Shown here: in pieces, positions 1 through 64,000 of the stretch
How positions within the stretch are numbered: the first letter of the stretch is position 1
Layout of the letters: the number at the start of each line of letters is the position of its first letter
Assembly: GCF_000018025.1 (NCBI RefSeq)
Contig: NC_009831.1
Span: 4,836,001 to 4,900,000, forward strand
DNA length: 64,000 nt
Reading direction: 5' to 3'
Source of the DNA: Shewanella sediminis HAW-EB3
Lineage (GTDB): Bacteria; Pseudomonadota; Gammaproteobacteria; Enterobacterales; Shewanellaceae
Position numbers and translations under genes: made by a program
The notes under the pieces: generated by a model
The model's input: the letters and a program-made list of their open reading frames with translations, nothing else
Databases searched by the model: none
Told to the model about the DNA's origin: nothing

Positions 1-1
1 T

Positions 2-2308
2 ACCAATAATGGCAAAGTCGTTGCCACTAAAGGTGACCCGGAAAGCCCTGTCAATAAAGGCCTGAACTGTATTAAAGGCTACTTCCTGTCGAAAATTATG
101 TACGGAAAGGATCGTCTGACGACGCCGCTTCTGCGTATGAAAGATGGTAAGTACGATAAAGAAGGTGAGTTTACCCCAATCAGTTGGGATACCGCGTTCG
201 ATACCATGGCCGAGAAGTGGAAGCACACACTCAAGACCAAGGGCCCTACTGCCGTAGGTATGTTTGGTTCTGGCCAATGGACAGTGTGGGAAGGCTACGC
301 GGCATCTAAGCTACACAAAGCAGGTTTCCTTACTAACAATATCGACCCTAATGCTCGCCACTGTATGGCATCTGCCGTGGGCGGCTTCATGCGTACCTTC
401 GGTATCGATGAGCCTATGGGTTGTTACGACGACTTAGAAGCGGCTGACCACTTTGTATTGTGGGGCGCGAATATGGCAGAGATGCACCCAATCCTGTGGG
501 CTCGCCTGTCTGATCGCCGCTTGAGTAGCCCGGATAGTCGTGTGCATGTGCTCTCTACCTTCGAGAACCGCAGCTTCGACCTGGCCGATAACCCAATGGT
601 TTTCCGTCCACAATCTGATCTGGTCATTCTTAACTACATCGCTAACTACATCATTGAAAATGATGCGGTTAACAAAGATTTCGTAAGCAAGCACACTAAG
701 TTTGTACTGGGTACAACCGATATCGGTTATGGCCTGCGTCCAGAACATCCATTAGAGCAGAAGGCGAAGAACCCGGGAAAGGGGTCATCCACACCTATCA
801 GCTTCGATGAATACGCTAAGTTCGTCAGCACTTACACGCTTGAGTATGCCGCTAAAATGAGTGGTGTAGAGCCTGAAAAACTCGAGCTTATGGCCAAGGC
901 TTATGCCGATCCATCGATCAAGGTAATGAGTTTGTGGACCATGGGTATTAACCAGCACACACGTGGTGTCTGGGCGAATAACATGCTCTATAACATCCAT
1001 CTGTTGACGGGTAAGATTGCCACTCCGGGCAACAGCCCATTCTCATTGACGGGTCAACCATCGGCTTGTGGTACCGCGCGTGAAGTGGGTACTTTCGCTC
1101 ATCGTCTGCCTGCAGATATGGTCGTGAAGAATCCTAAGCACAGAGCCATCTCTGAAAAGTTGTGGCAACTCCCGGAAGGGACAATTCCACCTAAGCCTGG
1201 TTATCATGCCGTTCTGCAGAGCCGTATGCTTAAAGATGGCAAGCTAAACTGCTACTGGACTATGTGTACTAACAACGTCCAGGCCGGTCCAAACATTAAT
1301 GAAGAGATCTTACCCGGATTCCGTAATCCGGAAAACTTCATCGTGGTATCGGATCCATATCCAACGGTTTCAGCCATGGCTGCTGACCTTATTCTTCCAA
1401 CAGCAATGTGGGTAGAGAAAGAGGGTGCTTACGGTAACGCAGAGCGTCGTACGCACATGTGGCATCAGCAGGTTAAGCCACCTGAAGGGGCTAAGTCTGA
1501 TCTATGGCAGTTGGTTGAGTTCTCTAAGCGCTTCAAAGTCTCTGAAGTCTGGCCTGCCGAACTTATCGCTAAGAAGCCTGAGTACGCGGATAAGACCCTT
1601 TATGACGTACTTTATGCCAACGGTGAAGTGAACAAGTTCCCAACATCTGACTGTAAAGCAGATCTGAATGATGAGTCAGAAGCCTTTGGTTTCTACCTGC
1701 AGAAGGGGCTGTTCGAAGAGTACGCGCAGTTTGGTCGTGGCCACGCTCACGATCTTGCCGACTTCGATACTTACCATGAGACTCGTGGTCTTCGCTGGCC
1801 GGTTGTCGATGGTAAAGAGACCCTACGTCGCTTCTCTGCCGGAGATCCCTACCTCAAGGCAGGTGAAGAGTTTAACTTCTATGGTAAGCCAGATGGTAAA
1901 GCGGTTATCTTCGCACTGCCATATGAGCCTGCAGCCGAAGAGCCAAACGAAGAGTTTGATCTTTGGTTATCGACCGGTCGTGTACTCGAGCACTGGCATA
2001 CTGGTTCGATGACGGCTCGTGTACCTGAGCTTTATCGCGCATACCCTGATGCACAGATCTTCCTTCACCCGGAAGATGCTAAGGCCCGTGGCCTCAAGCG
2101 TGGTGATGAAGTCGTTGTCGCCTCACCTCGCGGTGAAGTGAAGACTCGTGTTGAAACCAAAGGCCGGAACAAGCCGCCAAGAGGCGTGGCATTTATGCCA
2201 TTCTTCGACGCACGCCAACTGGTCAACAAGTTGTTACTGGACGCCACTGATCCTCTCTCGAAAGAGACAGATTTCAAGAAGTGCCCAGTCAAAGTAATGA
2301 AGGCTTAA
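2..2308 (+). CDS. napA: Periplasmic nitrate reductase catalytic subunit NapA (5' truncated by window)
   Basis: This is the catalytic molybdopterin subunit that reduces nitrate to nitrite in the periplasm. The frame is open from base 2 and 768 residues are visible. About 60 residues are missing, including the Tat signal and the first three Fe-S cysteines. The first visible stretch contains LNCIKGYF, whose Cys is the last ligand of the N-terminal [4Fe-4S] cluster, followed by MYGKDRLT, typical of NapA. The Cys of ARHCMAS is the expected Mo ligand. The C-terminal third is the usual dinucleotide-binding domain and ends FKKCPVKV. It is followed after 70 bp by napG, in the napDAGHB order found in Shewanella. 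No frameshift is seen. Confidence 0.97.
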
Positions 2309-2378
2309 CTCTTTTAACTGAAGATTTTTAAGCAAAATTGCTTGAGCTAAGACATTGATAAAAAGGTTATAAAAGGTC

Positions 2379-3113
2379 ATGAGTAAGGTGAAACACACTA
2401 AATCAAATCCACGGGACGTAAATCGTCGCCAGTTCTTAGCCTCCTCGGCTAAGGCGGGTTGTGTGATGGGTTTAGTGGGGCTGGGGATCACAGCAACGGC
2501 GACACAATCGCGACAGCTTGATTCCTTAGCGATCCGACCTCCTGGCGCCTTAGGCGAGGATGATTTTCTCTCGGCTTGTGTTCGTTGTGGTTTATGTGTC
2601 GAGGCTTGCCCCTACGACACCCTGAAACTAGCGCGCTGGTTCGATGGCGCAGCAACGGGCACACCCTATTTTACGGCGCGTAACATCCCCTGTGAGATGT
2701 GCGAAGATATTCCCTGTGTGAAGGTGTGTCCATCGGGCTCACTCGATCATGGTCTCGAGAAGATTGAAGAGGCCAAAATGGGTATCGCCGTATTAATCGA
2801 TGAGAAAAACTGCCTTAACTTCAAGGGACTTAGATGCGACGTCTGTTACCGGGTTTGTCCGTTAATCGACGATGCTATCACCCTGGAGCGGCAACATAAC
2901 CAACGCAGCGACCATCACGCCATGTTCCTGCCTACAGTCAACAGCGACACCTGTACCGGCTGTGGTAAGTGTGAACATGTGTGTGTACTCGAAGAATCTG
3001 CGATTAGGATATTGCCGGCACATATCGCCTTAGGAAAAACGGCTGAACACGATACTTATATCAACACAGAAGAGACCACACTCGAGATGTTAAACAAGGG
3101 CCTATCACTATGA
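2379..3113 (+). CDS. napG: Quinol dehydrogenase ferredoxin subunit NapG
   Basis: NapG is a periplasmic polyferredoxin that, with NapH, passes electrons from quinol to NapAB. The 244-residue protein begins with a twin-arginine signal (RRQFLAS at about residue 16, then a hydrophobic stretch), so it should be exported folded by Tat. Four cysteine clusters follow in order: CVRCGLCVEACP, CEMCEDIPCVKVCP, a CLNFKGLRCDVCYRVCP group and CTGCGKCEHVC, which fits four [4Fe-4S] centres. Length is normal for the family. Its stop overlaps the napH start (ATGA), showing translational coupling. Confidence 0.95.
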   Translation: MSKVKHTKSNPRDVNRRQFLASSAKAGCVMGLVGLGITATATQSRQLDSLAIRPPGALGEDDFLSACVRCGLCVEACPYDTLKLARWFDGAATGTPYFTARNIPCEMCEDIPCVKVCPSGSLDHGLEKIEEAKMGIAVLIDEKNCLNFKGLRCDVCYRVCPLIDDAITLERQHNQRSDHHAMFLPTVNSDTCTGCGKCEHVCVLEESAIRILPAHIALGKTAEHDTYINTEETTLEMLNKGLSL

Positions 3114-4018
3114 TTAGAAGCACAGTGAAAAAAGAGGCTATAACCGATGCAATGAACGACTCCTCTAAAGCAGGATTCGCTCAGGCGGCGATCGATGAAC
3201 TGGGATGGTGGCGTGCTCACAAATTCCTGTTTCTCAGACGCGCCAGCCAGCTGAGTGTATTAACCTTGTTTGCCATTGGCCCCTGGTTTGGCTTATGGAT
3301 CCTGAAGGGAAACCTCTCGTCCAGCGAGTTACTCGGTACTGTGCCATTGTCGGATCCACTTGTGACACTGCAAGTCTTGATGACGGGACATATTCCTGAG
3401 TTAACCCTGATTCTCGGTGCCCTCTTTATCACAGTGTTTTATGTGATAGCGGGTGGCCGGGTGTTCTGCAGCTGGGTGTGCCCTGTCAATCTGGTCACCG
3501 ACAGTGCGAGTTGGTTAAGACGTAAAATGAATTTGCCTCGTTTAGGCGAGATGCCAAGAAATTTACGTTACTACCTGCTGGGTCTGGTTATTGTGTTACC
3601 TCTGCTGACAGGCATCACCGTTTGGGAATGGGTCAATCCGGTTCCGATACTCTACCGCGCCGTGTTATTCGGTGCCGGTAGCGGACTGTGGATCTTGTTG
3701 GCCATCTTCCTGCTCGACCTGTTTATCAGCGAGCGTGGATGGTGTGGGCATCTGTGCCCCACTGGTGCTATGTTTGCCCTATTTGGCAAATTGAGCCCGG
3801 TTAAAGTATCGGCCGTTAACGCCAAGGCCTGTGATAACTGTATGGATTGTTTCGATGTTTGCCCCGAGAGACAGGTGCTAAAACCTGCGCTTAAAGGGAA
3901 ACAGATGATGATAACCGACAGTGATTGCACTCAATGTGGCCGCTGTATCGATGTCTGCGCCCAACGCGTTTTCCAGTATCAAAATAGAATTGCCCTAAAG
4001 GCGGAGAACAACCAATGA
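3110..4018 (+). CDS. napH: Quinol dehydrogenase membrane subunit NapH
   Basis: NapH is the inner-membrane partner of NapG and oxidises quinol. The 302-residue protein has the family entry GWWRAHKFLFLRR near residue 32 and four or so membrane segments. The loop motifs CSWVCPVN and CGHLCPTG match the conserved CxxxCP pairs of NapH. A C-terminal ferredoxin part has CDNCMDCFDVCP and CTQCGRCIDVCA. The start at 3110 overlaps the napG stop; an in-frame ATG at 3152 is possible, as the extra 14 residues are not conserved in the family as I know it. The stop overlaps the napB start (ATGA). No NapC is present, so NapGH is the likely electron route in this operon. Confidence 0.95.
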   Translation: MIRSTVKKEAITDAMNDSSKAGFAQAAIDELGWWRAHKFLFLRRASQLSVLTLFAIGPWFGLWILKGNLSSSELLGTVPLSDPLVTLQVLMTGHIPELTLILGALFITVFYVIAGGRVFCSWVCPVNLVTDSASWLRRKMNLPRLGEMPRNLRYYLLGLVIVLPLLTGITVWEWVNPVPILYRAVLFGAGSGLWILLAIFLLDLFISERGWCGHLCPTGAMFALFGKLSPVKVSAVNAKACDNCMDCFDVCPERQVLKPALKGKQMMITDSDCTQCGRCIDVCAQRVFQYQNRIALKAENNQ

Positions 4019-4431
4019 AGAATGTACTCACTATAGCCGCGCTCGTCATGGCGCTTAGTGCCTGCTCTGGCCAGCAAGCAAACACTCAAGCGGAGCCGGT
4101 AAATGTCAGCTCACTTGGCAAGTCTGAGATCACCGATGTTCGTATGGCCGATGCAATGCCTACGTATCCAAAGCGTGGCGCATCGATCGAGCGTGGCTTT
4201 GTACACCAGCCACCTCTGATCCCACATAAGGCTGAATACGCCATTACAACCAAGAAGAATAAGTGTTTAAGCTGTCACTTCCCAGCCAAAATGAAAGCGA
4301 CCCCTATCGATGAGTCGCACCTGTTGGCTACGGGTAAGCTAAATAACATCTATTACAACTGCTCTCAGTGTCACGTACCACAAGCCGAGAACAAACAGCA
4401 GTTAGTAGAGAACGACTTCTCGAATAAATAG
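4015..4431 (+). CDS. napB: Dihaem cytochrome subunit NapB
   Basis: NapB is the dihaem electron-transfer subunit of NapA. The 138-residue protein has two haem motifs, CLSCH and CSQCH, and the NapB signature around RGFVHQPPLIPH. The N-terminus is a hydrophobic signal ending in LSAC followed by SGQQ, which reads as a lipobox rather than a plain signal-peptidase I site; NapB is usually described as soluble, so a membrane anchor would be a variation. The gene is last in the operon and is followed by a good terminator. Confidence 0.94.
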   Translation: MKNVLTIAALVMALSACSGQQANTQAEPVNVSSLGKSEITDVRMADAMPTYPKRGASIERGFVHQPPLIPHKAEYAITTKKNKCLSCHFPAKMKATPIDESHLLATGKLNNIYYNCSQCHVPQAENKQQLVENDFSNK

Positions 4432-4471
4432 GCCTCGAGTAGCGAGTTACGATCAAAAAGCTATAAACAAT

Positions 4472-4500
4472 AAAACCACCTCAATCGAGGTGGTTTTTTA
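4472..4500. terminator. Bidirectional terminator between napB and the cyclase gene
   Basis: Perfect stem AAAACCACCTC / GAGGTGGTTTT with an AATC loop and a T-run. The A-run on the left arm lets it also serve the convergent reverse-strand gene. Confidence 0.9.
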
Positions 4501-4551
4501 TATGTCGTTCAATCATCAACCCGGTTATATCACTCTTTATGACGATTGGTA

Positions 4552-5574
4552 TTAGTCACTGACAACACAATTTCTTCCCTGCTCTTTCGCCCTATACAGG
4601 CGGCGATCGGCAGTTCGATAGAGCGCCTGCATAAGTTCACCTGACTCGGGCCACTGCGCAATACCGATACTCGCCGTCGTCGATACCTTATGCTCTCCCA
4701 CACTCACAGCAGAGCCTTCAATTGCTAGCTGTAATCTTTGCGCGACCTCTTGGACTGATGCGTGATTGGTACCGGGCAGCAGCAGACAGAACTCCTCCCC
4801 TCCGACCCGAAAGCCCCAGTCATTCTCTCCAATCGTCTGCTTTATCAGCTCGGCCACCCGCACCAGCACCTTGTCACCAACTTCATGGCCATAGTTATCG
4901 TTGACACTCTTAAAATGATCCAGATCGATGAGCAACATAAACAGGGATGAGTCTGGACTACTTTCACTCTGGGTTATCTGCTCGAACACAGACTCTAGAT
5001 GTAAACGGTTATAGAGCCCGGTTAACGGGTCTCTGGCCGCCATATTTTGCAGTCGCTCCACCACCTCTTCCCGTTTAGATTCATATACGTGTGCCACGCC
5101 CCATATAGCTGCGACACATAGGCTATAGTTTGCCATTGCCACCAGATGTATGTTGGGGTCATTTAGCCACAGACGCCAGCCTAATATACCCAGCCCTAAT
5201 GACACATAACAAAGGGTGACAGCTTGACCGTTGCGACGACCAAGCAATAGATAGGAGAGGATGGGAAAAACAAAAATCCAGGCAAACAGACCCGAGCGAA
5301 AACTGGCAAATGAGATCCCAACTAAGATGACACAGTAGAAAACAAACAGAAATAGTAGCGTCCAGTTGTGCAGATACTGAGTCTTTCGAACAATGCTTAA
5401 TATCCCTAAAGAGAGTATCACAAGCAGTAGTTCTATCAGAGCATAGGCTTTCAGGCCGATAGACCAATTAAAGAGGGTGAAAACAGTGGCCGCAACAGCA
5501 ATAACGATGAGTGTAAATCTAAATGCTGAACGTCGATATTCAAGCTCTTCAGACCATAGTTTTAGCACTTCCAT
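4552..5574 (-). CDS. Membrane diguanylate cyclase (GGDEF domain)
   Basis: The protein likely makes cyclic di-GMP. Residues 1 to about 170 of 340 form five or six hydrophobic membrane segments with no recognisable sensor domain. A GGDEF domain follows from AARDPLTGLYNR at about residue 180. The active-site signature is GGEEF, an active variant. The inhibitory RxxD site is lost: the aligned residues are GEND. The gene is monocistronic and convergent with napB. The hydrophobic N-terminus argues for a membrane-integrated signal input, which cannot be named from sequence. Confidence 0.9.
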   Translation of the reverse strand: MEVLKLWSEELEYRRSAFRFTLIVIAVAATVFTLFNWSIGLKAYALIELLLVILSLGILSIVRKTQYLHNWTLLFLFVFYCVILVGISFASFRSGLFAWIFVFPILSYLLLGRRNGQAVTLCYVSLGLGILGWRLWLNDPNIHLVAMANYSLCVAAIWGVAHVYESKREEVVERLQNMAARDPLTGLYNRLHLESVFEQITQSESSPDSSLFMLLIDLDHFKSVNDNYGHEVGDKVLVRVAELIKQTIGENDWGFRVGGEEFCLLLPGTNHASVQEVAQRLQLAIEGSAVSVGEHKVSTTASIGIAQWPESGELMQALYRTADRRLYRAKEQGRNCVVSD

Positions 5575-5852
5575 ATACCTTTAATTCACGAATTTAATAA
5601 CTCTAGCAGAATGGTATCCCTTAAGGTACATCGGCCGATAAAAATATCTATCTAATAATTACTTACCTGAGTACTCACTCGCCAGGAACAATAAAGAGCA
5701 TCTAACCTTTGACGCCGGTCAATTATTATTCAAACTTGATATCTTTATCTATAATTATTGACTATAGATCAAGAGATAAAGGCTAATACCAACCGGTATA
5801 AAGATCTCTTTCTTATACTGATGGGTATAAATCCAGTTCAAAGGGAGAGGAT

Positions 5853-8441
5853 GTGACAACGCAGGGACTCAGCAGTGAAAAGGCACAAGCTCTATTGACA
5901 GAGTATGGCGAGAATTGTTTGCCAAAACCGTCAAGAAACAGCTTTGTCCGGCTCTTTATTATCCAGTTTCGTAGCGCATTTATCTATGTCCTGCTGGTGG
6001 CTGTTGTCGTGTGCCTGATACTCGGACAGCTGATCAATGCTTTTTTTATCTCTGTGGTGCTATTGCTCAATGCGCTGATTGGCACCATTCAGGAATATTC
6101 TGCCCAGCAGGCTGCCGATGCCCTCGCCGATATGGTCCCCCAACAGAGCCGTGTTATTCGCGATAATCATCCGGTTGTCGTCGATAGTCGCTCTCTGGTG
6201 CCGGGCGATTGGATCATGCTCAGTAGCGGAGACCGTATAGGGGCCGATATTGATCTGAGGCAATCCAGCCAGTTTCAAGTCGATGAGTCAGCCCTCACGG
6301 GTGAGTCGATTTCAGTCAGTAACAAAGAACAAGCCTTTGCCGGCACGCTGGTGACCCACGGCCGTGCAGAGGGTGAAGTGATCGCTACCGGAATCAATAC
6401 TCAGATTGGACAGATAGCCAAATTAGTCCATCAGGGAGTCGATACTAAGCCTCCATTAATGCAGAGAATCGATCAGTTTACCCTGCGTATAGCCATTGCC
6501 ATAGTGATCATCATAGCGCTGATATTTAGTCTGACACTCATACGAGGCGCCGATCTGTCCGATGTGTTCTTGTTAGGGGTCGCATTAGCCGTCTCAGCCA
6601 TTCCCGAAGGCTTACCTGCGGCTATTACTGTAGCCCTGGCTATAGGTATGAAACGCATGGCGAAAGCCAACGTGATCGTACGTAAGTTGGTTGCCGTAGA
6701 GTCACTGGGATCCTGCACCTTTATCGCCTCAGATAAAACCGGCACCTTGACGGTCAATGAGATGACCATAGGCCAGATCTGGCTTGCCAACGAACATAAG
6801 TACCATGTGGCGGGAGAAGGGCTAGCCCAGAATGGCTTAGTGCATCGTCACGGACATGGAGTTCCCGTCACGGTGGAGGAGGAGTTAGGGCTGAAGCAAC
6901 TGACCCTGGTAGGGCTACTTGCCAATGAGGCACACCTTGTATACAACACCGATAAGATTCACGCCGATGGAGACGGCGTAGATCTGGCATTCCTTGTATT
7001 GGGACACAAGCTCAGGCTAACGAGCGAACTTGAAAACCATACTCAGTTAACCCTCTTTCCCTACGAGTCCGAAAAAGGGTTCAGCGCCAGTGTCAACAAT
7101 AGCCCGCTAGGCCCACAGATCTCCGTGAAAGGTGCAGTAGAGAAAGTGATGACCATGTGCAGCCTGAGCGAAGAGATGAGTCAGAAAATTCTGGATCAGA
7201 CCCACTGGATGGCCAGACATGGGTATCGGGTACTCGCACTGGCTCATGGTGCAGGAACCGCGGAAAGTGACGCGTTCACCGGGCTGGAATTTCTTGGTCT
7301 GGTCGCCATGAGCGATCCTCTCAGACATGATGCCATAGAAGCCGTGGCATCGTGTCGCCAAGCACAAATTAAGGTCGCGATGATAACAGGCGATCATCCG
7401 GTCACCGCGCTGACATTGTCACAACAGCTTAAAATCGTCAGCGAACATGATAAGGCGGTGACGGGCAGTGAACTCAGTCAGGCAATGGCTCTTAATGAAA
7501 GCGAATTTGATAGACTCGTGGCGACCCATAGAGTATTTGCCAGGGTCAAACCCGAGCAGAAAATGGAGATCACTCAGTCGCTTATCAGGCAGGGAGAGTT
7601 TGTAGCCATGACCGGAGATGGCGTCAATGATGCCCCGGCATTGAAACACGCTCATGTTGGTATTTCGATGGGACTGAGGGGTACCGACGTTGCGAGAGAG
7701 AGCGCCTCACTCGTACTCACAGATGATAACTTCAGCTCTATCGTTAAGGGGGTCATCGAAGGTCGGATCGTGTACAACAATATCCGCAAGGTTATTTTCT
7801 TGCTGGTCAGTACCGGCGCTGCGGAAATATTTCTCTTCATCCTAAGTGTACTCTTCGCATTGCCCATTCCACTGTTTCCACTGCAGATACTCTGGCTGAA
7901 TTTAGTGACTAATGGGGTTCAGGATGTTGCACTGGCCTTCGAACCCGCAGAGGGTAATGAGTTTTCTCAACCGCCGCGAGCTCCTAAGGAACCCATTTTC
8001 GACCGACTCATGTTGGAAAGGGTCTGCATCAGCGCTCTGGTCATGGGGTTAATCGCCTTCGGCCTGTTCGCGATATCTCTCCAGATGGGGGTTAGCGAAG
8101 AAGCGGCCCGAAACCTGACCTTAATGTTGATGGTATTATTTGAAAATGTACATGCACTCAACAGCCGCTCAGAGCATAGATCCTTATTTGTCGTCCCCTT
8201 CTTCAGCAACCCAATATTACTGCTGGGTATTTTCGTGGCTCAGGGGATCCACATCGGCGCCATGTATACGCCAGGCCTGAGCGATGCGCTACAGCTCAGT
8301 CCCATCAATTTTTCCCATTGGTTGATTCTACTGGCCACCGCCTCAGTGCTTTTCATCGTGGATGAGGTACACAAGAAGCGATGGCGAATGAGGGCTAATC
8401 CGAACTTAGGGGAGCCAATAACTGATCGTCGGCCGGAATAA
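5853..8441 (+). CDS. Cation-transporting P-type ATPase (P2-type, Ca2+/Mn2+-pump-like)
   Basis: An 862-residue P-type ATPase that pumps a cation across the inner membrane. It has an N-terminal cation-ATPase domain, TGES at residue 149 (actuator), the P2-type intramembrane motif PEGLPA, the phosphorylation motif SDKTGTLT (Asp294), and a hinge TGDGVNDAP. The C-terminal half has the usual six membrane helices. PEGLPA points to the P2A/PMR1-like group, so Ca2+ or Mn2+ is the best guess; the substrate is not proven. The start is GTG at 5853, with a GGGAGAGG ribosome site just upstream; the ATG two bases earlier is out of frame and meets a stop at once. Its 3' end overlaps the convergent stress-protein gene by 47 bp. 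Confidence 0.92.
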   Translation: MTTQGLSSEKAQALLTEYGENCLPKPSRNSFVRLFIIQFRSAFIYVLLVAVVVCLILGQLINAFFISVVLLLNALIGTIQEYSAQQAADALADMVPQQSRVIRDNHPVVVDSRSLVPGDWIMLSSGDRIGADIDLRQSSQFQVDESALTGESISVSNKEQAFAGTLVTHGRAEGEVIATGINTQIGQIAKLVHQGVDTKPPLMQRIDQFTLRIAIAIVIIIALIFSLTLIRGADLSDVFLLGVALAVSAIPEGLPAAITVALAIGMKRMAKANVIVRKLVAVESLGSCTFIASDKTGTLTVNEMTIGQIWLANEHKYHVAGEGLAQNGLVHRHGHGVPVTVEEELGLKQLTLVGLLANEAHLVYNTDKIHADGDGVDLAFLVLGHKLRLTSELENHTQLTLFPYESEKGFSASVNNSPLGPQISVKGAVEKVMTMCSLSEEMSQKILDQTHWMARHGYRVLALAHGAGTAESDAFTGLEFLGLVAMSDPLRHDAIEAVASCRQAQIKVAMITGDHPVTALTLSQQLKIVSEHDKAVTGSELSQAMALNESEFDRLVATHRVFARVKPEQKMEITQSLIRQGEFVAMTGDGVNDAPALKHAHVGISMGLRGTDVARESASLVLTDDNFSSIVKGVIEGRIVYNNIRKVIFLLVSTGAAEIFLFILSVLFALPIPLFPLQILWLNLVTNGVQDVALAFEPAEGNEFSQPPRAPKEPIFDRLMLERVCISALVMGLIAFGLFAISLQMGVSEEAARNLTLMLMVLFENVHALNSRSEHRSLFVVPFFSNPILLLGIFVAQGIHIGAMYTPGLSDALQLSPINFSHWLILLATASVLFIVDEVHKKRWRMRANPNLGEPITDRRPE

Positions 8442-9285
8442 TCAGGACATTGCTGCGGGTTCTGCTGAGAATGGACTCGGCCATATTACCGATAACATAG
8501 CCCAAGATGCCTTGACGCTGACGGGCTCCAAGGACCAGATAACGCGCTTTCAGACGGCAGGAGAGTTCATAGAGACAGAGATCGGGATCCCCGGCGATGA
8601 TATGTATACATTCAGGATCCATATTCAATTTAGCCAACTGTTTCTGATGCTCCTGATAGGCATCTTTAACTATTGTACTGGTGTTGATCAGATCCATATC
8701 CCGCAACACCCTGGGTACTCTGATCACAAAAGCAAGGTGCAACTTACTACCGGTCGCTTTTGCTAATGCCTTGCCGTGACTGATAACGGCCTGATTGAGC
8801 TGCTGTTTAAGCACATTATCACTACCGAGATCGACGGCCATCAATATGGCATTTCCTCTATGTAGGGGATTATCAGTCAGTAGCATAAGAGGAATTTTAA
8901 CATGACGGATCAAATTCCAATCGACAGGAAGATAGTGCTCCGCATGATGTACCGCCTTTACCATGAGATCGAAACCATGACGTATAGAGTGATGACAGGC
9001 ATGTTCATGCAGATCCTTACTCCATACTGTGTGTACGGGCACATCTGCTGCCTTCAATGTCTGCAGCTCGTCCTCAATTTTAGCCGCACGGTCTTTCATT
9101 ATTTTCTGTTGGGCGGCGGCGCCGAGGCGTGGATTATAGTATTCCGCACCACTGAAATATTCAAAGCTATATGCAAAAACTTCGGCGCGTTTATCCATCG
9201 CTCTGGCCAACTCGATCCCTGTAGCAACTGCATCCGTGTGCGCTTCCTCTCTTTGCGAAATAATAAACACCTTATCCATTGCCAT
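8395..9285 (-). CDS. Tandem universal stress protein (UspE-like)
   Basis: A 296-residue cytoplasmic protein made of two Usp domains. The second domain keeps the nucleotide-binding signature (GARQRQG, then GNMAESIL near residue 255-270). The first, starting MDKVFIISQREE, lacks a clear glycine-rich loop. UspE-type tandem proteins are induced by stress and low oxygen. The gene is divergent from a CPA2 antiporter and its 3' end overlaps the ATPase gene, so the three genes may form one stress or ion-homeostasis unit. A near-consensus FNR-type box lies between it and the antiporter. Confidence 0.9.
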   Translation of the reverse strand: MAMDKVFIISQREEAHTDAVATGIELARAMDKRAEVFAYSFEYFSGAEYYNPRLGAAAQQKIMKDRAAKIEDELQTLKAADVPVHTVWSKDLHEHACHHSIRHGFDLMVKAVHHAEHYLPVDWNLIRHVKIPLMLLTDNPLHRGNAILMAVDLGSDNVLKQQLNQAVISHGKALAKATGSKLHLAFVIRVPRVLRDMDLINTSTIVKDAYQEHQKQLAKLNMDPECIHIIAGDPDLCLYELSCRLKARYLVLGARQRQGILGYVIGNMAESILSRTRSNVLIIPADDQLLAPLSSD

Positions 9286-9355
9286 CTCCAGCCATTATTA
9301 CCTAGTCTTAGCTTAGACAAGCAAGTGCGGTTACGCCTTAGAATGGTCGTAAAAA

Positions 9356-9369
9356 ATGATCGAGATCAA
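9356..9369. promoter_or_regulatory. FNR/EtrA-type box between usp and antiporter genes
   Basis: Read on the reverse strand it is TTGATCTCGATCAT, nine of ten matches to TTGAT-N4-ATCAA. It sits about 70 bp before the usp start and 32 bp before the antiporter start. Anaerobic control of stress proteins by FNR-family regulators is known elsewhere; here it is a prediction. Confidence 0.55.
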
Positions 9370-9401
9370 ACCGCTTCCCCGTTGAAAATGAGGAGAAAAT
9401 A

Positions 9402-10610
9402 TTGCCAATAGACAGCTTTGTCATCTCAATATTTCTCATGCTCACCTTCGGGCGTCTGCTCAGTGAGCTCTGCTGCCGTGTGGGAGTCCCTGGGGTGGTT
9501 GGCGAGATGTTAGCAGGGCTCATTATCGGTCCCTCGATTCTGGGATGGGTTCATCCCCACAACACCCTCTCCGTTCTGGCGGAGCTGGGGGTGATTCTGC
9601 TACTGTTCGATATTGGCTGTGAGACCTCAGTAAAACGCCTCTACCACGCCAGTGGCAGATCGATCTGGGTTGCACTAGGTGGAATCATTTACCCCGTAGT
9701 CATAGGGGGAGCTTCAGCCGCCTACTGGCTTAATTTACCTCCATTTACGGCTCTGTTCTTTGGCTGCGCCTTAACGGCAACCAGTATCGGCATCTCGATT
9801 AGGGTGATGACTCAGGCTAAGCAAGGCCAAACACTTGCCGGTCAGGTTATTCTCGGTGCCGCGGTGGTCGATGATATTGTTGGTGTGGTATTGCTGAGCG
9901 TACTGTTAAACTTTAACGCTTCTGGCACCCTGAGTCTGGTATCTGTATTGATACTGGTCATGAAGGTCGTTGGCTTTGTGTTCCTGGCACCTCCCATGGC
10001 CAGAATGCTTATCTATCTATTCAGAAGCTGGTACCCTCACTCTAAGAGCAGCGGCTTTGAGGTCTTCGTGGTGATAACCTTAATCTGCCTGTTCGCCTGG
10101 CTGGCACACTGGGTCGGAGCGCCGGCACTGCTCGGGGGCTTCGCTGCCGGAATGGCACTATCCCGCCAATTTGTTTTCCCGACAAACCGATATTTGCCTA
10201 ACCCCTTTCCTTTCACCCACAAGTTAGAGGTATCGGCCAAACCCCTCGTAGATCTCTTCTCCCCCATATTTTTTGTCTACGTAGGGATAAGTGTCGACCT
10301 TAGCCAGTTGGATTTCACTGTATCGGGCCTGGTGGTGCTTCTCTGGCTGGCACTCATCGCTATCGTCACTAAGCTGGCCTCCGGGATGGCCGCAAAGGGT
10401 CCCTTGCGGAGAAAAATTATCATAGGAAGCGCGATGATCCCCCGGGGAGAGGTCGGGTTAGTATTTGCCGAAATGGGGCTGCAGCTGGGCATCATTCAAC
10501 CTAAGTTATTTACTGAGATGGTATTGATCATCGCCATCTCGAGCATCGTTGGTCCCATGCTCCTCAAGTGGTCCCTCAAGGGGCAAACGGTATTACACAA
10601 AAAGCCGTGA
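9402..10610 (+). CDS. CPA2-family cation:proton antiporter (Kef/NapA type)
   Basis: A 402-residue, almost wholly hydrophobic protein with about 12 membrane segments. It belongs to the monovalent cation:proton antiporter-2 family: an early GVPGVVGEMLAG, a VVDDIVG motif carrying the paired acidic residues of electrogenic exchangers at about residue 156, and IPRGEVGLV near residue 345. There is no C-terminal TrkA-N domain, unlike KefB/C, so a Na+/H+ role is as likely as K+ efflux. The start is TTG at 9402, preceded by an AGGAGA ribosome site at 9391. Its neighbours, a cation pump and a stress protein, support a role in ion homeostasis. Confidence 0.9.
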   Translation: MPIDSFVISIFLMLTFGRLLSELCCRVGVPGVVGEMLAGLIIGPSILGWVHPHNTLSVLAELGVILLLFDIGCETSVKRLYHASGRSIWVALGGIIYPVVIGGASAAYWLNLPPFTALFFGCALTATSIGISIRVMTQAKQGQTLAGQVILGAAVVDDIVGVVLLSVLLNFNASGTLSLVSVLILVMKVVGFVFLAPPMARMLIYLFRSWYPHSKSSGFEVFVVITLICLFAWLAHWVGAPALLGGFAAGMALSRQFVFPTNRYLPNPFPFTHKLEVSAKPLVDLFSPIFFVYVGISVDLSQLDFTVSGLVVLLWLALIAIVTKLASGMAAKGPLRRKIIIGSAMIPRGEVGLVFAEMGLQLGIIQPKLFTEMVLIIAISSIVGPMLLKWSLKGQTVLHKKP

Positions 10611-10823
10611 TTCCACGCAGATAGCCCCTATCACAAGTGCAATATTTTTATAAAAACTCAAGAAGCTATCGCTATTTTCATCTATGATGGATTGGCGAAT
10701 GCTGACAGGACATATCTTCTCAGTTATGAGACATTTTTGATTATGTCACCGGAATTATAACGTTGTTATTCAACCTGGATTCAGCGCTTGGGCAGAAATA
10801 ATGAGTTCAGGCACCTGACCCCA

Positions 10824-10842
10824 GGTTCAAAGAGAGTGAACC
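10824..10842 (+). promoter_or_regulatory. Small hairpin enclosing the ribosome binding site of the 86-aa gene
   Basis: GGTTCA and TGAACC pair across a loop containing AGAGAG, the only Shine-Dalgarno-like stretch before the ATG at 10844. It could limit translation, but a 6-bp stem can occur by chance. Confidence 0.3.
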
Positions 10843-10843
10843 G

Positions 10844-11104
10844 ATGAAACATCAAAAACATGAAGCTCAGTTACTAAAGTTGGCTATGGAGATTGGCGTT
10901 GGTTACGCAAAGAAGCGTGGCTTTGCCGATTTTGGTAAAGGGATCTCACCCAAAGATAAAGTTGAGTGCATATACCGTTTATTGGTTACCGATAAACTGA
11001 TCCAACCGCTGGCAAAAGATAAAGAAGATGGGCCCAATATGAAGCACAAACTCATACTCTGGATAAGCCGCCAACTTCCTGAAGACCATGAACTGCTAAA
11101 CTAA
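10844..11104 (+). CDS. Small conserved protein, DUF5062-like
   Basis: An 86-residue soluble, mostly helical, basic protein starting MKHQKHEAQLLKLAMEIG. I believe it matches DUF5062, a family of short proteins in Vibrio and Shewanella with no known function, but this is from memory of the sequence style. It has no signal peptide, cysteines or membrane segment. It stands alone, between the antiporter gene and a strong terminator it shares with the convergent RimK-type gene. Its function is unknown. Confidence 0.75.
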   Translation: MKHQKHEAQLLKLAMEIGVGYAKKRGFADFGKGISPKDKVECIYRLLVTDKLIQPLAKDKEDGPNMKHKLILWISRQLPEDHELLN

Positions 11105-11131
11105 ATAAAAGTTTGATTACAGCCTCTTAAT

Positions 11132-11170
11132 AAAAGCAGGTAAGCCCCAACTTGAGTCTTACCTGCTTTT
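11132..11170. terminator. Bidirectional terminator
   Basis: A 13-bp inverted repeat, AAAAGCAGGTAAG / CTTACCTGCTTTT, with A- and T-runs at the outer ends, between two convergent genes. Confidence 0.85.
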
Positions 11171-11212
11171 ATCTATTACAGCCTGAATCAAACGGTGCTC
11201 AGGTAATTGACG

Positions 11213-12583
11213 TTATTTTTTCCAACCTAACTTCTTCTCGATAGAATCAATCATGGCTGAGGCCACATCGATTCCCGTTGCAGCTTCAATACCTTCCAAC
11301 CCTGGTGACGAGTTAATCTCTAATAGTAATGGTCCCTTACTGGAACGAATAATATCGACACCCGCAACCTGAAGGCCCATGGTTTTAGCGGCCTTAATGG
11401 CTAACTTTTTCTCTTCCGGAGTCACCTGCACAATAGAAGCCGTTCCCCCCTGATGAATGTTCGCTCTAAACTCACCCGGAGCCGCCGTACGCTCTATCGA
11501 CGCAACAATCTTACCGTCAATCACAAAACAGCGTAGATCTTTCCCTTGTGCTTCCTTGATAAACTCCTGCACCAACAAGTTCGCTTTTAGCGACTTAAAC
11601 GCATTGATCACACTCTCGGCGGCCTTTCTGGTTTCTGCCAGCACAACCCCTTTTCCCTGCGTCCCTTCAAGCAACTTAACAATCAGAGGCGCACCTCCAA
11701 CCATATCGATAAGATCGGTTGTATCGGCCGGCGAATTAGCAAAACCGCTCGTCGGAATATCCAGGTTGTTCTTCTGCAGTAACTGAAGAGAAAACAACTT
11801 ATCCCGGGATTGAGTGATCGCTTCCGAGTTGTTGAGCGCCATCACACCAAGACTTTCAAAGTGGCGAGTCAGGGCACAACCATAAAAGGTCATACTGGGA
11901 CGAATTCTGGGAATCACTGCATCGAGATCATTCAGAATACGTCCACCACGATAGTGTACCTCAGGCTCGGACGCATCCAACTTCATATAACACTGTTTAA
12001 CGTTGAGAAAGTACATTTCATGGCCGCGTTGCTGACCCGCTTCCATGATGCGTTTATTACTATACAGATCCGGATTACTCGCCATTAAGCCTATCTTCAA
12101 ACCACTACTGGGAACAACAAGCTTGCCATAGAGTTCATTCACCTGCTCGGCAGACATTTCGCCTAAACAACAAGTGGCTGAAGGGTCCACTAAGATCTTT
12201 TGCCCCATAGCCTCGCGACCCAACAGCATGCGATAACCCATATTGGCGCGGTTAGTCAGTGTCAGCTCAATCTCCCAGGATTGCTCCCCCAAATGAAGCT
12301 GTTCACGTACGACGAAACGCTTCTCGGTTTCACCGTTAGAACTTTTGATCACTCGTCTGTCGATAAGCTTAGACTCACACTGCAGAGTCACTTTTCGACT
12401 GCCTTGCAGCGGATGGACTTCATAGCTGACCCAAGTGCCATCTTCACGTTTAAACGTAGAGATATTGATTGCGTGAAGCGATGATGTCTTGGCTCCGGAA
12501 TCGACACGAGCCTTGACTGCCTTGATGCCTAAACCTGGTAAAGCGCACCACTCTTCACTACCGACAATAATTTTGTTGCTCAT
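11213..12583 (-). CDS. rimK: Zn-protease-like domain fused to RimK-type ATP-grasp ligase
   Basis: A 456-residue two-domain protein. Residues 1 to about 150 match the RimB-type 'ATP-dependent zinc protease' family, which has a retropepsin-like fold with DSGAKTS at residues 28-34. The C-terminal part, from about residue 165, is a RimK-type ATP-grasp ligase with the glycine-rich [11 protein letters not shown] loop and metal-binding [10 protein letters not shown] near the end. RimK adds glutamates to ribosomal protein S6, and RimB-type proteases trim such tails; fusion of the two suggests writer and eraser in one chain. That role is inference from the families. The gene is monocistronic. Confidence 0.88.
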
Positions 12584-12764
12584 TTTTTTGCTACATAAAT
12601 AGGTTAATTAAAACGCAAAAGTACACCTCTTTTAATATTTCACAAAGATATAAAAACTAATGAACGAATAGCAGTAAGAATCAATAGCTTAATAACAAAT
12701 GAGCTAGCCAACACCAACTAAATCCATTACTTTTTGTATTGCAAATTTCTCGCCACAAAAATCA

Positions 12765-12800
12765 GGCAAAAAAATACTCGTCACAGGGACGAGTATTTTT
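12765..12800 (-). terminator. Terminator of the acetyl-CoA carboxylase gene
   Basis: Stem AATACTCGTC / GACGAGTATT with a 5-nt loop. An A-run on its left side gives a T-run on the reverse strand; the forward strand also has a short T-run. Confidence 0.85.
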
Positions 12801-12848
12801 ACAGTTTACTCAAAGAGAGTTAACAGCTCATCTCTCCTTGACGGCGTA

Positions 12849-15800
12849 TCATTCAACAGGTGAAACAACAAACAATAGGTCACCTTGAGAGACCTGCTGC
12901 CCATTACTGTTAAGCACTCGCTCGATACGATACTTCTTATCTTCAGGATACAAGATTGCATCTTGACGGTTATAGCCGGCTAAAGTTAGCTGAGAGAACA
13001 TCTTCATAGCCTCTGTAAGCGCTAAAGTCTGATCTGCAGTAACTATGTCACCTTCTTTAACAAAGTCGGCTTCACCAGGCGCTGGAGAGGTATAGAAGAT
13101 ACCTGCACCTTGTGCCATCACCTTAAGCTCGTTACTCTCACCGACGCGCAGTGACGCAGTATCGACACCGACGGTTTCTGCAGCGGCTTCCATCTCGGCA
13201 ATCAGCTCTGGTACATCAAGCTCTGCCATGAAACGCGGCAGATAGTTAGTATCATAAACCCCTTCGTTGAAGGTGCCGTCTTTCAGGATACGAGTCAGCA
13301 GTGGAATATTGGTCGCAATACCTTTAATGACAACCTGATCGGCGAGGTAATCATGTAGCTTGTTGATCACATCTTCACGGCTCTCACCACGGCAGATAAT
13401 CTGAGCGATTAAGCTGTCATAGTATGGCGATACCTCTTTACCTTCACCGGCAATAGAGATGATCTCGATATCATCACGCTCTGGCATCTTATACTCAGTG
13501 ATCACACCAGGATGTGGCAGTAACTGTAGAACGCCATTGCTATCTAATGCTGCCTTCTCTGCGGTAACACGCACTTCGATAGCATAGCCGATTGACTGAG
13601 GCTCAAGATTTTCAATTGAGCGGCCCGCTGCGATATCAAAACCAGCACTCACGATATCGATACCCGAGGTGGCTTCCGTAACCGGATGCTCTACCTGAAG
13701 ACGTGTGTTCATCTCCATAAAGTACACTTCATTAGCATCTAGGTTATAGATGAACTCAACCGTACCCGCCCCCATATAATCGGTCGCATCACCAAGAGCA
13801 CGAGTATACTCAAGCACCTTCTCTTGAAGTTCGACCGGTAGCATAGTCGAGCCAGACTCTTCGACAACCTTCTGGTTGTTACGCTGCACCGAACAATCAC
13901 GAAGACCCAGAACCTTAGTATTACCAAACTTATCACGTAGTAACTGAACCTCGATGTGACGCAGTGAAGTAACGTATTTCTCAAGATAGAGATCGCCATT
14001 ACCAAATGCGGCAGCCGCTTCGGTTGAAGTTTGCTGGAATAGGCTGATCATATCAGCAGAGCGTTCAACGATCTGAATTCCCTTACCACCACCACCTTGA
14101 ACCGCTTTAAGCAGTACCGGGTAACCAATTTCGTTGGCAACGTTCACCGCTTGCTCAGCGTTGGTCAAGATACCGTGGCTACCGGGAACGACAGGAACAT
14201 TCTGCGCCTGGGAAGTCTTAATCGCGTTAGACTTGTTACCCATAGTTGTCATGCTGTGTACGCTTGGTCCAACGAAGTTAACACCGTTGTTGACACAAAG
14301 TGCAGCAAACTGTGGGCTTTCAGATAGGAAACCAATCCCCGGGTGAAGCGCATCGACGTTTTCATACTCGGCAACTTTCAATACAGAGTAGGCATTGAGG
14401 TAACTTTCATCGGAGGTATTACCACCGATACAAACTAACTTGTCGTTACCTTTCAACATCTCCGCTGGCACAGAGGTCATATCCGGATCGGATGCCACCA
14501 ATACCACATCGATATCGTTATCATGAGCCTTACGGATCAACTTAACCGCGGTACAACCACGAGCATGAACTAGGACCTTGTTGATGGGTTTCATCAACTC
14601 ACGAGGATCGTCTTGAACGATCTCTTCGTCCGCAACCATCATCTCAGGAACCAAAGTAGATATCGCATTGGCAATAACATCTTCAACCTTAGCAGTTGGC
14701 TTAGGCATCAGAGGATCGATACTGCTTAGCTGATCATCAATGGTGTTACTGAATGGGTTCGACACAAGTGCGTTCATCGCACCTGGTACTTTCGACAGGT
14801 AGTTAGACAGCGTCGCCGTCGATGGCAGATATGCAGGCACAACCATTTGACCCGCAAACGGCATATTGGTACCCGACAGGTAGTAGGTTTGAACCAGAGG
14901 ATGAGTCACGAAACTCGCCTGAGCACCACCGGTACAATCACCATAACCAAACATCAATACAGGCAGCTCGTTATCACGGATGAAACGCGTGATACGGTCG
15001 TTCACTACCGCCATTGAGAATAGCGCCGCAGCCCCTTCTTTCGTCTGCATACCGCCGGAGCTGATAAAGCAGATAACCGGAAGTTTGCGCTTAGCACACT
15101 CAATCAATAGCGCGCTGAACTTCTCGGCGCTGGCCATATCGAAGGCACCGGCCTGGAATGCGGTGTTAGAAACGGCAACACCGACACGCATCTGCTGGCC
15201 GTTGTGCTCAAAATCCGCCATACCTGTGATCAAACCACAAGGACGGATCCCCTTATCCAGTGCATCTTCGATAGATAGACGGAAACCCGGGAAGTTAAGC
15301 AAGTTGGCAGACATCTTATCGCCGTTCACTTCCTCGAAATCGGTAAAGAATTTCTCGGTAATATTTTCCCAAGTCATCTTACCGGTACGCTTCTCATCAC
15401 GAAGTACTTTCTGGATCAAGAGATCCTGATAACCCATGGTGAGACGGTTCCAGAAGTCTTTACGACGACCGATCCGTACAGGGTTGATGGCACCCGTATA
15501 TTCGCTGCTCTCTTTCTCGCTGTCGAAATACTCTGGTAGCAGACGTTCGAAGAAGTAGGTCAGGATAACGAAAAGACTATCATTCAACTGAGGGAAACCG
15601 ACACTCTTCCACTGCTCAGTTTTAGTCAGCAGTTCGGCACGGTTTGACTGAGACATGAAGAACTTCAGCCACTTATAGAACTTGCTCTTATCATTCGCGG
15701 TATCTTGGGTCGAAATGGCGCGATCGATAGAGTCGTGCAACAGGTTATCAACCGATGCACGAGAGAGGCTCTTAGACATCATGGCTTCTTTAGCAATAGA

Positions 15801-17405
15801 AGCGAGGTTACCCACCACATTGTCATAAAGCGCATTGAAGATAAGAATGTTATAGCACTGCCAGATGAAGTCTTCACGAAGTTCATCGTGAATCACAACA
15901 TCGAGAACGGTTAACTTGTTCAGCTCAGGCCAATCCGCTTGAGTCACCTCCGATGGGAGCGTCTCAAGATAGCGGATCAATCCCTTAAAGTTGTTTTCAG
16001 CATTACCTTTCCAACGATGATACAGGGACCAACCGATATTAAATAACAGCGCCTTACGTGCTTTCTTATAATTCTCTTTTGGCTCACCTAAGATCAAACG
16101 AGTCAGCATGTTACGTTCGGTAGAAACATCATCACGCTTAGAGACGAAGTTACCCCAAAGTTTATTGAGCTCTTCATCATAGACCAGCTTATCCGGGCTT
16201 GATAACCAGGACTGGAATACTCTGTCTTGCTCTTGCTGAATACGAGCCAGCAGATCACCTTCCGGAACGCTAACCTTAGAGAGGCGACCGTATTGCTCTT
16301 GAGAGATAGAGTGAATACGGCTGCGAAGCGTCAAATAACGCAAATAACGATAGGCACTACCAAACAGATTCAGGTGCATCGTTGGGTTATTGGCCACCGC
16401 AAGCTCGGCATGATGTTCAAGCGCAGCCAGATTCTTAGACGGACTAAGGAAACGGGTCAAACTACGATCATAATGCTCACGCAGATCACCAGACTCACGA
16501 ACAAACTGAACAGCGGCTTGCTCTACCGCCTCTACACTACTGATAATAGCGCGGCGCAAGTTATGCTGACGCTCATCTTTATCAGATGGAGAGAAATCGA
16601 TGATGCCGTCGATGCAACCTGAGGTGTATAGCTCTTCCGGCGATACACCAACAGATTTGGCACACTCTTGCCAAGAGAGGTTGTACTTACGAGCGATGCT
16701 CTGCAGGCCCTGAGGCTGAATGGTATTAAAAATACCATCACGAAGTGACAACAAGATGTTGGCCGCTGCTAATGGGATCGCTCCCCCCGAATAACCGGCG
16801 CCAATCACGATACCGACCGTAGGTACGTCAACATTGGCACTCTCGGCAATCGCCTTAGAGATGGTGTGCGCTTGGTTCTGACTGTTTGCAATTTCACCGG
16901 CGTCGGCACCAGGGGTGTCGATAAGATAGATGATGGGCATCGCCAGTTCGGCGAACTTACGAATAGCTTTACACGCCTCGAGGTGATGTTCTGGCATCCA
17001 GGCGCCATTTCCTGTTGTACGCTCTTGCGCGATAAAACCCAGGCGGCGAGTGCGGGTACCGAAATTTAGTTCGATCTCAGCACTATAAAAAGGGCCCATA
17101 TGGGTTTCGGCAATGATCTTACCTTTAAGATCCGCGATGACGCGCTTTGCGCCCGGACGGTTTTTATCTAATGTAGGCTGAATAACCTTAGTCACGTAAC
17201 CATCGACATCTAACAGTTCTAACTCTTTCAAGTTTGACTGGATGGTATCATCGCCTAAGAGACCTTTAATCTCTTCGGCCAGGCTCTGTTTACTGTGCTC
17301 AGGAAACAGTGAAAAATCTTGTGCCAAGTGCTCTGCTTTTAGAAAAAGCGGATCGGCAGATTGAGCTTGAGTCATGTTTGTGGGCTTATTGTTGCTGGTC
17401 ATCAA
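12849..17405 (-). CDS. Single-chain acetyl-CoA carboxylase (CT-alpha, CT-beta, biotin carboxylase, biotinyl domain)
   Basis: A 1518-residue chain that appears to hold a whole biotin-dependent acyl-CoA carboxylase. Order: an AccA-like carboxyltransferase (about 60-310, with GNGAWMPEHH and GAGYSGGAIPLAA), about 400 residues with no recognised domain, an AccD-like carboxyltransferase (about 730-960, with FISSGGMQTKEG and GYGDCTGGAQAS), a biotin carboxylase (about 985-1420, with GGGGKGIQ and EMNTRLQVEHPVTE), and a C-terminal biotinyl domain with the attachment motif EAMKM. Most bacteria encode these as four genes. Shewanella carry this giant form as well; I infer it supplements a separate Acc complex. 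Acetyl-CoA is the likely substrate, propionyl-CoA cannot be excluded. A LysR gene is divergent, 118 bp away, and is the likely regulator. Confidence 0.9.
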   Translation of the reverse strand: MMTSNNKPTNMTQAQSADPLFLKAEHLAQDFSLFPEHSKQSLAEEIKGLLGDDTIQSNLKELELLDVDGYVTKVIQPTLDKNRPGAKRVIADLKGKIIAETHMGPFYSAEIELNFGTRTRRLGFIAQERTTGNGAWMPEHHLEACKAIRKFAELAMPIIYLIDTPGADAGEIANSQNQAHTISKAIAESANVDVPTVGIVIGAGYSGGAIPLAAANILLSLRDGIFNTIQPQGLQSIARKYNLSWQECAKSVGVSPEELYTSGCIDGIIDFSPSDKDERQHNLRRAIISSVEAVEQAAVQFVRESGDLREHYDRSLTRFLSPSKNLAALEHHAELAVANNPTMHLNLFGSAYRYLRYLTLRSRIHSISQEQYGRLSKVSVPEGDLLARIQQEQDRVFQSWLSSPDKLVYDEELNKLWGNFVSKRDDVSTERNMLTRLILGEPKENYKKARKALLFNIGWSLYHRWKGNAENNFKGLIRYLETLPSEVTQADWPELNKLTVLDVVIHDELREDFIWQCYNILIFNALYDNVVGNLASIAKEAMMSKSLSRASVDNLLHDSIDRAISTQDTANDKSKFYKWLKFFMSQSNRAELLTKTEQWKSVGFPQLNDSLFVILTYFFERLLPEYFDSEKESSEYTGAINPVRIGRRKDFWNRLTMGYQDLLIQKVLRDEKRTGKMTWENITEKFFTDFEEVNGDKMSANLLNFPGFRLSIEDALDKGIRPCGLITGMADFEHNGQQMRVGVAVSNTAFQAGAFDMASAEKFSALLIECAKRKLPVICFISSGGMQTKEGAAALFSMAVVNDRITRFIRDNELPVLMFGYGDCTGGAQASFVTHPLVQTYYLSGTNMPFAGQMVVPAYLPSTATLSNYLSKVPGAMNALVSNPFSNTIDDQLSSIDPLMPKPTAKVEDVIANAISTLVPEMMVADEEIVQDDPRELMKPINKVLVHARGCTAVKLIRKAHDNDIDVVLVASDPDMTSVPAEMLKGNDKLVCIGGNTSDESYLNAYSVLKVAEYENVDALHPGIGFLSESPQFAALCVNNGVNFVGPSVHSMTTMGNKSNAIKTSQAQNVPVVPGSHGILTNAEQAVNVANEIGYPVLLKAVQGGGGKGIQIVERSADMISLFQQTSTEAAAAFGNGDLYLEKYVTSLRHIEVQLLRDKFGNTKVLGLRDCSVQRNNQKVVEESGSTMLPVELQEKVLEYTRALGDATDYMGAGTVEFIYNLDANEVYFMEMNTRLQVEHPVTEATSGIDIVSAGFDIAAGRSIENLEPQSIGYAIEVRVTAEKAALDSNGVLQLLPHPGVITEYKMPERDDIEIISIAGEGKEVSPYYDSLIAQIICRGESREDVINKLHDYLADQVVIKGIATNIPLLTRILKDGTFNEGVYDTNYLPRFMAELDVPELIAEMEAAAETVGVDTASLRVGESNELKVMAQGAGIFYTSPAPGEADFVKEGDIVTADQTLALTEAMKMFSQLTLAGYNRQDAILYPEDKKYRIERVLNSNGQQVSQGDLLFVVSPVE

Positions 17406-17523
17406 TTGATCCTCTGCTTAGCCTCTAGAATTTTTTAGCCAGTAAATATAACTTTGTTATAGTGTCAAATACCATTAAACTGCACTAGACGCTTTGTTCC
17501 ATTTTTGAGACAGTGATAAAAAC

Positions 17524-18435
17524 ATGCCTGATCTGAATGGTATGATGCTGTTTGCAGCGGTTGTTAGAGCCAAAGGGTTCTCGCAAGCCGCCCGCGAAAT
17601 AGGCATGCCAAAATCAACCATAAGTCGTAAAGTCGCTCAGCTCGAAGAGCAACTTGGCGTACGGCTATTACAACGTGATACTCGAAATTTGAGCCTCACT
17701 CAGGTTGGTGCGCTTTTTTATCAGCACTGCACCAGTATAAGCGATGAGATTGAAGCGGCTAAGGCGACAATCGAAAACACCCATAATGATGTATCCGGCT
17801 CACTGCGTATAGCCATCCCCGTCTCTTTTAGTCAGGAGATCATCGCTAACCTCTGCAGCAGTTTCATGCGTCTCTATCCTAATGTTGAGCTCGATGTGCA
17901 ATTTACCGACAGTGAAGTTGGCCTTGTCGGCGAAGGCTATGATATCGCCATCAAGTATGGCCCACTGCAATCCTCCGACCTGGTTGCGCGTTTACTCTTC
18001 GAGCGTCAGCCAATCTTAGTCGCCAGTCCCGGCTATCTGAAAAATAACGGTACACCCGCGACCCCGCAAGATCTTATGAATCATAGCGGTATATTGCTTG
18101 GCACCTCCCGCTCGGCACCAATATGGCCGCTGGGTAAAGGCGCCAGAAAAACCATGGTTAACTTTAAGCGTAAAGTCAGAGTGAATAGCGCCGTCATGGT
18201 CAAGCAGCTGGTTCAGGATGACTTTGGCATCGCCATGTTATCTAATTCGGTGTGTAAAAATGAACTTGCCAGTGGTGCACTCGTACCTATTCTGCAGGAG
18301 TGGCCGATAGAAGCATTTAAGGTCTATGGTGTCTATTCGAGCAGACGACAACTCGCCACCAATATCAGCGTCTTTCTGGACTTCTTCACCAAACGTTTCA
18401 GCAGTCATGAATCACTGCAATCTTTAATGGTGTAA
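17524..18435 (+). CDS. LysR-family regulator divergent from the carboxylase gene
   Basis: A 303-residue LysR regulator. The N-terminal winged helix-turn-helix covers about residues 1-60 (FSQAAREIGMPKSTISRKVAQLEE), followed by a type-2 periplasmic-binding-like effector domain. It resembles the AaeR/DmlR subgroup, with the phrase LRIAIPVSFSQE at the domain junction. It is transcribed away from the acetyl-CoA carboxylase gene, the classic arrangement for a LysR controlling its neighbour. The effector is unknown. Confidence 0.9.
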   Translation: MPDLNGMMLFAAVVRAKGFSQAAREIGMPKSTISRKVAQLEEQLGVRLLQRDTRNLSLTQVGALFYQHCTSISDEIEAAKATIENTHNDVSGSLRIAIPVSFSQEIIANLCSSFMRLYPNVELDVQFTDSEVGLVGEGYDIAIKYGPLQSSDLVARLLFERQPILVASPGYLKNNGTPATPQDLMNHSGILLGTSRSAPIWPLGKGARKTMVNFKRKVRVNSAVMVKQLVQDDFGIAMLSNSVCKNELASGALVPILQEWPIEAFKVYGVYSSRRQLATNISVFLDFFTKRFSSHESLQSLMV

Positions 18436-18441
18436 CCTTTT

Positions 18442-18546
18442 ATACCAGCGCTGTTTTCTAAGGGAATAACCATTAGTTCAACAAGGCGCCTTGAATTGAA
18501 AAATCTGAAAGGCTTTGAATGAGCACTTTTCAACGTAAATTGGTAT
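18442..18546. repeat. MITE-like dispersed repeat, about 105 bp
   Basis: The block starts ATACCA and ends TGGTAT, its own inverse, and encodes nothing. The inner text (CATTAGTTCAACAAGGCGCC, then TTGAATTGAAAA) matches my memory of a repeat scattered through Shewanella intergenic regions. Only one copy is clear in this window, so the repeat call rests on recognition and on the inverted ends. Confidence 0.5.
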
Positions 18547-18593
18547 TACACAAAATTTGTGATCCATGTCGATAAAACCTGACCTCGATCATA

Positions 18594-18616
18594 TACCCGA
18601 GTAATTTACTCGGGTA
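18594..18616. repeat. Perfect 11-bp inverted repeat
   Basis: TACCCGAGTAA and TTACTCGGGTA flank one central T. It is 45 bp before the 38-codon gene. With no T-run it is more operator-like or a transcript hairpin than a terminator. Confidence 0.5.
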
Positions 18617-18660
18617 CTATCCCCCTCGAAATTGTTCATTTGTTGATTGAGGATAGAATT

Positions 18661-18777
18661 ATGAGTTGTTGCGGCGCCTGTGGTGGTCAAGATACAGAGA
18701 AAAAAGCTGAAGAGTCTAAGCAAGAGGAAACATCAGCTGTACAGCAGCATACACCTGAAAAGAGTGAAACTAACTAA
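18661..18777 (+). CDS. Short cysteine-rich peptide of 38 residues
   Basis: A 38-codon frame starting MSCCGACGGQDTEKK and ending in TN, then TAA. A GAGG ribosome site lies 8 bp before the ATG. The first nine residues hold three cysteines and three glycines (CCGACGG); the rest is very charged, rich in Glu, Lys and Gln, and likely disordered. Short proteins with a CCGxCGG head are common in gammaproteobacteria, without a known function to my knowledge; metal binding is a natural guess. It is flanked by an inverted repeat upstream and a hairpin downstream, which suggests its own transcript. Confidence 0.6.
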   Translation: MSCCGACGGQDTEKKAEESKQEETSAVQQHTPEKSETN

Positions 18778-18799
18778 GGTTTCGCTGATGAGCGAATTC

Positions 18800-18820
18800 A
18801 GGTGATGTTAAACATCACCT
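18800..18820 (+). terminator. Hairpin after the short peptide gene
   Basis: AGGTGATG / CATCACCT with a TTAAA loop. The T-run is loose and starts some bases downstream, so it is a weak terminator candidate. The remaining sequence up to 19080 shows no gene. Confidence 0.4.
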
Positions 18821-19080
18821 CCTTACTCTATTTTCCTTTTATCTTTTCTCTTCGTCAGAATAATTATCCCGGCTACCTCCCCTTTCTAAAATGAACAAAT
18901 TACCCCTAATTTTCCAGTGCTTTATTTGCATATACCAGTCGTGCATACTGCTATAATAAACTCATGTAATAATAGCTGGTAGCGAACCTATTACACGCCA
19001 AATCCATGGCGCTAATACTCAGTACCGAAACCAGACATCTCAACTAACAATAATTACGCTCCATAGAAAGGAATGAAGTC

Positions 19081-20253
19081 ATGACTAAATCCGTGATGGC
19101 GATTGCAGCTGTAGGCGCTCTGGCCTTTAGCATCGCCTGTTCAGCCACCCCTGATGCTATGACCCCCCTGAATATTGAAGAGCTGAGACTCGAAGCAGCA
19201 AACCAGACGATACCCGATGTTGTCACTCGCTATCAGGCCTTAGTTGAGAGCCTGGACAATAAATACCAGCAGCAAACAGACGAGCTTGAAATGACCAAGA
19301 TGGTCGCACGTCAGGGTGAAAGGTTATGGCAACAAGCCGTTAGAGACATACAATCAGGCAGTATCGATGACAGGCCGCTCTACTGGAGTCGCCTCGCCAT
19401 GCAGCGTCAATTGAAGCGCAGTCGCCCCGCATTTAACATGGCCTCCTGGCAGCAAGAGGTTTTACTGAGCGCCGTTGAAAAATCTTCCAGAGGCTTTAGC
19501 AATGTGCAATTCTCGAATGACACCGAGGTAAAGATACTGCTAACAGGTTTCGATCCCTTCTTCCTCGATCGTAATGTCGGCCAGAGTAACCCCTCGGGCT
19601 TAGTTGCCTTGTCCTTAGATGGTTTTGAATTTTCCGCTAACGGCAAGAAAGCACAGATTGAAACTGTGATGATACCCGTTCGTTTTGCCGATTTTGATGA
19701 GGGAATAATAGAGTCACTACTGACTCCTGTTTACCGTGAAAACAGTGTAGATATGATTATTACTGTCAGCATGGGCCGTGATGATTTCGATCTGGAGCGC
19801 TTCCCGGGTCGAAACCGAAGTGCTGCCGCTCCCGATAATTTGAACCTGCTCACAGGTGCAAATAAGCAAAAGCCAATGGCACCTTTGTTTAATCGTAAAA
19901 CATTAAACGGCCCGGAATTTGTCGAGTTCTCTCTCCCTGTGGCGGCGATGCAATCGGTAAGTGGTAATTGGAAAGTAAATGATAACCATAAGGTTACTTC
20001 GGTTGCTAAAGGTGAGTTTACCGCTTCAACGCTATCTGAACTTCAAAGCGAAACTTCGGTTGAAGGCTCAGGTGGAGGCTACCTTTCCAATGAAATATCT
20101 TACCGTGCGGTACTGCTGGGGCAACAGTTTAATAGCAGTATTGCAGTCGGACACATACATACCCCCAGAGTTTCAGGCCACGACCCGAAAGTTGAAGCCG
20201 AGATCATGGCGCAGGTTAAAGCTATGGTCATAGCAGGCGCCGCTGCTCTATAA
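19081..20253 (+). CDS. Exported pyroglutamyl-peptidase-like lipoprotein with altered nucleophile
   Basis: A 390-residue protein. It begins with a lipoprotein signal (hydrophobic stretch, then FSIAC near residue 20), so it is probably membrane-anchored outside the cytoplasm. Residues from about 155 resemble peptidase C15 (pyroglutamyl peptidase): LLTGFDPFFLD, then NPSG. In that family the nucleophile lies in a G-T-[FY]-[VL]-C-N-H pattern. Here the aligned text is GGYLSNE, with Ser336 in place of Cys. The catalytic His seems kept (GHIHTP, His358/His360). The first 150 residues are helical and have no family I recognise. C15 enzymes are normally about 215 residues and cytoplasmic, so this is a distinct branch, either a Ser variant or a non-enzyme. 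Confidence 0.75.
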   Translation: MTKSVMAIAAVGALAFSIACSATPDAMTPLNIEELRLEAANQTIPDVVTRYQALVESLDNKYQQQTDELEMTKMVARQGERLWQQAVRDIQSGSIDDRPLYWSRLAMQRQLKRSRPAFNMASWQQEVLLSAVEKSSRGFSNVQFSNDTEVKILLTGFDPFFLDRNVGQSNPSGLVALSLDGFEFSANGKKAQIETVMIPVRFADFDEGIIESLLTPVYRENSVDMIITVSMGRDDFDLERFPGRNRSAAAPDNLNLLTGANKQKPMAPLFNRKTLNGPEFVEFSLPVAAMQSVSGNWKVNDNHKVTSVAKGEFTASTLSELQSETSVEGSGGGYLSNEISYRAVLLGQQFNSSIAVGHIHTPRVSGHDPKVEAEIMAQVKAMVIAGAAAL

Positions 20254-20334
20254 TGCCTCTGGTCCAATAGTCTGGTGTTAACACGCCTTTGGGGCTCGGC
20301 AGGTTGCTGAGCACCCCATCTGTATAGAGAATCG

Positions 20335-20910
20335 ATGTTTAAGTTATTCAAATCTGTGACGAGTACCGATCCGTCTCCCGATAGCGTTTCGACTCTCAAG
20401 CCGCATACACCTGCCTGCTATGAATTTGATGCTGAACTTCACACTCGTGTCGCTCAGCAGGTGCTGGAGTGCTATCAAATAGCCGAAAAGCATCTGAATC
20501 TTCATTTTCCACGTCCGGAAATCAACTTCAAGCTAAGAGGAAGAAGCGCCGGAACGGCTCACCTGCAGCTCAATAAACTCAGGTTTAACCCGGTACTGCT
20601 CGCTGAAAACAGTGATGCCTTTCTTAAAGAGGTGATCCCACACGAGATCTGCCATCTGCTCGCCTATCGGCTCTATGGCAAGGTAAAACCCCATGGCAAA
20701 GAGTGGCAGTCCCTGATGGTCGGTGTCTTTGGAGTTCAGCCAAGTACGACCCATAGTTTGGATACTCAATCGGTCGACGGACAAAGATTCGATTATCACT
20801 GTGGATGCGGACCCGTAAAACTCAGTATCAGACGTCATAACAAGGTCATACGGGGCGAGACTCAATATAGATGCAGGCGATGTAAGAGAGAGTTAACCAG
20901 GGCAGCTTAG
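20335..20910 (+). CDS. sprT: SprT-family zinc metalloprotease-like protein
   Basis: A 191-residue SprT-like protein. The zinc motif HEICH is at residues 103-107 (VIPHEICHLLAY) and the C-terminus carries a Cys-rich zinc ribbon (CGCGP, then YRCRRCKREL). The family is related to eukaryotic Spartan, which digests DNA-protein crosslinks; the bacterial role is not settled. The protein is predicted cytoplasmic. It is first in a co-oriented block with endA, rsmE and gshB, the usual neighbours in this group. Confidence 0.92.
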   Translation: MFKLFKSVTSTDPSPDSVSTLKPHTPACYEFDAELHTRVAQQVLECYQIAEKHLNLHFPRPEINFKLRGRSAGTAHLQLNKLRFNPVLLAENSDAFLKEVIPHEICHLLAYRLYGKVKPHGKEWQSLMVGVFGVQPSTTHSLDTQSVDGQRFDYHCGCGPVKLSIRRHNKVIRGETQYRCRRCKRELTRAA

Positions 20911-21132
20911 CTGTACAGCTGACAAATAGAGCTGATTTGAACACTGAATGCCGGTGCAGATGACAGCATCACAATATTCTTCCACTGTCACCTTGCTTCG
21001 ACTCCCTTTCATCCCGTAAAATCCCGCCCAAGAGCAGAACACTGCCATCAATATGATAAAACAGCGCTTAGCGCTTAATAATTTGGCGCCATTCAGACCC
21101 ATCGGTATATGGCGCCATTTAGGGAAAGATAA

Positions 21133-21888
21133 TTGAAATTGTTTGATAAATTTGGCTCAGCCTTTCTATTTGGCTTAGGGCTGACTCTACTATTTTCCAC
21201 ACCCTCAACCGCTTCACCTTCTCACCCAAGCAGTTTCAGCCAAGCCAAGAGACTGGCAAAAGAGATCTATGTTAACTCTCTCCCTGCCACCAGCTTCTAT
21301 TGTGGTTGCGATATCAAGATCTCAGGCAAGAAGTGGCAGACCGATTTCTCCCGTTGTGGCTATCAGGTGAGAAAGCAGCAAAAGCGCGCAGCGCGGATCG
21401 AGTGGGAGCACATAGTACCGGCATGGGAACTTGGGCACCAACGGCAATGCTGGCAGCAAGGTGGTCGTAAAAACTGTGGTAAGAATGATAAACTGTTCAG
21501 AAAAATGGAGTCGGATCTGCATAACCTGGTGCCCGCCATCGGCGAAGTCAATGGCGACCGGAGCAACTACAGGTTTAGCCAATGGAATGGCCAGGCAGAT
21601 CAATATGGTCAATGTGATATGGTTATCGACTTCAAATCGAGAAAGGCTGAACCACCCGGCTATACGCGAGGCAAAATTGCCCGCACTTACCTCTATATGC
21701 AAAAGAGATACGGTTTCAGAATAGCCAAAAGCCAATTAAAACTGTTCAAAGCATGGGATAAAACTTATCCAGTTGATACTATCGAATGCAAAAGAGACAA
21801 CGCCATAGCCATGACTCAGGGAAACCATAACCCTTTTGTTAAAAACCAATGTGACGCAATAGCCAAAGAACTGCGGGTTGCGGAGTAG
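21133..21888 (+). CDS. endA: Periplasmic endonuclease I
   Basis: A 251-residue secreted DNase that cuts double-stranded DNA. A cleavable signal peptide (cut near STAS, about residue 28) precedes the endonuclease I domain, with the ββα-metal core around [14 protein letters not shown] and an internal set of cysteines for disulfides. The start codon is TTG at 21133 with AGGGA upstream, spacing about 7. It is 7 bp from rsmE, so the two are probably co-transcribed. Confidence 0.94.
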
Positions 21889-21895
21889 GAAATAG

Positions 21896-22627
21896 ATGAG
21901 AATCCCAAGAATATACCAAGCATCCACCTTCACGGTAGGTATGTCAGTTGCGCTCGATGATGAAGCGGCCTCTCATGTTGGTCGTGTACTGCGCATGTCC
22001 AGCGGTGAACAGGTGAGCCTGTTTAATGGTGACGGTAACGAATACCTTGCGCAGATAGAGTCCGCCAGTAAGAAAAATGTTCAAGTCACCATCCTTTCAT
22101 CTGTAGCTAATGAAAGCGAGTCTCCGCTACACCTGCATTTAGGTCAGGTGATCTCACGTGGCGATCGTATGGACTTTACCATTCAGAAGTCTGTAGAGCT
22201 GGGAGTGAATACCATTACGCCACTTTTTTCTGAACGCTGTGGCGTAAAGCTATCGGGCGAACGATTGGAAAAGAAAATTCATCAATGGCAAAAGATCGTT
22301 ATTGGGGCCTGTGAGCAGTCGGGTCGTAGTCTTGTTCCTCAAGTAAGACCCGCGATGTCTTTAGAGGCCTGGAGCGCAGAACAGACAGACTCTCTTAAAT
22401 TAAACTTACACCCGAGAGCGGCACACGGTATTGGTGGATTAACCCTTCCTGAGCCAAGAGTCAGGCTGTTGATCGGGCCCGAAGGTGGCCTGTCTGAAAC
22501 CGAAATATTGATGACAGAACAACATGCCTTTACCGATGTATTATTAGGCCCCCGGGTTTTGAGAACCGAAACGGCAGCCTTAACGGCAATAAGTGCACTG
22601 CAACTGAAATTTGGTGATCTGGGTTAA
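21896..22627 (+). CDS. rsmE: 16S rRNA (uracil-1498-N3)-methyltransferase RsmE
   Basis: A 243-residue SPOUT-class methyltransferase that makes m3U1498 in 16S rRNA. It has an N-terminal PUA-like part (RIPRIYQ, then HVGRVLRM) and the C-terminal knot motifs [13 protein letters not shown] and [11 protein letters not shown], both diagnostic. It is normal length and follows endA closely, with gshB 70 bp downstream. Confidence 0.96.
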
Positions 22628-22697
22628 GCGCACCATCCCCGGAACCCACCCCAAATAGATACTGTCCAGCATAGACGGTAAACAAGGAAATGACTTC

Positions 22698-23648
22698 ATG
22701 ATCAAGCTCGGCATAGTGATGGATCCCATCAGCGATATCAACATCAAGAAAGACTCAAGTTTCGCCATGTTATTGGCCGCTCAAAGCCGTGGCTACCAAC
22801 TCTTCTACATGGAGATGCAAGACCTTGCCATGGTCAATGGTGAGGCAATGGCAAACATGCGTGAGCTGTCGGTAAAGCAAGATCCCGATAATTGGTTCGA
22901 ATTAGGCGAGCCCGTCGATACCCCACTTTCGGCTCTCGATGTCGTCTTGATGCGTAAGGACCCACCGTTCGATACTGAGTTTATCTACGCGACCTATATG
23001 CTTGAAAGAGCCGAAGAGGAGGGAGTGCTTATTGTCAATAAGCCTCAGAGTCTGCGCGATGCCAACGAGAAGCTTTTCACCGCCTGGTTCTCTGAATTCA
23101 CTCCTGAGACTATGGTCACCCGCGATGCAAATCGCATCCGTGAATTCTATAAGCAAAAAGGCGATATCATCCTCAAACCACTGGATGGAATGGGCGGCAC
23201 ACTGATTTTCAGAATTAAGGCCGGCGATCCCAATGTGGGCGTGATCATCGAAACCTTGACCGAGTACGGCCAGCGCTATGCGATGGCTCAGGCATTCATT
23301 CCGGATATCACCTCTGGCGATAAGCGAATTTTGGTCGTCGACGGCGAACCGGTTCCTTACTCTCTTGCACGCATCCCTCAAAAAGGCGAGACCCGAGGCA
23401 ACCTGGCCGCTGGCGGCAGAGGCGTTGCTCAACCACTATCCGAGAGTGATTGGGCCATAGCCCGAGCTATAGGACCAGAATTGAAGAAACGTGGCCTCAT
23501 CTTCGTAGGATTAGATGTTATTGGTGACAAACTCACCGAGATAAATGTGACCAGCCCAACCTGTATCAAAGAGATCGAAGCCGCCTTCGATGTCGATATC
23601 ACAGGTATGTTGATGGACTCGATCGAAGCAAGATTAAAAGCAAGTTAG
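22698..23648 (+). CDS. gshB: Glutathione synthetase
   Basis: GshB joins gamma-glutamylcysteine and glycine using ATP. The 316-residue protein is full length, begins IKLGIVMDPISDINIKKDSS as in E. coli GshB, and has the ATP-grasp loop LDGMGGTLIFR at about residue 160-175 and INVTSPTCIKEIE near the C-terminus. An AAGGAAATGACTTC stretch precedes the ATG. The usual downstream partners yqgE and ruvX are absent; an alkaline phosphatase gene follows after 10 bp. Confidence 0.97.
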   Translation: MIKLGIVMDPISDINIKKDSSFAMLLAAQSRGYQLFYMEMQDLAMVNGEAMANMRELSVKQDPDNWFELGEPVDTPLSALDVVLMRKDPPFDTEFIYATYMLERAEEEGVLIVNKPQSLRDANEKLFTAWFSEFTPETMVTRDANRIREFYKQKGDIILKPLDGMGGTLIFRIKAGDPNVGVIIETLTEYGQRYAMAQAFIPDITSGDKRILVVDGEPVPYSLARIPQKGETRGNLAAGGRGVAQPLSESDWAIARAIGPELKKRGLIFVGLDVIGDKLTEINVTSPTCIKEIEAAFDVDITGMLMDSIEARLKAS

Positions 23649-23658
23649 GACCAGATTA

Positions 23659-25032
23659 ATGAGACCTACATTATTCAGTTTAAAACGTTCTCTACTCACC
23701 GTGGCGGTATTGTTCACCACCACGGTGTCGGCTTTTGTGTATGCCGATACCCCAATTCATCCCATGATGGGCGACGCTCCCAGCGTCCCTAAAAATATCG
23801 TGATCTTAATTGGTGACGGTATGGGGCCAGCCTACACCAGTGCGTATAGATACTATAAAGACAACCCTGAAACACAAGAGATTGAGCAGACGGTATTCGA
23901 TCGACTCCTAGTCGGAACGGCCAGCACTTATCCGGCCCGCGTCAGCGGTTACGTGACAGACTCTGCGGCATCTGCGACAGCCTTAGCGACGGGAGTAAAA
24001 TCTTACAATGGGGCGATATCGGTCGATACCGACAAACAAACCCTGCCCACTATCATGGAGATGGCGAAAAAACAGGGGCTGTCTACCGGAGTCGCGGTGA
24101 CTTCTCAGATAAATCATGCCACTCCCGCTGCGTTTCTTACCCATAATGAGAGCCGCAAAAATTATGATGAGATAGCCAACAGCTACTTAAATACAGATGC
24201 GGATGTCATGTTAGGCGGGGGACAAAAGTTCTTCCCGGCTGAACTTATCAGCCAATTTGAGGCTAAGGGTTACCGGTACCTGTCAGATTTCTCTCAATTG
24301 GATTCTGTCACTGAGCCCAAGGTAATTGGCCTGTTTGCCGAAGTGCAACTGCCTTGGGCCATCGATGAAGTTGGTGCCCACAAACTCAGTAAGATGACGG
24401 CCAAGGCACTGGAATTACTTTCTCAGAATGAAAAGGGCTTCGTATTATTGGTCGAGGGCAGCTTAATCGATTGGGCCGGACACAATAATGATATAGCAAC
24501 CGCAATGGCCGAGATGGACGAATTCGCCAATGCGTTAGAGGTCGTTGAACAGTACGTTCGACAAAACAATGATACCTTGATGATAGCTACTGCCGATCAC
24601 AACACCGGAGGCCTGAGCATCGGCGCCAATGGTGAGTACAGCTGGAAGACAGACATTATCAGAGCAGTAAAATCGAGCCCGGCAAGCATTGCCGCAAACG
24701 CAATTAGCAGTGAGAACTGGCAAGATGAGGTTATCTCTAAGCTGACATTTGAACTCAGCATTGATGAGCTCACACAACTGTCACGTGCACGCATGCAGGG
24801 TCAAGATGTGATGGTAACGGCTATCAAGAAGCTTATCGATAATCGCTCAAATACAGGCTGGACAACGGGTGGTCATACGGGAATGGATGTACAGGTGTTT
24901 GCATCGGGTCCGGCATCTAAACTCTTTAGCGGTTATCAGGACAATACAGATATTGCGTTAAAGATAATGAGCTTGCTTCCTAAGAAAGCTAAGAGTCCAG
25001 CTACAACGACGCAGGTGCAAAGCAACAAATAA
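23659..25032 (+). CDS. phoA: Alkaline phosphatase (PhoA family)
   Basis: A 457-residue periplasmic phosphomonoesterase. A signal peptide (about residues 1-29, ending SAFVYA) is followed by the metal site ILIGDGMGPAYT and the nucleophile motif VTDSAASATALATGVK, with Ser102 as nucleophile. ADHNTGGL near residue 313 and TTGGHTGMD near the C-terminus give the remaining metal ligands. It is 10 bp from gshB and may be read with it, although phosphate control would be expected; no Pho box is obvious in the short gap. Confidence 0.94.
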   Translation: MRPTLFSLKRSLLTVAVLFTTTVSAFVYADTPIHPMMGDAPSVPKNIVILIGDGMGPAYTSAYRYYKDNPETQEIEQTVFDRLLVGTASTYPARVSGYVTDSAASATALATGVKSYNGAISVDTDKQTLPTIMEMAKKQGLSTGVAVTSQINHATPAAFLTHNESRKNYDEIANSYLNTDADVMLGGGQKFFPAELISQFEAKGYRYLSDFSQLDSVTEPKVIGLFAEVQLPWAIDEVGAHKLSKMTAKALELLSQNEKGFVLLVEGSLIDWAGHNNDIATAMAEMDEFANALEVVEQYVRQNNDTLMIATADHNTGGLSIGANGEYSWKTDIIRAVKSSPASIAANAISSENWQDEVISKLTFELSIDELTQLSRARMQGQDVMVTAIKKLIDNRSNTGWTTGGHTGMDVQVFASGPASKLFSGYQDNTDIALKIMSLLPKKAKSPATTTQVQSNK

Positions 25033-25066
25033 GCTATCTCGAAACTCCAAGGTTTCAGCGACAAGC

Positions 25067-27553
25067 TCAGCTCCCCAACTTACCCAGTTGGGGAGCGGTC
25101 TCTACCGGCCAGACTCGATCCCGGTCTATCTGATTTAATATTCCAAACACCTTTTCCTCTTCCAAAGGCTTCGAGAAAAGGTACCCTTGAGCGAGTTCAC
25201 ACTTGGCGTCGGCTAAGAAATCACATTGCTGAGGGGTCTCTATGCCTTCTGCGACCACCGTTCGTCCTAAGTTATGGGCTAAATCAATAACCGTAGTCAC
25301 AATATGTGTATCGGCTCCCCCCTCGAGTACCCCGGCAGTGAAGCATCTGTCTATCTTGAGGACATCGAAAGGCAACTGTTTAAGATAGCTTAAGGAGGAG
25401 TATCCTGTACCAAAATCATCAATCGCTATCCTGACTCCCAAACGCTTGAGAGACTTCATTGCAGACAGCGCCAGATCAACCTGTTCAATCACGCTTTCCT
25501 CCGTCACCTCCAATAATAGGCTTTCAGGAGGAAGATCATATTTAGACAAAATATGCTGAACGAGAGGGATCAAGCCGGGATCCATATAATGTTTAGCCGA
25601 TAGATTGACCGCCATATACAGATCTTCCCACCCCTGCTTTCTTAATCGAGATAAGATTGCCCCCGCCTCTTCCAATACATAATTTCCTACCCGAATTATC
25701 GCCTCACTGTGTTCAATATCGGGAATAAAATCTCCCGGCATAATAAGTCCCAGTTCAGGATGAAACCATCGTATCAATGCCTCGAAGCCTTTTAGTTTAC
25801 TATCGGGTAAGGCGACGATAGGTTGCAAGAACAAAGAGAGTTGCTTCTCTGCAATGGCGGCCCCTATATCTTGCTCGATCATTAAGCGGTTATTAGCTTT
25901 ATGCAACATCTCTTCGGTAAAGACCCGATAGTTACTCCTGCCCGCATCCTTCGCCTGGTACATGGCTAAATCGGCATATTTAATTAGCTCTTCGGCCCTG
26001 ACATTCATGCTTTTACAATAGGCAACACCGATACTGGTAGTCACGATCAACTTATGATTCCCGAGAACGACAGGCTGCTGTAGCGAGGCAAAAATTTTGT
26101 GGATCACTTTACGTACATCCTGATCAGATCGGATCCCTCGCAGTAAAATAAGAAACTCGTCTCCACCTTGCCTGAATACCGTATCCATAGCCCGGACACT
26201 ATTATTTAATCGGGTTGCCACTATCTTCAACAGCTCATCACCTTGGGTATGACCTAAGGTGTCATTGATACGCTTGAACTCATCGAGATCCAGATACATT
26301 AAGGCAACTTGATCATGAATACGTCCCACACAAGCGATGGTCTTTTTGAGCTCATGCATCAACATCGCTTTATTCGGTAGCCCCGTCAGCGTGTCGAGCA
26401 TGGCTAACCGCTTGAGTTCGCAAGTATACTCATCGACCTCCAACTCCAAGTTTTGCAGCCTTTCCGCAAGTTGATGAGTCGCCGTATTGATAAGGTCTAC
26501 TTCATCGACGATTAGCGATGATGATTTCGGCGATAACTTTTTTAAGGTTTCAAAATCATGCTCTGCAAGTAGAGGGAGTAGGTTGGCATGCCGGCTCAAA
26601 CTCACCACGGGCGCCCAAGCGACGAGAATGACGAGACAGCCGGATAACACAAGGGCAAACAGAAGCGTTCCCAGCATGCTCTCCTGAAACTCATTGAGTA
26701 TTGCCTGCCAATCACTGATGTTGTTGATCACTAAGATTGCGGGAGAGTTAGCCTCTTCAGCCAGAGGGAAGATCCAGATAGCCGAATATTCTCCATTAAC
26801 TTCATATATCCCTCCCTTGGTGGCAATCTGATCCCAACTAAAATTATCGGCAATTTTTTGCAAGCTAGGCAAACTAGTACGTTTATTGCTTATGCTATAT
26901 AGCTCTCTGGCCCAATAGTTACGGCCTACCGGATGCACGATTCTGGGACCGAGTACGGCTAACTCAAACGAGCCGTTTACCCGAAATCGAGCCAGGATAT
27001 CGGTCAACCCTGACTCTAAAAACAGAAGGTGGGGCTCTCCTTGCAGTAAATTGGGGACCAAGACTTGAATCACACATTCACGATGACACACGATGCGCCA
27101 ATGTGGTTCGATACTCACCGAGCTGCTCTCGAACCATTGCCTATCTTCGATATCGACCCGATTGCCGGCATGTGCCAGCACCTCCCCGGATAGTGACATC
27201 AGGTGAATAGTCCTTAACTCCCAGTACAGTTGAATATCAGGCCAACGCTTATCCAGCATCTCCTGATACTTACCCACATCAAACTTTGCACCATCACGGT
27301 CTCCGTCGTTAACCATTAAGGCTATCTGTTGAGCCGCCAGCAGAGACTGATCTACCGTTAATGAGATCGAACTTTGGAGGTTTTGAGCCAGTTTATTTTG
27401 CTGTGAAGCGAGTTGATAACTTTGTTGATTGATCAATTGACGAAAGGTAAAGCCACCTAAGATCCCTCCTAAAATGGTCAACATAACCATTACCGCAATA
27501 AGCAGCTTCCATTTCAAGCTGATAAAGATACTCTTAGTATCGGGCGCCGTCAT
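25067..27553 (-). CDS. Membrane GGDEF-EAL protein with periplasmic sensor
   Basis: A cyclic di-GMP enzyme of 828 residues. Two membrane helices (about 16-38 and 290-315) bracket a periplasmic sensor of about 250 residues, probably CACHE-like. A HAMP-like linker, a GGDEF domain and an EAL domain follow. The cyclase motif GGDEF is intact with an RAMD inhibitory site. The phosphodiesterase motifs FEALIRW, LLEVTEE, DDFGTGYSS and AEGIET are also intact, so both activities are possible. I place the start at 27553 (MTAPDTKS), four bases after the porin stop and following GGTGA; a 39-bp longer frame from 27592 would run into the porin gene. A stable 11-bp stem lies in its last codons. Confidence 0.9.
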   Translation of the reverse strand: MTAPDTKSIFISLKWKLLIAVMVMLTILGGILGGFTFRQLINQQSYQLASQQNKLAQNLQSSISLTVDQSLLAAQQIALMVNDGDRDGAKFDVGKYQEMLDKRWPDIQLYWELRTIHLMSLSGEVLAHAGNRVDIEDRQWFESSSVSIEPHWRIVCHRECVIQVLVPNLLQGEPHLLFLESGLTDILARFRVNGSFELAVLGPRIVHPVGRNYWARELYSISNKRTSLPSLQKIADNFSWDQIATKGGIYEVNGEYSAIWIFPLAEEANSPAILVINNISDWQAILNEFQESMLGTLLFALVLSGCLVILVAWAPVVSLSRHANLLPLLAEHDFETLKKLSPKSSSLIVDEVDLINTATHQLAERLQNLELEVDEYTCELKRLAMLDTLTGLPNKAMLMHELKKTIACVGRIHDQVALMYLDLDEFKRINDTLGHTQGDELLKIVATRLNNSVRAMDTVFRQGGDEFLILLRGIRSDQDVRKVIHKIFASLQQPVVLGNHKLIVTTSIGVAYCKSMNVRAEELIKYADLAMYQAKDAGRSNYRVFTEEMLHKANNRLMIEQDIGAAIAEKQLSLFLQPIVALPDSKLKGFEALIRWFHPELGLIMPGDFIPDIEHSEAIIRVGNYVLEEAGAILSRLRKQGWEDLYMAVNLSAKHYMDPGLIPLVQHILSKYDLPPESLLLEVTEESVIEQVDLALSAMKSLKRLGVRIAIDDFGTGYSSLSYLKQLPFDVLKIDRCFTAGVLEGGADTHIVTTVIDLAHNLGRTVVAEGIETPQQCDFLADAKCELAQGYLFSKPLEEEKVFGILNQIDRDRVWPVETAPQLGKLGS

Positions 27554-27557
27554 GGGC

Positions 27558-28739
27558 TCACCACTGGAAGCGATATGAGAGTTGCAGAGCAAACAGAGAC
27601 CAATGCTTCGCCTGAGTCAGAGGATCCGGAGAGACAATAGGCGTTACCCAGGAAGCCCCTTCAACATCATGATATTCAACCGCGAGTAACCAATCATTGC
27701 TTGGAAACCAGCGAGCACCGAAAGTCCAGTCTTTCGTATAACCAAAGTAAGCGGGTGAACCGTATACGGCCTCGTAATTTGTCCCATCCGGATCATCGGT
27801 GTTATCGATATGCTTATCATATCGAACGAACAACTCCACCTCATTAGGGAGGTATGCTCTCAGGTCAATATAGTAACCAACACTGGGGTCGTACAGGTCA
27901 TCAGCTTCTATTGGGGCTACAAGCCCATTCGTCACTCTGTCACCTTTGAGGTACTCGGCAGTTAGTTCGAGTCGCTCATATCTGAACTGTCCTGAAAACA
28001 CCCAATTTTTTAACCGGATATCACCAGGGTAATAGTAACCGGGTATGAAGGGATCGAAACTAATCTCAGCATCATAATAACTCACACCTAAGCGTAAATA
28101 ATCATTTTGAAACTCTATATCCCCGGAGTAGTAATCCTCTGCACTAAACTCACCAAAATCCGTACTTCCCATCACATTACGATCTAAGTCTTCGGTCACA
28201 TTTACCTGACCGACCGAGATGTGCCAATCGACAACCCCATCGAGCACCTGATGCATACCAAAGAGATCTCCCCCCTCGATATGCAGCTGCGCGTCACGGA
28301 AATAATCGCTGTAAATAGACTGAGGGAGCATGATACTCGGACGCGTAAACGGGACATCACGGGTGCTGGAGTAGAAACCGGTTTCATTTTTAAATCGTCC
28401 GGCACGAATACCCAGCATCCCCTCCCCAACTTGGTGGCTATACTCGGCAAACAGGTAATCAAACATGACATCAGCCTCAGACAGCGTCCCCCACTGCCTG
28501 AAAGTCAATGCACTCGCGAATCGAACATGCTCTATAGGTTTCCACGACACGGCGAATGCGGCTTCGGTGATATCAAATGTGCTGCTATCCTCTCCAACGA
28601 TAAATTGGGTATCTTCACCGGCAACAAAACCTTGACCAATAAACCCGCTTAATTGCCATTCTGAAGCGGTAACAACTGATGAGGTGAGTAACAGCAGGGA
28701 GCACAACGGCAATGAGTACCGATTAACGGTTGTAAACAT
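27558..28739 (-). CDS. Outer-membrane porin-like beta-barrel
   Basis: A 393-residue protein with a signal peptide (cut near VVTAS) and alternating hydrophobic strands typical of a 16- to 18-strand barrel. It ends in SYRFQW, with the C-terminal aromatic needed for outer-membrane assembly. It looks like phosphate- or oxyanion-selective porins found beside PstS-like genes, but I cannot name the substrate. I chose the start at 28739 (MFTTVNRYS) since GGGAGG lies 6 bp upstream; longer in-frame starts reach 28787. It overlaps the end of the binding-protein gene by 17 bp, so the three genes are one operon. Confidence 0.82.
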   Translation of the reverse strand: MFTTVNRYSLPLCSLLLLTSSVVTASEWQLSGFIGQGFVAGEDTQFIVGEDSSTFDITEAAFAVSWKPIEHVRFASALTFRQWGTLSEADVMFDYLFAEYSHQVGEGMLGIRAGRFKNETGFYSSTRDVPFTRPSIMLPQSIYSDYFRDAQLHIEGGDLFGMHQVLDGVVDWHISVGQVNVTEDLDRNVMGSTDFGEFSAEDYYSGDIEFQNDYLRLGVSYYDAEISFDPFIPGYYYPGDIRLKNWVFSGQFRYERLELTAEYLKGDRVTNGLVAPIEADDLYDPSVGYYIDLRAYLPNEVELFVRYDKHIDNTDDPDGTNYEAVYGSPAYFGYTKDWTFGARWFPSNDWLLAVEYHDVEGASWVTPIVSPDPLTQAKHWSLFALQLSYRFQW

Positions 28740-29136
28740 ACAGGCCTCCCGCGACAGAAACTGAATTACTGACATAACCGATTGCACCGGGAGTTCTCGA
28801 TATCTGCTCTCTCATTTCAACTTCAGACTTTAAGATAACGGGTCTTTCACCGGTTCCGGAAAAGACCAGCCGGTCCCATCTGCGCTGAAGCATGTACGGC
28901 ATCATATCGAGCTGTTGAAAACAAAACTCTTTGTGTAGCTCTGAACCGGGTGCGAGGATAAATACTTTGATTTTGTGTCCGTCCGGCCAATAGACTTTCT
29001 GCATAGAAAAAATCAGACGTAGCTCTTGTGCAGGTAGCGGAAAATCGGTGGCCGAATCATTCACGATGACCTGAGCCGCACTCGAATGAGCACAGAAAAG
29101 ATAAAATACTAACATCCATGTAGCCAACAGGCGCAT
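28723..29136 (-). CDS. Short PstS-like periplasmic binding protein
   Basis: A 137-residue exported protein with a signal peptide (cut after SSAAQ or near it). The mature part (LRLIFSMQKVYWPDGHKIKV, then PGAIGYVSNS) matches the small phosphate-ABC substrate-binding-like proteins of the PBP superfamily. At this size it has only one lobe of a normal PstS, so transport by itself is unlikely. It is first in an operon with a porin and a GGDEF-EAL sensor, which suggests ligand sensing feeding cyclic di-GMP signalling; that is inference. Confidence 0.8.
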   Translation of the reverse strand: MRLLATWMLVFYLFCAHSSAAQVIVNDSATDFPLPAQELRLIFSMQKVYWPDGHKIKVFILAPGSELHKEFCFQQLDMMPYMLQRRWDRLVFSGTGERPVILKSEVEMREQISRTPGAIGYVSNSVSVAGGLYVYNR

Positions 29137-29577
29137 TCTCCAGTCTCCTTACTATCCCTAAAACGCTTAACACTAATCCAGTTCGAAATCTTAAGATATA
29201 GAACTAATATAATGCCTGTAGACATCAGAGTGGCTCTTAAACTTCACTCATCTACAGCTTAGGCAAAAAATTCTTATGTCGCCCGATTATGGACAAATTT
29301 TTGCGGCTATTTTTGACGCCACTGAAGATTAAAAATACAAAACTTCGAATTACCATATAAAAACATGAAGGTTAGATCGGATGTAAAACAATAAGTTATA
29401 AGTTTCTCATGACAGTTGGCTTCCCCAAACAATCAACAAAACTCATTGATATATATATGAGCCAAGAAGATTGAGGGGAGCTCACCTCACCGGGTAAGCC
29501 ATTCAGAAATAATAGACGAATAAATCTGGCTTTTTTTAAGCTATAATGGCGGCCAAATTTTCAGACCCTGGCCAGTT
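29137..29577. promoter_or_regulatory. AT-rich divergent spacer with rsmC promoter candidate
   Basis: This 441-bp spacer lies between the reverse-strand operon and rsmC. A perfect TATAAT is at 29542-29547, about 30 bp before the rsmC start, without a clear -35 partner. I see no gene or repeat in the rest. Confidence 0.4.
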
Positions 29578-30609
29578 GTGTTAACTAATCCATCTCAACT
29601 CATTCTTAGAAATAGCGATCTATTTGCAGGTCAAAATGTATTAGTGCTTAACTATGAAGGCGATCTGCTACCCAAACAATTATTGGAAAGCGCTAAAAAA
29701 GTCACGGCGCTATCGCTCGATTATCATCATCACCTGATTATGAGCCCATATGCCGAGCAAAACCTAGCACTTCACTTTGGTCACATGTTGCCCGATGAAG
29801 AGCAGTTCGATACGGTGATTATCTATTACCCCAAAGCGAAGGCACTTGCATCCTACCTGCTAAACTTGGCTGGCGTTCATCTGAAGCCCAATGGCCAACT
29901 TCTGGTTGTCGGAGAAAATAAGGGGGGGATTCGCTCTATCGTCAAACAGGTACCCGATTACTTCGATAGCCCTTTTAAACAAGACAGTGCCAGGCACTGC
30001 TTACTCTATGTGAGTCAACTCGTAGAGAAAGCCCCTCAGATTAACCTCTCAGACTGGGTGCGAAATTATCAACTCGAAACCCCTCAAGGAGAGATCACAA
30101 TTTGTAATCTCGTTGGAGTTTTTAGTGAAAAACGTTTAGATGAAGGAACAAAACTGCTCCTGTCTCACTTGCCTAAGATGTCTGGCCGAGTGTTAGATTT
30201 TGGTTGTGGCGCCGGCGTTATAACGGCAGCCTTACTCAAAGCACAACCTGAGCTAAAAGTTGAATGCGTCGATATCAATGCAATGGCGATTGAATCTTGC
30301 AAGCTCACCTTAGCAGCCAATAACTTTACAGCCGACACCTACCCTTCAGATGGACTGACTCAAACCAAGGGGCTTTTTAATGGCATCATATCTAACCCTC
30401 CATTTCATGATGGCTTGAGAAGTACCACCGACATTGCCAAAAATTTTGTAAAAGATAGTGTGCAGAAGCTTAAAAAGGGGGGCGTTTGGCATATTGTTGC
30501 TAATAGACATCTTCCATATAGTGATTCAATTTCGACGCACTTTAAGCAGGTAAACGTATCTGCCGAAAACAACAGGTACAAGGTTTATTCGAACAAAATC
30601 AACAGCTAA
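29578..30609 (+). CDS. rsmC: 16S rRNA (guanine-1207-N2)-methyltransferase RsmC
   Basis: A 343-residue enzyme that makes m2G1207 in 16S rRNA. It has the two-domain RsmC build: a degenerate N-terminal methyltransferase-like half and a C-terminal catalytic half with the SAM motif [11 protein letters not shown] near residue 206 and the target-base motif NPPFHDG near residue 276. The start is GTG at 29578 (frame [10 protein letters not shown]). It is monocistronic. Confidence 0.95.
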
Positions 30610-30632
30610 CATAAATAAACCTGAATAAACAT

Positions 30633-30657
30633 AGCGGCATTAAATTTCGATGCCGCT
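30633..30657 (+). terminator. Hairpin after rsmC
   Basis: AGCGGCAT / ATGCCGCT with a 9-nt loop, 23 bp after the rsmC stop. There is no T-run, so it is a weak candidate. Confidence 0.4.
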
Positions 30658-30814
30658 CTACCTCAAATATCTAAAAATAATGCTCTAGTTCAAACCTTAC
30701 AAACTCCATTCAATTTTCAGACAGTTAGGACTTCATAGGTCAAACTTTATCCTGTTATACTCGAGTAGTAGAAGAGAAAAAAAATAATAATTATTCACTG
30801 CATTGGAATTAACT

Positions 30815-32485
30815 ATGTTGGATCCAGAACTCGTTGAACTAAGTGCTGACAATGTTTTTGTCGAATTAAGAATTACTCCTAATACCCATGGTCCAGTAAC
30901 CGAGGAAGCTATTCTTGCGCTACTATCACTCCCCGAATTTGAGCAGCTTTTCCCTTTAGAGAACATTATCCTAAAGGCTGTTATCGAAATAAACCAACTT
31001 TGCGGTCAGGACGATGGTAAATTCGAACTGTTTTTTAAAATTGCAGAGCGCCGCAATGGAACAATAGAGATAGAAGTAAACGAAGATAAGATGGAGTCAG
31101 AGATGCAACTTACCGCAGCCTGGGGCGGCGAGGAAGTAAGCATTCAGGATATCTTGAAGGCATTGAAGGCAAACAATGTCTGCATGGGACTCAGTAAAGT
31201 TAAAATTCAAACACTTCTCAAGCAGCTATCTCAACTCGGACCGGGAAAAACCTGTCGTAGCGTTATTGCGACGGGAAAGCCCTCTTTAAACGGTGACAAC
31301 GCACTCATTGAAAGAAAAGTTCCACTTGCCAGAGAACGCCTGCTCCAACCTCAGGAGAATGAAGACGGCACTGTAGATATGCGTAATTTAGGCGCAGTCA
31401 TCATGGTAAAGCCCGGCGATCTACTCATGGAGAAAATTCCTGCCACTATCGGTACCGAGGGCTATAACGTTCATGGTCAAATACTGGCCCCACTACCCGG
31501 TAAAGATACCACCCTTTCAGCCGGGGAAGGTACCGAGTTATCAGAATCAAACCCTAACCTGTTACTCGCCACAGTCCCGGGACAACCCGTTGAGACCAAA
31601 ACAGGAATGCAGGTTGACGATGTACTCAATATCAAAGATGTCGATGTCGGTTATGGTAACGTCGAGTTTAAAGGCAGTATCTTAATCACGGGTGATGTTC
31701 ACGAAGGCATGGTTGTAAAGTGTAGTGGTGATATCACCGTCATCGGCTTTGTCGATTCCGCGTCCCTGTTTGCCGACGGCGATGTGATTGTCAGTAAAGG
31801 GATCATTGGGAGACAGCTCAAAGAGAGAGAGCTATCCACTAAGATTAAAGCCAAGGGGCAAATATGTGCTCAATTCATCCAATACTCAGATTTGGATGCC
31901 GAGGGCGAAATTTTGGTGACTAAGCAGTTACTGCACAGCCATACACGAACTAAACAAAGACTAACGGTAAGCGATGCGAATAATCGCAGAGGAGATCTCG
32001 TCGGCGGTGTAGTCGAAGCCGCAAAAGGATTAAAGGCGGTGATCATTGGAGCCACCGCGGGAACTAAGACCGAAGTATTCTGCGCCATGGAGCAGAGTAA
32101 CTTAAAAAACAATATGAAGGAGCTGGATCAAGCGGTTAAAAGCATGGTCGTTGCTAAGCTAGATATTGAAGCTCGTCTTAAAAAGTTGCCACCTAAGAGT
32201 GAATGGCAAGGTGACGAGATGATGGTTGAGCAAGTGAATATGATGCTTGAGGAGAAGAACCGCATCACAGAGGAGTGGAAGAGAGAGGAGCTAGAATATG
32301 AGCTTACCAAGCAAGAGGTCGAGAGTTATTATCAAGATAACCGCATAGAGGCCCATAAACATATCTTTGCCAACGTCGAGCTTCATATCGGACAAGCCTT
32401 TAATCGAACCCAACGTGAACATGGAACCTGTATCGTATCTAATGAAAACCAAGAGATTAAATTCGATTACAGTAACCGCAGTTAA
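30815..32485 (+). CDS. DUF342 (FapA-domain) protein
   Basis: A 556-residue cytoplasmic protein of the DUF342/FapA family. An N-terminal half (about 1-230) leads to the conserved part from about 250 to 430, with repeats such as ADGDVIVSKGIIG and KAKGQICAQFIQYSDL that build a beta-helix. The C-terminal 130 residues are a charged helix, probably coiled coil. The family has been linked to polar morphogenesis and signalling in Vibrio and Shewanella, but the biochemical role is unknown. ATG at 30815 is preferred to an in-frame TTG at 30803. Confidence 0.88.
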   Translation: MLDPELVELSADNVFVELRITPNTHGPVTEEAILALLSLPEFEQLFPLENIILKAVIEINQLCGQDDGKFELFFKIAERRNGTIEIEVNEDKMESEMQLTAAWGGEEVSIQDILKALKANNVCMGLSKVKIQTLLKQLSQLGPGKTCRSVIATGKPSLNGDNALIERKVPLARERLLQPQENEDGTVDMRNLGAVIMVKPGDLLMEKIPATIGTEGYNVHGQILAPLPGKDTTLSAGEGTELSESNPNLLLATVPGQPVETKTGMQVDDVLNIKDVDVGYGNVEFKGSILITGDVHEGMVVKCSGDITVIGFVDSASLFADGDVIVSKGIIGRQLKERELSTKIKAKGQICAQFIQYSDLDAEGEILVTKQLLHSHTRTKQRLTVSDANNRRGDLVGGVVEAAKGLKAVIIGATAGTKTEVFCAMEQSNLKNNMKELDQAVKSMVVAKLDIEARLKKLPPKSEWQGDEMMVEQVNMMLEEKNRITEEWKREELEYELTKQEVESYYQDNRIEAHKHIFANVELHIGQAFNRTQREHGTCIVSNENQEIKFDYSNRS

Positions 32486-32493
32486 TTAAATTA

Positions 32494-32525
32494 CCGCGAG
32501 GTGGTGCCCTGGCACCACCTCGCGG
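32494..32525 (+). terminator. Very stable hairpin terminator
   Basis: A perfect 15-bp stem, CCGCGAGGTGGTGCC / GGCACCACCTCGCGG, with almost no loop, directly after the DUF342 stop. The T-run after it is short. Confidence 0.75.
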
Positions 32526-32649
32526 CCTTTACGGCTCTCTTTGTAAAAGCGACAAGAAACTCCCCCCCGATAATATATAGTCGAGTGCTAACCGTTACAC
32601 CTCTCGCTTCCCCTAACCTTTCCATGCATAATCTCCACCAGAAATACAC

Positions 32650-33822
32650 ATGCCGGTTGAAGTTAAGAGATTATTTGTGGAACTACTGAGAATTGATTGT
32701 TTGGGAAAGGAGCTGAGACTGGAAGGCTCTATGGCTGGCTGGCAACAGCTTTTTTGGGGAGACACCTTAGTATCGGTCAAACAGGCCAGTGCCGATAATG
32801 AAGGACTTAGAATCCACAATTTTGAGCTTACCAGCCAAGTTCAACAACACAAAACACCACCTGAGTCTGAAGCAACGCCTCTGGATGATGAATATGTGAC
32901 TTCAACCAGCATTAAGGTAAGCTTAGAGATCGACCTGATGTGGCAACCTTTTAACATCGATTATCGACTCATTAAAGATGAGTCCGTTATCGCAAAAGGG
33001 AGCCGAAACAGTAAAGATATCGAACGTCAGGTTCCGGTAAAGCCAGTTCAAACGAAAAAACAGTTCAGCTTAGTCGGACTGGCGTCCCTTGGCTTTAAGT
33101 TACTCAAGAGTGCCAAAGTCATTAAGGTGGTACTCGCCGGCGCCAGCATCGCAGCTTACTCCTGGCTATTTTCTTTCCAGTTTGCACTCGCACTTATCGC
33201 TTGTCTGGTGTTTCATGAATATGGTCATATTCGTGCGATGAAGCACTTTGGAATGAAAACGAAAGGGATCTACCTCATCCCGTTTATGGGAGGCTTAGCC
33301 CTCAGTGATGAGAAGATCAATACCCGATGGCAAGATGTGGTGATCTCGATAATGGGACCGACTTTTGGTTTAATTATGTCACTGCTCTCATTAGTCGCTT
33401 ACTGGTTAACCGGTAACGTATTTTTTGCCGGACTCGCCGCATTCAATGCGCTATTAAACCTATTTAACCTGCTGCCCATTCTCCCTCTCGACGGCGGCCA
33501 TATACTCAAGAGTATCAGCTTCTCCATGAACAGCATCCTGGGACTCGGGGCCTGCATCGCGGGAGCCGCTATCGGTGTATACCTTAGTTATACTCTGGGC
33601 TTAGCGCTATTAGGTTTCTTACTGCTCATTGGTAGTTTAGAGATCGTTTTTGAGTGGAAAACACGTCACCAGAGCCACCTCTTACCTTTAGATAGATATG
33701 GGCAGATATTCTCAACTCTATGGTACTTCCTAACGGTAGGGGCTTTGATAGCAATCATCTGGTACCTGGCAGGTTCGGGTGACGATATGCTGGGCTTACC
33801 ATTGAAAATCTTGCAGAGCTAA
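32650..33822 (+). CDS. Membrane zinc metalloprotease, M50 (site-2 protease) family
   Basis: A 390-residue protein with a soluble N-terminal part of about 145 residues and five or six C-terminal membrane segments. The M50 zinc motif HEYGH is at residues 189-193, and the third ligand lies in LPILPLDGGH with Asp281. These are the marks of site-2 proteases, which cut substrates inside the membrane. There is no PDZ or CBS domain. The substrate is unknown; the neighbours (DUF342, LysR) give no hint. The ribosome site is poor. Confidence 0.88.
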   Translation: MPVEVKRLFVELLRIDCLGKELRLEGSMAGWQQLFWGDTLVSVKQASADNEGLRIHNFELTSQVQQHKTPPESEATPLDDEYVTSTSIKVSLEIDLMWQPFNIDYRLIKDESVIAKGSRNSKDIERQVPVKPVQTKKQFSLVGLASLGFKLLKSAKVIKVVLAGASIAAYSWLFSFQFALALIACLVFHEYGHIRAMKHFGMKTKGIYLIPFMGGLALSDEKINTRWQDVVISIMGPTFGLIMSLLSLVAYWLTGNVFFAGLAAFNALLNLFNLLPILPLDGGHILKSISFSMNSILGLGACIAGAAIGVYLSYTLGLALLGFLLLIGSLEIVFEWKTRHQSHLLPLDRYGQIFSTLWYFLTVGALIAIIWYLAGSGDDMLGLPLKILQS

Positions 33823-33971
33823 ATGCATACTTATGGGCGTGAATCATCACGCCCTACTCGCTAAAATCCAAGCCACTAAAGTCCAAGCCACAGCTCAAAT
33901 TTGACACTCCATGTTTGCCGCCATTCAAATCATATGATAATAAATAACAAAGGAATTATTGTGTATCAAAA

Positions 33972-34934
33972 ATGAATATTGAACGGCTGGACTATCACTC
34001 TTTAATTGTATTCGAATCCGTGAGTCGTCACTTGAACGCTGGCTTAGTCGCCAACGAATTAGGCATGAGTATTTCGTCGGTAAGCCGGCACCTGGGTATA
34101 TTACGGGACATCTTTAAAGACGTACTGTTTATTCGTCGGGCGCAGGGCTTCGTATTAACCGATAAAGCAATACAGGTTTTACCCTGCGTTAAACAGCTTC
34201 TACATGGTTACCAGACTCTCAAACATGACCATACCCAATTTAATCCGCTGACCGCCAAGGGTCACTTTAAGATATATGCCTACAACGAATTTACCTATGT
34301 GATAAATAAAGTCCTCAATGAATTCATTTTACCACTGGCTCCAAATTTAACATTTGAGATAAGAACCCTGTCCAGTGACTGCAGCCGGGCTATCGAACAC
34401 GGTGAAATCGATTTTGCCGTGGTATACGAACACTTTAAAGATCATAAGATCATCAGCGAGATGCTCTCCCCCACTGAAGAGCTGTTTTTAATCGCCAAGG
34501 CCGGACATCCGGTTTTCGATGGCGAGCTTAATATCGATAATCTATGCAAGTATGGCTATTTTGCGCTGGATAATTTTAACGACCTCTGCTCGCCACTACT
34601 GGAGCAGATAGCAAAAAAACAGGGAAAGAGCCTTAATATCACAGGGGCCACAGACAATATCGCCGCACTGAGTCGTCATATTATCGATACGGGTTCAATT
34701 TCGATGAGCTGCAATGTATTTACCCGGGAATACTTTGACTTAATTCCAGATATACAAACTTGTCCCCTACCTCATGAGCTTACCGAACAACTACTTGATA
34801 TGATCAACGTAGGACGCAGAGTAGGAAATTATCTGATTTACTCCGAAATTAATCAGTCAGCGACTCACCACTGGCTGAAGCAGCAACTGTTTAACACCAT
34901 CAGAGATGAGTGGTATCTGGCGTTAAAGTCTTAA
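33972..34934 (+). CDS. LysR-family regulator
   Basis: A 320-residue LysR protein, with the helix-turn-helix in residues 1-65 (NAGLVANELGMSISSVSRHL) and an effector-binding domain after it. It is convergent with the TtrA-like operon, separated by a terminator, so control of that operon is possible but not shown by the layout. The effector domain is unusual for its many Cys, Phe and Tyr residues. I cannot assign a ligand. Confidence 0.87.
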   Translation: MNIERLDYHSLIVFESVSRHLNAGLVANELGMSISSVSRHLGILRDIFKDVLFIRRAQGFVLTDKAIQVLPCVKQLLHGYQTLKHDHTQFNPLTAKGHFKIYAYNEFTYVINKVLNEFILPLAPNLTFEIRTLSSDCSRAIEHGEIDFAVVYEHFKDHKIISEMLSPTEELFLIAKAGHPVFDGELNIDNLCKYGYFALDNFNDLCSPLLEQIAKKQGKSLNITGATDNIAALSRHIIDTGSISMSCNVFTREYFDLIPDIQTCPLPHELTEQLLDMINVGRRVGNYLIYSEINQSATHHWLKQQLFNTIRDEWYLALKS

Positions 34935-34954
34935 GCCACCGGATACAGACCTCA

Positions 34955-34997
34955 TAAAAAATCCTCTATTTATCCTTTGACCGGACAAATAGAGGAT
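34955..34997 (-). terminator. Terminator of the TtrA-like operon
   Basis: ATCCTCTATTT / AAATAGAGGAT, an 11-bp stem with a 15-nt loop. On the reverse strand the stem is followed by TTTTTTATG. A second 8-bp stem at 35129-35154 lies nearer the gene but lacks a T-run. Confidence 0.75.
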
Positions 34998-35180
34998 ATA
35001 GGGTAAAAGGTGTTGTAGAACCGACAGGATGGGGGGGAACAACTTATCCGCCGGCTAAGCGCACAACAACTCACTCCTCAATTAATACAAAACATGAATA
35101 TTCACTAAGCAAGTTCAATTCAGACCAACCTCATTACCATTACCGATAATGAGGAGGCCCTATCGTTTAATGACTTACTT

Positions 35181-38100
35181 CTATACCTTCTTGATCCCTA
35201 CAGGCACACCGTGCCTCGCCGTCGAACCGAAGGTTCTGTCACGATAAAGACTCGCTCCCTTACGGGTTGGGTCGACTACGTTGAACGCATTGGGACAGAT
35301 ACCGGTACCGCGCTCTTTGATCCCCGGACGCACCGTACCATCCACCTCTACGGCACTGGCACCGAATGCGGTATGGCCATAACCCATACCAACTACGATA
35401 GTGCCCAAGGCAACCGTTTTATCCGCCTGAACTATTCCCTCTAAGTATTTGCCCTTAGGTGAAAGAACCTGAGCCTTATCACCGGATTTCAGGTTATATT
35501 TAGCTGCATCATCCTGATGTAACTGAATATAGTTTGTATCTCCTAATGCTGTGATGCGAGGCAGAGAGACTGAATAAGGGCTACGTAGGTGCAACTTAAA
35601 AGTGGAGAAGTTAAACGGATAGTCTTTCTCATTCCAGTGTTCTCGAACCGCGCTGCCATCCCAGAAACGGTCAACATCATACACAGGCAGACCATCATTA
35701 CATTCGCCTGTAAATGAATCTTTTACTCTGGCTAATGATTCGTTATAGATCTGGAACTGAGTATCCATACGCATCGCCGCGTTGAAGAACTCACCCTCAT
35801 AGCGCTCATCGACACGTTCAAAACGTCCACCACGGGTCAACATGTATGCCGTAGGCCCAAGCTCTTGCGGCTTCAGACGCGCCTCAAACATAGGCAAGGC
35901 TCGGTCGACACTGGTGAACTTAATATCCTCCTCTGTCGGTGTGGGTAACACCGTACCAGTGTGGGCGATGTTAGCAAACAGAGGCACATAGAAGTCAGCC
36001 GGGCTATTGAGGGAATGCGGCTTACCCTGCAGATCTTTAAATGCGTTATCACCAAACCCCTTTAAACCGATCGCTTTACTGACGTCGATGATGAACTGCT
36101 CCATATTGACGTGATCACCATTGGCCGTTTTAGCCGTCCGGGACTCGACAACTGGCACACAAGCCACATCGCCAATATATTCGCTGCCCCACATGCGTGA
36201 GTTTGCCCATGCCTCATATTGCAGCGTATCCGGAACGATATAGTCCGCAAAAACATTGGTTTCGTTGATGTAGGGATCGAGTGCAATGATCAAGCCCAGC
36301 TGCTTAGGATCTTTGATGGAGTCTTCAACCTGATCTTGCAGACCTGAGCAACCGTAAATTGGGTTGGTAGACCAGGTGATCCACGCCTTGAAGTTGAACG
36401 GGTTTTTATTGGCATGGGCGACGAGCAACTCGCCACTATTATCTTGCACAAAAGTGTTGTTCCATGCCTCATTTGCCGGATATGGGTTCAGCCCTTGCGC
36501 CACTTTCTGCTGATACTCATGGCTCTGTTCATAATCACCGGAACGCTCGGCATTAAATCCGACCACCTCTGTGTGTTCAAAGTCCATCAAGTTATACAGC
36601 GGGCCGTCATAGATGTCATACATGCTGGCATAGCCCACGCCGCCCATATGCATCATACCGCCCTTGGCATTGTGCGCGCCGACCATAGTCGCCAGCATAA
36701 TCATCGCAAAGGCAAACTGACCGCCATCGGTAGCGTTACAGCCGGTATTGGTTTCAATAGAGACACTGCGACCATGAGAGGTAAACTCTTTGGCCAGCTC
36801 CTCAATCTTGGCGACCGGGATCTCACAGCGCTTCGACAGATCTTGCATGGAGTGACTGTTGACGCGCTGCTTTAGCAGCGAGAAAGCCGTTTCAACCTGT
36901 ACCTGTGAGCCATCACCCAGGGTTACGCTCTCTTTATAGAATAACTGCGCCGCCTGCTCACTATCGCCCGTGACCAGTTGGCCGGTTTGTTTATCTATCA
37001 CCATCTTCACTTCTGCGTCGCCTAATCCACAGGCTTCGGCAGTCAGGAACTGGTTATAAAGAGGGTGTGTTTTATCTTTGACCACTAGATAGGTGGCGTT
37101 GGTGTAGTTCATCTCACCAACGGCATCGGCGCTTGCCTGGCTAGGCGCCTCCAGATAAGGCCTGCGGTACCGCTCATGATTTATGATGTACTGCAGCATA
37201 GCGAACATTAACGCAGTGTCGCCACCGGATTTGATCGGTAGCCACTCACCATTTGTCGTATCGGTTTCCGAGGTCAATGAGCGCAGAATAGGATCGATGA
37301 CCACATATTTAAAATCAGTACGATCGCTACGCGCCTTGGATAAACGACGAGAGCCTACATTCAAACCATTACCACTGGTACCTGGGTTCGTGCCGATGAA
37401 AATAGCAAACTTTGACTCCTCATAATCGACTTGAGGCAGCGCCATCTCATCGACAGCGTCGAAGCAACCCAAGGCACAGCCCGCAACCTGTTGGTGACCG
37501 CAGTAGGAATCCTTGGTACCGATATTGGGGGTTCCCCAGGCATCAGAGACAAAACGGTGCATGAAATCGGCCCGCGCCCCTTGTTCGGATGACGTTGAAA
37601 CCAGTAACTGATTTTTTACCGGACCAAAATCAGGGTAAGCCGGATTGGCTAATGCCGGGTTAGCGTGAATAGCCTTTAAACCTTCGACATGACCCTCACC
37701 GAAGAGATCGCCTCCATCAACGACCTCTTGCAGCAATTGTTCATACGAAATCGTTTGCCACCTGTTTTCACCACGATTACCGACCCGTTTCATACAAGAG
37801 GTAATTCGGTGTTTATCATCAAACGCATCGGGAACCGCATTACCACGACCACAAAGGGTTGCCCGATTGCTTTGACTCAGACCACTGGCCGCAGAGAGCT
37901 GGAACATGGCATCTTTTGGCGATGTTTCCATTGTCATGGGTTGACCGGCATTATTGGTCAAGGTGTAGGGGTTACCCACGGCGCGTAACACCTTGTCGGT
38001 CTTATTATCGATACTCAGTCGCGCACCACAGACATTAAAGCAACCGTAACACTTGGAAAACGCGAAGCGCTGATCCTGGTTTTCAATCATCTTATTGTCC

Positions 38101-38261
38101 GCATCGAAGCGATACTCTGGCGTTAATGAAGTGGGCGCATATCTGTTAATATCTGCATCACTTGTTTTACTATTAGCCGAACTCATAACTTGGGTACTTG
38201 CTGTACCCGCTGTCATCACTGCGGCGACCGATCCCGCCTTTAAAAAATTTCTACGATCCAT
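35181..38261 (-). CDS. Molybdopterin oxidoreductase catalytic subunit, tetrathionate-reductase TtrA-like
   Basis: A 1026-residue DMSO-reductase-superfamily enzyme. It has a Tat signal (RRNFLKAG, then a hydrophobic run ending TAGTAST), a [4Fe-4S] motif (CYGCFNVCG at about 70, last Cys in TLCGRGN), a candidate Mo-ligand Cys in KDSYCGHQQ, and a C-terminal molybdopterin-binding domain. The length and the partner subunits fit the TtrA/SrdA/ArrA group of periplasmic oxyanion reductases, with tetrathionate the first guess; selenate, polysulfide or arsenate cannot be excluded from sequence. The operon order is NrfD-like, ferredoxin, catalytic. No TtrS/TtrR two-component genes are adjacent. Confidence 0.8.
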   Translation of the reverse strand: MDRRNFLKAGSVAAVMTAGTASTQVMSSANSKTSDADINRYAPTSLTPEYRFDADNKMIENQDQRFAFSKCYGCFNVCGARLSIDNKTDKVLRAVGNPYTLTNNAGQPMTMETSPKDAMFQLSAASGLSQSNRATLCGRGNAVPDAFDDKHRITSCMKRVGNRGENRWQTISYEQLLQEVVDGGDLFGEGHVEGLKAIHANPALANPAYPDFGPVKNQLLVSTSSEQGARADFMHRFVSDAWGTPNIGTKDSYCGHQQVAGCALGCFDAVDEMALPQVDYEESKFAIFIGTNPGTSGNGLNVGSRRLSKARSDRTDFKYVVIDPILRSLTSETDTTNGEWLPIKSGGDTALMFAMLQYIINHERYRRPYLEAPSQASADAVGEMNYTNATYLVVKDKTHPLYNQFLTAEACGLGDAEVKMVIDKQTGQLVTGDSEQAAQLFYKESVTLGDGSQVQVETAFSLLKQRVNSHSMQDLSKRCEIPVAKIEELAKEFTSHGRSVSIETNTGCNATDGGQFAFAMIMLATMVGAHNAKGGMMHMGGVGYASMYDIYDGPLYNLMDFEHTEVVGFNAERSGDYEQSHEYQQKVAQGLNPYPANEAWNNTFVQDNSGELLVAHANKNPFNFKAWITWSTNPIYGCSGLQDQVEDSIKDPKQLGLIIALDPYINETNVFADYIVPDTLQYEAWANSRMWGSEYIGDVACVPVVESRTAKTANGDHVNMEQFIIDVSKAIGLKGFGDNAFKDLQGKPHSLNSPADFYVPLFANIAHTGTVLPTPTEEDIKFTSVDRALPMFEARLKPQELGPTAYMLTRGGRFERVDERYEGEFFNAAMRMDTQFQIYNESLARVKDSFTGECNDGLPVYDVDRFWDGSAVREHWNEKDYPFNFSTFKLHLRSPYSVSLPRITALGDTNYIQLHQDDAAKYNLKSGDKAQVLSPKGKYLEGIVQADKTVALGTIVVGMGYGHTAFGASAVEVDGTVRPGIKERGTGICPNAFNVVDPTRKGASLYRDRTFGSTARHGVPVGIKKV

Positions 38262-38265
38262 GATG

Positions 38266-38982
38266 CTACCTCTGCCACAATTGAGGAGAATGTATACTGA
38301 ACGCGGTGTTGCTCTCTTCTTGCGTCAAGCCAATATAAAAAACATTCGGTGAAGTCTGTTTGCTCGCCTGCAGCACCATAGGGTTACTCTGGCTGAGCAG
38401 CTTGGATATTTCACTATTAACATCGTTAATATCACCGAAGACACGTGCACCACCGGTACAGGTCTCGACACACGCAGGCAGCAAGCCTCTGGAGGTACGT
38501 TGAATGCAAAAGTTACACTTATCTACAGTACCGGTTGTCGAGTTAGTGAAACGAACCCCGCCGTATGGGCACGCCTGAATGCAGTAGTTACACCCTATAC
38601 AGAGCGTAGAATCCACCACGACGATTCCGTCTTCTTCGCGCTTGAATGTCGCGCCCGTCGGACAAACAGACACACATGAGGGGGTCTCACAGTTGTTACA
38701 CATGATTGGCAGATTGAATGCGTACTGTTTATTGCCAATTTCTGCACTGGTTTGAATAACCTGGGTGCGATGTTCATCGGGTTTGGTGCCATTTTCCATA
38801 CCACAGGAGACGACGCATGCTTTACAGCCATTGCATCGGCTAAGATCTATCACCATGGCCAGTCGCTTTTTGCCCTGTTGACGAATGGCTGCAATCGCGC
38901 TGCCCGCAGGTATAAACATTACCCCAGTTGTAGCAATTGCACCGCCAGCCAATAGTTTGAGGGCTCTTCTTCTATCTAGCAT
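38266..38982 (-). CDS. Four-cluster ferredoxin subunit, TtrB-like
   Basis: A 238-residue electron-transfer subunit for the TtrA-like enzyme. Its N-terminus is a Tat-like signal (RRRALKLLAGG, then a hydrophobic run), so it would sit on the periplasmic side. Four cysteine groups bind [4Fe-4S] clusters: CNGCKACVVSC, CNNCETPSCVSVCP, CIGCNYCIQACP and CNFC with CVETC. The gene lies 4 bp from the catalytic gene and 9 bp from the membrane-subunit gene, so all three are co-transcribed. Confidence 0.9.
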   Translation of the reverse strand: MLDRRRALKLLAGGAIATTGVMFIPAGSAIAAIRQQGKKRLAMVIDLSRCNGCKACVVSCGMENGTKPDEHRTQVIQTSAEIGNKQYAFNLPIMCNNCETPSCVSVCPTGATFKREEDGIVVVDSTLCIGCNYCIQACPYGGVRFTNSTTGTVDKCNFCIQRTSRGLLPACVETCTGGARVFGDINDVNSEISKLLSQSNPMVLQASKQTSPNVFYIGLTQEESNTAFSIHSPQLWQR

Positions 38983-38991
38983 CGTAGACTC

Positions 38992-39888
38992 CTAATAATA
39001 CTGACCCGCGAGTAAAACCGAATAGCGCAAGCAAAATGCACCGATTAATATCAACACAGCTAACAGATACTCTTTGCTATGAGATGCGACTGTCTTGCCG
39101 ATGATTGACGTTACGTTCAGCAATAACGGCATAATTAATCCGATTAAAACGGCACCTAACCACCAAATAGCACCGGCATCACTCGAAATAGAAAGCAGGT
39201 TGTCAACTCCATTGAATATACTGATGTTGCGAATCGAGTAGGCGAACACACACACGGTAAGTAACTCAAGCGCCAACAGTGCAGAATCTGATTTAGCAAA
39301 GGAGTGATTGGTATCTGTTATCTTGAGACGGGTTTTGACCATTAGCACCACCGCGGCGCCACAAGAGAGGGCCGACAGTAAAAAGATCACGACCAGAATA
39401 CTGTTTGACCAAACCAGGTTATGGCTGATATCACCGATAAGTAGCGCGGTATATGAAGCGACGCAGATAGCCAAGATCACATTAATCATTGCAAAGGGCC
39501 TGCTATAGCCAGGCTGATTAGCTTTCACTCTGAATGAGAGACAAAAGAGCAATGCAAAGATAATCGCCAAAGTCAGCAGCCAGGTACCTATGCTCATCAT
39601 GGAGCTTGGCTCGAACGTCATAAACAGGCGGTAGAAACGGAAGAATTTACTCATATCCCCATGAGCAATCCCGTATTGGAATGAGGTTAGATCGAATACG
39701 ATCATTCCCGTACCAATAATCAATAACAGTGTCCCCAGAATGGTACTTATCTTTGCCGTATCTAAGTGATGTTTATCTTCTATTTTATTTGACAGCACGA
39801 GACTACCACTGATAAACAGAGCTCCGGCTCCCGCACCAGCTAAAAACAGATAGGCTGCGACTAACAGCCCCCAATGAACTTCATTCAT
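38992..39888 (-). CDS. NrfD/PsrC-type quinol-oxidising membrane subunit
   Basis: A 298-residue integral membrane protein with eight or so helices, in the NrfD/PsrC family. It has the conserved helix start LVAAYLFLAGAGAGALF and should oxidise menaquinol and pass electrons to the ferredoxin subunit. As first gene of the operon it is preceded by a 622-bp AT-rich spacer shared with a divergent porin gene. The ribosome site is AAGGAACA. Confidence 0.87.
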   Translation of the reverse strand: MNEVHWGLLVAAYLFLAGAGAGALFISGSLVLSNKIEDKHHLDTAKISTILGTLLLIIGTGMIVFDLTSFQYGIAHGDMSKFFRFYRLFMTFEPSSMMSIGTWLLTLAIIFALLFCLSFRVKANQPGYSRPFAMINVILAICVASYTALLIGDISHNLVWSNSILVVIFLLSALSCGAAVVLMVKTRLKITDTNHSFAKSDSALLALELLTVCVFAYSIRNISIFNGVDNLLSISSDAGAIWWLGAVLIGLIMPLLLNVTSIIGKTVASHSKEYLLAVLILIGAFCLRYSVLLAGQYY

Positions 39889-40510
39889 AAATTGTTCCTT
39901 ATCATAACTTAATTACTCTTTATATTTTTATTGATGAGATTTTTATACGAGCCAACGATTCCAGAAAGGTAATTTTAATAAAAAAGATTGCACACCAACC
40001 CAAAAACATTAAATAAACGATACTTATATTTCGCACTTTAAAACCACACTTAGATCACACAATAAACACACTCTAATTTAACCTTGCGTTTATTTGAATT
40101 AAACCATATTTCACATATCCCGCAAAACACATTTCCCGAAAACCAAAAAATAGAAGCCGTCATAAGCAATAAGTACCAACAAGGTAAAACGACCACACTT
40201 ACAAAGACTTACGACACCAGCAGTTGTCAGGGAAAATCTACCAATTTGAACTAAGCACTTATTTCACGAAAGCGGAAAATTGATTTCCCAATAACATAAA
40301 ATAAAAACAACAATCACAAGTAAATAGTAAAATGTTAGCGTGGCGATACTTTTAAAAACCAGGAGTATTATTAACAGTTTTAAAATGTAGAATGTAAACC
40401 GAACGTAAAACAAACATACAATAAACATTCAGCAATACAGTTAAATAAAACCAAACAGATCGAAGAACATAATTTATTAATAAATAATAAGATTTAAACA
40501 AGGAATCATA
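39889..40510. promoter_or_regulatory. Long AT-rich divergent spacer
   Basis: This 622-bp region between the molybdoenzyme operon and the porin gene is strongly AT-rich with many A-runs and no credible frame. It must hold promoters in both directions. I see only half-matches to FNR and CRP boxes (for example TTGATGAG near 39931 and TGTGATC near 40055, reverse). Confidence 0.5.
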
Positions 40511-41188
40511 ATGAATAAATTACTATTATCATCTTGTATCATGGCAATGGCCATGAGTGCCAGTCAGACTGTCGCGGCCGAAGAGAGCCAATTTACAACA
40601 TCTGGAGTGATGATGGGATTGAGCAACTACCTTTGGCGTGGACAGACAATCAGTGATGATAAACCATCACTCCAAGCCGATCTTATGGTCGAACATGACA
40701 GCGGGTTTTATTTGGGAACCTCATTTGAGACCTATCGTTATGAGGACTCGGATACTGTGGTCAAGGATTACGAGATCGACTACTACGGCGGCTATTACCT
40801 GATGGCCACTGACGATCTTGGCTTTGGCTTCAATGCCATGAAGTACACCTATGGCGATGGCGGCGACACTGTGGAATATGCACTATCGGTAGATTATCAG
40901 GCAATGAATCTGGCGGTTAATTACGATCAGGATGTAGAAACCTGGTATACCGAATTAAATTACTCATTCCAACTATTTAACGGCAGCAGCCTGGTAGCAC
41001 ATGCGGGTCTGTTTACCGATGCCGAAGCCTATGAGTTTGATGACAATGGCAAAGTGGCTGACACTGCCTACGATGTCGCACTGCGTTACAGCTACCCGCT
41101 GCTGTCACAGCTGGATCTGATGCTGGAAGCCAGCTATCACGAGTTTAACGATGACCACTATATGGTTGGATTAGCGTATAACTTCTAA
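40511..41188 (+). CDS. TorF-like outer-membrane porin
   Basis: A 225-residue beta-barrel protein with a signal peptide cut after QTVAA. It belongs to the TorF family of putative porins (GLSNYLWRGQTISDDKPSLQ is the family's opening) and ends in the aromatic VGLAYNF. TorF-like porins often lie beside anaerobic reductase genes in Shewanella, and this one is divergent from the TtrA-like operon, so it may admit the oxyanion substrate. AAGGAATC precedes the ATG. Confidence 0.88.
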   Translation: MNKLLLSSCIMAMAMSASQTVAAEESQFTTSGVMMGLSNYLWRGQTISDDKPSLQADLMVEHDSGFYLGTSFETYRYEDSDTVVKDYEIDYYGGYYLMATDDLGFGFNAMKYTYGDGGDTVEYALSVDYQAMNLAVNYDQDVETWYTELNYSFQLFNGSSLVAHAGLFTDAEAYEFDDNGKVADTAYDVALRYSYPLLSQLDLMLEASYHEFNDDHYMVGLAYNF

Positions 41189-41270
41189 CTTTCAGCTCTG
41201 CATTAGCCAGCCTAAAAGGAAGCTAAACCCGCATCAATGTTGAAGCAGATAAAGAGAAAGAGAAAGGGAT

Positions 41271-41304
41271 AATGGAGTGCTTTTATATGGGCTCCATTAC
41301 TTTT
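41271..41304 (+). terminator. Terminator of the porin gene
   Basis: AATGGAG / CTCCATT with a 14-nt loop, followed by ACTTTTATTT. Confidence 0.6.
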
Positions 41305-41336
41305 ATTTATAAGCAAAATAGAGACAAATTTCAGGC

Positions 41337-41363
41337 ATAAAAAAACCTGCTCAAAGGCAGGTT
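41337..41363 (-). terminator. tRNA-type terminator, copy 1
   Basis: AACCTGC / GCAGGTT, with the T-run on the reverse strand. It lies 43 bp beyond the 3' end of the tRNA fragment, where a tRNA-Leu terminator would be, and recurs at the other two repeats. Confidence 0.8.
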
Positions 41364-41406
41364 CTTATCTCTCAAACGAGAGTTTCTCTAATAAAGAGTA
41401 TTTGAT

Positions 41407-41459
41407 TGGTACCGGAGGACGGACTTGAACCGTCACGCTCGAAAGCAACGGATTTTGAA
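41407..41459 (-). repeat. tRNA-Leu(CAA) 3'-half fragment, copy 1 (attachment-site remnant)
   Basis: On the reverse strand it runs from the anticodon loop TTCAAAA through a long variable arm, the T-arm GACGG-TTCAAGT-CCGTC, the acceptor strand CTCCGGT and A-CCA. The anticodon is CAA and the long variable arm fits leucine. The 5' half (D-arm, acceptor 5' strand) is absent: identity to a real tRNA ends in the anticodon stem. This is what remains when an element integrates into the anticodon region of a tRNA gene. Confidence 0.85.
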
Positions 41460-41640
41460 AAGACCACCTCTGAAAATACTCAGTAATATCAATAAATAAA
41501 AACAACAAAAAGCACCTTTGCAAATTCTTTGCAAGAACAAGCGTTTCTCATTGTAATGGAATAATAAGCAAACAAATCGAACGTCACAACATCTCAAATG
41601 CACTGCATGTCTATCTTCTGAATAACAGTACATATAATGT
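41460..41640. repeat. Element-end sequence, copy 1
   Basis: About 180 bp shared with the same position at the other two tRNA fragments. It includes a perfect inverted repeat TTGCAAA-TTC-TTTGCAA at 41517-41533. It probably holds recombinase arm sites. I see no gene up to 41719. Confidence 0.7.
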
Positions 41641-41719
41641 TCAACACATTAGTAGATAATTCCATTGATAGAGATGGGAGAAATCCATTTCCCCTGGGGT
41701 CACGCTTTGGGAAGTCGGT

Positions 41720-43105
41720 CTACTTCTTAAAGACTTCAGGTAATTGGTATTGGTTTTTTAATACTGCTTCACTTGGTTCATACAAGCGCATGTGAAGATA
41801 GAAATCGTCTTTAGGAGCGGGTAACCAGTTACAGTTGGCTTCGGTTGGTTGCTTATGTTGGATGCACAGGGTTAACGTACCGTTCCGGTTATAAACTAGT
41901 TCGTCAGGTCGATTGCTTGAAATGGAGTAACGATCAATTGGATTTTCAATCATATAGAGATCTTTCGCATCATACATGGTCACTGACCAAAACGCTTTTG
42001 CTGGTGCATCTGCAGGCATAGTCATTCTGTATTCATACTTACCATCTAATTGTTGCTCATTAGAATCGGTATAACGGTTTGGATACAGGGCTCTCTCTTT
42101 GGTGTTTAGGCCTGCTGCTCTAAAGTTAATACTGGCACGACTGAGGTAGTCTGTTTCATATACACCCCCTTCATACATCATCGACCAGCCGTTATTTTTA
42201 ACGCCTAAGTCACGACCTGCATATGAGATTATTTGCTGTGCAGAGCTCAATGCGCGCATCAGGCCACGCTTTTGCGCTTCAGATAGGTTCTCCTCATCGA
42301 ACGGTTGAGCCTGTCCAATATTGATGTACTTGAACTGATCTACAATGGGTGAATCTGATGATATCGGATTATTACGTAGCTCCTGGTCAATGAGTTTGTA
42401 CCAATCCAGCCCTTCAGGCCGGGTCATCGGAGGGATGCCACCCGTTGCTTGACTTAGCTGTACAGGCTCTTGAGGCTGGCCTAGCTGAGTTAACGGGTAG
42501 TTAATAAAACCAGCATTTACCTTATTCGCCGCTTTTAAGTCTCGCTCTCCTGCAACGCCAACTCTTTGAATATACCAGACGAAAGGTGTTCTAGATTCAA
42601 TTACTCTGTCAATATCTTCAGGGACATCCCCCTGCCATCCTTTATTGACTAACAGAAATTTACCGCCTTGAGTGCCGACATTTTCGGTAATTAAATTCTC
42701 GACCGATTCGGTATAATTATCCAATAACTGCACGATGAAATAACGGTTATCTGTCACTGGTACTTCAATCACCAATGGCCCAGTCTCATTTAGGTTGATG
42801 TGTGACTGAGAATAGAGTGTATCGTTATTGACGGTCGGTACAATTCTGGTTTCAGGCCCCGAAAGCTTAAGGGTTTTCCCCATCTGATTCATTGGAGCCA
42901 TGCCATTATTCAGCGGGACAGATGTTGTAGTGGATGTCTTTCTCACTTGTGAGGTTGTTAACGGACCCGCACCATATATAAAAGCCTGAATACCTAAGTT
43001 GTAGGCTAGCTCCTCTTCAGGATCAATTGTGTTTGCCGTTACTGCTGACGTGCTAAATACACTCATTGCAGAGCAGATAAGTGGATAGAGAATTCGTTTC
43101 TTCAT
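41720..43105 (-). CDS. DUF1254/DUF1214 exported protein A
   Basis: A 461-residue protein with a signal peptide (cut near TAVTAN). The N-terminal DUF1254 half includes NDTLYSQSHINL and VPVTDNRYFIVQLLDNYTE, and the C-terminal DUF1214 half includes FWSVTMYDAK and NWLPAPKDDFYLHMRLYEP. These families are widespread, exported and of unknown function. It is the first gene inside element 1 and is divergent from the radical SAM gene. A paralogue lies at 45722, and both may act on products of the sulfatase. Confidence 0.9.
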   Translation of the reverse strand: MKKRILYPLICSAMSVFSTSAVTANTIDPEEELAYNLGIQAFIYGAGPLTTSQVRKTSTTTSVPLNNGMAPMNQMGKTLKLSGPETRIVPTVNNDTLYSQSHINLNETGPLVIEVPVTDNRYFIVQLLDNYTESVENLITENVGTQGGKFLLVNKGWQGDVPEDIDRVIESRTPFVWYIQRVGVAGERDLKAANKVNAGFINYPLTQLGQPQEPVQLSQATGGIPPMTRPEGLDWYKLIDQELRNNPISSDSPIVDQFKYINIGQAQPFDEENLSEAQKRGLMRALSSAQQIISYAGRDLGVKNNGWSMMYEGGVYETDYLSRASINFRAAGLNTKERALYPNRYTDSNEQQLDGKYEYRMTMPADAPAKAFWSVTMYDAKDLYMIENPIDRYSISSNRPDELVYNRNGTLTLCIQHKQPTEANCNWLPAPKDDFYLHMRLYEPSEAVLKNQYQLPEVFKK

Positions 43106-43346
43106 AGTAAGCCTTGCGTAGTTAATGGCGATGGCCTGAGTGTATGAGACAAGGCTTTAAAAATGTTAAATAGTGAATATCAAGAATCTTAATACTGCGA
43201 ATTACACCATATAAACCCATGTTTTAAAACGGATAAACATGCAGGGCATTGACACTTAAATCCGATGAAATAGCTGAGGTGTTTTCAGGCTATTGTGACA
43301 GACTTTATTAATCTCTATTTTAAAATAAAGATGTTTGGAGACCTGT

Positions 43347-44498
43347 ATGAATCACCTTAATTTACCGTTTAGTTTGTTCATTAAATCTGAAGGAGCAAAA
43401 TGTAATTTAGATTGCAGCTATTGCTACTACTTAAACCACTTAGATGAAGCAGATAAAAACTGCTCAATGAGTGAAGAGTTAATGGGACAATTGATAAAAG
43501 AGCACATAAAATCACAGCCAAATAAAGCGGAAAAGGTCGATTTCATTTGGCATGGCGGTGAGCCAATGCTTCGGGGGTTGGAGTTTTACCAAAGCGCAGT
43601 AAAGAAACAGCATGAGTCGACGACCCGAAAGGTGGTGATGAACACCATGCAAACTAACGGCACCTTGATTAATGAACGCTGGGCACAATTCTTTTCTGAT
43701 CATAACTTCATGTTGGGGGTCAGTATCGACGGCCCCAATCTGCTTAACGACATTGCTCGGGTCGATAAGAAAGGTCACTCCTCTTTCGAGCGCACCATGC
43801 GCGGCATAAAGCATCTTAAAAACTTCAATGTTGAGTTTAATACCTTAACCGTAGTGAATAATAAAACCTATCGCCACGCCAAGCATATCTATCCATTTTT
43901 GAAAGAAGCTGGCAGTGGTTATATGCAGTTTCAACCTTGCGTCGATCATGAACTCGATAGCCGTTCAGAGTACAACTGGTCGTTAACAGGAAAGCAGTGG
44001 GGCTTGTTTCTCTGTGAGCTTTTTGACCTCTGGAGCGAAAAAGATGTAGGCAAAGTTTATATCCAGTTTTTTGAAAACTGCTTGATGATATTGATGGGCT
44101 ATCAAAGCCAGATGTGCCACCACAGTAGGACCTGTGGCCAGCAGTTGATGGTTGAAACCGATGGATCAGTTTATAGCTGCGATCATTATGGTTATGACGA
44201 GTTCAAGCTCAGTAACAGCGAGTCCAGCTTAAAAGCGATGGCAAACAGTGAGAGGCAAGTTACCTTTGGCGCGGCAAAATATGAAGCATTGAGTAACAAG
44301 TGTCGCGATTGTGATTTTCTCGACATATGTAACGGCGGCTGCCCTAAAAATAGAACGCTAAAAACAGTACAAGGTGAGAATCATAACGTGCTTTGCGAGG
44401 GTTACGAGATCTTTTTTAAACATGCTTTGCCTAAGATGCTGTCGATGGTCGATGCGATGAAACAGGGCTATTCACCTGCTTTCTTCCCCATTTTTTAA
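43347..44498 (+). CDS. Anaerobic sulfatase-maturating enzyme (radical SAM)
   Basis: A 383-residue radical SAM/SPASM protein. The SAM-cluster motif CNLDCSYCYY is at about residue 18, followed by WHGGEPMLR and SIDGP. The C-terminal part has CGQQLMVETDGSVYSCDHYGY and CRDCDFLDICNGGCP for two auxiliary clusters, as in anSME. The enzyme converts the active-site Ser or Cys of sulfatases to formylglycine, without oxygen. I set the start at 43347 (MNHLNLPFS), where GGAG lies 7 bp upstream; a longer frame begins at 43335. A sulfatase with a matching Ser-type motif is encoded 2.7 kb downstream. Confidence 0.92.
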   Translation: MNHLNLPFSLFIKSEGAKCNLDCSYCYYLNHLDEADKNCSMSEELMGQLIKEHIKSQPNKAEKVDFIWHGGEPMLRGLEFYQSAVKKQHESTTRKVVMNTMQTNGTLINERWAQFFSDHNFMLGVSIDGPNLLNDIARVDKKGHSSFERTMRGIKHLKNFNVEFNTLTVVNNKTYRHAKHIYPFLKEAGSGYMQFQPCVDHELDSRSEYNWSLTGKQWGLFLCELFDLWSEKDVGKVYIQFFENCLMILMGYQSQMCHHSRTCGQQLMVETDGSVYSCDHYGYDEFKLSNSESSLKAMANSERQVTFGAAKYEALSNKCRDCDFLDICNGGCPKNRTLKTVQGENHNVLCEGYEIFFKHALPKMLSMVDAMKQGYSPAFFPIF

Positions 44499-44601
44499 AC
44501 ATTTGGTAGCGAGTAAATATCGGCAATCCGGCATTTATCAATAACATGAGTATGTTATAGCGGCAAAATGTTCTTATAATGAATTTTTAAATGGAATCGT
44601 A

Positions 44602-45507
44602 ATGGTTGTCATGTCGAACGATTATAATTTATTGCGCTTGCTATTGGTCTTAAATGAAACAAGACAAACAGTGCAGGCCGCCAAAGCTTTAAATGTGAGT
44701 CAGCCAACCATTAGCGTTATGCTGAAAAAGCTACGTGAGCAGTTTAATGATGAACTGTTCGTGCGCAGTAAAACTCAACTTGAGCCCACACCAAAGTGTT
44801 TAACGATCATTGCTAAACTACCGGACTTACTTGAGCAGATGGAACAGTTGTACTTAGATGCAGAGGTGTGGAATATTGCCGATATGTCTGGCGAGCTCAA
44901 GTTGCTGCTTCCCTCCCCATTGATGGCTGTTATCGGTGCGCCGCTTATTGGTAAGCTTACTAAGCTCGCCCCTAAACTCACCGTTGAGTGTGCTCATTGG
45001 GGCCACAATGCCGTACAACTGCTAGAGCGCGATCCTAAAGCTTGGGGAATATCTTACTTGCCGATGGATACCAATAAGGTTTTATATCAGCGTGACCTTG
45101 GTTACGACAAGTTCATGTTAATTATGCGTAAAGGCCATCCGCTTCAAGACAATACGCTTACCGAAGTTCTCAACTATCCAATCTGCGTTAATACTATTCC
45201 AGGTTACACTGAGCCCTCAAAGGCTGAAATGCTGATTAAGAAATATGACCTCGATGGACATATCAACTTGCGCTGCAGTGACATGAGCATGATGCTCAAA
45301 CTGGTTAAAGACAGCGATTTTATCTGCGTGGCTACTGAAAAATGCGCTACTGTACTGGGGAATGATTATCGCTATGAGGCGTTACCTAGAGAGCTTTATA
45401 AGGATACCTTCAGACGCTCGTACGCCTTATTTACCCATCAACGAAATCGACATAATCCATTAACGGACTGGCTAGAGCATGAAATCTTAGCCTTAATGAA
45501 CGAATAG
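44602..45507 (+). CDS. LysR-family regulator of the sulfatase island
   Basis: A 301-residue LysR protein. Its helix-turn-helix (AAKALNVSQPTISVMLKKLREQF) lies in residues 20-60 and the substrate-binding domain follows. It resembles the NodD/LeuO-like subgroup by its short first helix and LELTP-like phrase (QLEPTPKC). It is co-oriented with, and lies between, the anSME gene and the DUF1254-sulfatase operon, so it likely controls them. The ligand is unknown; ATG at 44611 is an alternative start. Confidence 0.88.
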   Translation: MVVMSNDYNLLRLLLVLNETRQTVQAAKALNVSQPTISVMLKKLREQFNDELFVRSKTQLEPTPKCLTIIAKLPDLLEQMEQLYLDAEVWNIADMSGELKLLLPSPLMAVIGAPLIGKLTKLAPKLTVECAHWGHNAVQLLERDPKAWGISYLPMDTNKVLYQRDLGYDKFMLIMRKGHPLQDNTLTEVLNYPICVNTIPGYTEPSKAEMLIKKYDLDGHINLRCSDMSMMLKLVKDSDFICVATEKCATVLGNDYRYEALPRELYKDTFRRSYALFTHQRNRHNPLTDWLEHEILALMNE

Positions 45508-45721
45508 CATAAAATCTAGCCCTTCAAATTCGCATGCGCCGATGATTTTCAAGGCTTAAATCGGTACGGCGCAGGCTCCAACTCTCCCCTCCAATAAGCT
45601 GTAACTCCTATATTTACTGCCAGTTCTCCCCATCTATTCAGGCTATTAAATAACGTAATAATCACTATCACCCCTTTTTTGTCCGTTTTTATTTATCGTT
45701 TAAAAAAAACGGAGAAACACT

Positions 45722-47143
45722 ATGATTAAAAGCCATTTAGCTAAAGTCGTACTGGCTATCGCCATTGCAACGTCACCAGTTTGTTATGCAGAGCAAAGTT
45801 CGCAAAATACTCAGTCAGAACAGACGTTAACCATCCAACAAAGTTTACTCGGTGAAACCTACAGCTTAGGTGTAAATGCCTATCTGTGGGGTTCAGCATT
45901 GGTAAGAATGGAGCAGATCTCCCGCCAATATACCGACATCAGCTCGCCTCAAGCAGATACCAGTTATCGCGCTCCCTTAAACGAGTTTGGACACGCCAGA
46001 AGACTCAGTTCACCAGCAGACAAAGACATGCCAACGGCGAACCGGGATACCTTGTACTCGAGTGCAGTATTGGACGTTTCTGAGGAGCCAATCGTACTAT
46101 CCGTGCCAGATGTTGAAGATAGATACTTTGTCATCAACATGTTTGATATGTGGCACAACCTATTTCAATACGTTGGTACTCGTGAAACTGGCAGCCTCGC
46201 TAAAGAGTTCCTAATCGTGCCACCGGGCTGGAAAGGGGAAGCGCCTCGCAACACTAAAGTGATCGAAGCACCGACAGACAAAGTCTGGTTATGGGGCCGT
46301 ACACAGGTCTTAGGTGAGCAAGACTATGCCAATGTACATGCCGTACAAGACAAATATGAGATCACACCATTAAGCGAGTATTTAGGTCGACCAGCCAAGC
46401 AAGTCGCTACCGAACTTAGCGCGCGCCCAGGGCAAGAGGAGGATGCGCTACGCTTCTTCACTGAGCTGGCGGAGTATGTCAAACAAAACCCGCTTGATGA
46501 GCGCCAACAGGCACTCTTTGGTCAGTTTGAAAAGATTGGTTTAACTAAGCAAGGTTTTGACGCCACTAAACTATCTCCTGAAATGCAGCAGGTGTTGGTG
46601 CAAGCCATGACTGATGCCCAGCAGATTATCAGTGCTCAAGTGGCGAACCCGAACACGCTGGAAGTCAAAGATGGCTGGTTCTACGCGTTTGAGCTCGATG
46701 ATTTCGGTGATGACAACGCCTTAAGATCACTGGTTGCCGGACCATACCTTGGTGGGCAAGGTCCAAACGAAGCTATCTACCCAATTACCTACACCGACGG
46801 TAAAGGCAAGCCTCTTAATGGTGGTCAAGGCTACAAGATGAGCTTTGATAAAGCCCCACCAGTAGGTGCTTTTTGGTCACTGACGGTATACGACGCCAAA
46901 ACCAAACTCTTGGTCAGTAATGAGATAAAGCGTTACAGCGTCAATAACCTCACCGATCTCGATAAAAACGCCGATGGCTCATTCGACATCCATCTACAGC
47001 ATGACAACCCCGCAGGAAACAAATCCGCTAACTGGTTACCGACGCCAGAAGGCAATTTCTATGTACTCGCCAGGCTCTACATTCCATCGAAAGAGATCCT
47101 TGAGATGAAGTGGACAGTCCCTGCGATCCAAAACCTTAAATAA
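45722..47143 (+). CDS. DUF1254/DUF1214 exported protein B
   Basis: A 473-residue paralogue of the protein at 41720, with a signal peptide (cut near PVCYAEQ). It keeps ANRDTLYSSAVLD and VPDVEDRYFVINMFDMWHN in the DUF1254 half and FWSLTVYDAKTKLLV with NWLPTPEGNFYVLARLY in the DUF1214 half. The start has a GGAG ribosome site (ACGGAGAAACACT). The sulfatase gene follows after 39 bp, so the two are an operon. The function is unknown; the pairing suggests a periplasmic step tied to sulfate-ester breakdown. Confidence 0.9.
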   Translation: MIKSHLAKVVLAIAIATSPVCYAEQSSQNTQSEQTLTIQQSLLGETYSLGVNAYLWGSALVRMEQISRQYTDISSPQADTSYRAPLNEFGHARRLSSPADKDMPTANRDTLYSSAVLDVSEEPIVLSVPDVEDRYFVINMFDMWHNLFQYVGTRETGSLAKEFLIVPPGWKGEAPRNTKVIEAPTDKVWLWGRTQVLGEQDYANVHAVQDKYEITPLSEYLGRPAKQVATELSARPGQEEDALRFFTELAEYVKQNPLDERQQALFGQFEKIGLTKQGFDATKLSPEMQQVLVQAMTDAQQIISAQVANPNTLEVKDGWFYAFELDDFGDDNALRSLVAGPYLGGQGPNEAIYPITYTDGKGKPLNGGQGYKMSFDKAPPVGAFWSLTVYDAKTKLLVSNEIKRYSVNNLTDLDKNADGSFDIHLQHDNPAGNKSANWLPTPEGNFYVLARLYIPSKEILEMKWTVPAIQNLK

Positions 47144-47182
47144 CGTTTCTCATTACTCAGTTAAATAGATCTAGGAGCCATT

Positions 47183-48736
47183 ATGGTTAACAAATTAACC
47201 AAGTCAGCGATCGCCTTAGCAGTTGTTGCCTCTAGCGGTGTGTCAGCAGCATCAACTCAGCCTAACGTCGTTGCCATCATGTTAGATGATGTCACCACCA
47301 TGGATATCTCCGCATATCACCGCGGCTTAGGTGCAGTCAGTACGCCTAATATCGACCGAATTGCCGAGCGCGGCATGATGGTGAGTGATTACTATGCTCA
47401 AGGCAGTTCAACTGCGGGTCGCTCTGCCTTTATCACTGGCCAATATCCTATTCGAACCGGCTTAACCTCTGTTGGACAACCGGGCTCGACCCGCGGCCTG
47501 CAAAAAGAGGACCCGACCCTAGCGGAAATGCTCAAAGACAAAGGCTATGCCACCGTACATGTGGGTAAGAGTCACCTGGGTGATAACAATGACCACCTAC
47601 CAACTGTGCATGGCTTTGATGAGTTCTACGGCTTCCTCTATCACCTCAACGTGATGGAGATGCACGAGCAGCCGGAGTTTCCTAAAGATCCCAACTTTAA
47701 GGGGCGTGGCCGCAACATGATCCATACTGTCGCGACCGATAAGTTTGACGACACCGTCGACCCACGTTTTGGTGTGATCGGTAAGCAAACCATTAGCGAC
47801 CAAGGTGAACTGGGAGCTAAGCGGATGCAGACTGTCGATGGTGAGTTCTTAGATTTTGCTATCAACTGGCTAGAAAAGCATGAAGCAACGAATGACGACC
47901 AGCCATATTTCATGTGGTACAACCCAACGCGTATGCACCAGAAAACCCATGTGCGCCCTGAGTATCAAGGTGCTAGCCAACATAATACCTACTATGACGG
48001 TTTAGTTGAGCTCGATGATCAAATTGGTGTGCTTCTCGACAAGCTAGAAGCGACCGGAGAGATAGACAACACCATCATCCTATTTACCTCCGACAACGGT
48101 GTGAATCTGGACCATTGGCCTGACTCCGGAGCGGCGTCTTTCCGTGGCCAAAAAGGTACCACTTGGGATGGCGGCTTCCGCGTACCAATGTTAGTGAGCT
48201 GGCCAGCCAAGATCCCTCAAGGAGAATATACCGATGGTTTGATGTCTGCCGAAGATTGGGTGCCAACGATTATGGCTGCGGCGGGTGACGCGGATATCAA
48301 GCAAGACTTGCTAACAGGCAAGAAGATTAACGACGAAACCTACAAGGTGCATATCGATGGTTATAACCAACTGGATATGCTGACTGAGGGTGGCAAGAGT
48401 AATCGACATGAGTTCTTCTTCTATAACGAGAATAGCTTAAATGCATTCCGTGTTGATGAGTGGAAAGTACACCTTAAAACCAAAACCGAATGGATTGCCC
48501 CTGCAGATGAGTGGCCATTGGGCATGATCCTCAATATTAAAGCGGATCCGTTTGAGCGCTCTCCTGATACCCGCGGTTGGTTCCTCTGGATGAAAGAGAA
48601 GACTTGGGTACTGCCAAAGCTACTTAAAGCAGTTGGTAAACATCAGCAGTCACTTAAAGCCTTCCCTCCTCGTTTAACAAACGGCGGCATTGGTATGAAC
48701 GACAAGTCTGTCGTTGAAGAAAAGAGCAACAAATAA
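47183..48736 (+). CDS. Ser-type sulfatase (formylglycine-dependent)
   Basis: A 517-residue exported sulfatase of the alkaline-phosphatase superfamily (S1). The signal peptide is cut near VSAAST. Metal ligands D35-D36 (MLDDV) are followed by the modification motif S76-T-A-G-R80, then SAFITG, the S-x-A-x-R form served by anSME. Downstream, KSHLGD and LFTSDNG complete the active site. The match of a Ser-type motif with an anSME gene in the same island is strong functional support. Hydrophobic sulfate esters are plausible substrates given the FadL-like channel, but the sequence does not decide this. Confidence 0.93.
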   Translation: MVNKLTKSAIALAVVASSGVSAASTQPNVVAIMLDDVTTMDISAYHRGLGAVSTPNIDRIAERGMMVSDYYAQGSSTAGRSAFITGQYPIRTGLTSVGQPGSTRGLQKEDPTLAEMLKDKGYATVHVGKSHLGDNNDHLPTVHGFDEFYGFLYHLNVMEMHEQPEFPKDPNFKGRGRNMIHTVATDKFDDTVDPRFGVIGKQTISDQGELGAKRMQTVDGEFLDFAINWLEKHEATNDDQPYFMWYNPTRMHQKTHVRPEYQGASQHNTYYDGLVELDDQIGVLLDKLEATGEIDNTIILFTSDNGVNLDHWPDSGAASFRGQKGTTWDGGFRVPMLVSWPAKIPQGEYTDGLMSAEDWVPTIMAAAGDADIKQDLLTGKKINDETYKVHIDGYNQLDMLTEGGKSNRHEFFFYNENSLNAFRVDEWKVHLKTKTEWIAPADEWPLGMILNIKADPFERSPDTRGWFLWMKEKTWVLPKLLKAVGKHQQSLKAFPPRLTNGGIGMNDKSVVEEKSNK

Positions 48737-48743
48737 CCATGGC

Positions 48744-48763
48744 AGGTGCGCTCAAGCGCACCT
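48744..48763 (+). terminator. Stable hairpin between sulfatase and barrel gene
   Basis: AGGTGCGCT / AGCGCACCT with a tiny loop, followed by CATTCTT rather than a T-run. It may attenuate transcription into the downstream genes or stabilise the upstream mRNA. Confidence 0.45.
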
Positions 48764-48790
48764 CATTCTTGATTTACAGGGGATCTATCG

Positions 48791-49429
48791 ATGGTTAACA
48801 GAACATTACCGGCGCTAATGGCACTCGTGATTTCACAGCTTGTTTACGCTGAAGAGCCAGCTGATATGACTGACCCTATGTCGGTCTATACCGGTGGCGA
48901 AATTGTAGCGGGCAACAAGGGGCTGGGCGCGACGTTTCAGTTTGGTATTTCCAAAGGGGATTGGGGTGCACTAGGTAAGTTAGAAACTAAAAATAACTTC
49001 GAAAACTATCGGGTACGTTTTTTTACCCCAAATAAGAAAACCGGCACCGGACTTTTTATCGATGCCGGACATGATTTTTCAGTCGATGGACTCACGAGTA
49101 ACTACGCTACAGTTGGGGTGATGCAGGTCTTCCCACTTTCCGACAAGGTTAAATTATACAGTGCATTAACCTACGGCAAGAGTTGGGAGGCAAATGACCA
49201 ATTCAGAGAAACTCGCATTATATCCAGTGTCAACTACTTCAAATATGACTTTGCCGAAAAGTTCTTTTTACAGATCGCACCGCAATACAGCTACGGCTTA
49301 GATGGTGAAGAAACAAGAAAGTTTTCCGCTGAAGTTCAAATTGGTTACAAGGTCGATCAAGACAACGTTGTAGTGATCACGGGTGATAGTGATAACAACG
49401 CCTGGATAACGTATCGCGCCCGATTCTAA
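48791..49429 (+). CDS. Small outer-membrane barrel-like protein
   Basis: A 212-residue protein with a signal peptide (cut near LVYAEE). The mature chain alternates polar and hydrophobic residues in strands about 10 long and ends ITYRARF, with a terminal Phe; it fits an 8- to 10-strand barrel. I do not recognise a named family. It lies 54 bp after the sulfatase gene and before an RND pump operon, so it may be the outer-membrane part of the island's transport set. The ribosome site is GGGGATC. Confidence 0.7.
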   Translation: MVNRTLPALMALVISQLVYAEEPADMTDPMSVYTGGEIVAGNKGLGATFQFGISKGDWGALGKLETKNNFENYRVRFFTPNKKTGTGLFIDAGHDFSVDGLTSNYATVGVMQVFPLSDKVKLYSALTYGKSWEANDQFRETRIISSVNYFKYDFAEKFFLQIAPQYSYGLDGEETRKFSAEVQIGYKVDQDNVVVITGDSDNNAWITYRARF

Positions 49430-49569
49430 TGAATAACGTTATGTCACGTAAGACTGTTAAGCCTGTCTCTTAATTGCACGCATTCATAAGGCCGCAGGTA
49501 TTAGATGGTCAATCTTGGCATGACTACCCACATCCTCCACACCGTAAAGGGTGGAGTTTGGAGCAAGAG

Positions 49570-50670
49570 ATGATTGACGTAAAAAGCCACAAATTGCTAT
49601 TAGCTTTAATGAGCTCTTCGATACTGTTTGGCTGCAAAGTACAACAAGAGACGGCAGGCGAAGAGACTAGCCTCATCAGACCTGCAAAGGTCATTACTGT
49701 TGAGACTGTTAACCCAAATAGCGTAAGACGCTTTTCCGCTGTTGTTGGTGCGGAGCAGAGTACCGAGCTTGCATTTCGAGTCAATGGACAGGTCGAATTT
49801 CTGGATGTTGTAGAGGGTCAGAGAATAAAAAAAGGCGAGCTAATTGCTTCTCTTGATGATACTGATTTTGAAATTTTACTCGACGATGCCTCAGCCAAAT
49901 ACGATCTCGCATTTGCCCAATATAAGCGAATTCAGTTACTAACAGATAAAGGCTTAGCATCTAAATCTGAATCAGATACATTGCTGGCTGAAATGTTGGT
50001 TGCAAAAGCTAACTTAGAACAAGCAAATCAGAATCTTAAATACACAGAGTTGCGAGCGCCATTTGACGGTATCATTGCGCAGAATCATGTAGAGCAGCAT
50101 GACCACATCGCCGTCGCTCAGCCTATTTTTTCATTCCAAAACGAGTCGTTACAGGAGGTGAGCTTTGACCTACCTGAAAAATTAGTCGAGCGCTTTAACC
50201 CTCAAGAACTCGTCAATTTCAATGCCAAAGTGGTGTTAGATGCCTATCCGAATACTGAGATAGATGCTCAGTTTAAAGAGATGCAAAAACACAGTAGTCA
50301 TGGCGCACTCAGCTATCGCGTTACCTTTTCAATGTTATCACCCGATTCCTTGCGCATCCTCCCCGGCATGAGTGCCGATCTGTCACTGAGTTTGGCACAA
50401 AATGCTCGCCAAACCGAGCTGGTAAAAGTGCCACTAGCCGCTGTTTTTAGTGATGAAAAAGTCGCACTTGATGAGTCGAAGTCATTTGTTTGGCTGGTGA
50501 ATGATAATAATCAAGCTGCGCAGCGAGAGGTCGTGCTTAGTCGCATCGAGCAAGACGGAGCCGTTATTGCGGGCGGATTAAAAGTGGGTGAGCGCATTAT
50601 TGCCGCCGCGCCGACTCGCTTGTCAGAGGGGCAAGAGATCAAGCCAATGGCACGTGAGCGGGGCCTGTAA
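49570..50670 (+). CDS. RND efflux periplasmic adaptor lipoprotein
   Basis: A 366-residue membrane-fusion protein (HlyD/AcrA family). The start at 49570 (MIDVKSHK) follows GGAG; a longer frame from 49474 would put 32 residues before the lipoprotein signal. The lipobox is LFGC, about residue 22. It has the biotinyl-lipoyl fold (ELAFRVNGQVEFLDVVEGQRI), a helical hairpin and a beta-barrel domain. The stop overlaps the pump gene start (TAATG), showing translational coupling. The protein links an RND pump to an outer-membrane channel. Confidence 0.9.
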   Translation: MIDVKSHKLLLALMSSSILFGCKVQQETAGEETSLIRPAKVITVETVNPNSVRRFSAVVGAEQSTELAFRVNGQVEFLDVVEGQRIKKGELIASLDDTDFEILLDDASAKYDLAFAQYKRIQLLTDKGLASKSESDTLLAEMLVAKANLEQANQNLKYTELRAPFDGIIAQNHVEQHDHIAVAQPIFSFQNESLQEVSFDLPEKLVERFNPQELVNFNAKVVLDAYPNTEIDAQFKEMQKHSSHGALSYRVTFSMLSPDSLRILPGMSADLSLSLAQNARQTELVKVPLAAVFSDEKVALDESKSFVWLVNDNNQAAQREVVLSRIEQDGAVIAGGLKVGERIIAAAPTRLSEGQEIKPMARERGL

Positions 50671-53600
50671 TGGATACCAATACCGAAAAACAAGGCAGCG
50701 GCATTGCCGGTTTTTTTATTAAAAATGCCGTCATTAGTTGGCTGATAATGGTGTTACTTGGCGTCGGCGGCTACTTTGCGTTTCAAGACTTAGGCCGTCT
50801 CGAAGACCCGGAGTTTACACCGCGCTCAGCCATGATTGTCACCAGCTATCCAGGTGCGTCTGCGCAGCAGGTCGAGGAGGAGCTATCACTTCCTATCGAA
50901 AACGCACTGCAACAACTGCCCTATGTTAAATACATAAAGTCGGTTAATACGGCGGGATTAAGCCAAGTCGAAGTGATGATGGAGTCGCAGTATACCGGCA
51001 AGTATCTGCCACAGATCTGGGATGAAGTTAGGCGCAAAATTGGCGACTTAAAGGGGCTTCCCCCCGGCGCGGATAAGCCAACGGTTAACGATGATTTTGG
51101 TGACGTATATGGCATGATTTGGGGCATATCTGGTGAAGGGTACAGTTATGCCGAATTAGAGTCATATGCTGACTATCTTCGTCGTGAGGTGGTGACGATA
51201 GAGGGGGTGAGCAAAGTCAGTGTTGCAGGTACACAGCAACAACAAGTGTTTATCGAGCTTTCAAGGCGAAAGCTAGCGGCGCTTGATATCCCGGTTAGCC
51301 ATATAGAGTCACTTTTAGCTCTGCAAAATGTGGTTTCAAACGCCGGCAGAATTCGAGTGCAAAATGACACCATTCGTCTGTCGCCAACGGGGGAGTTCTC
51401 TAGTGTCAGTGAGCTGAAAAATCTTGTAGTTAGCCCCAAGGGCAGTGATGCGCGAATTTATCTGAATGATGTTGCTGACATTAGCACTGGTTACGCCAAA
51501 ACCCCCATAAAAATCATGACCATTAACGGTCAGCCTGCACTTGAATTTGGGGTGTCATTTCTTCGCGGCCAGAACGTCATCGCGGTAGGCGAGCGGATCA
51601 ACACCTTAATCGATTCGCTTGAAAAGGTTCGGCCCATCGGCATGGAGCTGGAGCTTATCTACAATCAGCCAGAACAGGTTGAACAAGCGGTCGATGGATT
51701 TGTCATCAGCCTTATTCAAGCCGTTGCCATCGTTATTTTTGTGCTTTTGCTGACCATGGGGCTCAGAAGTGGCTTCATTATTGGTACCGTTTTAATACTT
51801 AGTGTTATGGGTACCTTTATGGCCATGGAGCAAATGGCTATTGATTTGCAAAGGATTTCACTAGGCGCACTGATCATTGCTCTAGGAATGCTGGTGGATA
51901 ACGCTATCGTAGTTGTTGAAGGCATACTCATCGGCATGCAACGTGGTAAATCTCGCTTCGATGCGGCTGTGGAGATTGTAAAGCAAACCCAATGGCCACT
52001 GTTAGGGGCAACCGTTATTGCGGTAACCGCATTTGCCCCGATTGGCTTATCTGAAGATATTTCGGGTGAGCTCGTTGGTAGTCTGTTTTGGGTGGTCCTG
52101 TTTTCATTGACGCTTAGCTGGATCACCGCTATTACCATCACCCCATTCTTGGCCGACCGACTGTTTAAAAACGTTAAGGTTGCTAAAGATGGTGAGTTTA
52201 TCGATCCCTATAAAGGTGTCATTTTCACAAGTTACCGAGTCTTGCTGCAAGGCTGTATTCGCTACCGCAAAACCACCATGTTACTGCTCATTGTACTATT
52301 GCTGGGTTCAGTGAAAGGCTTTGGCATGCTGAAAAATGAGTTCTTTCCACCAATGAACTTACCCAAGTTTATGGTCGATACATGGCTGCCATATAACTCC
52401 GATATTAATGCCACCGCTGAGCATATGAGAAAGGTGGAGGAGGCGGTACTCGCACACCCTGAAGTAGAGCAAGTTTCCTCTAGCATAGGTGGAGGTCATG
52501 TTCGGTTCATGCTCGCCTATAAGCCTGAGAAGCTTTACAACAACTATGGCAATTTGCTCATCACAGTCAAAGATATCGATCGCCTCAAAGAGGTGATGAG
52601 CGATGTCGAAGAGATTGTCGAGCAAGGCTTTGCCGGTGCGACATATAACTTCAAGCGCTTCGAGATGGGACCTGCACCAGATGGCCGAGTTGAGGCAAGG
52701 TTTGTTGGTCCGGATCCTGATGTATTAAGGAGCTTATCTGCGCAGGCCAAAGCAATTATGGAGCGTTCTCAAGATGCGTCGGCCATCAGAGATGACTGGC
52801 GCGAGCGTACCAAAGTGATCCGGCCTCAATTCAATGATGCTGCGGGTCGGTCACTCGGGATCAGCAAGGCGCAAGTGGATGGCGTGTTACTGGCAAACTT
52901 CTCGGGCAGAACCGTAGGACTCTATCGAGATGGTAGTGATTTGCTGCCCATCATTATTCAACCTCCAGAGCAGGAGCGACTAGATATTGGCGGGATTAGT
53001 GAACTGCAGATTTGGAGTCATGAGTTAAGCCAGTACGTCAATCTTGGCCAAGTGCTGAAAGAAGTACTGGTGGAGTTTGAAGATCCCGTCATTATGCGAC
53101 GAGACCGCAAACGCACTATTATGGCGATGACTGATGAAAGTCCAATGGGCAGTAGTACCACGGCGTCAGTTTTAAACTCATTTAAAGCTGAAGTTGAAGC
53201 CATTGAGCTGCCCGAAGGCTACAACTTAACTTGGGGTGGAAAGTATGAGTCATCTCGCGATGCCATGATTGCCTTGAGTGAAAAACTTGGCGGCGGCTAT
53301 TTGGTCATGGTGCTGATAACCATCTTTTTGTTTGCCTCCTATAAAGATGCTGCTGTTATCTGGACTGTAGTGCCATTCGCTCTTATTGGGGTTGTCGTAG
53401 GTCTCTACTTTGCCAATATGCCTTTCACCTTCTTGGCATTGCTGGGAACCATGAGCCTATCGGGCATGCTGATTAAAAATGCCATTGTGCTGGTTGAAGA
53501 GATAAAGCTGCAGCTCTCCCAAGGTAAAGAGGCCTACCTTGCTGTTGTGGATGCGTCAGTGTCTAGGGTTCGTCCGGTAAGTATGGCAGCGGTTACGACC

Positions 53601-53747
53601 GTACTTGGCATGATCCCATTGATTTTTGACGGCTTTTTCCAGGCTATGGCTGTTGCCATTATGTCGGGCCTCACCTTCGCCACGATATTAACCCTCATCG
53701 TGATCCCTGTGATGTACACCATGATCCATAAAATCAAAGCGCAGTAG
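50670..53747 (+). CDS. RND-family efflux pump (AcrB/HAE1-like)
   Basis: A 1025-residue inner-membrane proton-driven exporter, full length. It has the standard 12 membrane segments in two groups around large periplasmic loops. The TM4 segment has GALIIALGMLVDNAIVVVE with the expected acidic residue, and TM10-TM12 repeats the pattern (LSGMLIKNAIVLVEEI). Coupled to the adaptor gene upstream. No TolC-type channel is encoded nearby, so a housekeeping TolC would be needed. Drug and organic-anion efflux are both possible. Confidence 0.93.
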   Translation: MDTNTEKQGSGIAGFFIKNAVISWLIMVLLGVGGYFAFQDLGRLEDPEFTPRSAMIVTSYPGASAQQVEEELSLPIENALQQLPYVKYIKSVNTAGLSQVEVMMESQYTGKYLPQIWDEVRRKIGDLKGLPPGADKPTVNDDFGDVYGMIWGISGEGYSYAELESYADYLRREVVTIEGVSKVSVAGTQQQQVFIELSRRKLAALDIPVSHIESLLALQNVVSNAGRIRVQNDTIRLSPTGEFSSVSELKNLVVSPKGSDARIYLNDVADISTGYAKTPIKIMTINGQPALEFGVSFLRGQNVIAVGERINTLIDSLEKVRPIGMELELIYNQPEQVEQAVDGFVISLIQAVAIVIFVLLLTMGLRSGFIIGTVLILSVMGTFMAMEQMAIDLQRISLGALIIALGMLVDNAIVVVEGILIGMQRGKSRFDAAVEIVKQTQWPLLGATVIAVTAFAPIGLSEDISGELVGSLFWVVLFSLTLSWITAITITPFLADRLFKNVKVAKDGEFIDPYKGVIFTSYRVLLQGCIRYRKTTMLLLIVLLLGSVKGFGMLKNEFFPPMNLPKFMVDTWLPYNSDINATAEHMRKVEEAVLAHPEVEQVSSSIGGGHVRFMLAYKPEKLYNNYGNLLITVKDIDRLKEVMSDVEEIVEQGFAGATYNFKRFEMGPAPDGRVEARFVGPDPDVLRSLSAQAKAIMERSQDASAIRDDWRERTKVIRPQFNDAAGRSLGISKAQVDGVLLANFSGRTVGLYRDGSDLLPIIIQPPEQERLDIGGISELQIWSHELSQYVNLGQVLKEVLVEFEDPVIMRRDRKRTIMAMTDESPMGSSTTASVLNSFKAEVEAIELPEGYNLTWGGKYESSRDAMIALSEKLGGGYLVMVLITIFLFASYKDAAVIWTVVPFALIGVVVGLYFANMPFTFLALLGTMSLSGMLIKNAIVLVEEIKLQLSQGKEAYLAVVDASVSRVRPVSMAAVTTVLGMIPLIFDGFFQAMAVAIMSGLTFATILTLIVIPVMYTMIHKIKAQ

Positions 53748-53773
53748 TACTGCGCTAATTGAGTGAGTAGAAA

Positions 53774-54889
53774 ATGAACAGAAGTAAAATCCTTTTAGCA
53801 CTCTCTGCAACTGCAGTGATAAATACAAGTAGCGCCATGGCTGCAGGGCTTAGCCTGTCTCAAATCGGCACCGCTGACAGTGTGGCAACCGCTGGGGCTG
53901 CAGGAGTCACCAATAATTCCGATGCAGCAGCAACCATCACTAATGCGGCAGGTTTATCAGGGATAGAAGATTCAAATATGATGCTGGGTGGTCAGTTGTT
54001 AGATGTGCGCTCTCAATTTGAACCTAAAGAGGGCGAGAGCACGCAGAGCAATGGCTTACAGTTTATCCCGCATCTGTCATATGCCAAACGGCTCAATGAA
54101 GATTGGGTGGCTGGCATAGCGCTTCACTCGCCCGGTGGCTTAGGTGTTGCTTACAGTAATGGTATTGCCGGTGGCGCGCAAAATATCGTAAAAGAGAACA
54201 AAATAACCATGCTAAGCCTAACTGCTTCAGCAGCCTATCAAATTAATGAACAACTCGCTTTAGGCGCCAGTATCATCACCAATTATGCCGGCGTTGAAGC
54301 CTCAGTGTTCGATCGCACCGTGACTGGCAAACAGTTGGCACCCACGTTTGCACTTTCGGCTCAATATCAACTGAATGAGAAAACACGCATTGGCGCAAAC
54401 TATCAACATGGTAGCGAACACGATATCGAATTTGACGAAGCACTTCTCGGCATTCAAGGCATGGCCATCAATTGGCCGGCGACGTTTGACATTGGCATAG
54501 ATCACCAGCTTACCGAGCAATTGAACATTATGGCGAATGCCAAATGGCAATCTTGGAGTGACTACGATGCTAATTATCAAGACACCTACTCCGCAGGTAT
54601 CGCTGCCGGGTATCAAGCGGGTCACTGGCTGTGGCAGGCGGGATTTAGCATTGATAGTAGCCCTGTCGATGCCGAGTATAGAGACATTGTATTACCGCTC
54701 GATAAACAATGGCGATTAGGAATTGGCGCTGAAAAAACCTTAGCTTCAGGAGCTAAATTGGGGATAGCCTACCAATATCAGAACCTAGGTGATGCCGAGA
54801 TAATTTCCCAAGGGAGAGAGCTGCTTCGTCCATCAGGAGAGTACAGCGAGAATCGGGTGCACTTCATCACTTTATCTTATCAATTCTAA
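53774..54889 (+). CDS. FadL/OmpP1-family outer-membrane channel
   Basis: A 371-residue protein of the FadL family, which brings hydrophobic compounds across the outer membrane. It has a signal peptide (cut near SSAMAAG) and the family opening LSLSQIGTADSVATAGAAGVTNN, matching the FadL hatch (G-A-G-x-A). It ends in FITLSYQF with the terminal Phe. It is 27 bp after the RND gene, so it is probably in the same transcript. FadL homologues in islands often take up aromatic or lipid-like substrates. Confidence 0.88.
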   Translation: MNRSKILLALSATAVINTSSAMAAGLSLSQIGTADSVATAGAAGVTNNSDAAATITNAAGLSGIEDSNMMLGGQLLDVRSQFEPKEGESTQSNGLQFIPHLSYAKRLNEDWVAGIALHSPGGLGVAYSNGIAGGAQNIVKENKITMLSLTASAAYQINEQLALGASIITNYAGVEASVFDRTVTGKQLAPTFALSAQYQLNEKTRIGANYQHGSEHDIEFDEALLGIQGMAINWPATFDIGIDHQLTEQLNIMANAKWQSWSDYDANYQDTYSAGIAAGYQAGHWLWQAGFSIDSSPVDAEYRDIVLPLDKQWRLGIGAEKTLASGAKLGIAYQYQNLGDAEIISQGRELLRPSGEYSENRVHFITLSYQF

Positions 54890-54898
54890 TTGCCGGCA

Positions 54899-54977
54899 AG
54901 CCGAAGGACGGTATGACTACATGACTTCGGCTTATCAAATTTCAGACATAAAAAAACCTGCACAATGGCAGGCCTTT
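54899..54977. terminator. Two terminators: end of FadL gene and tRNA-type copy 2
   Basis: AGCCGAAG / CTTCGGCT (54899-54932) has no T-run. CCTGC / GCAGG (54957-54973) has an A-run before and CCTTTTTA after it, so it works both ways. It corresponds to the terminators at 41337 and 59372. Confidence 0.7.
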
Positions 54978-54986
54978 TTACTTGAT

Positions 54987-55039
54987 TGGTACCGGAGGAC
55001 GGACTTGAACCGTCACGCTCGAAAGCAACGGATTTTGAA
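54987..55039 (-). repeat. tRNA-Leu(CAA) 3'-half fragment, copy 2 (attachment-site remnant)
   Basis: Identical by eye to the fragment at 41407 over the full 53 bp, from CCA to the anticodon loop, and broken at the same base. Direct orientation relative to the other copies. Confidence 0.85.
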
Positions 55040-55262
55040 AAGAGAGCGCCTAAAAATACTAAGCAATATCAATAGTTAAAATCGCACAAAAAGACCTTTG
55101 CAAATTCTTTGCAAGAACAAGCATTTCTCATTGTAATGGAATAATAAGCAAATAAATAGAACGTCACAATATCTCAAACAAACTCTATGTCTATCTCCAG
55201 AGTAACAGTAAATACTGGTACTGCCGCTTCGTGCTGTATGGTAAATGACACGCCAAAGCCAC
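55040..55262. repeat. Element-end sequence, copy 2
   Basis: About 220 bp, similar to copies 1 and 3, including the TTGCAAA-TTC-TTTGCAA inverted repeat. Its last 45 bp (CTGGTACTGCCGCTTCGTGC and on) match only copy 3. Nothing else is seen up to 55429. Confidence 0.7.
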
Positions 55263-55429
55263 AAAGAAAACAGATCTGAATGAGGCTATTTTAACGGAGA
55301 GTTACAGATGGATGGTGTCGGCCTTCATACATCTAAATTAAACATCATAATGTGGACCTCCGGACAGTTGTCAAAGAAGCGGCGCTCAAAATGAGCGCCG
55401 CTTATGATGACCCTATTCTAATTCAAACA

Positions 55430-57394
55430 CTACTTGCTCACGTGACAAGTAATGCAAGAGTAGGGGTCCGGGAAGGTTTCGCTGGTGTGCCAGTCGCTGT
55501 TGCCACGGGTCAACTGTTTGCTTGCAGCCTGTTGTCCATAAGTAGTACCGTTGTGGCGGTAGAGGTCCAGCATATCCTTGGTTGTAGGATCCTTCGACTT
55601 CACGACATCGGCGCAGGGGCCCATTTCACCGTTAAGCTCGTTAGCCCTTTGAGTGACACCAAAACACTGCACTTTATCGAAGGGGAAATTCTTTGAAGCA
55701 TCGCCGTGATTGAGCATCAGCTTGTCCTTGGAGTGACAGAAGTGGCAGCGCGCCACAGCGCCGTGACCGGCAGGAGCACCGTTGCCGCCGTGACAAGAGG
55801 CACAAAAGTAAGGCTCGGTGCTGTCAGGCAGAACCGGCGAGTCCCCGCCTTCGAGATGGGTATTAGTCAAGCCATGACATAGGCCACAGTCAGCAACCCC
55901 CCAACCAAAGTGAGTGCTTTCAAGAGGGGCTGCCGCCTCGGCAATATCGTATATAGGGTACAGACCATTATCAAAAGCATTGTGCTCGGTCATCTCATAC
56001 TTGGATCCATAGTCCGAGCTAATCCAATACATTTGGACGAACTCCTTAGGGTTCACCATCACCGAGATATCGGCGGTGCGATGGAGGCTAATGCCACCAT
56101 ATCCCGAATACCACTGGTCGATGCACTCCTGGGCTGTGGTCTCATCCAGCTTGCCACTCTCATCGCGCAGGAAGTGGCAGATGGTCTTGCTATCGTAGGG
56201 AGCGGTGCCATTGACCAGTTCACCGGCCTTGGGCCACGCCGGGCCGTTGAAGAAATCCACCGCGGACTGGCCTTCACCGGCAACCCAGCCCCAGCCGCTG
56301 AACCCTTCGCTTCCGTTGCGCAGTCCTTCGACCTGGGTAATGATGTAGGCGTCAATCGTCGCGCCGGTGGAGAGGGTGGGCCAGTAGCCAAAGTGAATGT
56401 CGACGCCATACTCATGGTGAGCGGTCATCAACGCATCCATCAAGGTGATCACCCCAGGCTGGTACACGTCGGGGCGCAGGTTGTAGGCCTTGACCTCGAA
56501 GTTACTGGCCGGGAATTGAGGGGCACGCCGGCCGTCAAGATAGGACAGGCTCAGACTCGGCAGGATCACCTTGCCACCGTTGGCTTTCAAGCGATCAGCC
56601 TCGGCCCGCTGCATCTGCTTAACACGATCTCTCATCGCTTGGGAGACCGGCTGGAAGCGGATGTTCATCTCCGGCTGCACCCAAAATTCATCCAGGCGCT
56701 CGTAAAGGGTATCGAGAATTGGGTTGGCAATTTTAAGGTTGTCACCCTGATCATAAGTATAGGATGCGTACCAGTTCTCGCTGTCCTGGTAGTCCCCTGC
56801 GGCGACGTCATCGAAGTCACCGTCGCCGTTGGCGTCGAAGGAGACGGTGAAGTCGTAGGTGTTGAGATCGGTGTTGAACTCCCCTAGTGTGACTTCCAAA
56901 TCACCACGGATAGATGACACATACAGCATCACGTCCAGGATGGAGTATTGGCCGGGAACGAAGATGTCTTCACGGATAGAGGAAGTACCAAGGTAGGCTT
57001 TTATGTCATCGGAGTGGACCTCCATGTAGTACTTGCCATCGTCGCTGGTACTGGCGTTGTAGTACTTGTTTTTATTACGATCGTTTACGTCCTTGGGCTT
57101 ACCATAGGTGCCGGTCTGGCTACCTGTAGTCGGCAGTTCATAATCCGTCGGCATTTCATCGGCGCACATCTCCGGATGATCGTCGGTGCAGGGATACCAG
57201 CGCCCCAGATAGACCCGAACCAGGCCGTCAAATTGCCTATTTGGCTCTACATGCACATCCAGGTTGTCATAAATGGGAGCCGGAGTAGGTTGCTCTGGCG
57301 TCGACGGCGGAGTAGAGCTGTCCGAATCGGAGCCGCAACCGGCCAAGCCAATAGCGGATAATACCGCTAAGGCGATTAGTTTTTTCATCATCAT
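55430..57394 (-). CDS. Four-haem cytochrome c lipoprotein with large unknown N-terminal region
   Basis: A 654-residue lipoprotein: signal MMMKKLIALAVL, lipobox LAGC (Cys20), then a Ser/Pro-rich linker. Residues 60 to 495 have no domain I know; they are Asp/Tyr-rich with alternating strands. Four CxxCH haem motifs sit in the C-terminal quarter at residues 503 (CGLCH), 531 (CASCH), 550 (CHFCH) and 647 (CITCH, four residues from the end). The lipid anchor suggests an outer-membrane or surface location, as for MtrC/OmcA, but those have ten haems. A LuxR-type gene lies 24 bp upstream on the same strand. The gene looks GC-richer than its surroundings. A haem-carrying reductase or electron conduit is the likely role. 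Confidence 0.8.
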   Translation of the reverse strand: MMMKKLIALAVLSAIGLAGCGSDSDSSTPPSTPEQPTPAPIYDNLDVHVEPNRQFDGLVRVYLGRWYPCTDDHPEMCADEMPTDYELPTTGSQTGTYGKPKDVNDRNKNKYYNASTSDDGKYYMEVHSDDIKAYLGTSSIREDIFVPGQYSILDVMLYVSSIRGDLEVTLGEFNTDLNTYDFTVSFDANGDGDFDDVAAGDYQDSENWYASYTYDQGDNLKIANPILDTLYERLDEFWVQPEMNIRFQPVSQAMRDRVKQMQRAEADRLKANGGKVILPSLSLSYLDGRRAPQFPASNFEVKAYNLRPDVYQPGVITLMDALMTAHHEYGVDIHFGYWPTLSTGATIDAYIITQVEGLRNGSEGFSGWGWVAGEGQSAVDFFNGPAWPKAGELVNGTAPYDSKTICHFLRDESGKLDETTAQECIDQWYSGYGGISLHRTADISVMVNPKEFVQMYWISSDYGSKYEMTEHNAFDNGLYPIYDIAEAAAPLESTHFGWGVADCGLCHGLTNTHLEGGDSPVLPDSTEPYFCASCHGGNGAPAGHGAVARCHFCHSKDKLMLNHGDASKNFPFDKVQCFGVTQRANELNGEMGPCADVVKSKDPTTKDMLDLYRHNGTTYGQQAASKQLTRGNSDWHTSETFPDPYSCITCHVSK

Positions 57395-57418
57395 TACTCG
57401 ATTTTAGTTAGTAGGAAC

Positions 57419-57976
57419 TCAGGCAAGCCAGCCTTGCTGCATGGCCAGGAAGACCAGTGCGGATCTATTGCTGGCACCCAAGGTTTTTTTCGCTATATCG
57501 AGGTGGTAGTCGACACCTCGACTAGACAGAAAGAGGGCATTGGCTATCTCTTTGGTGGTGAAACCCAATGCGGTCAGTTTTACAATGGTTTTGGTGCGGT
57601 CGTTGAGCTCTTCCGTCTGTCCCTGCTGCAGAATAAATGGCAGAACCATGTCATGAAAATAATGCTTAACTTCGTCGATTTTTGGGCAGTGAATTTGGTT
57701 AAAGATCAGGATCAGATACCCTTGACTAACCTGGGCGCTGTAAACTCTCTGACCCTGTATCTGCTTGTCATTTGTCAGACCGAAGTGAAAGGCTGCGCTT
57801 TTTTCAGAAGCCACAATAATGCATGCGCTTTGTCGCAAAGCCGGAGCCGACACGTAGATGTTGCTGTATTCAAACCGGGAATCAAACTTGAGATCCCAAG
57901 GGCTCATTTCGCACGAGATATGCTGCGACAGGCCGCAATGCTTTGACTGATAAAAGATCCAACCGCTTGGCAGCAT
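57419..57976 (-). CDS. LuxR/GerE-type regulator next to the cytochrome gene
   Basis: A 185-residue protein with a C-terminal GerE helix-turn-helix (LTALGFTTKEIANALFLSSRG, then VDYHLDIAKKTLG). The N-terminal 110 residues do not look like an autoinducer-binding or receiver domain I can name. Same strand as, and 24 bp before, the four-haem lipoprotein gene, so it is likely a co-transcribed regulator of it. A CRP-like box lies about 180 bp upstream. Confidence 0.82.
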   Translation of the reverse strand: MLPSGWIFYQSKHCGLSQHISCEMSPWDLKFDSRFEYSNIYVSAPALRQSACIIVASEKSAAFHFGLTNDKQIQGQRVYSAQVSQGYLILIFNQIHCPKIDEVKHYFHDMVLPFILQQGQTEELNDRTKTIVKLTALGFTTKEIANALFLSSRGVDYHLDIAKKTLGASNRSALVFLAMQQGWLA

Positions 57977-58150
57977 GAGCCGTCCCCCCCATTAATAATG
58001 TAATCAGAAAGTAATTAAAAAGTGTGGAAAAATTATAATTGATTACCGGGAAATCGAGGAGTGATGGCCGTTGGGTTTGTTCCAAGTCTGTTCATAAGTG
58101 AAAAAAATTGTGAACAATTCGTCCTTATACGAGAGGAAGGGGGTATTCTT

Positions 58151-58166
58151 TGTGACAAAGGTCACC
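58151..58166. promoter_or_regulatory. CRP-type site upstream of the LuxR-cytochrome genes
   Basis: TGTGA-CAAAGG-TCACC matches TGTGA-N6-TCACA at nine of ten positions. In Shewanella, CRP drives anaerobic respiration genes, so CRP control of the four-haem protein is plausible. The rest of the 353-bp spacer (57977-58329) has no gene. Confidence 0.5.
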
Positions 58167-58245
58167 ACAAATAATGAGCGGCGAGCAGATTGTGGAACAC
58201 CCGTCCAGGCTGGTATTTGCTTTTCTCTGTACGGTAAATTTATAG

Positions 58246-58281
58246 TGCACACTTAATCGCAAGATGTGCAAGGTGTGCAAG
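58246..58281. promoter_or_regulatory. Operator-like repeats before the TetR gene
   Basis: TGTGCAAG occurs twice, 9 bp apart (58265 and 58274), with its partial inverse TGCACA at 58246. They lie 50-85 bp before the TetR gene and may be its autoregulatory site. Confidence 0.35.
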
Positions 58282-58329
58282 TAAGGCAATCACTGCATTA
58301 CGTAGTACCTTAAGCCATAGGAGGAGAGG

Positions 58330-59082
58330 ATGGGTAAGTATCGACAGCAGGTGTTGAAAGCGGCGCGAGAGTTGATCATCGAAAAGGGGCTATTCGAGTT
58401 TTCAATGCGTGATCTAAGCAAGGTCACCGGACTGTCGGTGGGCAGCTTGTACCGGGAAGTCCGCAATAAGGACGATCTGTTGCTGCTGGGAGCCGCCGAA
58501 AACATTCGAAGGCACGGATTGGGTTTGAACCAGGTAAAGACGTTGGGGCTGAATAGCGCCGAGCAGATATTGTTTCAGATTGGCTTTGCCCCCTACTGTA
58601 TAGACTTTGTTGACATGGACAGCGACAACATGGGCACCAACTTCCTGCTTAACAACTGTGACTTGGTTAGTAGAGCTACTCCCAAGACAGTGGCGGAGCT
58701 CCAAGCCTATTTCCTGCAGTATCGCCAGCAGGTGGTTGATTTGGTTGACGGCCTGATCGATGAGCAGGCATTTTCCAATGGCAAAGCCCAGGTAATGGAG
58801 GTGATCGCCGATCTGTCGATTCTCTGTCGCGGTACTCGGGTGTTACGCGTGATGCGCACCAATATTATGTTTCGTCCCAATTTAGTGCCGACAGAGAAGC
58901 TTTGTCAACTCGGGGAGTTGATTCTTCGTCAGCTTGACTGGAACATTGACGGCCCGCTGTTAGATCCGAAAAAAATGGATCTGGCATGGAAAACAGCTAT
59001 GGATCAGAGCCAAATGCTCTCGATGTCGTTGAAAAAAAAGGCTTCATATCGAATATCCGGGAAATGTAGCTCGGATTTTTAA
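58330..59082 (+). CDS. TetR-family regulator of element 2
   Basis: A 250-residue TetR protein with the N-terminal helix-turn-helix (MGKYRQQVLKAARELII, then FSMRDLSKVTGLSVGSLYREV) and a helical ligand domain. AGGAGGAGAGG precedes the ATG, a very strong ribosome site. It faces away from the LuxR-cytochrome pair. The ligand is unknown. The C-terminal tail is basic and short of structure (KKKASYRISGK). Confidence 0.88.
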   Translation: MGKYRQQVLKAARELIIEKGLFEFSMRDLSKVTGLSVGSLYREVRNKDDLLLLGAAENIRRHGLGLNQVKTLGLNSAEQILFQIGFAPYCIDFVDMDSDNMGTNFLLNNCDLVSRATPKTVAELQAYFLQYRQQVVDLVDGLIDEQAFSNGKAQVMEVIADLSILCRGTRVLRVMRTNIMFRPNLVPTEKLCQLGELILRQLDWNIDGPLLDPKKMDLAWKTAMDQSQMLSMSLKKKASYRISGKCSSDF

Positions 59083-59371
59083 GATGAAAGTCGTTGCTAT
59101 CCCTGTATCCATAGGTCATCCGCTTTATGACCTAGTTAATGAATCGAGTCAGTCTCAAGGTTTTGCAATAGCTTGGCGAACCATGTGGTAACCACCTCAC
59201 GATTGTTAACCCTACCTAAAACTAGCTACTCGCAGGGTACCATTTACCCTGTGACCCAGCATGAAGACCAAGATAAATGATCTCTGCAGTTACCAAAAAT
59301 CATGCAAAGATAACGATACGTAACGGCAAGAAAATAGAGGGGTTATTTCGTAGGTTTACTGAATTTCAGGC
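59083..59371. other. Gene-free stretch after the TetR gene
   Basis: About 290 bp with no credible frame, tRNA or clear hairpin before the copy-3 terminator. Confidence 0.5.
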
Positions 59372-59398
59372 ATAAAAAAACCTGCTAAAAAGCAGGTT
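59372..59398 (-). terminator. tRNA-type terminator, copy 3
   Basis: AACCTGCT / AGCAGGTT with the T-run on the reverse strand, 25 bp beyond the tRNA fragment's 3' end. Confidence 0.8.
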
Positions 59399-59422
59399 CT
59401 TCCTTTCCCTAATAAAAGGGAT

Positions 59423-59475
59423 TGGTACCGGAGGACGGACTTGAACCGTCACGCTCGAAAGCAACGGATTTTGAA
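59423..59475 (-). repeat. tRNA-Leu(CAA) 3'-half fragment, copy 3 (attachment-site remnant)
   Basis: Same 53 bp as the copies at 41407 and 54987, with the same break in the anticodon stem and the same orientation. It marks the left end of the third element, which holds dsbL, dsbI and assT. Confidence 0.85.
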
Positions 59476-59698
59476 AAGACCACCTCTTAAAATACTCAGT
59501 AATATCAATAAATAAAAACAACAAAAAGCACCTTTGCAAATTCTTTGCAAGAACAAGAATTTCTGATCGCGATGAAAAAACAAGCAAATAAATCGAACGT
59601 CACAACATCTCAGACAAACTCTATGTCTATCTCCAGAACAACAGTAAATACTGGTACTGCCGCTTCGTGCTGTACGGAAAATGGTACGCCAAGGCCTC
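59476..59698. repeat. Element-end sequence, copy 3
   Basis: About 220 bp. The first 90 bp are closest to copy 1 and the last 70 bp to copy 2, which hints at recombination between copies. It contains the TTGCAAA-TTC-TTTGCAA inverted repeat. Confidence 0.7.
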
Positions 59699-59746
59699 TT
59701 AGACCTAAATGAAGTAATTGCAATGGCTTAATCGGGAGATATCAAA

Positions 59747-60505
59747 TCAAAGCTCTATTGGCTCATTAAGTGTTTCATAATTTAATCTGCAGTGTTTAAA
59801 AGTTGTTCCGGCGGCGGTATCAACTAGAGGAGTGACCGTTTTAAGCATTTTATTGAATGACATTGGCTGCTTACTCGTCCAGCTAAGTGTGTTGGCGGCC
59901 AAGCACAGTAAGTTGAATACTGTTTCAATCCTATTATCGTGGCCGTGCTGGCGTAAAAATTTATTCTGACCGATGACAATACTCCCTCGCTCTATGGTTC
60001 TCATAGAAAAAATACAATCAATTATTTCCCTCTTGCTAGATAAGAGTTCCCTGCTTTTAATTGCCCTTCTCCAAAGCTCTTGAACCCTTGCTTTTAACTC
60101 AATGAATACCACATTAATATTCCCTTCATATTCAGGACTCGCTACTCCATATACGTGAGGACTTACACCCAAGAAGTTTATGCACACATCCCCCTCTTTA
60201 GCAGACCAGCACTTAACGATATCGTACATAAGTGTATAGACTATTTTCTCTTTATTACTCAGAACGTCCATATCCATTATCATGTCTGTTTTGACTAGGA
60301 TATCATTCACATGCTCAACAAAAAGAGCCGCAACAATGTCCTCCCGGGACCTGAAATGGCTATAAAATGTTTTGGGGGAGCACTTAGCTCTTTGTGGTAT
60401 CTGAGACAATCGAAATGAACACACCCCTTCCTCTATGATTAGCACTTTAGCTTCAGCCAAAATATTGTCTCTTGTTACTGATTTTGTTTTTAAATGGTTA
60501 TGCAT
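59747..60505 (-). CDS. TetR-family regulator of the dsbL-dsbI-assT unit
   Basis: A 252-residue TetR protein. The helix-turn-helix (LSQIPQRAKCSPKTFYSHF) is in residues 20-55, followed by a helical domain with several cysteines. I start it at 60505 (MHNHLKTKS) because GGGGGGAG lies 5 bp upstream; a frame from 60523 is six residues longer. It is divergent from dsbL, 261 bp away, so it is the likely repressor of that operon, with a palindrome in the spacer as a candidate site. An aromatic or phenolic ligand would fit AssT, but is not shown. Confidence 0.88.
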   Translation of the reverse strand: MHNHLKTKSVTRDNILAEAKVLIIEEGVCSFRLSQIPQRAKCSPKTFYSHFRSREDIVAALFVEHVNDILVKTDMIMDMDVLSNKEKIVYTLMYDIVKCWSAKEGDVCINFLGVSPHVYGVASPEYEGNINVVFIELKARVQELWRRAIKSRELLSSKREIIDCIFSMRTIERGSIVIGQNKFLRQHGHDNRIETVFNLLCLAANTLSWTSKQPMSFNKMLKTVTPLVDTAAGTTFKHCRLNYETLNEPIEL

Positions 60506-60632
60506 TTCGCTCCCCCCAATCAAATCCTTATTTAATAAATGAACGATTGCTCAGTATTTATCAAGGGAAGAAGGCGGAACTGTGACAGGCCTCGAGACCG
60601 TGTTAGCAATTGAGATGTAAGGCTTTTCCAGG

Positions 60633-60648
60633 GGTGACTGTTGTCACT
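60633..60648. promoter_or_regulatory. CRP-like or TetR operator palindrome before dsbL
   Basis: GTGAC-TGTT-GTCAC is a perfect palindrome. Extended by one base at each end, GGTGA-CTGTTG-TCACT matches the CRP consensus at eight of ten. Midway between the TetR and dsbL starts. A second, weaker box (ATGAT-TGTT-ATCAG, 60716-60729) resembles FNR sites at eight of ten. Confidence 0.4.
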
Positions 60649-60766
60649 TTATTGCAGTGTAAAGTTTTCCCTCCTGCAGTAAATTCCATCACAAAAAAGA
60701 TCCTCAATAAAAAATATGATTGTTATCAGGAACTCACTCTCCTGTTAATCAATATTTGAGGAAAAT

Positions 60767-61369
60767 ATGAAAACTTCACTAACCACACTCACTGCAGCTT
60801 TATTTATGACGTTTACCGCATCAGCCGCAGAAGTAATAAAGATCGACACCCCTGCTCTGGACAACACAGTCCAAAAAATCTACTCCGTTTACTGCCCGTT
60901 CTGCTACAAGTACGAGAAAGCAGTTACGCCAAACCTAATCAAAAATCTTCCCGCAGGTACCAAGTTCCAAGCTATTTGCTTAGAGAACAAAGGTCAGCTT
61001 GGCATCGAGGCTTGTGAAGTCTTAGCCGCCGCCCAAACCATCAGCCACAAGAAGTACAAGCAAGCCAAGCTGGCCATGTACTCCGCAGTGCATGACCAGA
61101 AGCTAAAGAACGTTAAGGGTTCAACTGCAGTCAAAGGGGACCTAGCCGCTATCGGGCTTAAAGCTGCCGGAATGTCTCAGACGGAATTCAAGAACGCTCT
61201 CAACTCATCTGAGGCACAAGACAAGCTAGCCTATGACCGCACTATCGCTCTAACTATTGCCAAGAAAAAGGGCATACCGGCCATTGTTATTAGCGGTAAC
61301 AAAATGATTGATACCAGCACAATCACTTCATTATCAAACCTTGATGAAACCATTAAGAAATACCTTTAG
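60767..61369 (+). CDS. dsbL: DsbL, AssT-dedicated thiol oxidase
   Basis: A 200-residue periplasmic DsbA-family protein. Signal peptide cut after SASA (about residue 20), active site C43-P-F-C46 in VYCPFCYKYEKAV, and a cis-proline loop (KGIPAIVISG) near residue 178. CPFC in place of DsbA's CPHC is, as I recall, the hallmark of DsbL, which oxidises AssT specifically. Two further cysteines (AICLE, EACEVL) are present. dsbI follows with its start 9 bp after the stop, and assT after that. TGAGGAAAATATG gives a good start. Confidence 0.92.
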   Translation: MKTSLTTLTAALFMTFTASAAEVIKIDTPALDNTVQKIYSVYCPFCYKYEKAVTPNLIKNLPAGTKFQAICLENKGQLGIEACEVLAAAQTISHKKYKQAKLAMYSAVHDQKLKNVKGSTAVKGDLAAIGLKAAGMSQTEFKNALNSSEAQDKLAYDRTIALTIAKKKGIPAIVISGNKMIDTSTITSLSNLDETIKKYL

Positions 61370-61377
61370 GAGTGAGC

Positions 61378-62016
61378 ATGATTAATAAATTAAAACAGTG
61401 GTTCGCAGACTTAAAAGCTTACCCACTACTCACATTAGAAGCCACACAAGAAGGCCGTGCAGTCTGGGTTGTAATGGCTGGTGCATGTGTATTCTTGCTC
61501 GGTTCAGCAATGGGGTTCTTCCAGGTCTTCCTAGAGATGGATCCTTGTGAAAACTGTGTCTATATCCGCTTTAGCCAGTTCTGCATCCTGATAGCCGGTG
61601 TAATGATGATTGTAAATCCTAAGAACAAGGTGATTAAGGTAATAGGCCTTGCGCTAGCCTGGTATGGGATTGTCTACGGCATGGATAAGTCAATCATATT
61701 ATCTGGTCAGCACGTAGCCTCACACGCCTCAGACTCTGGACTTGACCTGTTTCAGTCTGGCCAAGGCGCTAATGCCTGCTCATTAGAACCCACCTTCCCA
61801 CTTGGTTTGCCGCTTCATGAATGGCTACCGTTCGAGTTCGCTCCATCAGGTATATGTGGTGAAGACGACTGGGCGCTGTTCGGCCTCAACATGGCTCAGT
61901 ACTGCATCATCTCATACACAGTCTTCATAGCCTGCGCCTTACCTTTAACCGTAGCTTTTATCACTAAGAGCTTAAGAGGAGGGTCTTTTTTCACTAAGAC
62001 CTTAAGAGAAAGCTAA
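61378..62016 (+). CDS. dsbI: DsbI, DsbB-like partner of DsbL
   Basis: A 212-residue inner-membrane protein with four or five helices. The first periplasmic loop has CENC at about residue 57, and the second has the pair in NACSLE and SGICGE, as in DsbB-like proteins that reoxidise DsbL and pass electrons to quinones. I start at ATG 61378 since AGGAG lies 5 bp before it; a GTG at 61372 is possible. The stop overlaps an ATG (TAATG) that opens only a 25-codon frame. Confidence 0.9.
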   Translation: MINKLKQWFADLKAYPLLTLEATQEGRAVWVVMAGACVFLLGSAMGFFQVFLEMDPCENCVYIRFSQFCILIAGVMMIVNPKNKVIKVIGLALAWYGIVYGMDKSIILSGQHVASHASDSGLDLFQSGQGANACSLEPTFPLGLPLHEWLPFEFAPSGICGEDDWALFGLNMAQYCIISYTVFIACALPLTVAFITKSLRGGSFFTKTLRES

Positions 62017-62018
62017 TG

Positions 62019-62294
62019 ATGAGAAGACTTATGGAGTTCTTGCATTCTCAGCCTAAATGGCTGGGTGCTAACGAACCTGCAATTAGTAGTTGACGCATTG
62101 TCTGCATCAGTTGTTCACAACAAAGGTGACCGAATAACCTGCAGAATTGTGACTATCCACCTACTGAATACATCGATATAGAAGACGCTGCGGACTGCCG
62201 TGTCACAGGTTCCAATCAAAACACCTTCGGGTGTTTAGGTACCATACAAATAATTAGAAAAGATGATGAAAAATGCTTAAAAGAACAATTATAG
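62019..62294 (+). pseudogene. Frameshifted remnant between dsbI and assT
   Basis: Sequence between dsbI and assT reads as broken protein in three frames. A short frame from 62019 (MRRLMEFLHSQ) stops at 62093. A second stretch from about 62094 reads ALSASVVHNKGDRITC. A third, open from 62130 to 62294, reads NCDYPPTEYIDIEDAADCRV and on to a stop inside assT, with three further cysteines after that. None has a usable start for the long part. The pattern suggests a small exported Cys-rich gene lost by indels. This rests on reading style alone; chance is possible. Confidence 0.4.
62219..62236 (+). terminator. UUCG-tetraloop hairpin before assT
   Basis: AAACACC / GGTGTTT around TTCG, an unusually stable loop, 37 bp before the assT start. 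No T-run follows, so it may be an attenuator, a processing site or a spacer that sets assT level. Confidence 0.5.
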
Positions 62295-64000
62295 CAACAG
62301 CAATAGCCACTATTTCATTGGGCGCATCTGCCGCAGGATTTAAGCCTGCACCGGCCGCAGGTCAGCTTGGTGCGGTTCTTGTGAACCCATACGGAAACTC
62401 TCCACTTACTGCACTTATCGATTTACGCAGTAAGCAACCAACTGACGTTGTAGTTACAGTTAAAGGCAAGGGTCGCAACGGTGTTGATATCAAATACCCA
62501 GTTGGACAGAGGACCATTAACACACATGACGGTATCCCAGTATTCGGTCTGTATGCTAACCACAACAATGTTATAAAGCTTACATACAAGCTAGAAGGCA
62601 AAAAAGTATCAGAGACATATAAAGCCCTTACTGGCGCTATCGTTAACAACTATATCGATAACCGCAACGTAACGGCACTTCCCGAAGTTCAGGTTAAGAA
62701 AGTTGCCAAGGGCTTTGGAGACCGCTTATACCTAGTGAACTCTCACACGTACAACCAGCAAGGCTCTGATCTTCATTGGTCTGGTCAGAAGAGCAAAGAC
62801 GCCGGTATCTTTGAAGGCTCTCCAGCAATGGGCGCACTTCCATTTGAAAACCCACCGATGACCTATGTTGTCGACACTGAAGGTGAAGTCCGTTGGTGGT
62901 TAAACCAAGACGCCACTTATGACGCGACAAGCCTGGACATTGAGAAGCGCGGTTACTTAATGGGCTTCCAGGATACCGGAGAAGGTAGTTACACGTTCGT
63001 GCAGGGCCAGCATTACGGTACATTTAACCTGTTAGGTCAGATTGACTCACAGCGTTTGCCTCGTGGCTATGTCGATGCATCACACGAGCACAATGTTATG
63101 CCTAATGGTCATACGCTAGTTCGTGCAGCAAAGGCTAACTACGTTAACGATCGTGGAGATACGGTTCATACAATACGTGATCATGTATTAGAACTTGATA
63201 AAGACGGCAACCTCGTTGACGTTTGGAACGTTGCAACAATCCTTGATCCATACCGTGATGCACTTCTTGAAGCATTGGATATGGGTGCTGTTTGTCTGAA
63301 CGTTGATATGGACCACTTGGGCCAGACAGCGAAGATGGAAGTAGACGCTCCTTACGGCGATATTCCAGGTGTCGGCGCTGGTCGTAACTGGGCTCACATC
63401 AACTCTATCGAATACGATCCAAAGGGTGACGGCATTATCGTTTCACTACGCCACCAAGGCGTAGCGAAGATTAACCGCAATAAAGAGGTTGTCTGGATTC
63501 AGGCGCCACGCGAAGGCTGGAACAAAGAGCTTGCTAAGAAAGTCCTTACTCCTATCGATTCTAACGGCAATAAGATCAAGTGTACTGAGAAAGGTGTTTG
63601 TGAGGGTGACTTCGACTTCACCTACACACAGCATACTGCTTGGTTGAACAATAAGAACGGCAACCTGACAGTATTCGACAACGGTGATGGTCGTGGTCAC
63701 GAGCAGCCAGCGCTAGGCAGCATGAAGTATAGCCGTTTCGTTGAGTACAAGATTGACGAAGAAGACATGACCATCGAGCAGGTCTGGGAATACGGTAAGG
63801 AGCGTGGCTACGATTGGTATAGCGCCATTACATCAAACGTAGAGTACATGGAAGATAAAGACACCATGTTCGGCTTTAGTGCTGCAATCCACCTTTACAA
63901 TCCAGGCGAGCGCACGATCGGTAAGATCAACGAGATTGGTCGCACTGATGGCAAGGTTAAAGTCGAGATTGACGTCTTATCTGATAAGCCTAACACGCCT
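62273..64000 (+). CDS. assT: Aryl-sulfate sulfotransferase AssT (3' end outside window)
   Basis: AssT moves sulfate from an aryl sulfate donor to a phenol in the periplasm, without PAPS. 576 residues are visible of a usual total near 600, with the frame still open at the window edge. Signal peptide MLKRTIIATAIATISLGASA is followed by a beta-sandwich and a six-blade propeller. Conserved His are seen in YVDASHEHNVMPNGH, NWAHINSIEYD and YTQHTAWL (His454, the position I align to the sulfated His436 of E. coli), with Arg in SLRHQG. Two cysteines (IKCTEKGVC) match the pair oxidised by DsbL. Encoded after dsbL-dsbI, as in uropathogenic E. coli. Confidence 0.92.
   Translation, partial: MLKRTIIATAIATISLGASAAGFKPAPAAGQLGAVLVNPYGNSPLTALIDLRSKQPTDVVVTVKGKGRNGVDIKYPVGQRTINTHDGIPVFGLYANHNNVIKLTYKLEGKKVSETYKALTGAIVNNYIDNRNVTALPEVQVKKVAKGFGDRLYLVNSHTYNQQGSDLHWSGQKSKDAGIFEGSPAMGALPFENPPMTYVVDTEGEVRWWLNQDATYDATSLDIEKRGYLMGFQDTGEGSYTFVQGQHYGTFNLLGQIDSQRLPRGYVDASHEHNVMPNGHTLVRAAKANYVNDRGDTVHTIRDHVLELDKDGNLVDVWNVATILDPYRDALLEALDMGAVCLNVDMDHLGQTAKMEVDAPYGDIPGVGAGRNWAHINSIEYDPKGDGIIVSLRHQGVAKINRNKEVVWIQAPREGWNKELAKKVLTPIDSNGNKIKCTEKGVCEGDFDFTYTQHTAWLNNKNGNLTVFDNGDGRGHEQPALGSMKYSRFVEYKIDEEDMTIEQVWEYGKERGYDWYSAITSNVEYMEDKDTMFGFSAAIHLYNPGERTIGKINEIGRTDGKVKVEIDVLSDKPNTP

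Follow-up and report, generated by a model that had tools for sequence, protein, structure and literature searches.

How does one chromosome come to carry the 3' half of the same tRNA gene three times in a row? This question is raised by the window, i.e. the 64-kb stretch of Shewanella sediminis HAW-EB3 DNA analysed here. A preliminary description of it had noted a 53-bp half of tRNA-Leu(CAA) three times in direct orientation and had read this as serial integration at one tRNA gene. The empty, partly filled and differently filled sites of related genomes support this reading and extend it to four blocks: serial site-specific insertions at tRNA-Leu(CAA), of block Z and then of blocks A, B and C, probably built the stack (we put the probability at about 0.88).

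Results

The tRNA halves and the extent of the island

The three halves lie in phase on the minus strand, and their alignment confirmed that they are the same sequence, with 53 of 53 bases identical between copies (blastn E 2.6e-24 per copy, i.e. beyond chance). A search of the whole genome with the 3' half returned seven matches (E 0.01). Four places matched over at least 50 bp, namely the three window copies and an intact tRNA-Leu(CAA) gene (G000:C1:4901077-4901161) about 1.1 kb beyond the window end; the remaining three matches were 33 bp long and lie within other tRNA genes. ARAGORN found no whole tRNA in the 64-kb window, and hence no unbroken tRNA at the position of a copy; the presence of one had been set beforehand as speaking against serial integration.

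All copies are cut at the same base, as had been described. This base is however situated at the 5' edge of the anticodon loop (TTCAAAA...), outside the anticodon stem in which the break had originally been placed. Beyond the CCA side of every copy we found the expected terminator-like hairpin with a T run (repeat family D2). The shared sequence previously noticed beyond the break measured 166–212 bp with pairwise identities of 86.7–88.0% (blastn). The two blocks between the copies carry unrelated genes according to Pfam, in agreement with the different cargo reported for them.

Measured against the empty site, the island extends from about 33.83 to 65.08 kb and comprises the four blocks Z, A, B and C (about 31 kb, Table 1). 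It has the layout of a tRNA-targeted island, with direct repeats of the 3' part of the gene towards the far end, here three, and the intact tRNA at the near end. The intact tRNA outside the window, the third block C between copy 3 and this tRNA, and a fourth, presumably older block Z go beyond the preliminary description. The region left of copy 1 was also considered as old chromosome; this was rejected, since in empty-site genomes the M50 peptidase gene, which ends at 33822, adjoins the tRNA. A mismatch in the acceptor stem was considered as a sign of a chimeric tRNA and likewise rejected, given that the empty-site genome G123 matches both halves.

Table 1. Features of the tRNA-Leu(CAA) site, in window coordinates.
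Feature	Position	Strand	Basis
M50-family peptidase gene, left anchor, chromosomal, outside island	32650..33822	+	PF02163; beside tRNA in empty-site relatives
Block Z: LysR regulator, molybdopterin oxidoreductase with Fer4 and NrfD subunits, Gcw_chp protein	33831..41326	.	Pfam; presence/absence in relatives
Terminator-like hairpin and T run, copy 1 CCA side	41327..41366	-	repeat family D2; counterpart 3' of tRNA in G117
tRNA-Leu(CAA) 3' half copy 1, putative far att of block A	41407..41459	-	53-bp identity
Block A putative left att arm; TTGCAAAGAATTTGCAAAG repeat (complement) ~41515-41535	41460..41690	.	arm comparison
Decayed recombinase 5' end in block A arm (ISKQIERHNIS..LHVYL)	from ~41567	.	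recombinase comparison
Block A cargo: two DUF1254/DUF1214 proteins, anaerobic sulfatase maturase, LysR regulator, sulfatase, HlyD/AcrB-type efflux pair, FadL-type porin	41720..54889	.	Pfam; NCBIfam TIGR03942 above its cut-off
Terminator-like hairpin and T run, copy 2 CCA side	54938..54977	-	same type 3' of intact tRNA
tRNA-Leu(CAA) 3' half copy 2	54987..55039	-	53-bp identity
Block B putative left att arm; arm repeat ~55095-55115	55040..55296	.	arm comparison
Recombinase remnant in block B arm, codons 2-51, in-frame stops	55147-55296	.	recombinase comparison
Block B cargo: 654-aa protein with 4 CXXCH motifs, LuxR-type regulator, TetR-type regulator	55430..59082	.	ORF/Pfam
Terminator-like hairpin and T run, copy 3 CCA side	59362..59401	-	repeat family D2
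tRNA-Leu(CAA) 3' half copy 3	59423..59475	-	53-bp identity
Block C putative left att arm; arm repeat ~59531-59551	59476..59710	.	arm comparison
Recombinase remnant in block C arm, codons 2-41, in-frame stop	59583-59702	.	recombinase comparison
Block C cargo: TetR regulator, DsbA-like, DsbB family, arylsulfate sulfotransferase (PF05935)	59747..64000, on to ~65.0 kb	.	Pfam
Block C beyond window end: 260-aa protein without Pfam match, then intact tRNA-Leu(CAA)	window-equivalent ~65077-65161 (tRNA)		

The same site in other Shewanella genomes

A comparison with related Shewanella had been proposed; empty sites, single blocks and other cargo were all found. The site was taken as assessable where both flanking genes face each other on one contig, i.e. 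in 71 genomes of the genus. It is empty in 11 of these (anchor-to-anchor gap 830–1099 bp) and enlarged in the other 60 (gap 2.4–94 kb). The M50 peptidase gene is present in 127 of 129 genus genomes. In G123 the empty site was seen in the sequence itself, where the M50 gene adjoins the tRNA. As far as such comparison reaches, it demonstrates the site specificity and the boundaries of the insertions.

Block Z is missing between the M50 gene and the tRNA or att site in G010, G123, G041, G028 and others, and present in G117, where it is the sole block, as well as in G016, G044 and G059. At its far end G059 holds an att copy with an arm (L049:5956-6117); a far att site of block Z was not found in the window genome. 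Block Z is probably the oldest block and may have entered by the same route as the others. The whole of block A occurs in S. atlantica (G010) at 92.8% nucleotide identity, where it lies beside another element and without block Z, so that the block order differs between species. In G028 and G001, C-like blocks adjoin the M50 gene. A search of 129 genomes detected block B at this site in no other species.

Putative att arms and the recombinase family

Judged by its sequence, the shared stretch past the break consists of an att arm, in which a repeat is conserved, and the dead 5' end of a gene for a 427-aa tyrosine recombinase. Remnants of this 5' end are recognizable in all three window arms. 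All 27 arms contain the repeat with no more than 2 edits, 22 of them without any. Full-length recombinase genes are present in 19 relatives, with the tRNA-Leu 3' half lying about 96–130 bp ahead of the recombinase start in 16 of these copies; it was not found at the other three loci.

Searching the window genome with the protein itself yielded no intact gene of the family, in the island or elsewhere, only the arm remnants and one C-terminal scrap. The stack is therefore probably immobile in this genome. A Pfam Phage_integrase search of 12 genomes likewise gave no recombinase near the array; we did not use it as evidence of absence, because in relatives, too, its first filter failed to pick up the 427-aa family. 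None of 50,697 phage records matched the recombinase. Among plasmid records there was a single partial hit, from Alteromonas, at 59% and covering 77% of the query, besides eight distant hits; a profile search of solved structures gave nothing at E 0.001.

Complete elements in relatives

In 17 of the 19 recombinase-bearing relatives the host tRNA is interrupted within its 7-bp anticodon loop and not rebuilt, and the element carries a whole tRNA-Leu(CAA) of its own, the arrangement of tRNA-dependent lysogeny. G016 and G051 possess the recombinase and no split gene. When joined, the host halves read as tRNA-Leu(CAA) in all 11 cases tested. The element-borne tRNA differs from the host tRNA at 16 of 85 positions in G068 and at 20 of 85 in G063. 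Neither a detached 5' half nor a right arm was found in the window genome, so that only the relatives show the complete form.

Among 20 chosen proteins of two complete elements, a subset of their ORFs, no conjugation or mobilization domain and no virion domain was recognised. Both elements carry anti-phage defence genes, which makes the site worth searching for new defence systems.

Cassettes without a recombinase

Blocks A, B and C keep putative att sites, and Pfam recognised no recombinase or transfer domain in their main ORFs; in this respect they resemble CIMEs. A recombinase-less Fic cassette of 1.4 kb is found at the same site in several species. Its identity across species is 88–91%, compared with 70–72% for the flanking DNA, which suggests movement in trans. 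The smallest intact cassette consists of one gene. The near terminators of cassettes look host-like and are variable, which serial insertion does not fully explain.

Discussion

In the mechanism we favour, the tRNA-Leu(CAA) gene would be the target of an element family whose tyrosine recombinase cuts the 7-bp anticodon loop (TTCAAAA). With each insertion the displaced 3' half and the left arm of the element would stay at the far end, while at the near end a functional tRNA gene would be available to the next insertion. Four insertions, in the order Z, A, B and C that we infer, would yield the 31-kb stack. The missing 5' half may have been lost when identical 5' halves recombined, for which S. 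canadensis (G016) gives a hint; alternatively, the window blocks may have entered as 3'-half cassettes. Cassettes without a recombinase would have moved with the enzyme supplied in trans, before or after loss of their own.

Tandem duplication of one insertion (att arm plus tRNA half) with the cargo between copies later swapped by ordinary recombination would also give direct copies whose arms and terminators match, and shared defects fit it: the remnants of copies 2 and 3 have a common stop at codon 4, and those of copies 1 and 2 have both lost the start codon. The remnants end, however, at different codons, and in other species the site holds related blocks one at a time or in a different order. 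The arms of copies 1 and 3 are 88.1% alike, slightly above the 73.8–85.6% between window arms and six arms of other species; with the other two pairs at 82.5% each, arms within the window genome are barely more alike than the cross-species mean of 82.7% (18 comparisons). This comparison disfavours a recent local duplication, and we consider duplication at large highly improbable. Even less credit is due to an integron-like or tycheposon-like array run by an unrelated recombinase. Recombinase-less cargo arrays at one site do resemble integron cassettes, and tycheposons are described as tRNA-bordered cargo elements with a tyrosine recombinase (PMC10872708). Here, though, the recombinase lies inside complete elements beside the att core instead of on a fixed platform with attI and cassettes of the attC type, the block arms match the 427-aa family, and the site is a tRNA half. 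The other listed Phage_integrase genes of the window genome are at least 140 kb away, a weak point as that search missed the family in relatives.

Unlikely, though less so, is that the blocks spread chiefly when cells exchanged the tRNA region through transformation or conjugation and homologous recombination, with the halves serving only as homology and no site-specific enzyme acting on recombinase-less blocks. The lack of an intact recombinase in the window genome would fit; the 3' half and terminators offer roughly 100 bp of homology, and block A and its flank are about equally similar to G010 (92.8 and 90.1%). Such exchange leaves the first insertion unexplained, and it is at odds with the Fic cassette being so much more alike than its flanks, with outer terminators that differ between hosts and with every far end starting at the same 7-bp loop.

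Serial insertion may point further. Tentatively, and at somewhat below even odds, tRNA-Leu(CAA) could be a chromosomal docking platform for interchangeable cassettes in Shewanella: recombinase-less blocks with a single arm of about 75 bp and the tRNA 3' half, some of one gene, would pass from species to species through a recombinase provided in trans by tRNA-replacing helper elements, and these elements would leave the host dependent on the tRNA that they supply. The site offers a natural series of deletions, with complete elements at one extreme and one-gene cassettes at the other, on which it can be directly tested what an att site minimally requires and whether a recombinase must act in trans. 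The element family, apparently non-phage, disrupts a tRNA gene of its host and supplies its own instead; in some genomes the supplied gene differs strongly in sequence from that of the host.

Comparison with known systems

Titles and abstract openings of the literature on Shewanella genomic islands, tRNA-Leu and integrases gave no account of the array. In classical tRNA-gene islands (Islander, PMC4383910) the target gene is also split, with the displaced fragment at the far end; the complete Shewanella elements additionally bring along an entire second tRNA gene. Prophage-related tRNA substitution in Sinorhizobium meliloti (PMC11476347) likewise replaces a host tRNA by one resembling that of another species, but in alphaproteobacterial hosts and with prophage-related sequences, unlike the Shewanella elements.

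The closest known systems are tRNA-dependent lysogeny, CIME accretion and the Dehalococcoides ssrA islands. The first is described for mycobacteriophages (PMC10865867), in contrast to a recombinase without phage match and two sampled elements with defence genes. In the accretion of ICEs and IMEs at tRNA-Lys of streptococci (PMC7563491), decayed elements keep att sites, lose recombination genes and stand in tandem with relatives; the Shewanella elements differ in the lack of conjugation or mobilization domains in the 20 chosen proteins, in their phage-defence cargo and in a smallest cassette of one gene. The Dehalococcoides islands (PMC3146451) are also lined up behind one RNA gene, with direct repeats of the gene's 3' end as borders; 15 of them have no integration module, and the suggestion was made that these are cis-mobilizable. 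There a serine recombinase acts on tmRNA, whereas in Shewanella a tyrosine recombinase would act on the anticodon loop of tRNA-Leu(CAA), with complete elements that carry a whole replacement tRNA.

The island and its extent

The preliminary description had reported three identical tRNA-Leu(CAA) 3' halves, and these are real: 53 of 53 bases are the same and all copies lie on the minus strand. Each half carries the 7-nt anticodon loop of tRNA-Leu(CAA), TTCAAAA, at its start and CCA at its other end. ARAGORN found no whole tRNA in the window. In the whole genome, a single contig of 5,517,674 bases, only one further place has more than 50 bp of the 3'-half sequence: an intact tRNA-Leu(CAA). It lies where the serial integration at one tRNA gene, proposed earlier, predicted it. 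An intact tRNA beyond copy 3 implies a third cargo block, C, after blocks A and B; copies 1 to 3 are the far att sites of A, B and C. The terminator stretches past copy 2 (54937-54990) and past the intact tRNA (window-equivalent ~65030-65080) are nearly identical, and the stretches beyond copies 1 and 3 differ from them.

The extent of the island was obtained from two anchor genes. Assessable were 71 of 129 genus genomes, with both anchors on one contig, facing each other and <150 kb apart; left out were genomes with anchors on different contigs (29), farther apart or in other order (23), or with one anchor missing (6). The gap measured 830-1099 bp, i.e. an empty site, in 11 of the 71 genomes and 2.4-94 kb in 60, whose contents were read in a minority, such that other element families may be included. 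Comparison with related Shewanella, suggested as a check, revealed empty, singly filled and differently filled sites at this tRNA. In the window genome the gap is 32.0 kb, so that the island starts at ~33.83 kb and includes a fourth block, Z, which is probably older than the others. Block Z stands alone at the site in G117. In G059 its far end carries an att copy and an arm (the att-side sequence beyond the tRNA break); no such att copy was found at the far end of Z in the window genome.

Features of the stacked island (window positions unless a contig is named)
Feature	Location	Strand	Remark
Left anchor, peptidase gene	32650-33822		found in 127/129 genus genomes
Block Z	33.83-41.33 kb		fourth block
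tRNA-Leu(CAA) 3' half, copy 1	41407-41459	minus	53 bases identical to copies 2, 3
tRNA-Leu(CAA) 3' half, copy 2	54987-55039	minus	53 bases identical to copies 1, 3
Recombinase remnant, copy 2	55147-55296		codons 2-51
tRNA-Leu(CAA) 3' half, copy 3	59423-59475	minus	53 bases identical to copies 1, 2
Recombinase remnant, copy 3	59583-59702		codons 2-41
Block C	59423 to about 65076		between copy 3 and intact tRNA
Intact tRNA-Leu(CAA)	G000:C1:4901077-4901161 (window genome)	minus	~1.1 kb past window end
Right anchor, 225-aa gene			beyond tRNA; found in 125/129 genus genomes

Arms and recombinase

The shared sequence beyond the break was likewise recovered, with 166-212 bp at 86.7-88.0% identity between copy pairs. 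In relatives this stretch runs into a tyrosine recombinase gene (423-427 aa) transcribed away from the att site. Three of four recombinases scanned matched PF00589 (E 1.2e-8 to 1.6e-8), and the fourth (G124) gave a weak best match to a recombinase SAM-like domain; identities to the first were 94, 88 and 64%. A tRNA-Leu 3' half lies ~96-130 bp ahead of the recombinase start in 16 of the 19 full-length genus copies and was not found by short-match search beside the other three. All three window arms terminate in dead pieces of this gene, the piece at copy 1 being the shortest and visible in translation. The remnants of copies 2 and 3 have a stop at codon 4 in common, and those of copies 1 and 2 have both lost the start codon. 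A protein search of the window genome found no intact recombinase, the matches being remnants in two arms and one C-terminal scrap, at 2382008. This scrap (G000:C1:2382008-2382133) and another (G016:C53:22458-22937) are both distant from the tRNA, and a paralogue of the cytochrome-like gene of block B lies ~1 kb from each.

Between recombinase gene and core we found the repeat GCAAAGAATTTGCAAAG; all 27 arms have it with <=2 edits, 22 of them exactly. Its distance to the core is 55-61 bp in every arm but one, where it is 90 bp. The 27 arms are those left of 39 sites after removal of 11 rows with an intact tRNA and of one additional half (G030_b). The repeat is a putative arm-type binding site.

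Of 394 genomes sampled across the order, 14 (in 7 of 114 genera) matched the recombinase at E 1e-20, fragments and the window genome's remnant included. At the loci read in other genera, some cores lie in 3' halves that resemble tRNA-Leu(CAA) or tRNA-Phe (TTCAAAA or TTGAAAA, named from the anticodon loop sequence); given the latter, which tRNA is targeted may hinge on a single base of the 7-bp loop. Neither loop type was found beside the gene at three of nine such loci (L110, L111, L113). At L112, L118, L114 and L119 recombinase relatives adjoin a tRNA-Phe-like half beginning TTGAAAA. Phage records gave no match. A plasmid record of Alteromonas mediterranea 615 (CP004847.1:191389-192370) holds a partial relative with 59% identity and no listed gene under the match.

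Replacement of the tRNA by complete elements

The chromosomal tRNA gene of G010, G028 and G068 breaks off after TTCAAAA. Next comes an element end of ~135 bp, which has GCAAAG repeats of its own, and after it a whole tRNA-Leu(CAA). Twelve more genomes were read with this layout, and coordinates give it for G044 and G006. In total it is present in 17 of the 19 genomes that carry a full-length recombinase gene, the exceptions being G016 and G051. In all 11 genomes tested the two host halves, put together, read as tRNA-Leu(CAA). Between replacement and host tRNA, 16/85 (G068), 20/85 (G063) and 11/85 positions (G124) differ, 2/87 in three genomes and none in five. In G028 (L045:5454-7047) two genes directly adjoin the replacement tRNA: a second integrase (PF00589), which is broken, and one with a reverse transcriptase domain.

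The near tRNA of G016 has the upstream sequence of the host and a terminator of element type; loss of the right arm through recombination between two 5' halves would fit this genome. A search for the right arm in 129 genomes (E 0.001) gave matches in six: at 93-100% in G010, G028 and G068, partially in G063, and as short matches in two. Neither a detached 5' half nor a right arm was found in the window genome, and the blocks are therefore either collapsed complete elements or arrivals as 3'-half cassettes.

Origin of the blocks

Local duplication as origin of the three copies is disfavoured: the window arms are 82.5, 82.5 and 88.1% alike, compared to 73.8-85.6% (mean 82.7%, 18 comparisons) against six arms of other species. 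Four arms from elements that bear a recombinase (G010, G016, G028, G068) are 90.6-95.0% alike, and beside them the window arms look older or decayed.

Block A is complete in G010 (S. atlantica HAW-EB5) at 92.8% identity over 13.2 kb versus 90.1% for the flank, and its inheritance could be vertical. That genome lacks Z: block A lies beside the peptidase gene and precedes a 27-kb recombinase-bearing element. G016 (S. canadensis HAW-EB2) has Z followed by a recombinase-bearing element and, on a separate contig, a block in which 157 codons of the recombinase gene remain, and then the tRNA. Relatives of the main gene of block B were found at E 1e-40 in 10 genomes, the window genome among them. In no other species does one occupy this site; the nearest relative (82%) is in G010, ~30 kb to the other side of the tRNA.

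The 1.4-kb Fic cassette has an arm of ~75 bp and no recombinase. It is the sole insert between the anchors in G041 (S. hanedai) and adjoins the tRNA in G094, a metagenome-assembled genome with other DNA past the cassette; G028 contains two truncated Fic cassettes, a C-like block and a recombinase-bearing element. Cassette identity was 90.6% between G041 and G094, 89.5% to G028 and 88.4% to G074 (a match that excludes the far end), compared to 71.6, 70.2 and 71.0% for adjacent chromosomal DNA; for G001 it was 87.2%, cassette only. The recombinase had no match in G041, G074 or G094, with 26 genomes matched at E 1e-5. From these sequences the most likely explanation is that the cassette moved horizontally into the same site, either with a recombinase acting in trans or out of a donor that had its own; spread by homologous recombination is possible. 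The identity of block C to G028 (81.0%, flank 71.9%) points in the same direction as this horizontal movement.

Comparison with known systems

In a limited search of the open-access literature we recognised no earlier description of tRNA-replacing elements combined with stacked recombinase-less cassettes. Tandem islands behind one RNA gene, some members module-less, are described for Dehalococcoides ssrA (PMC3146451), and tandem elements with module-less members for streptococcal CIMEs (PMC7563491); stacking of module-less members behind one RNA gene is common to both and to this array. Splitting of a tRNA with supply of a whole copy is described for mycobacteriophages (PMC10865867) and S. meliloti prophage-related sequences (PMC11476347), and the complete Shewanella elements do likewise.
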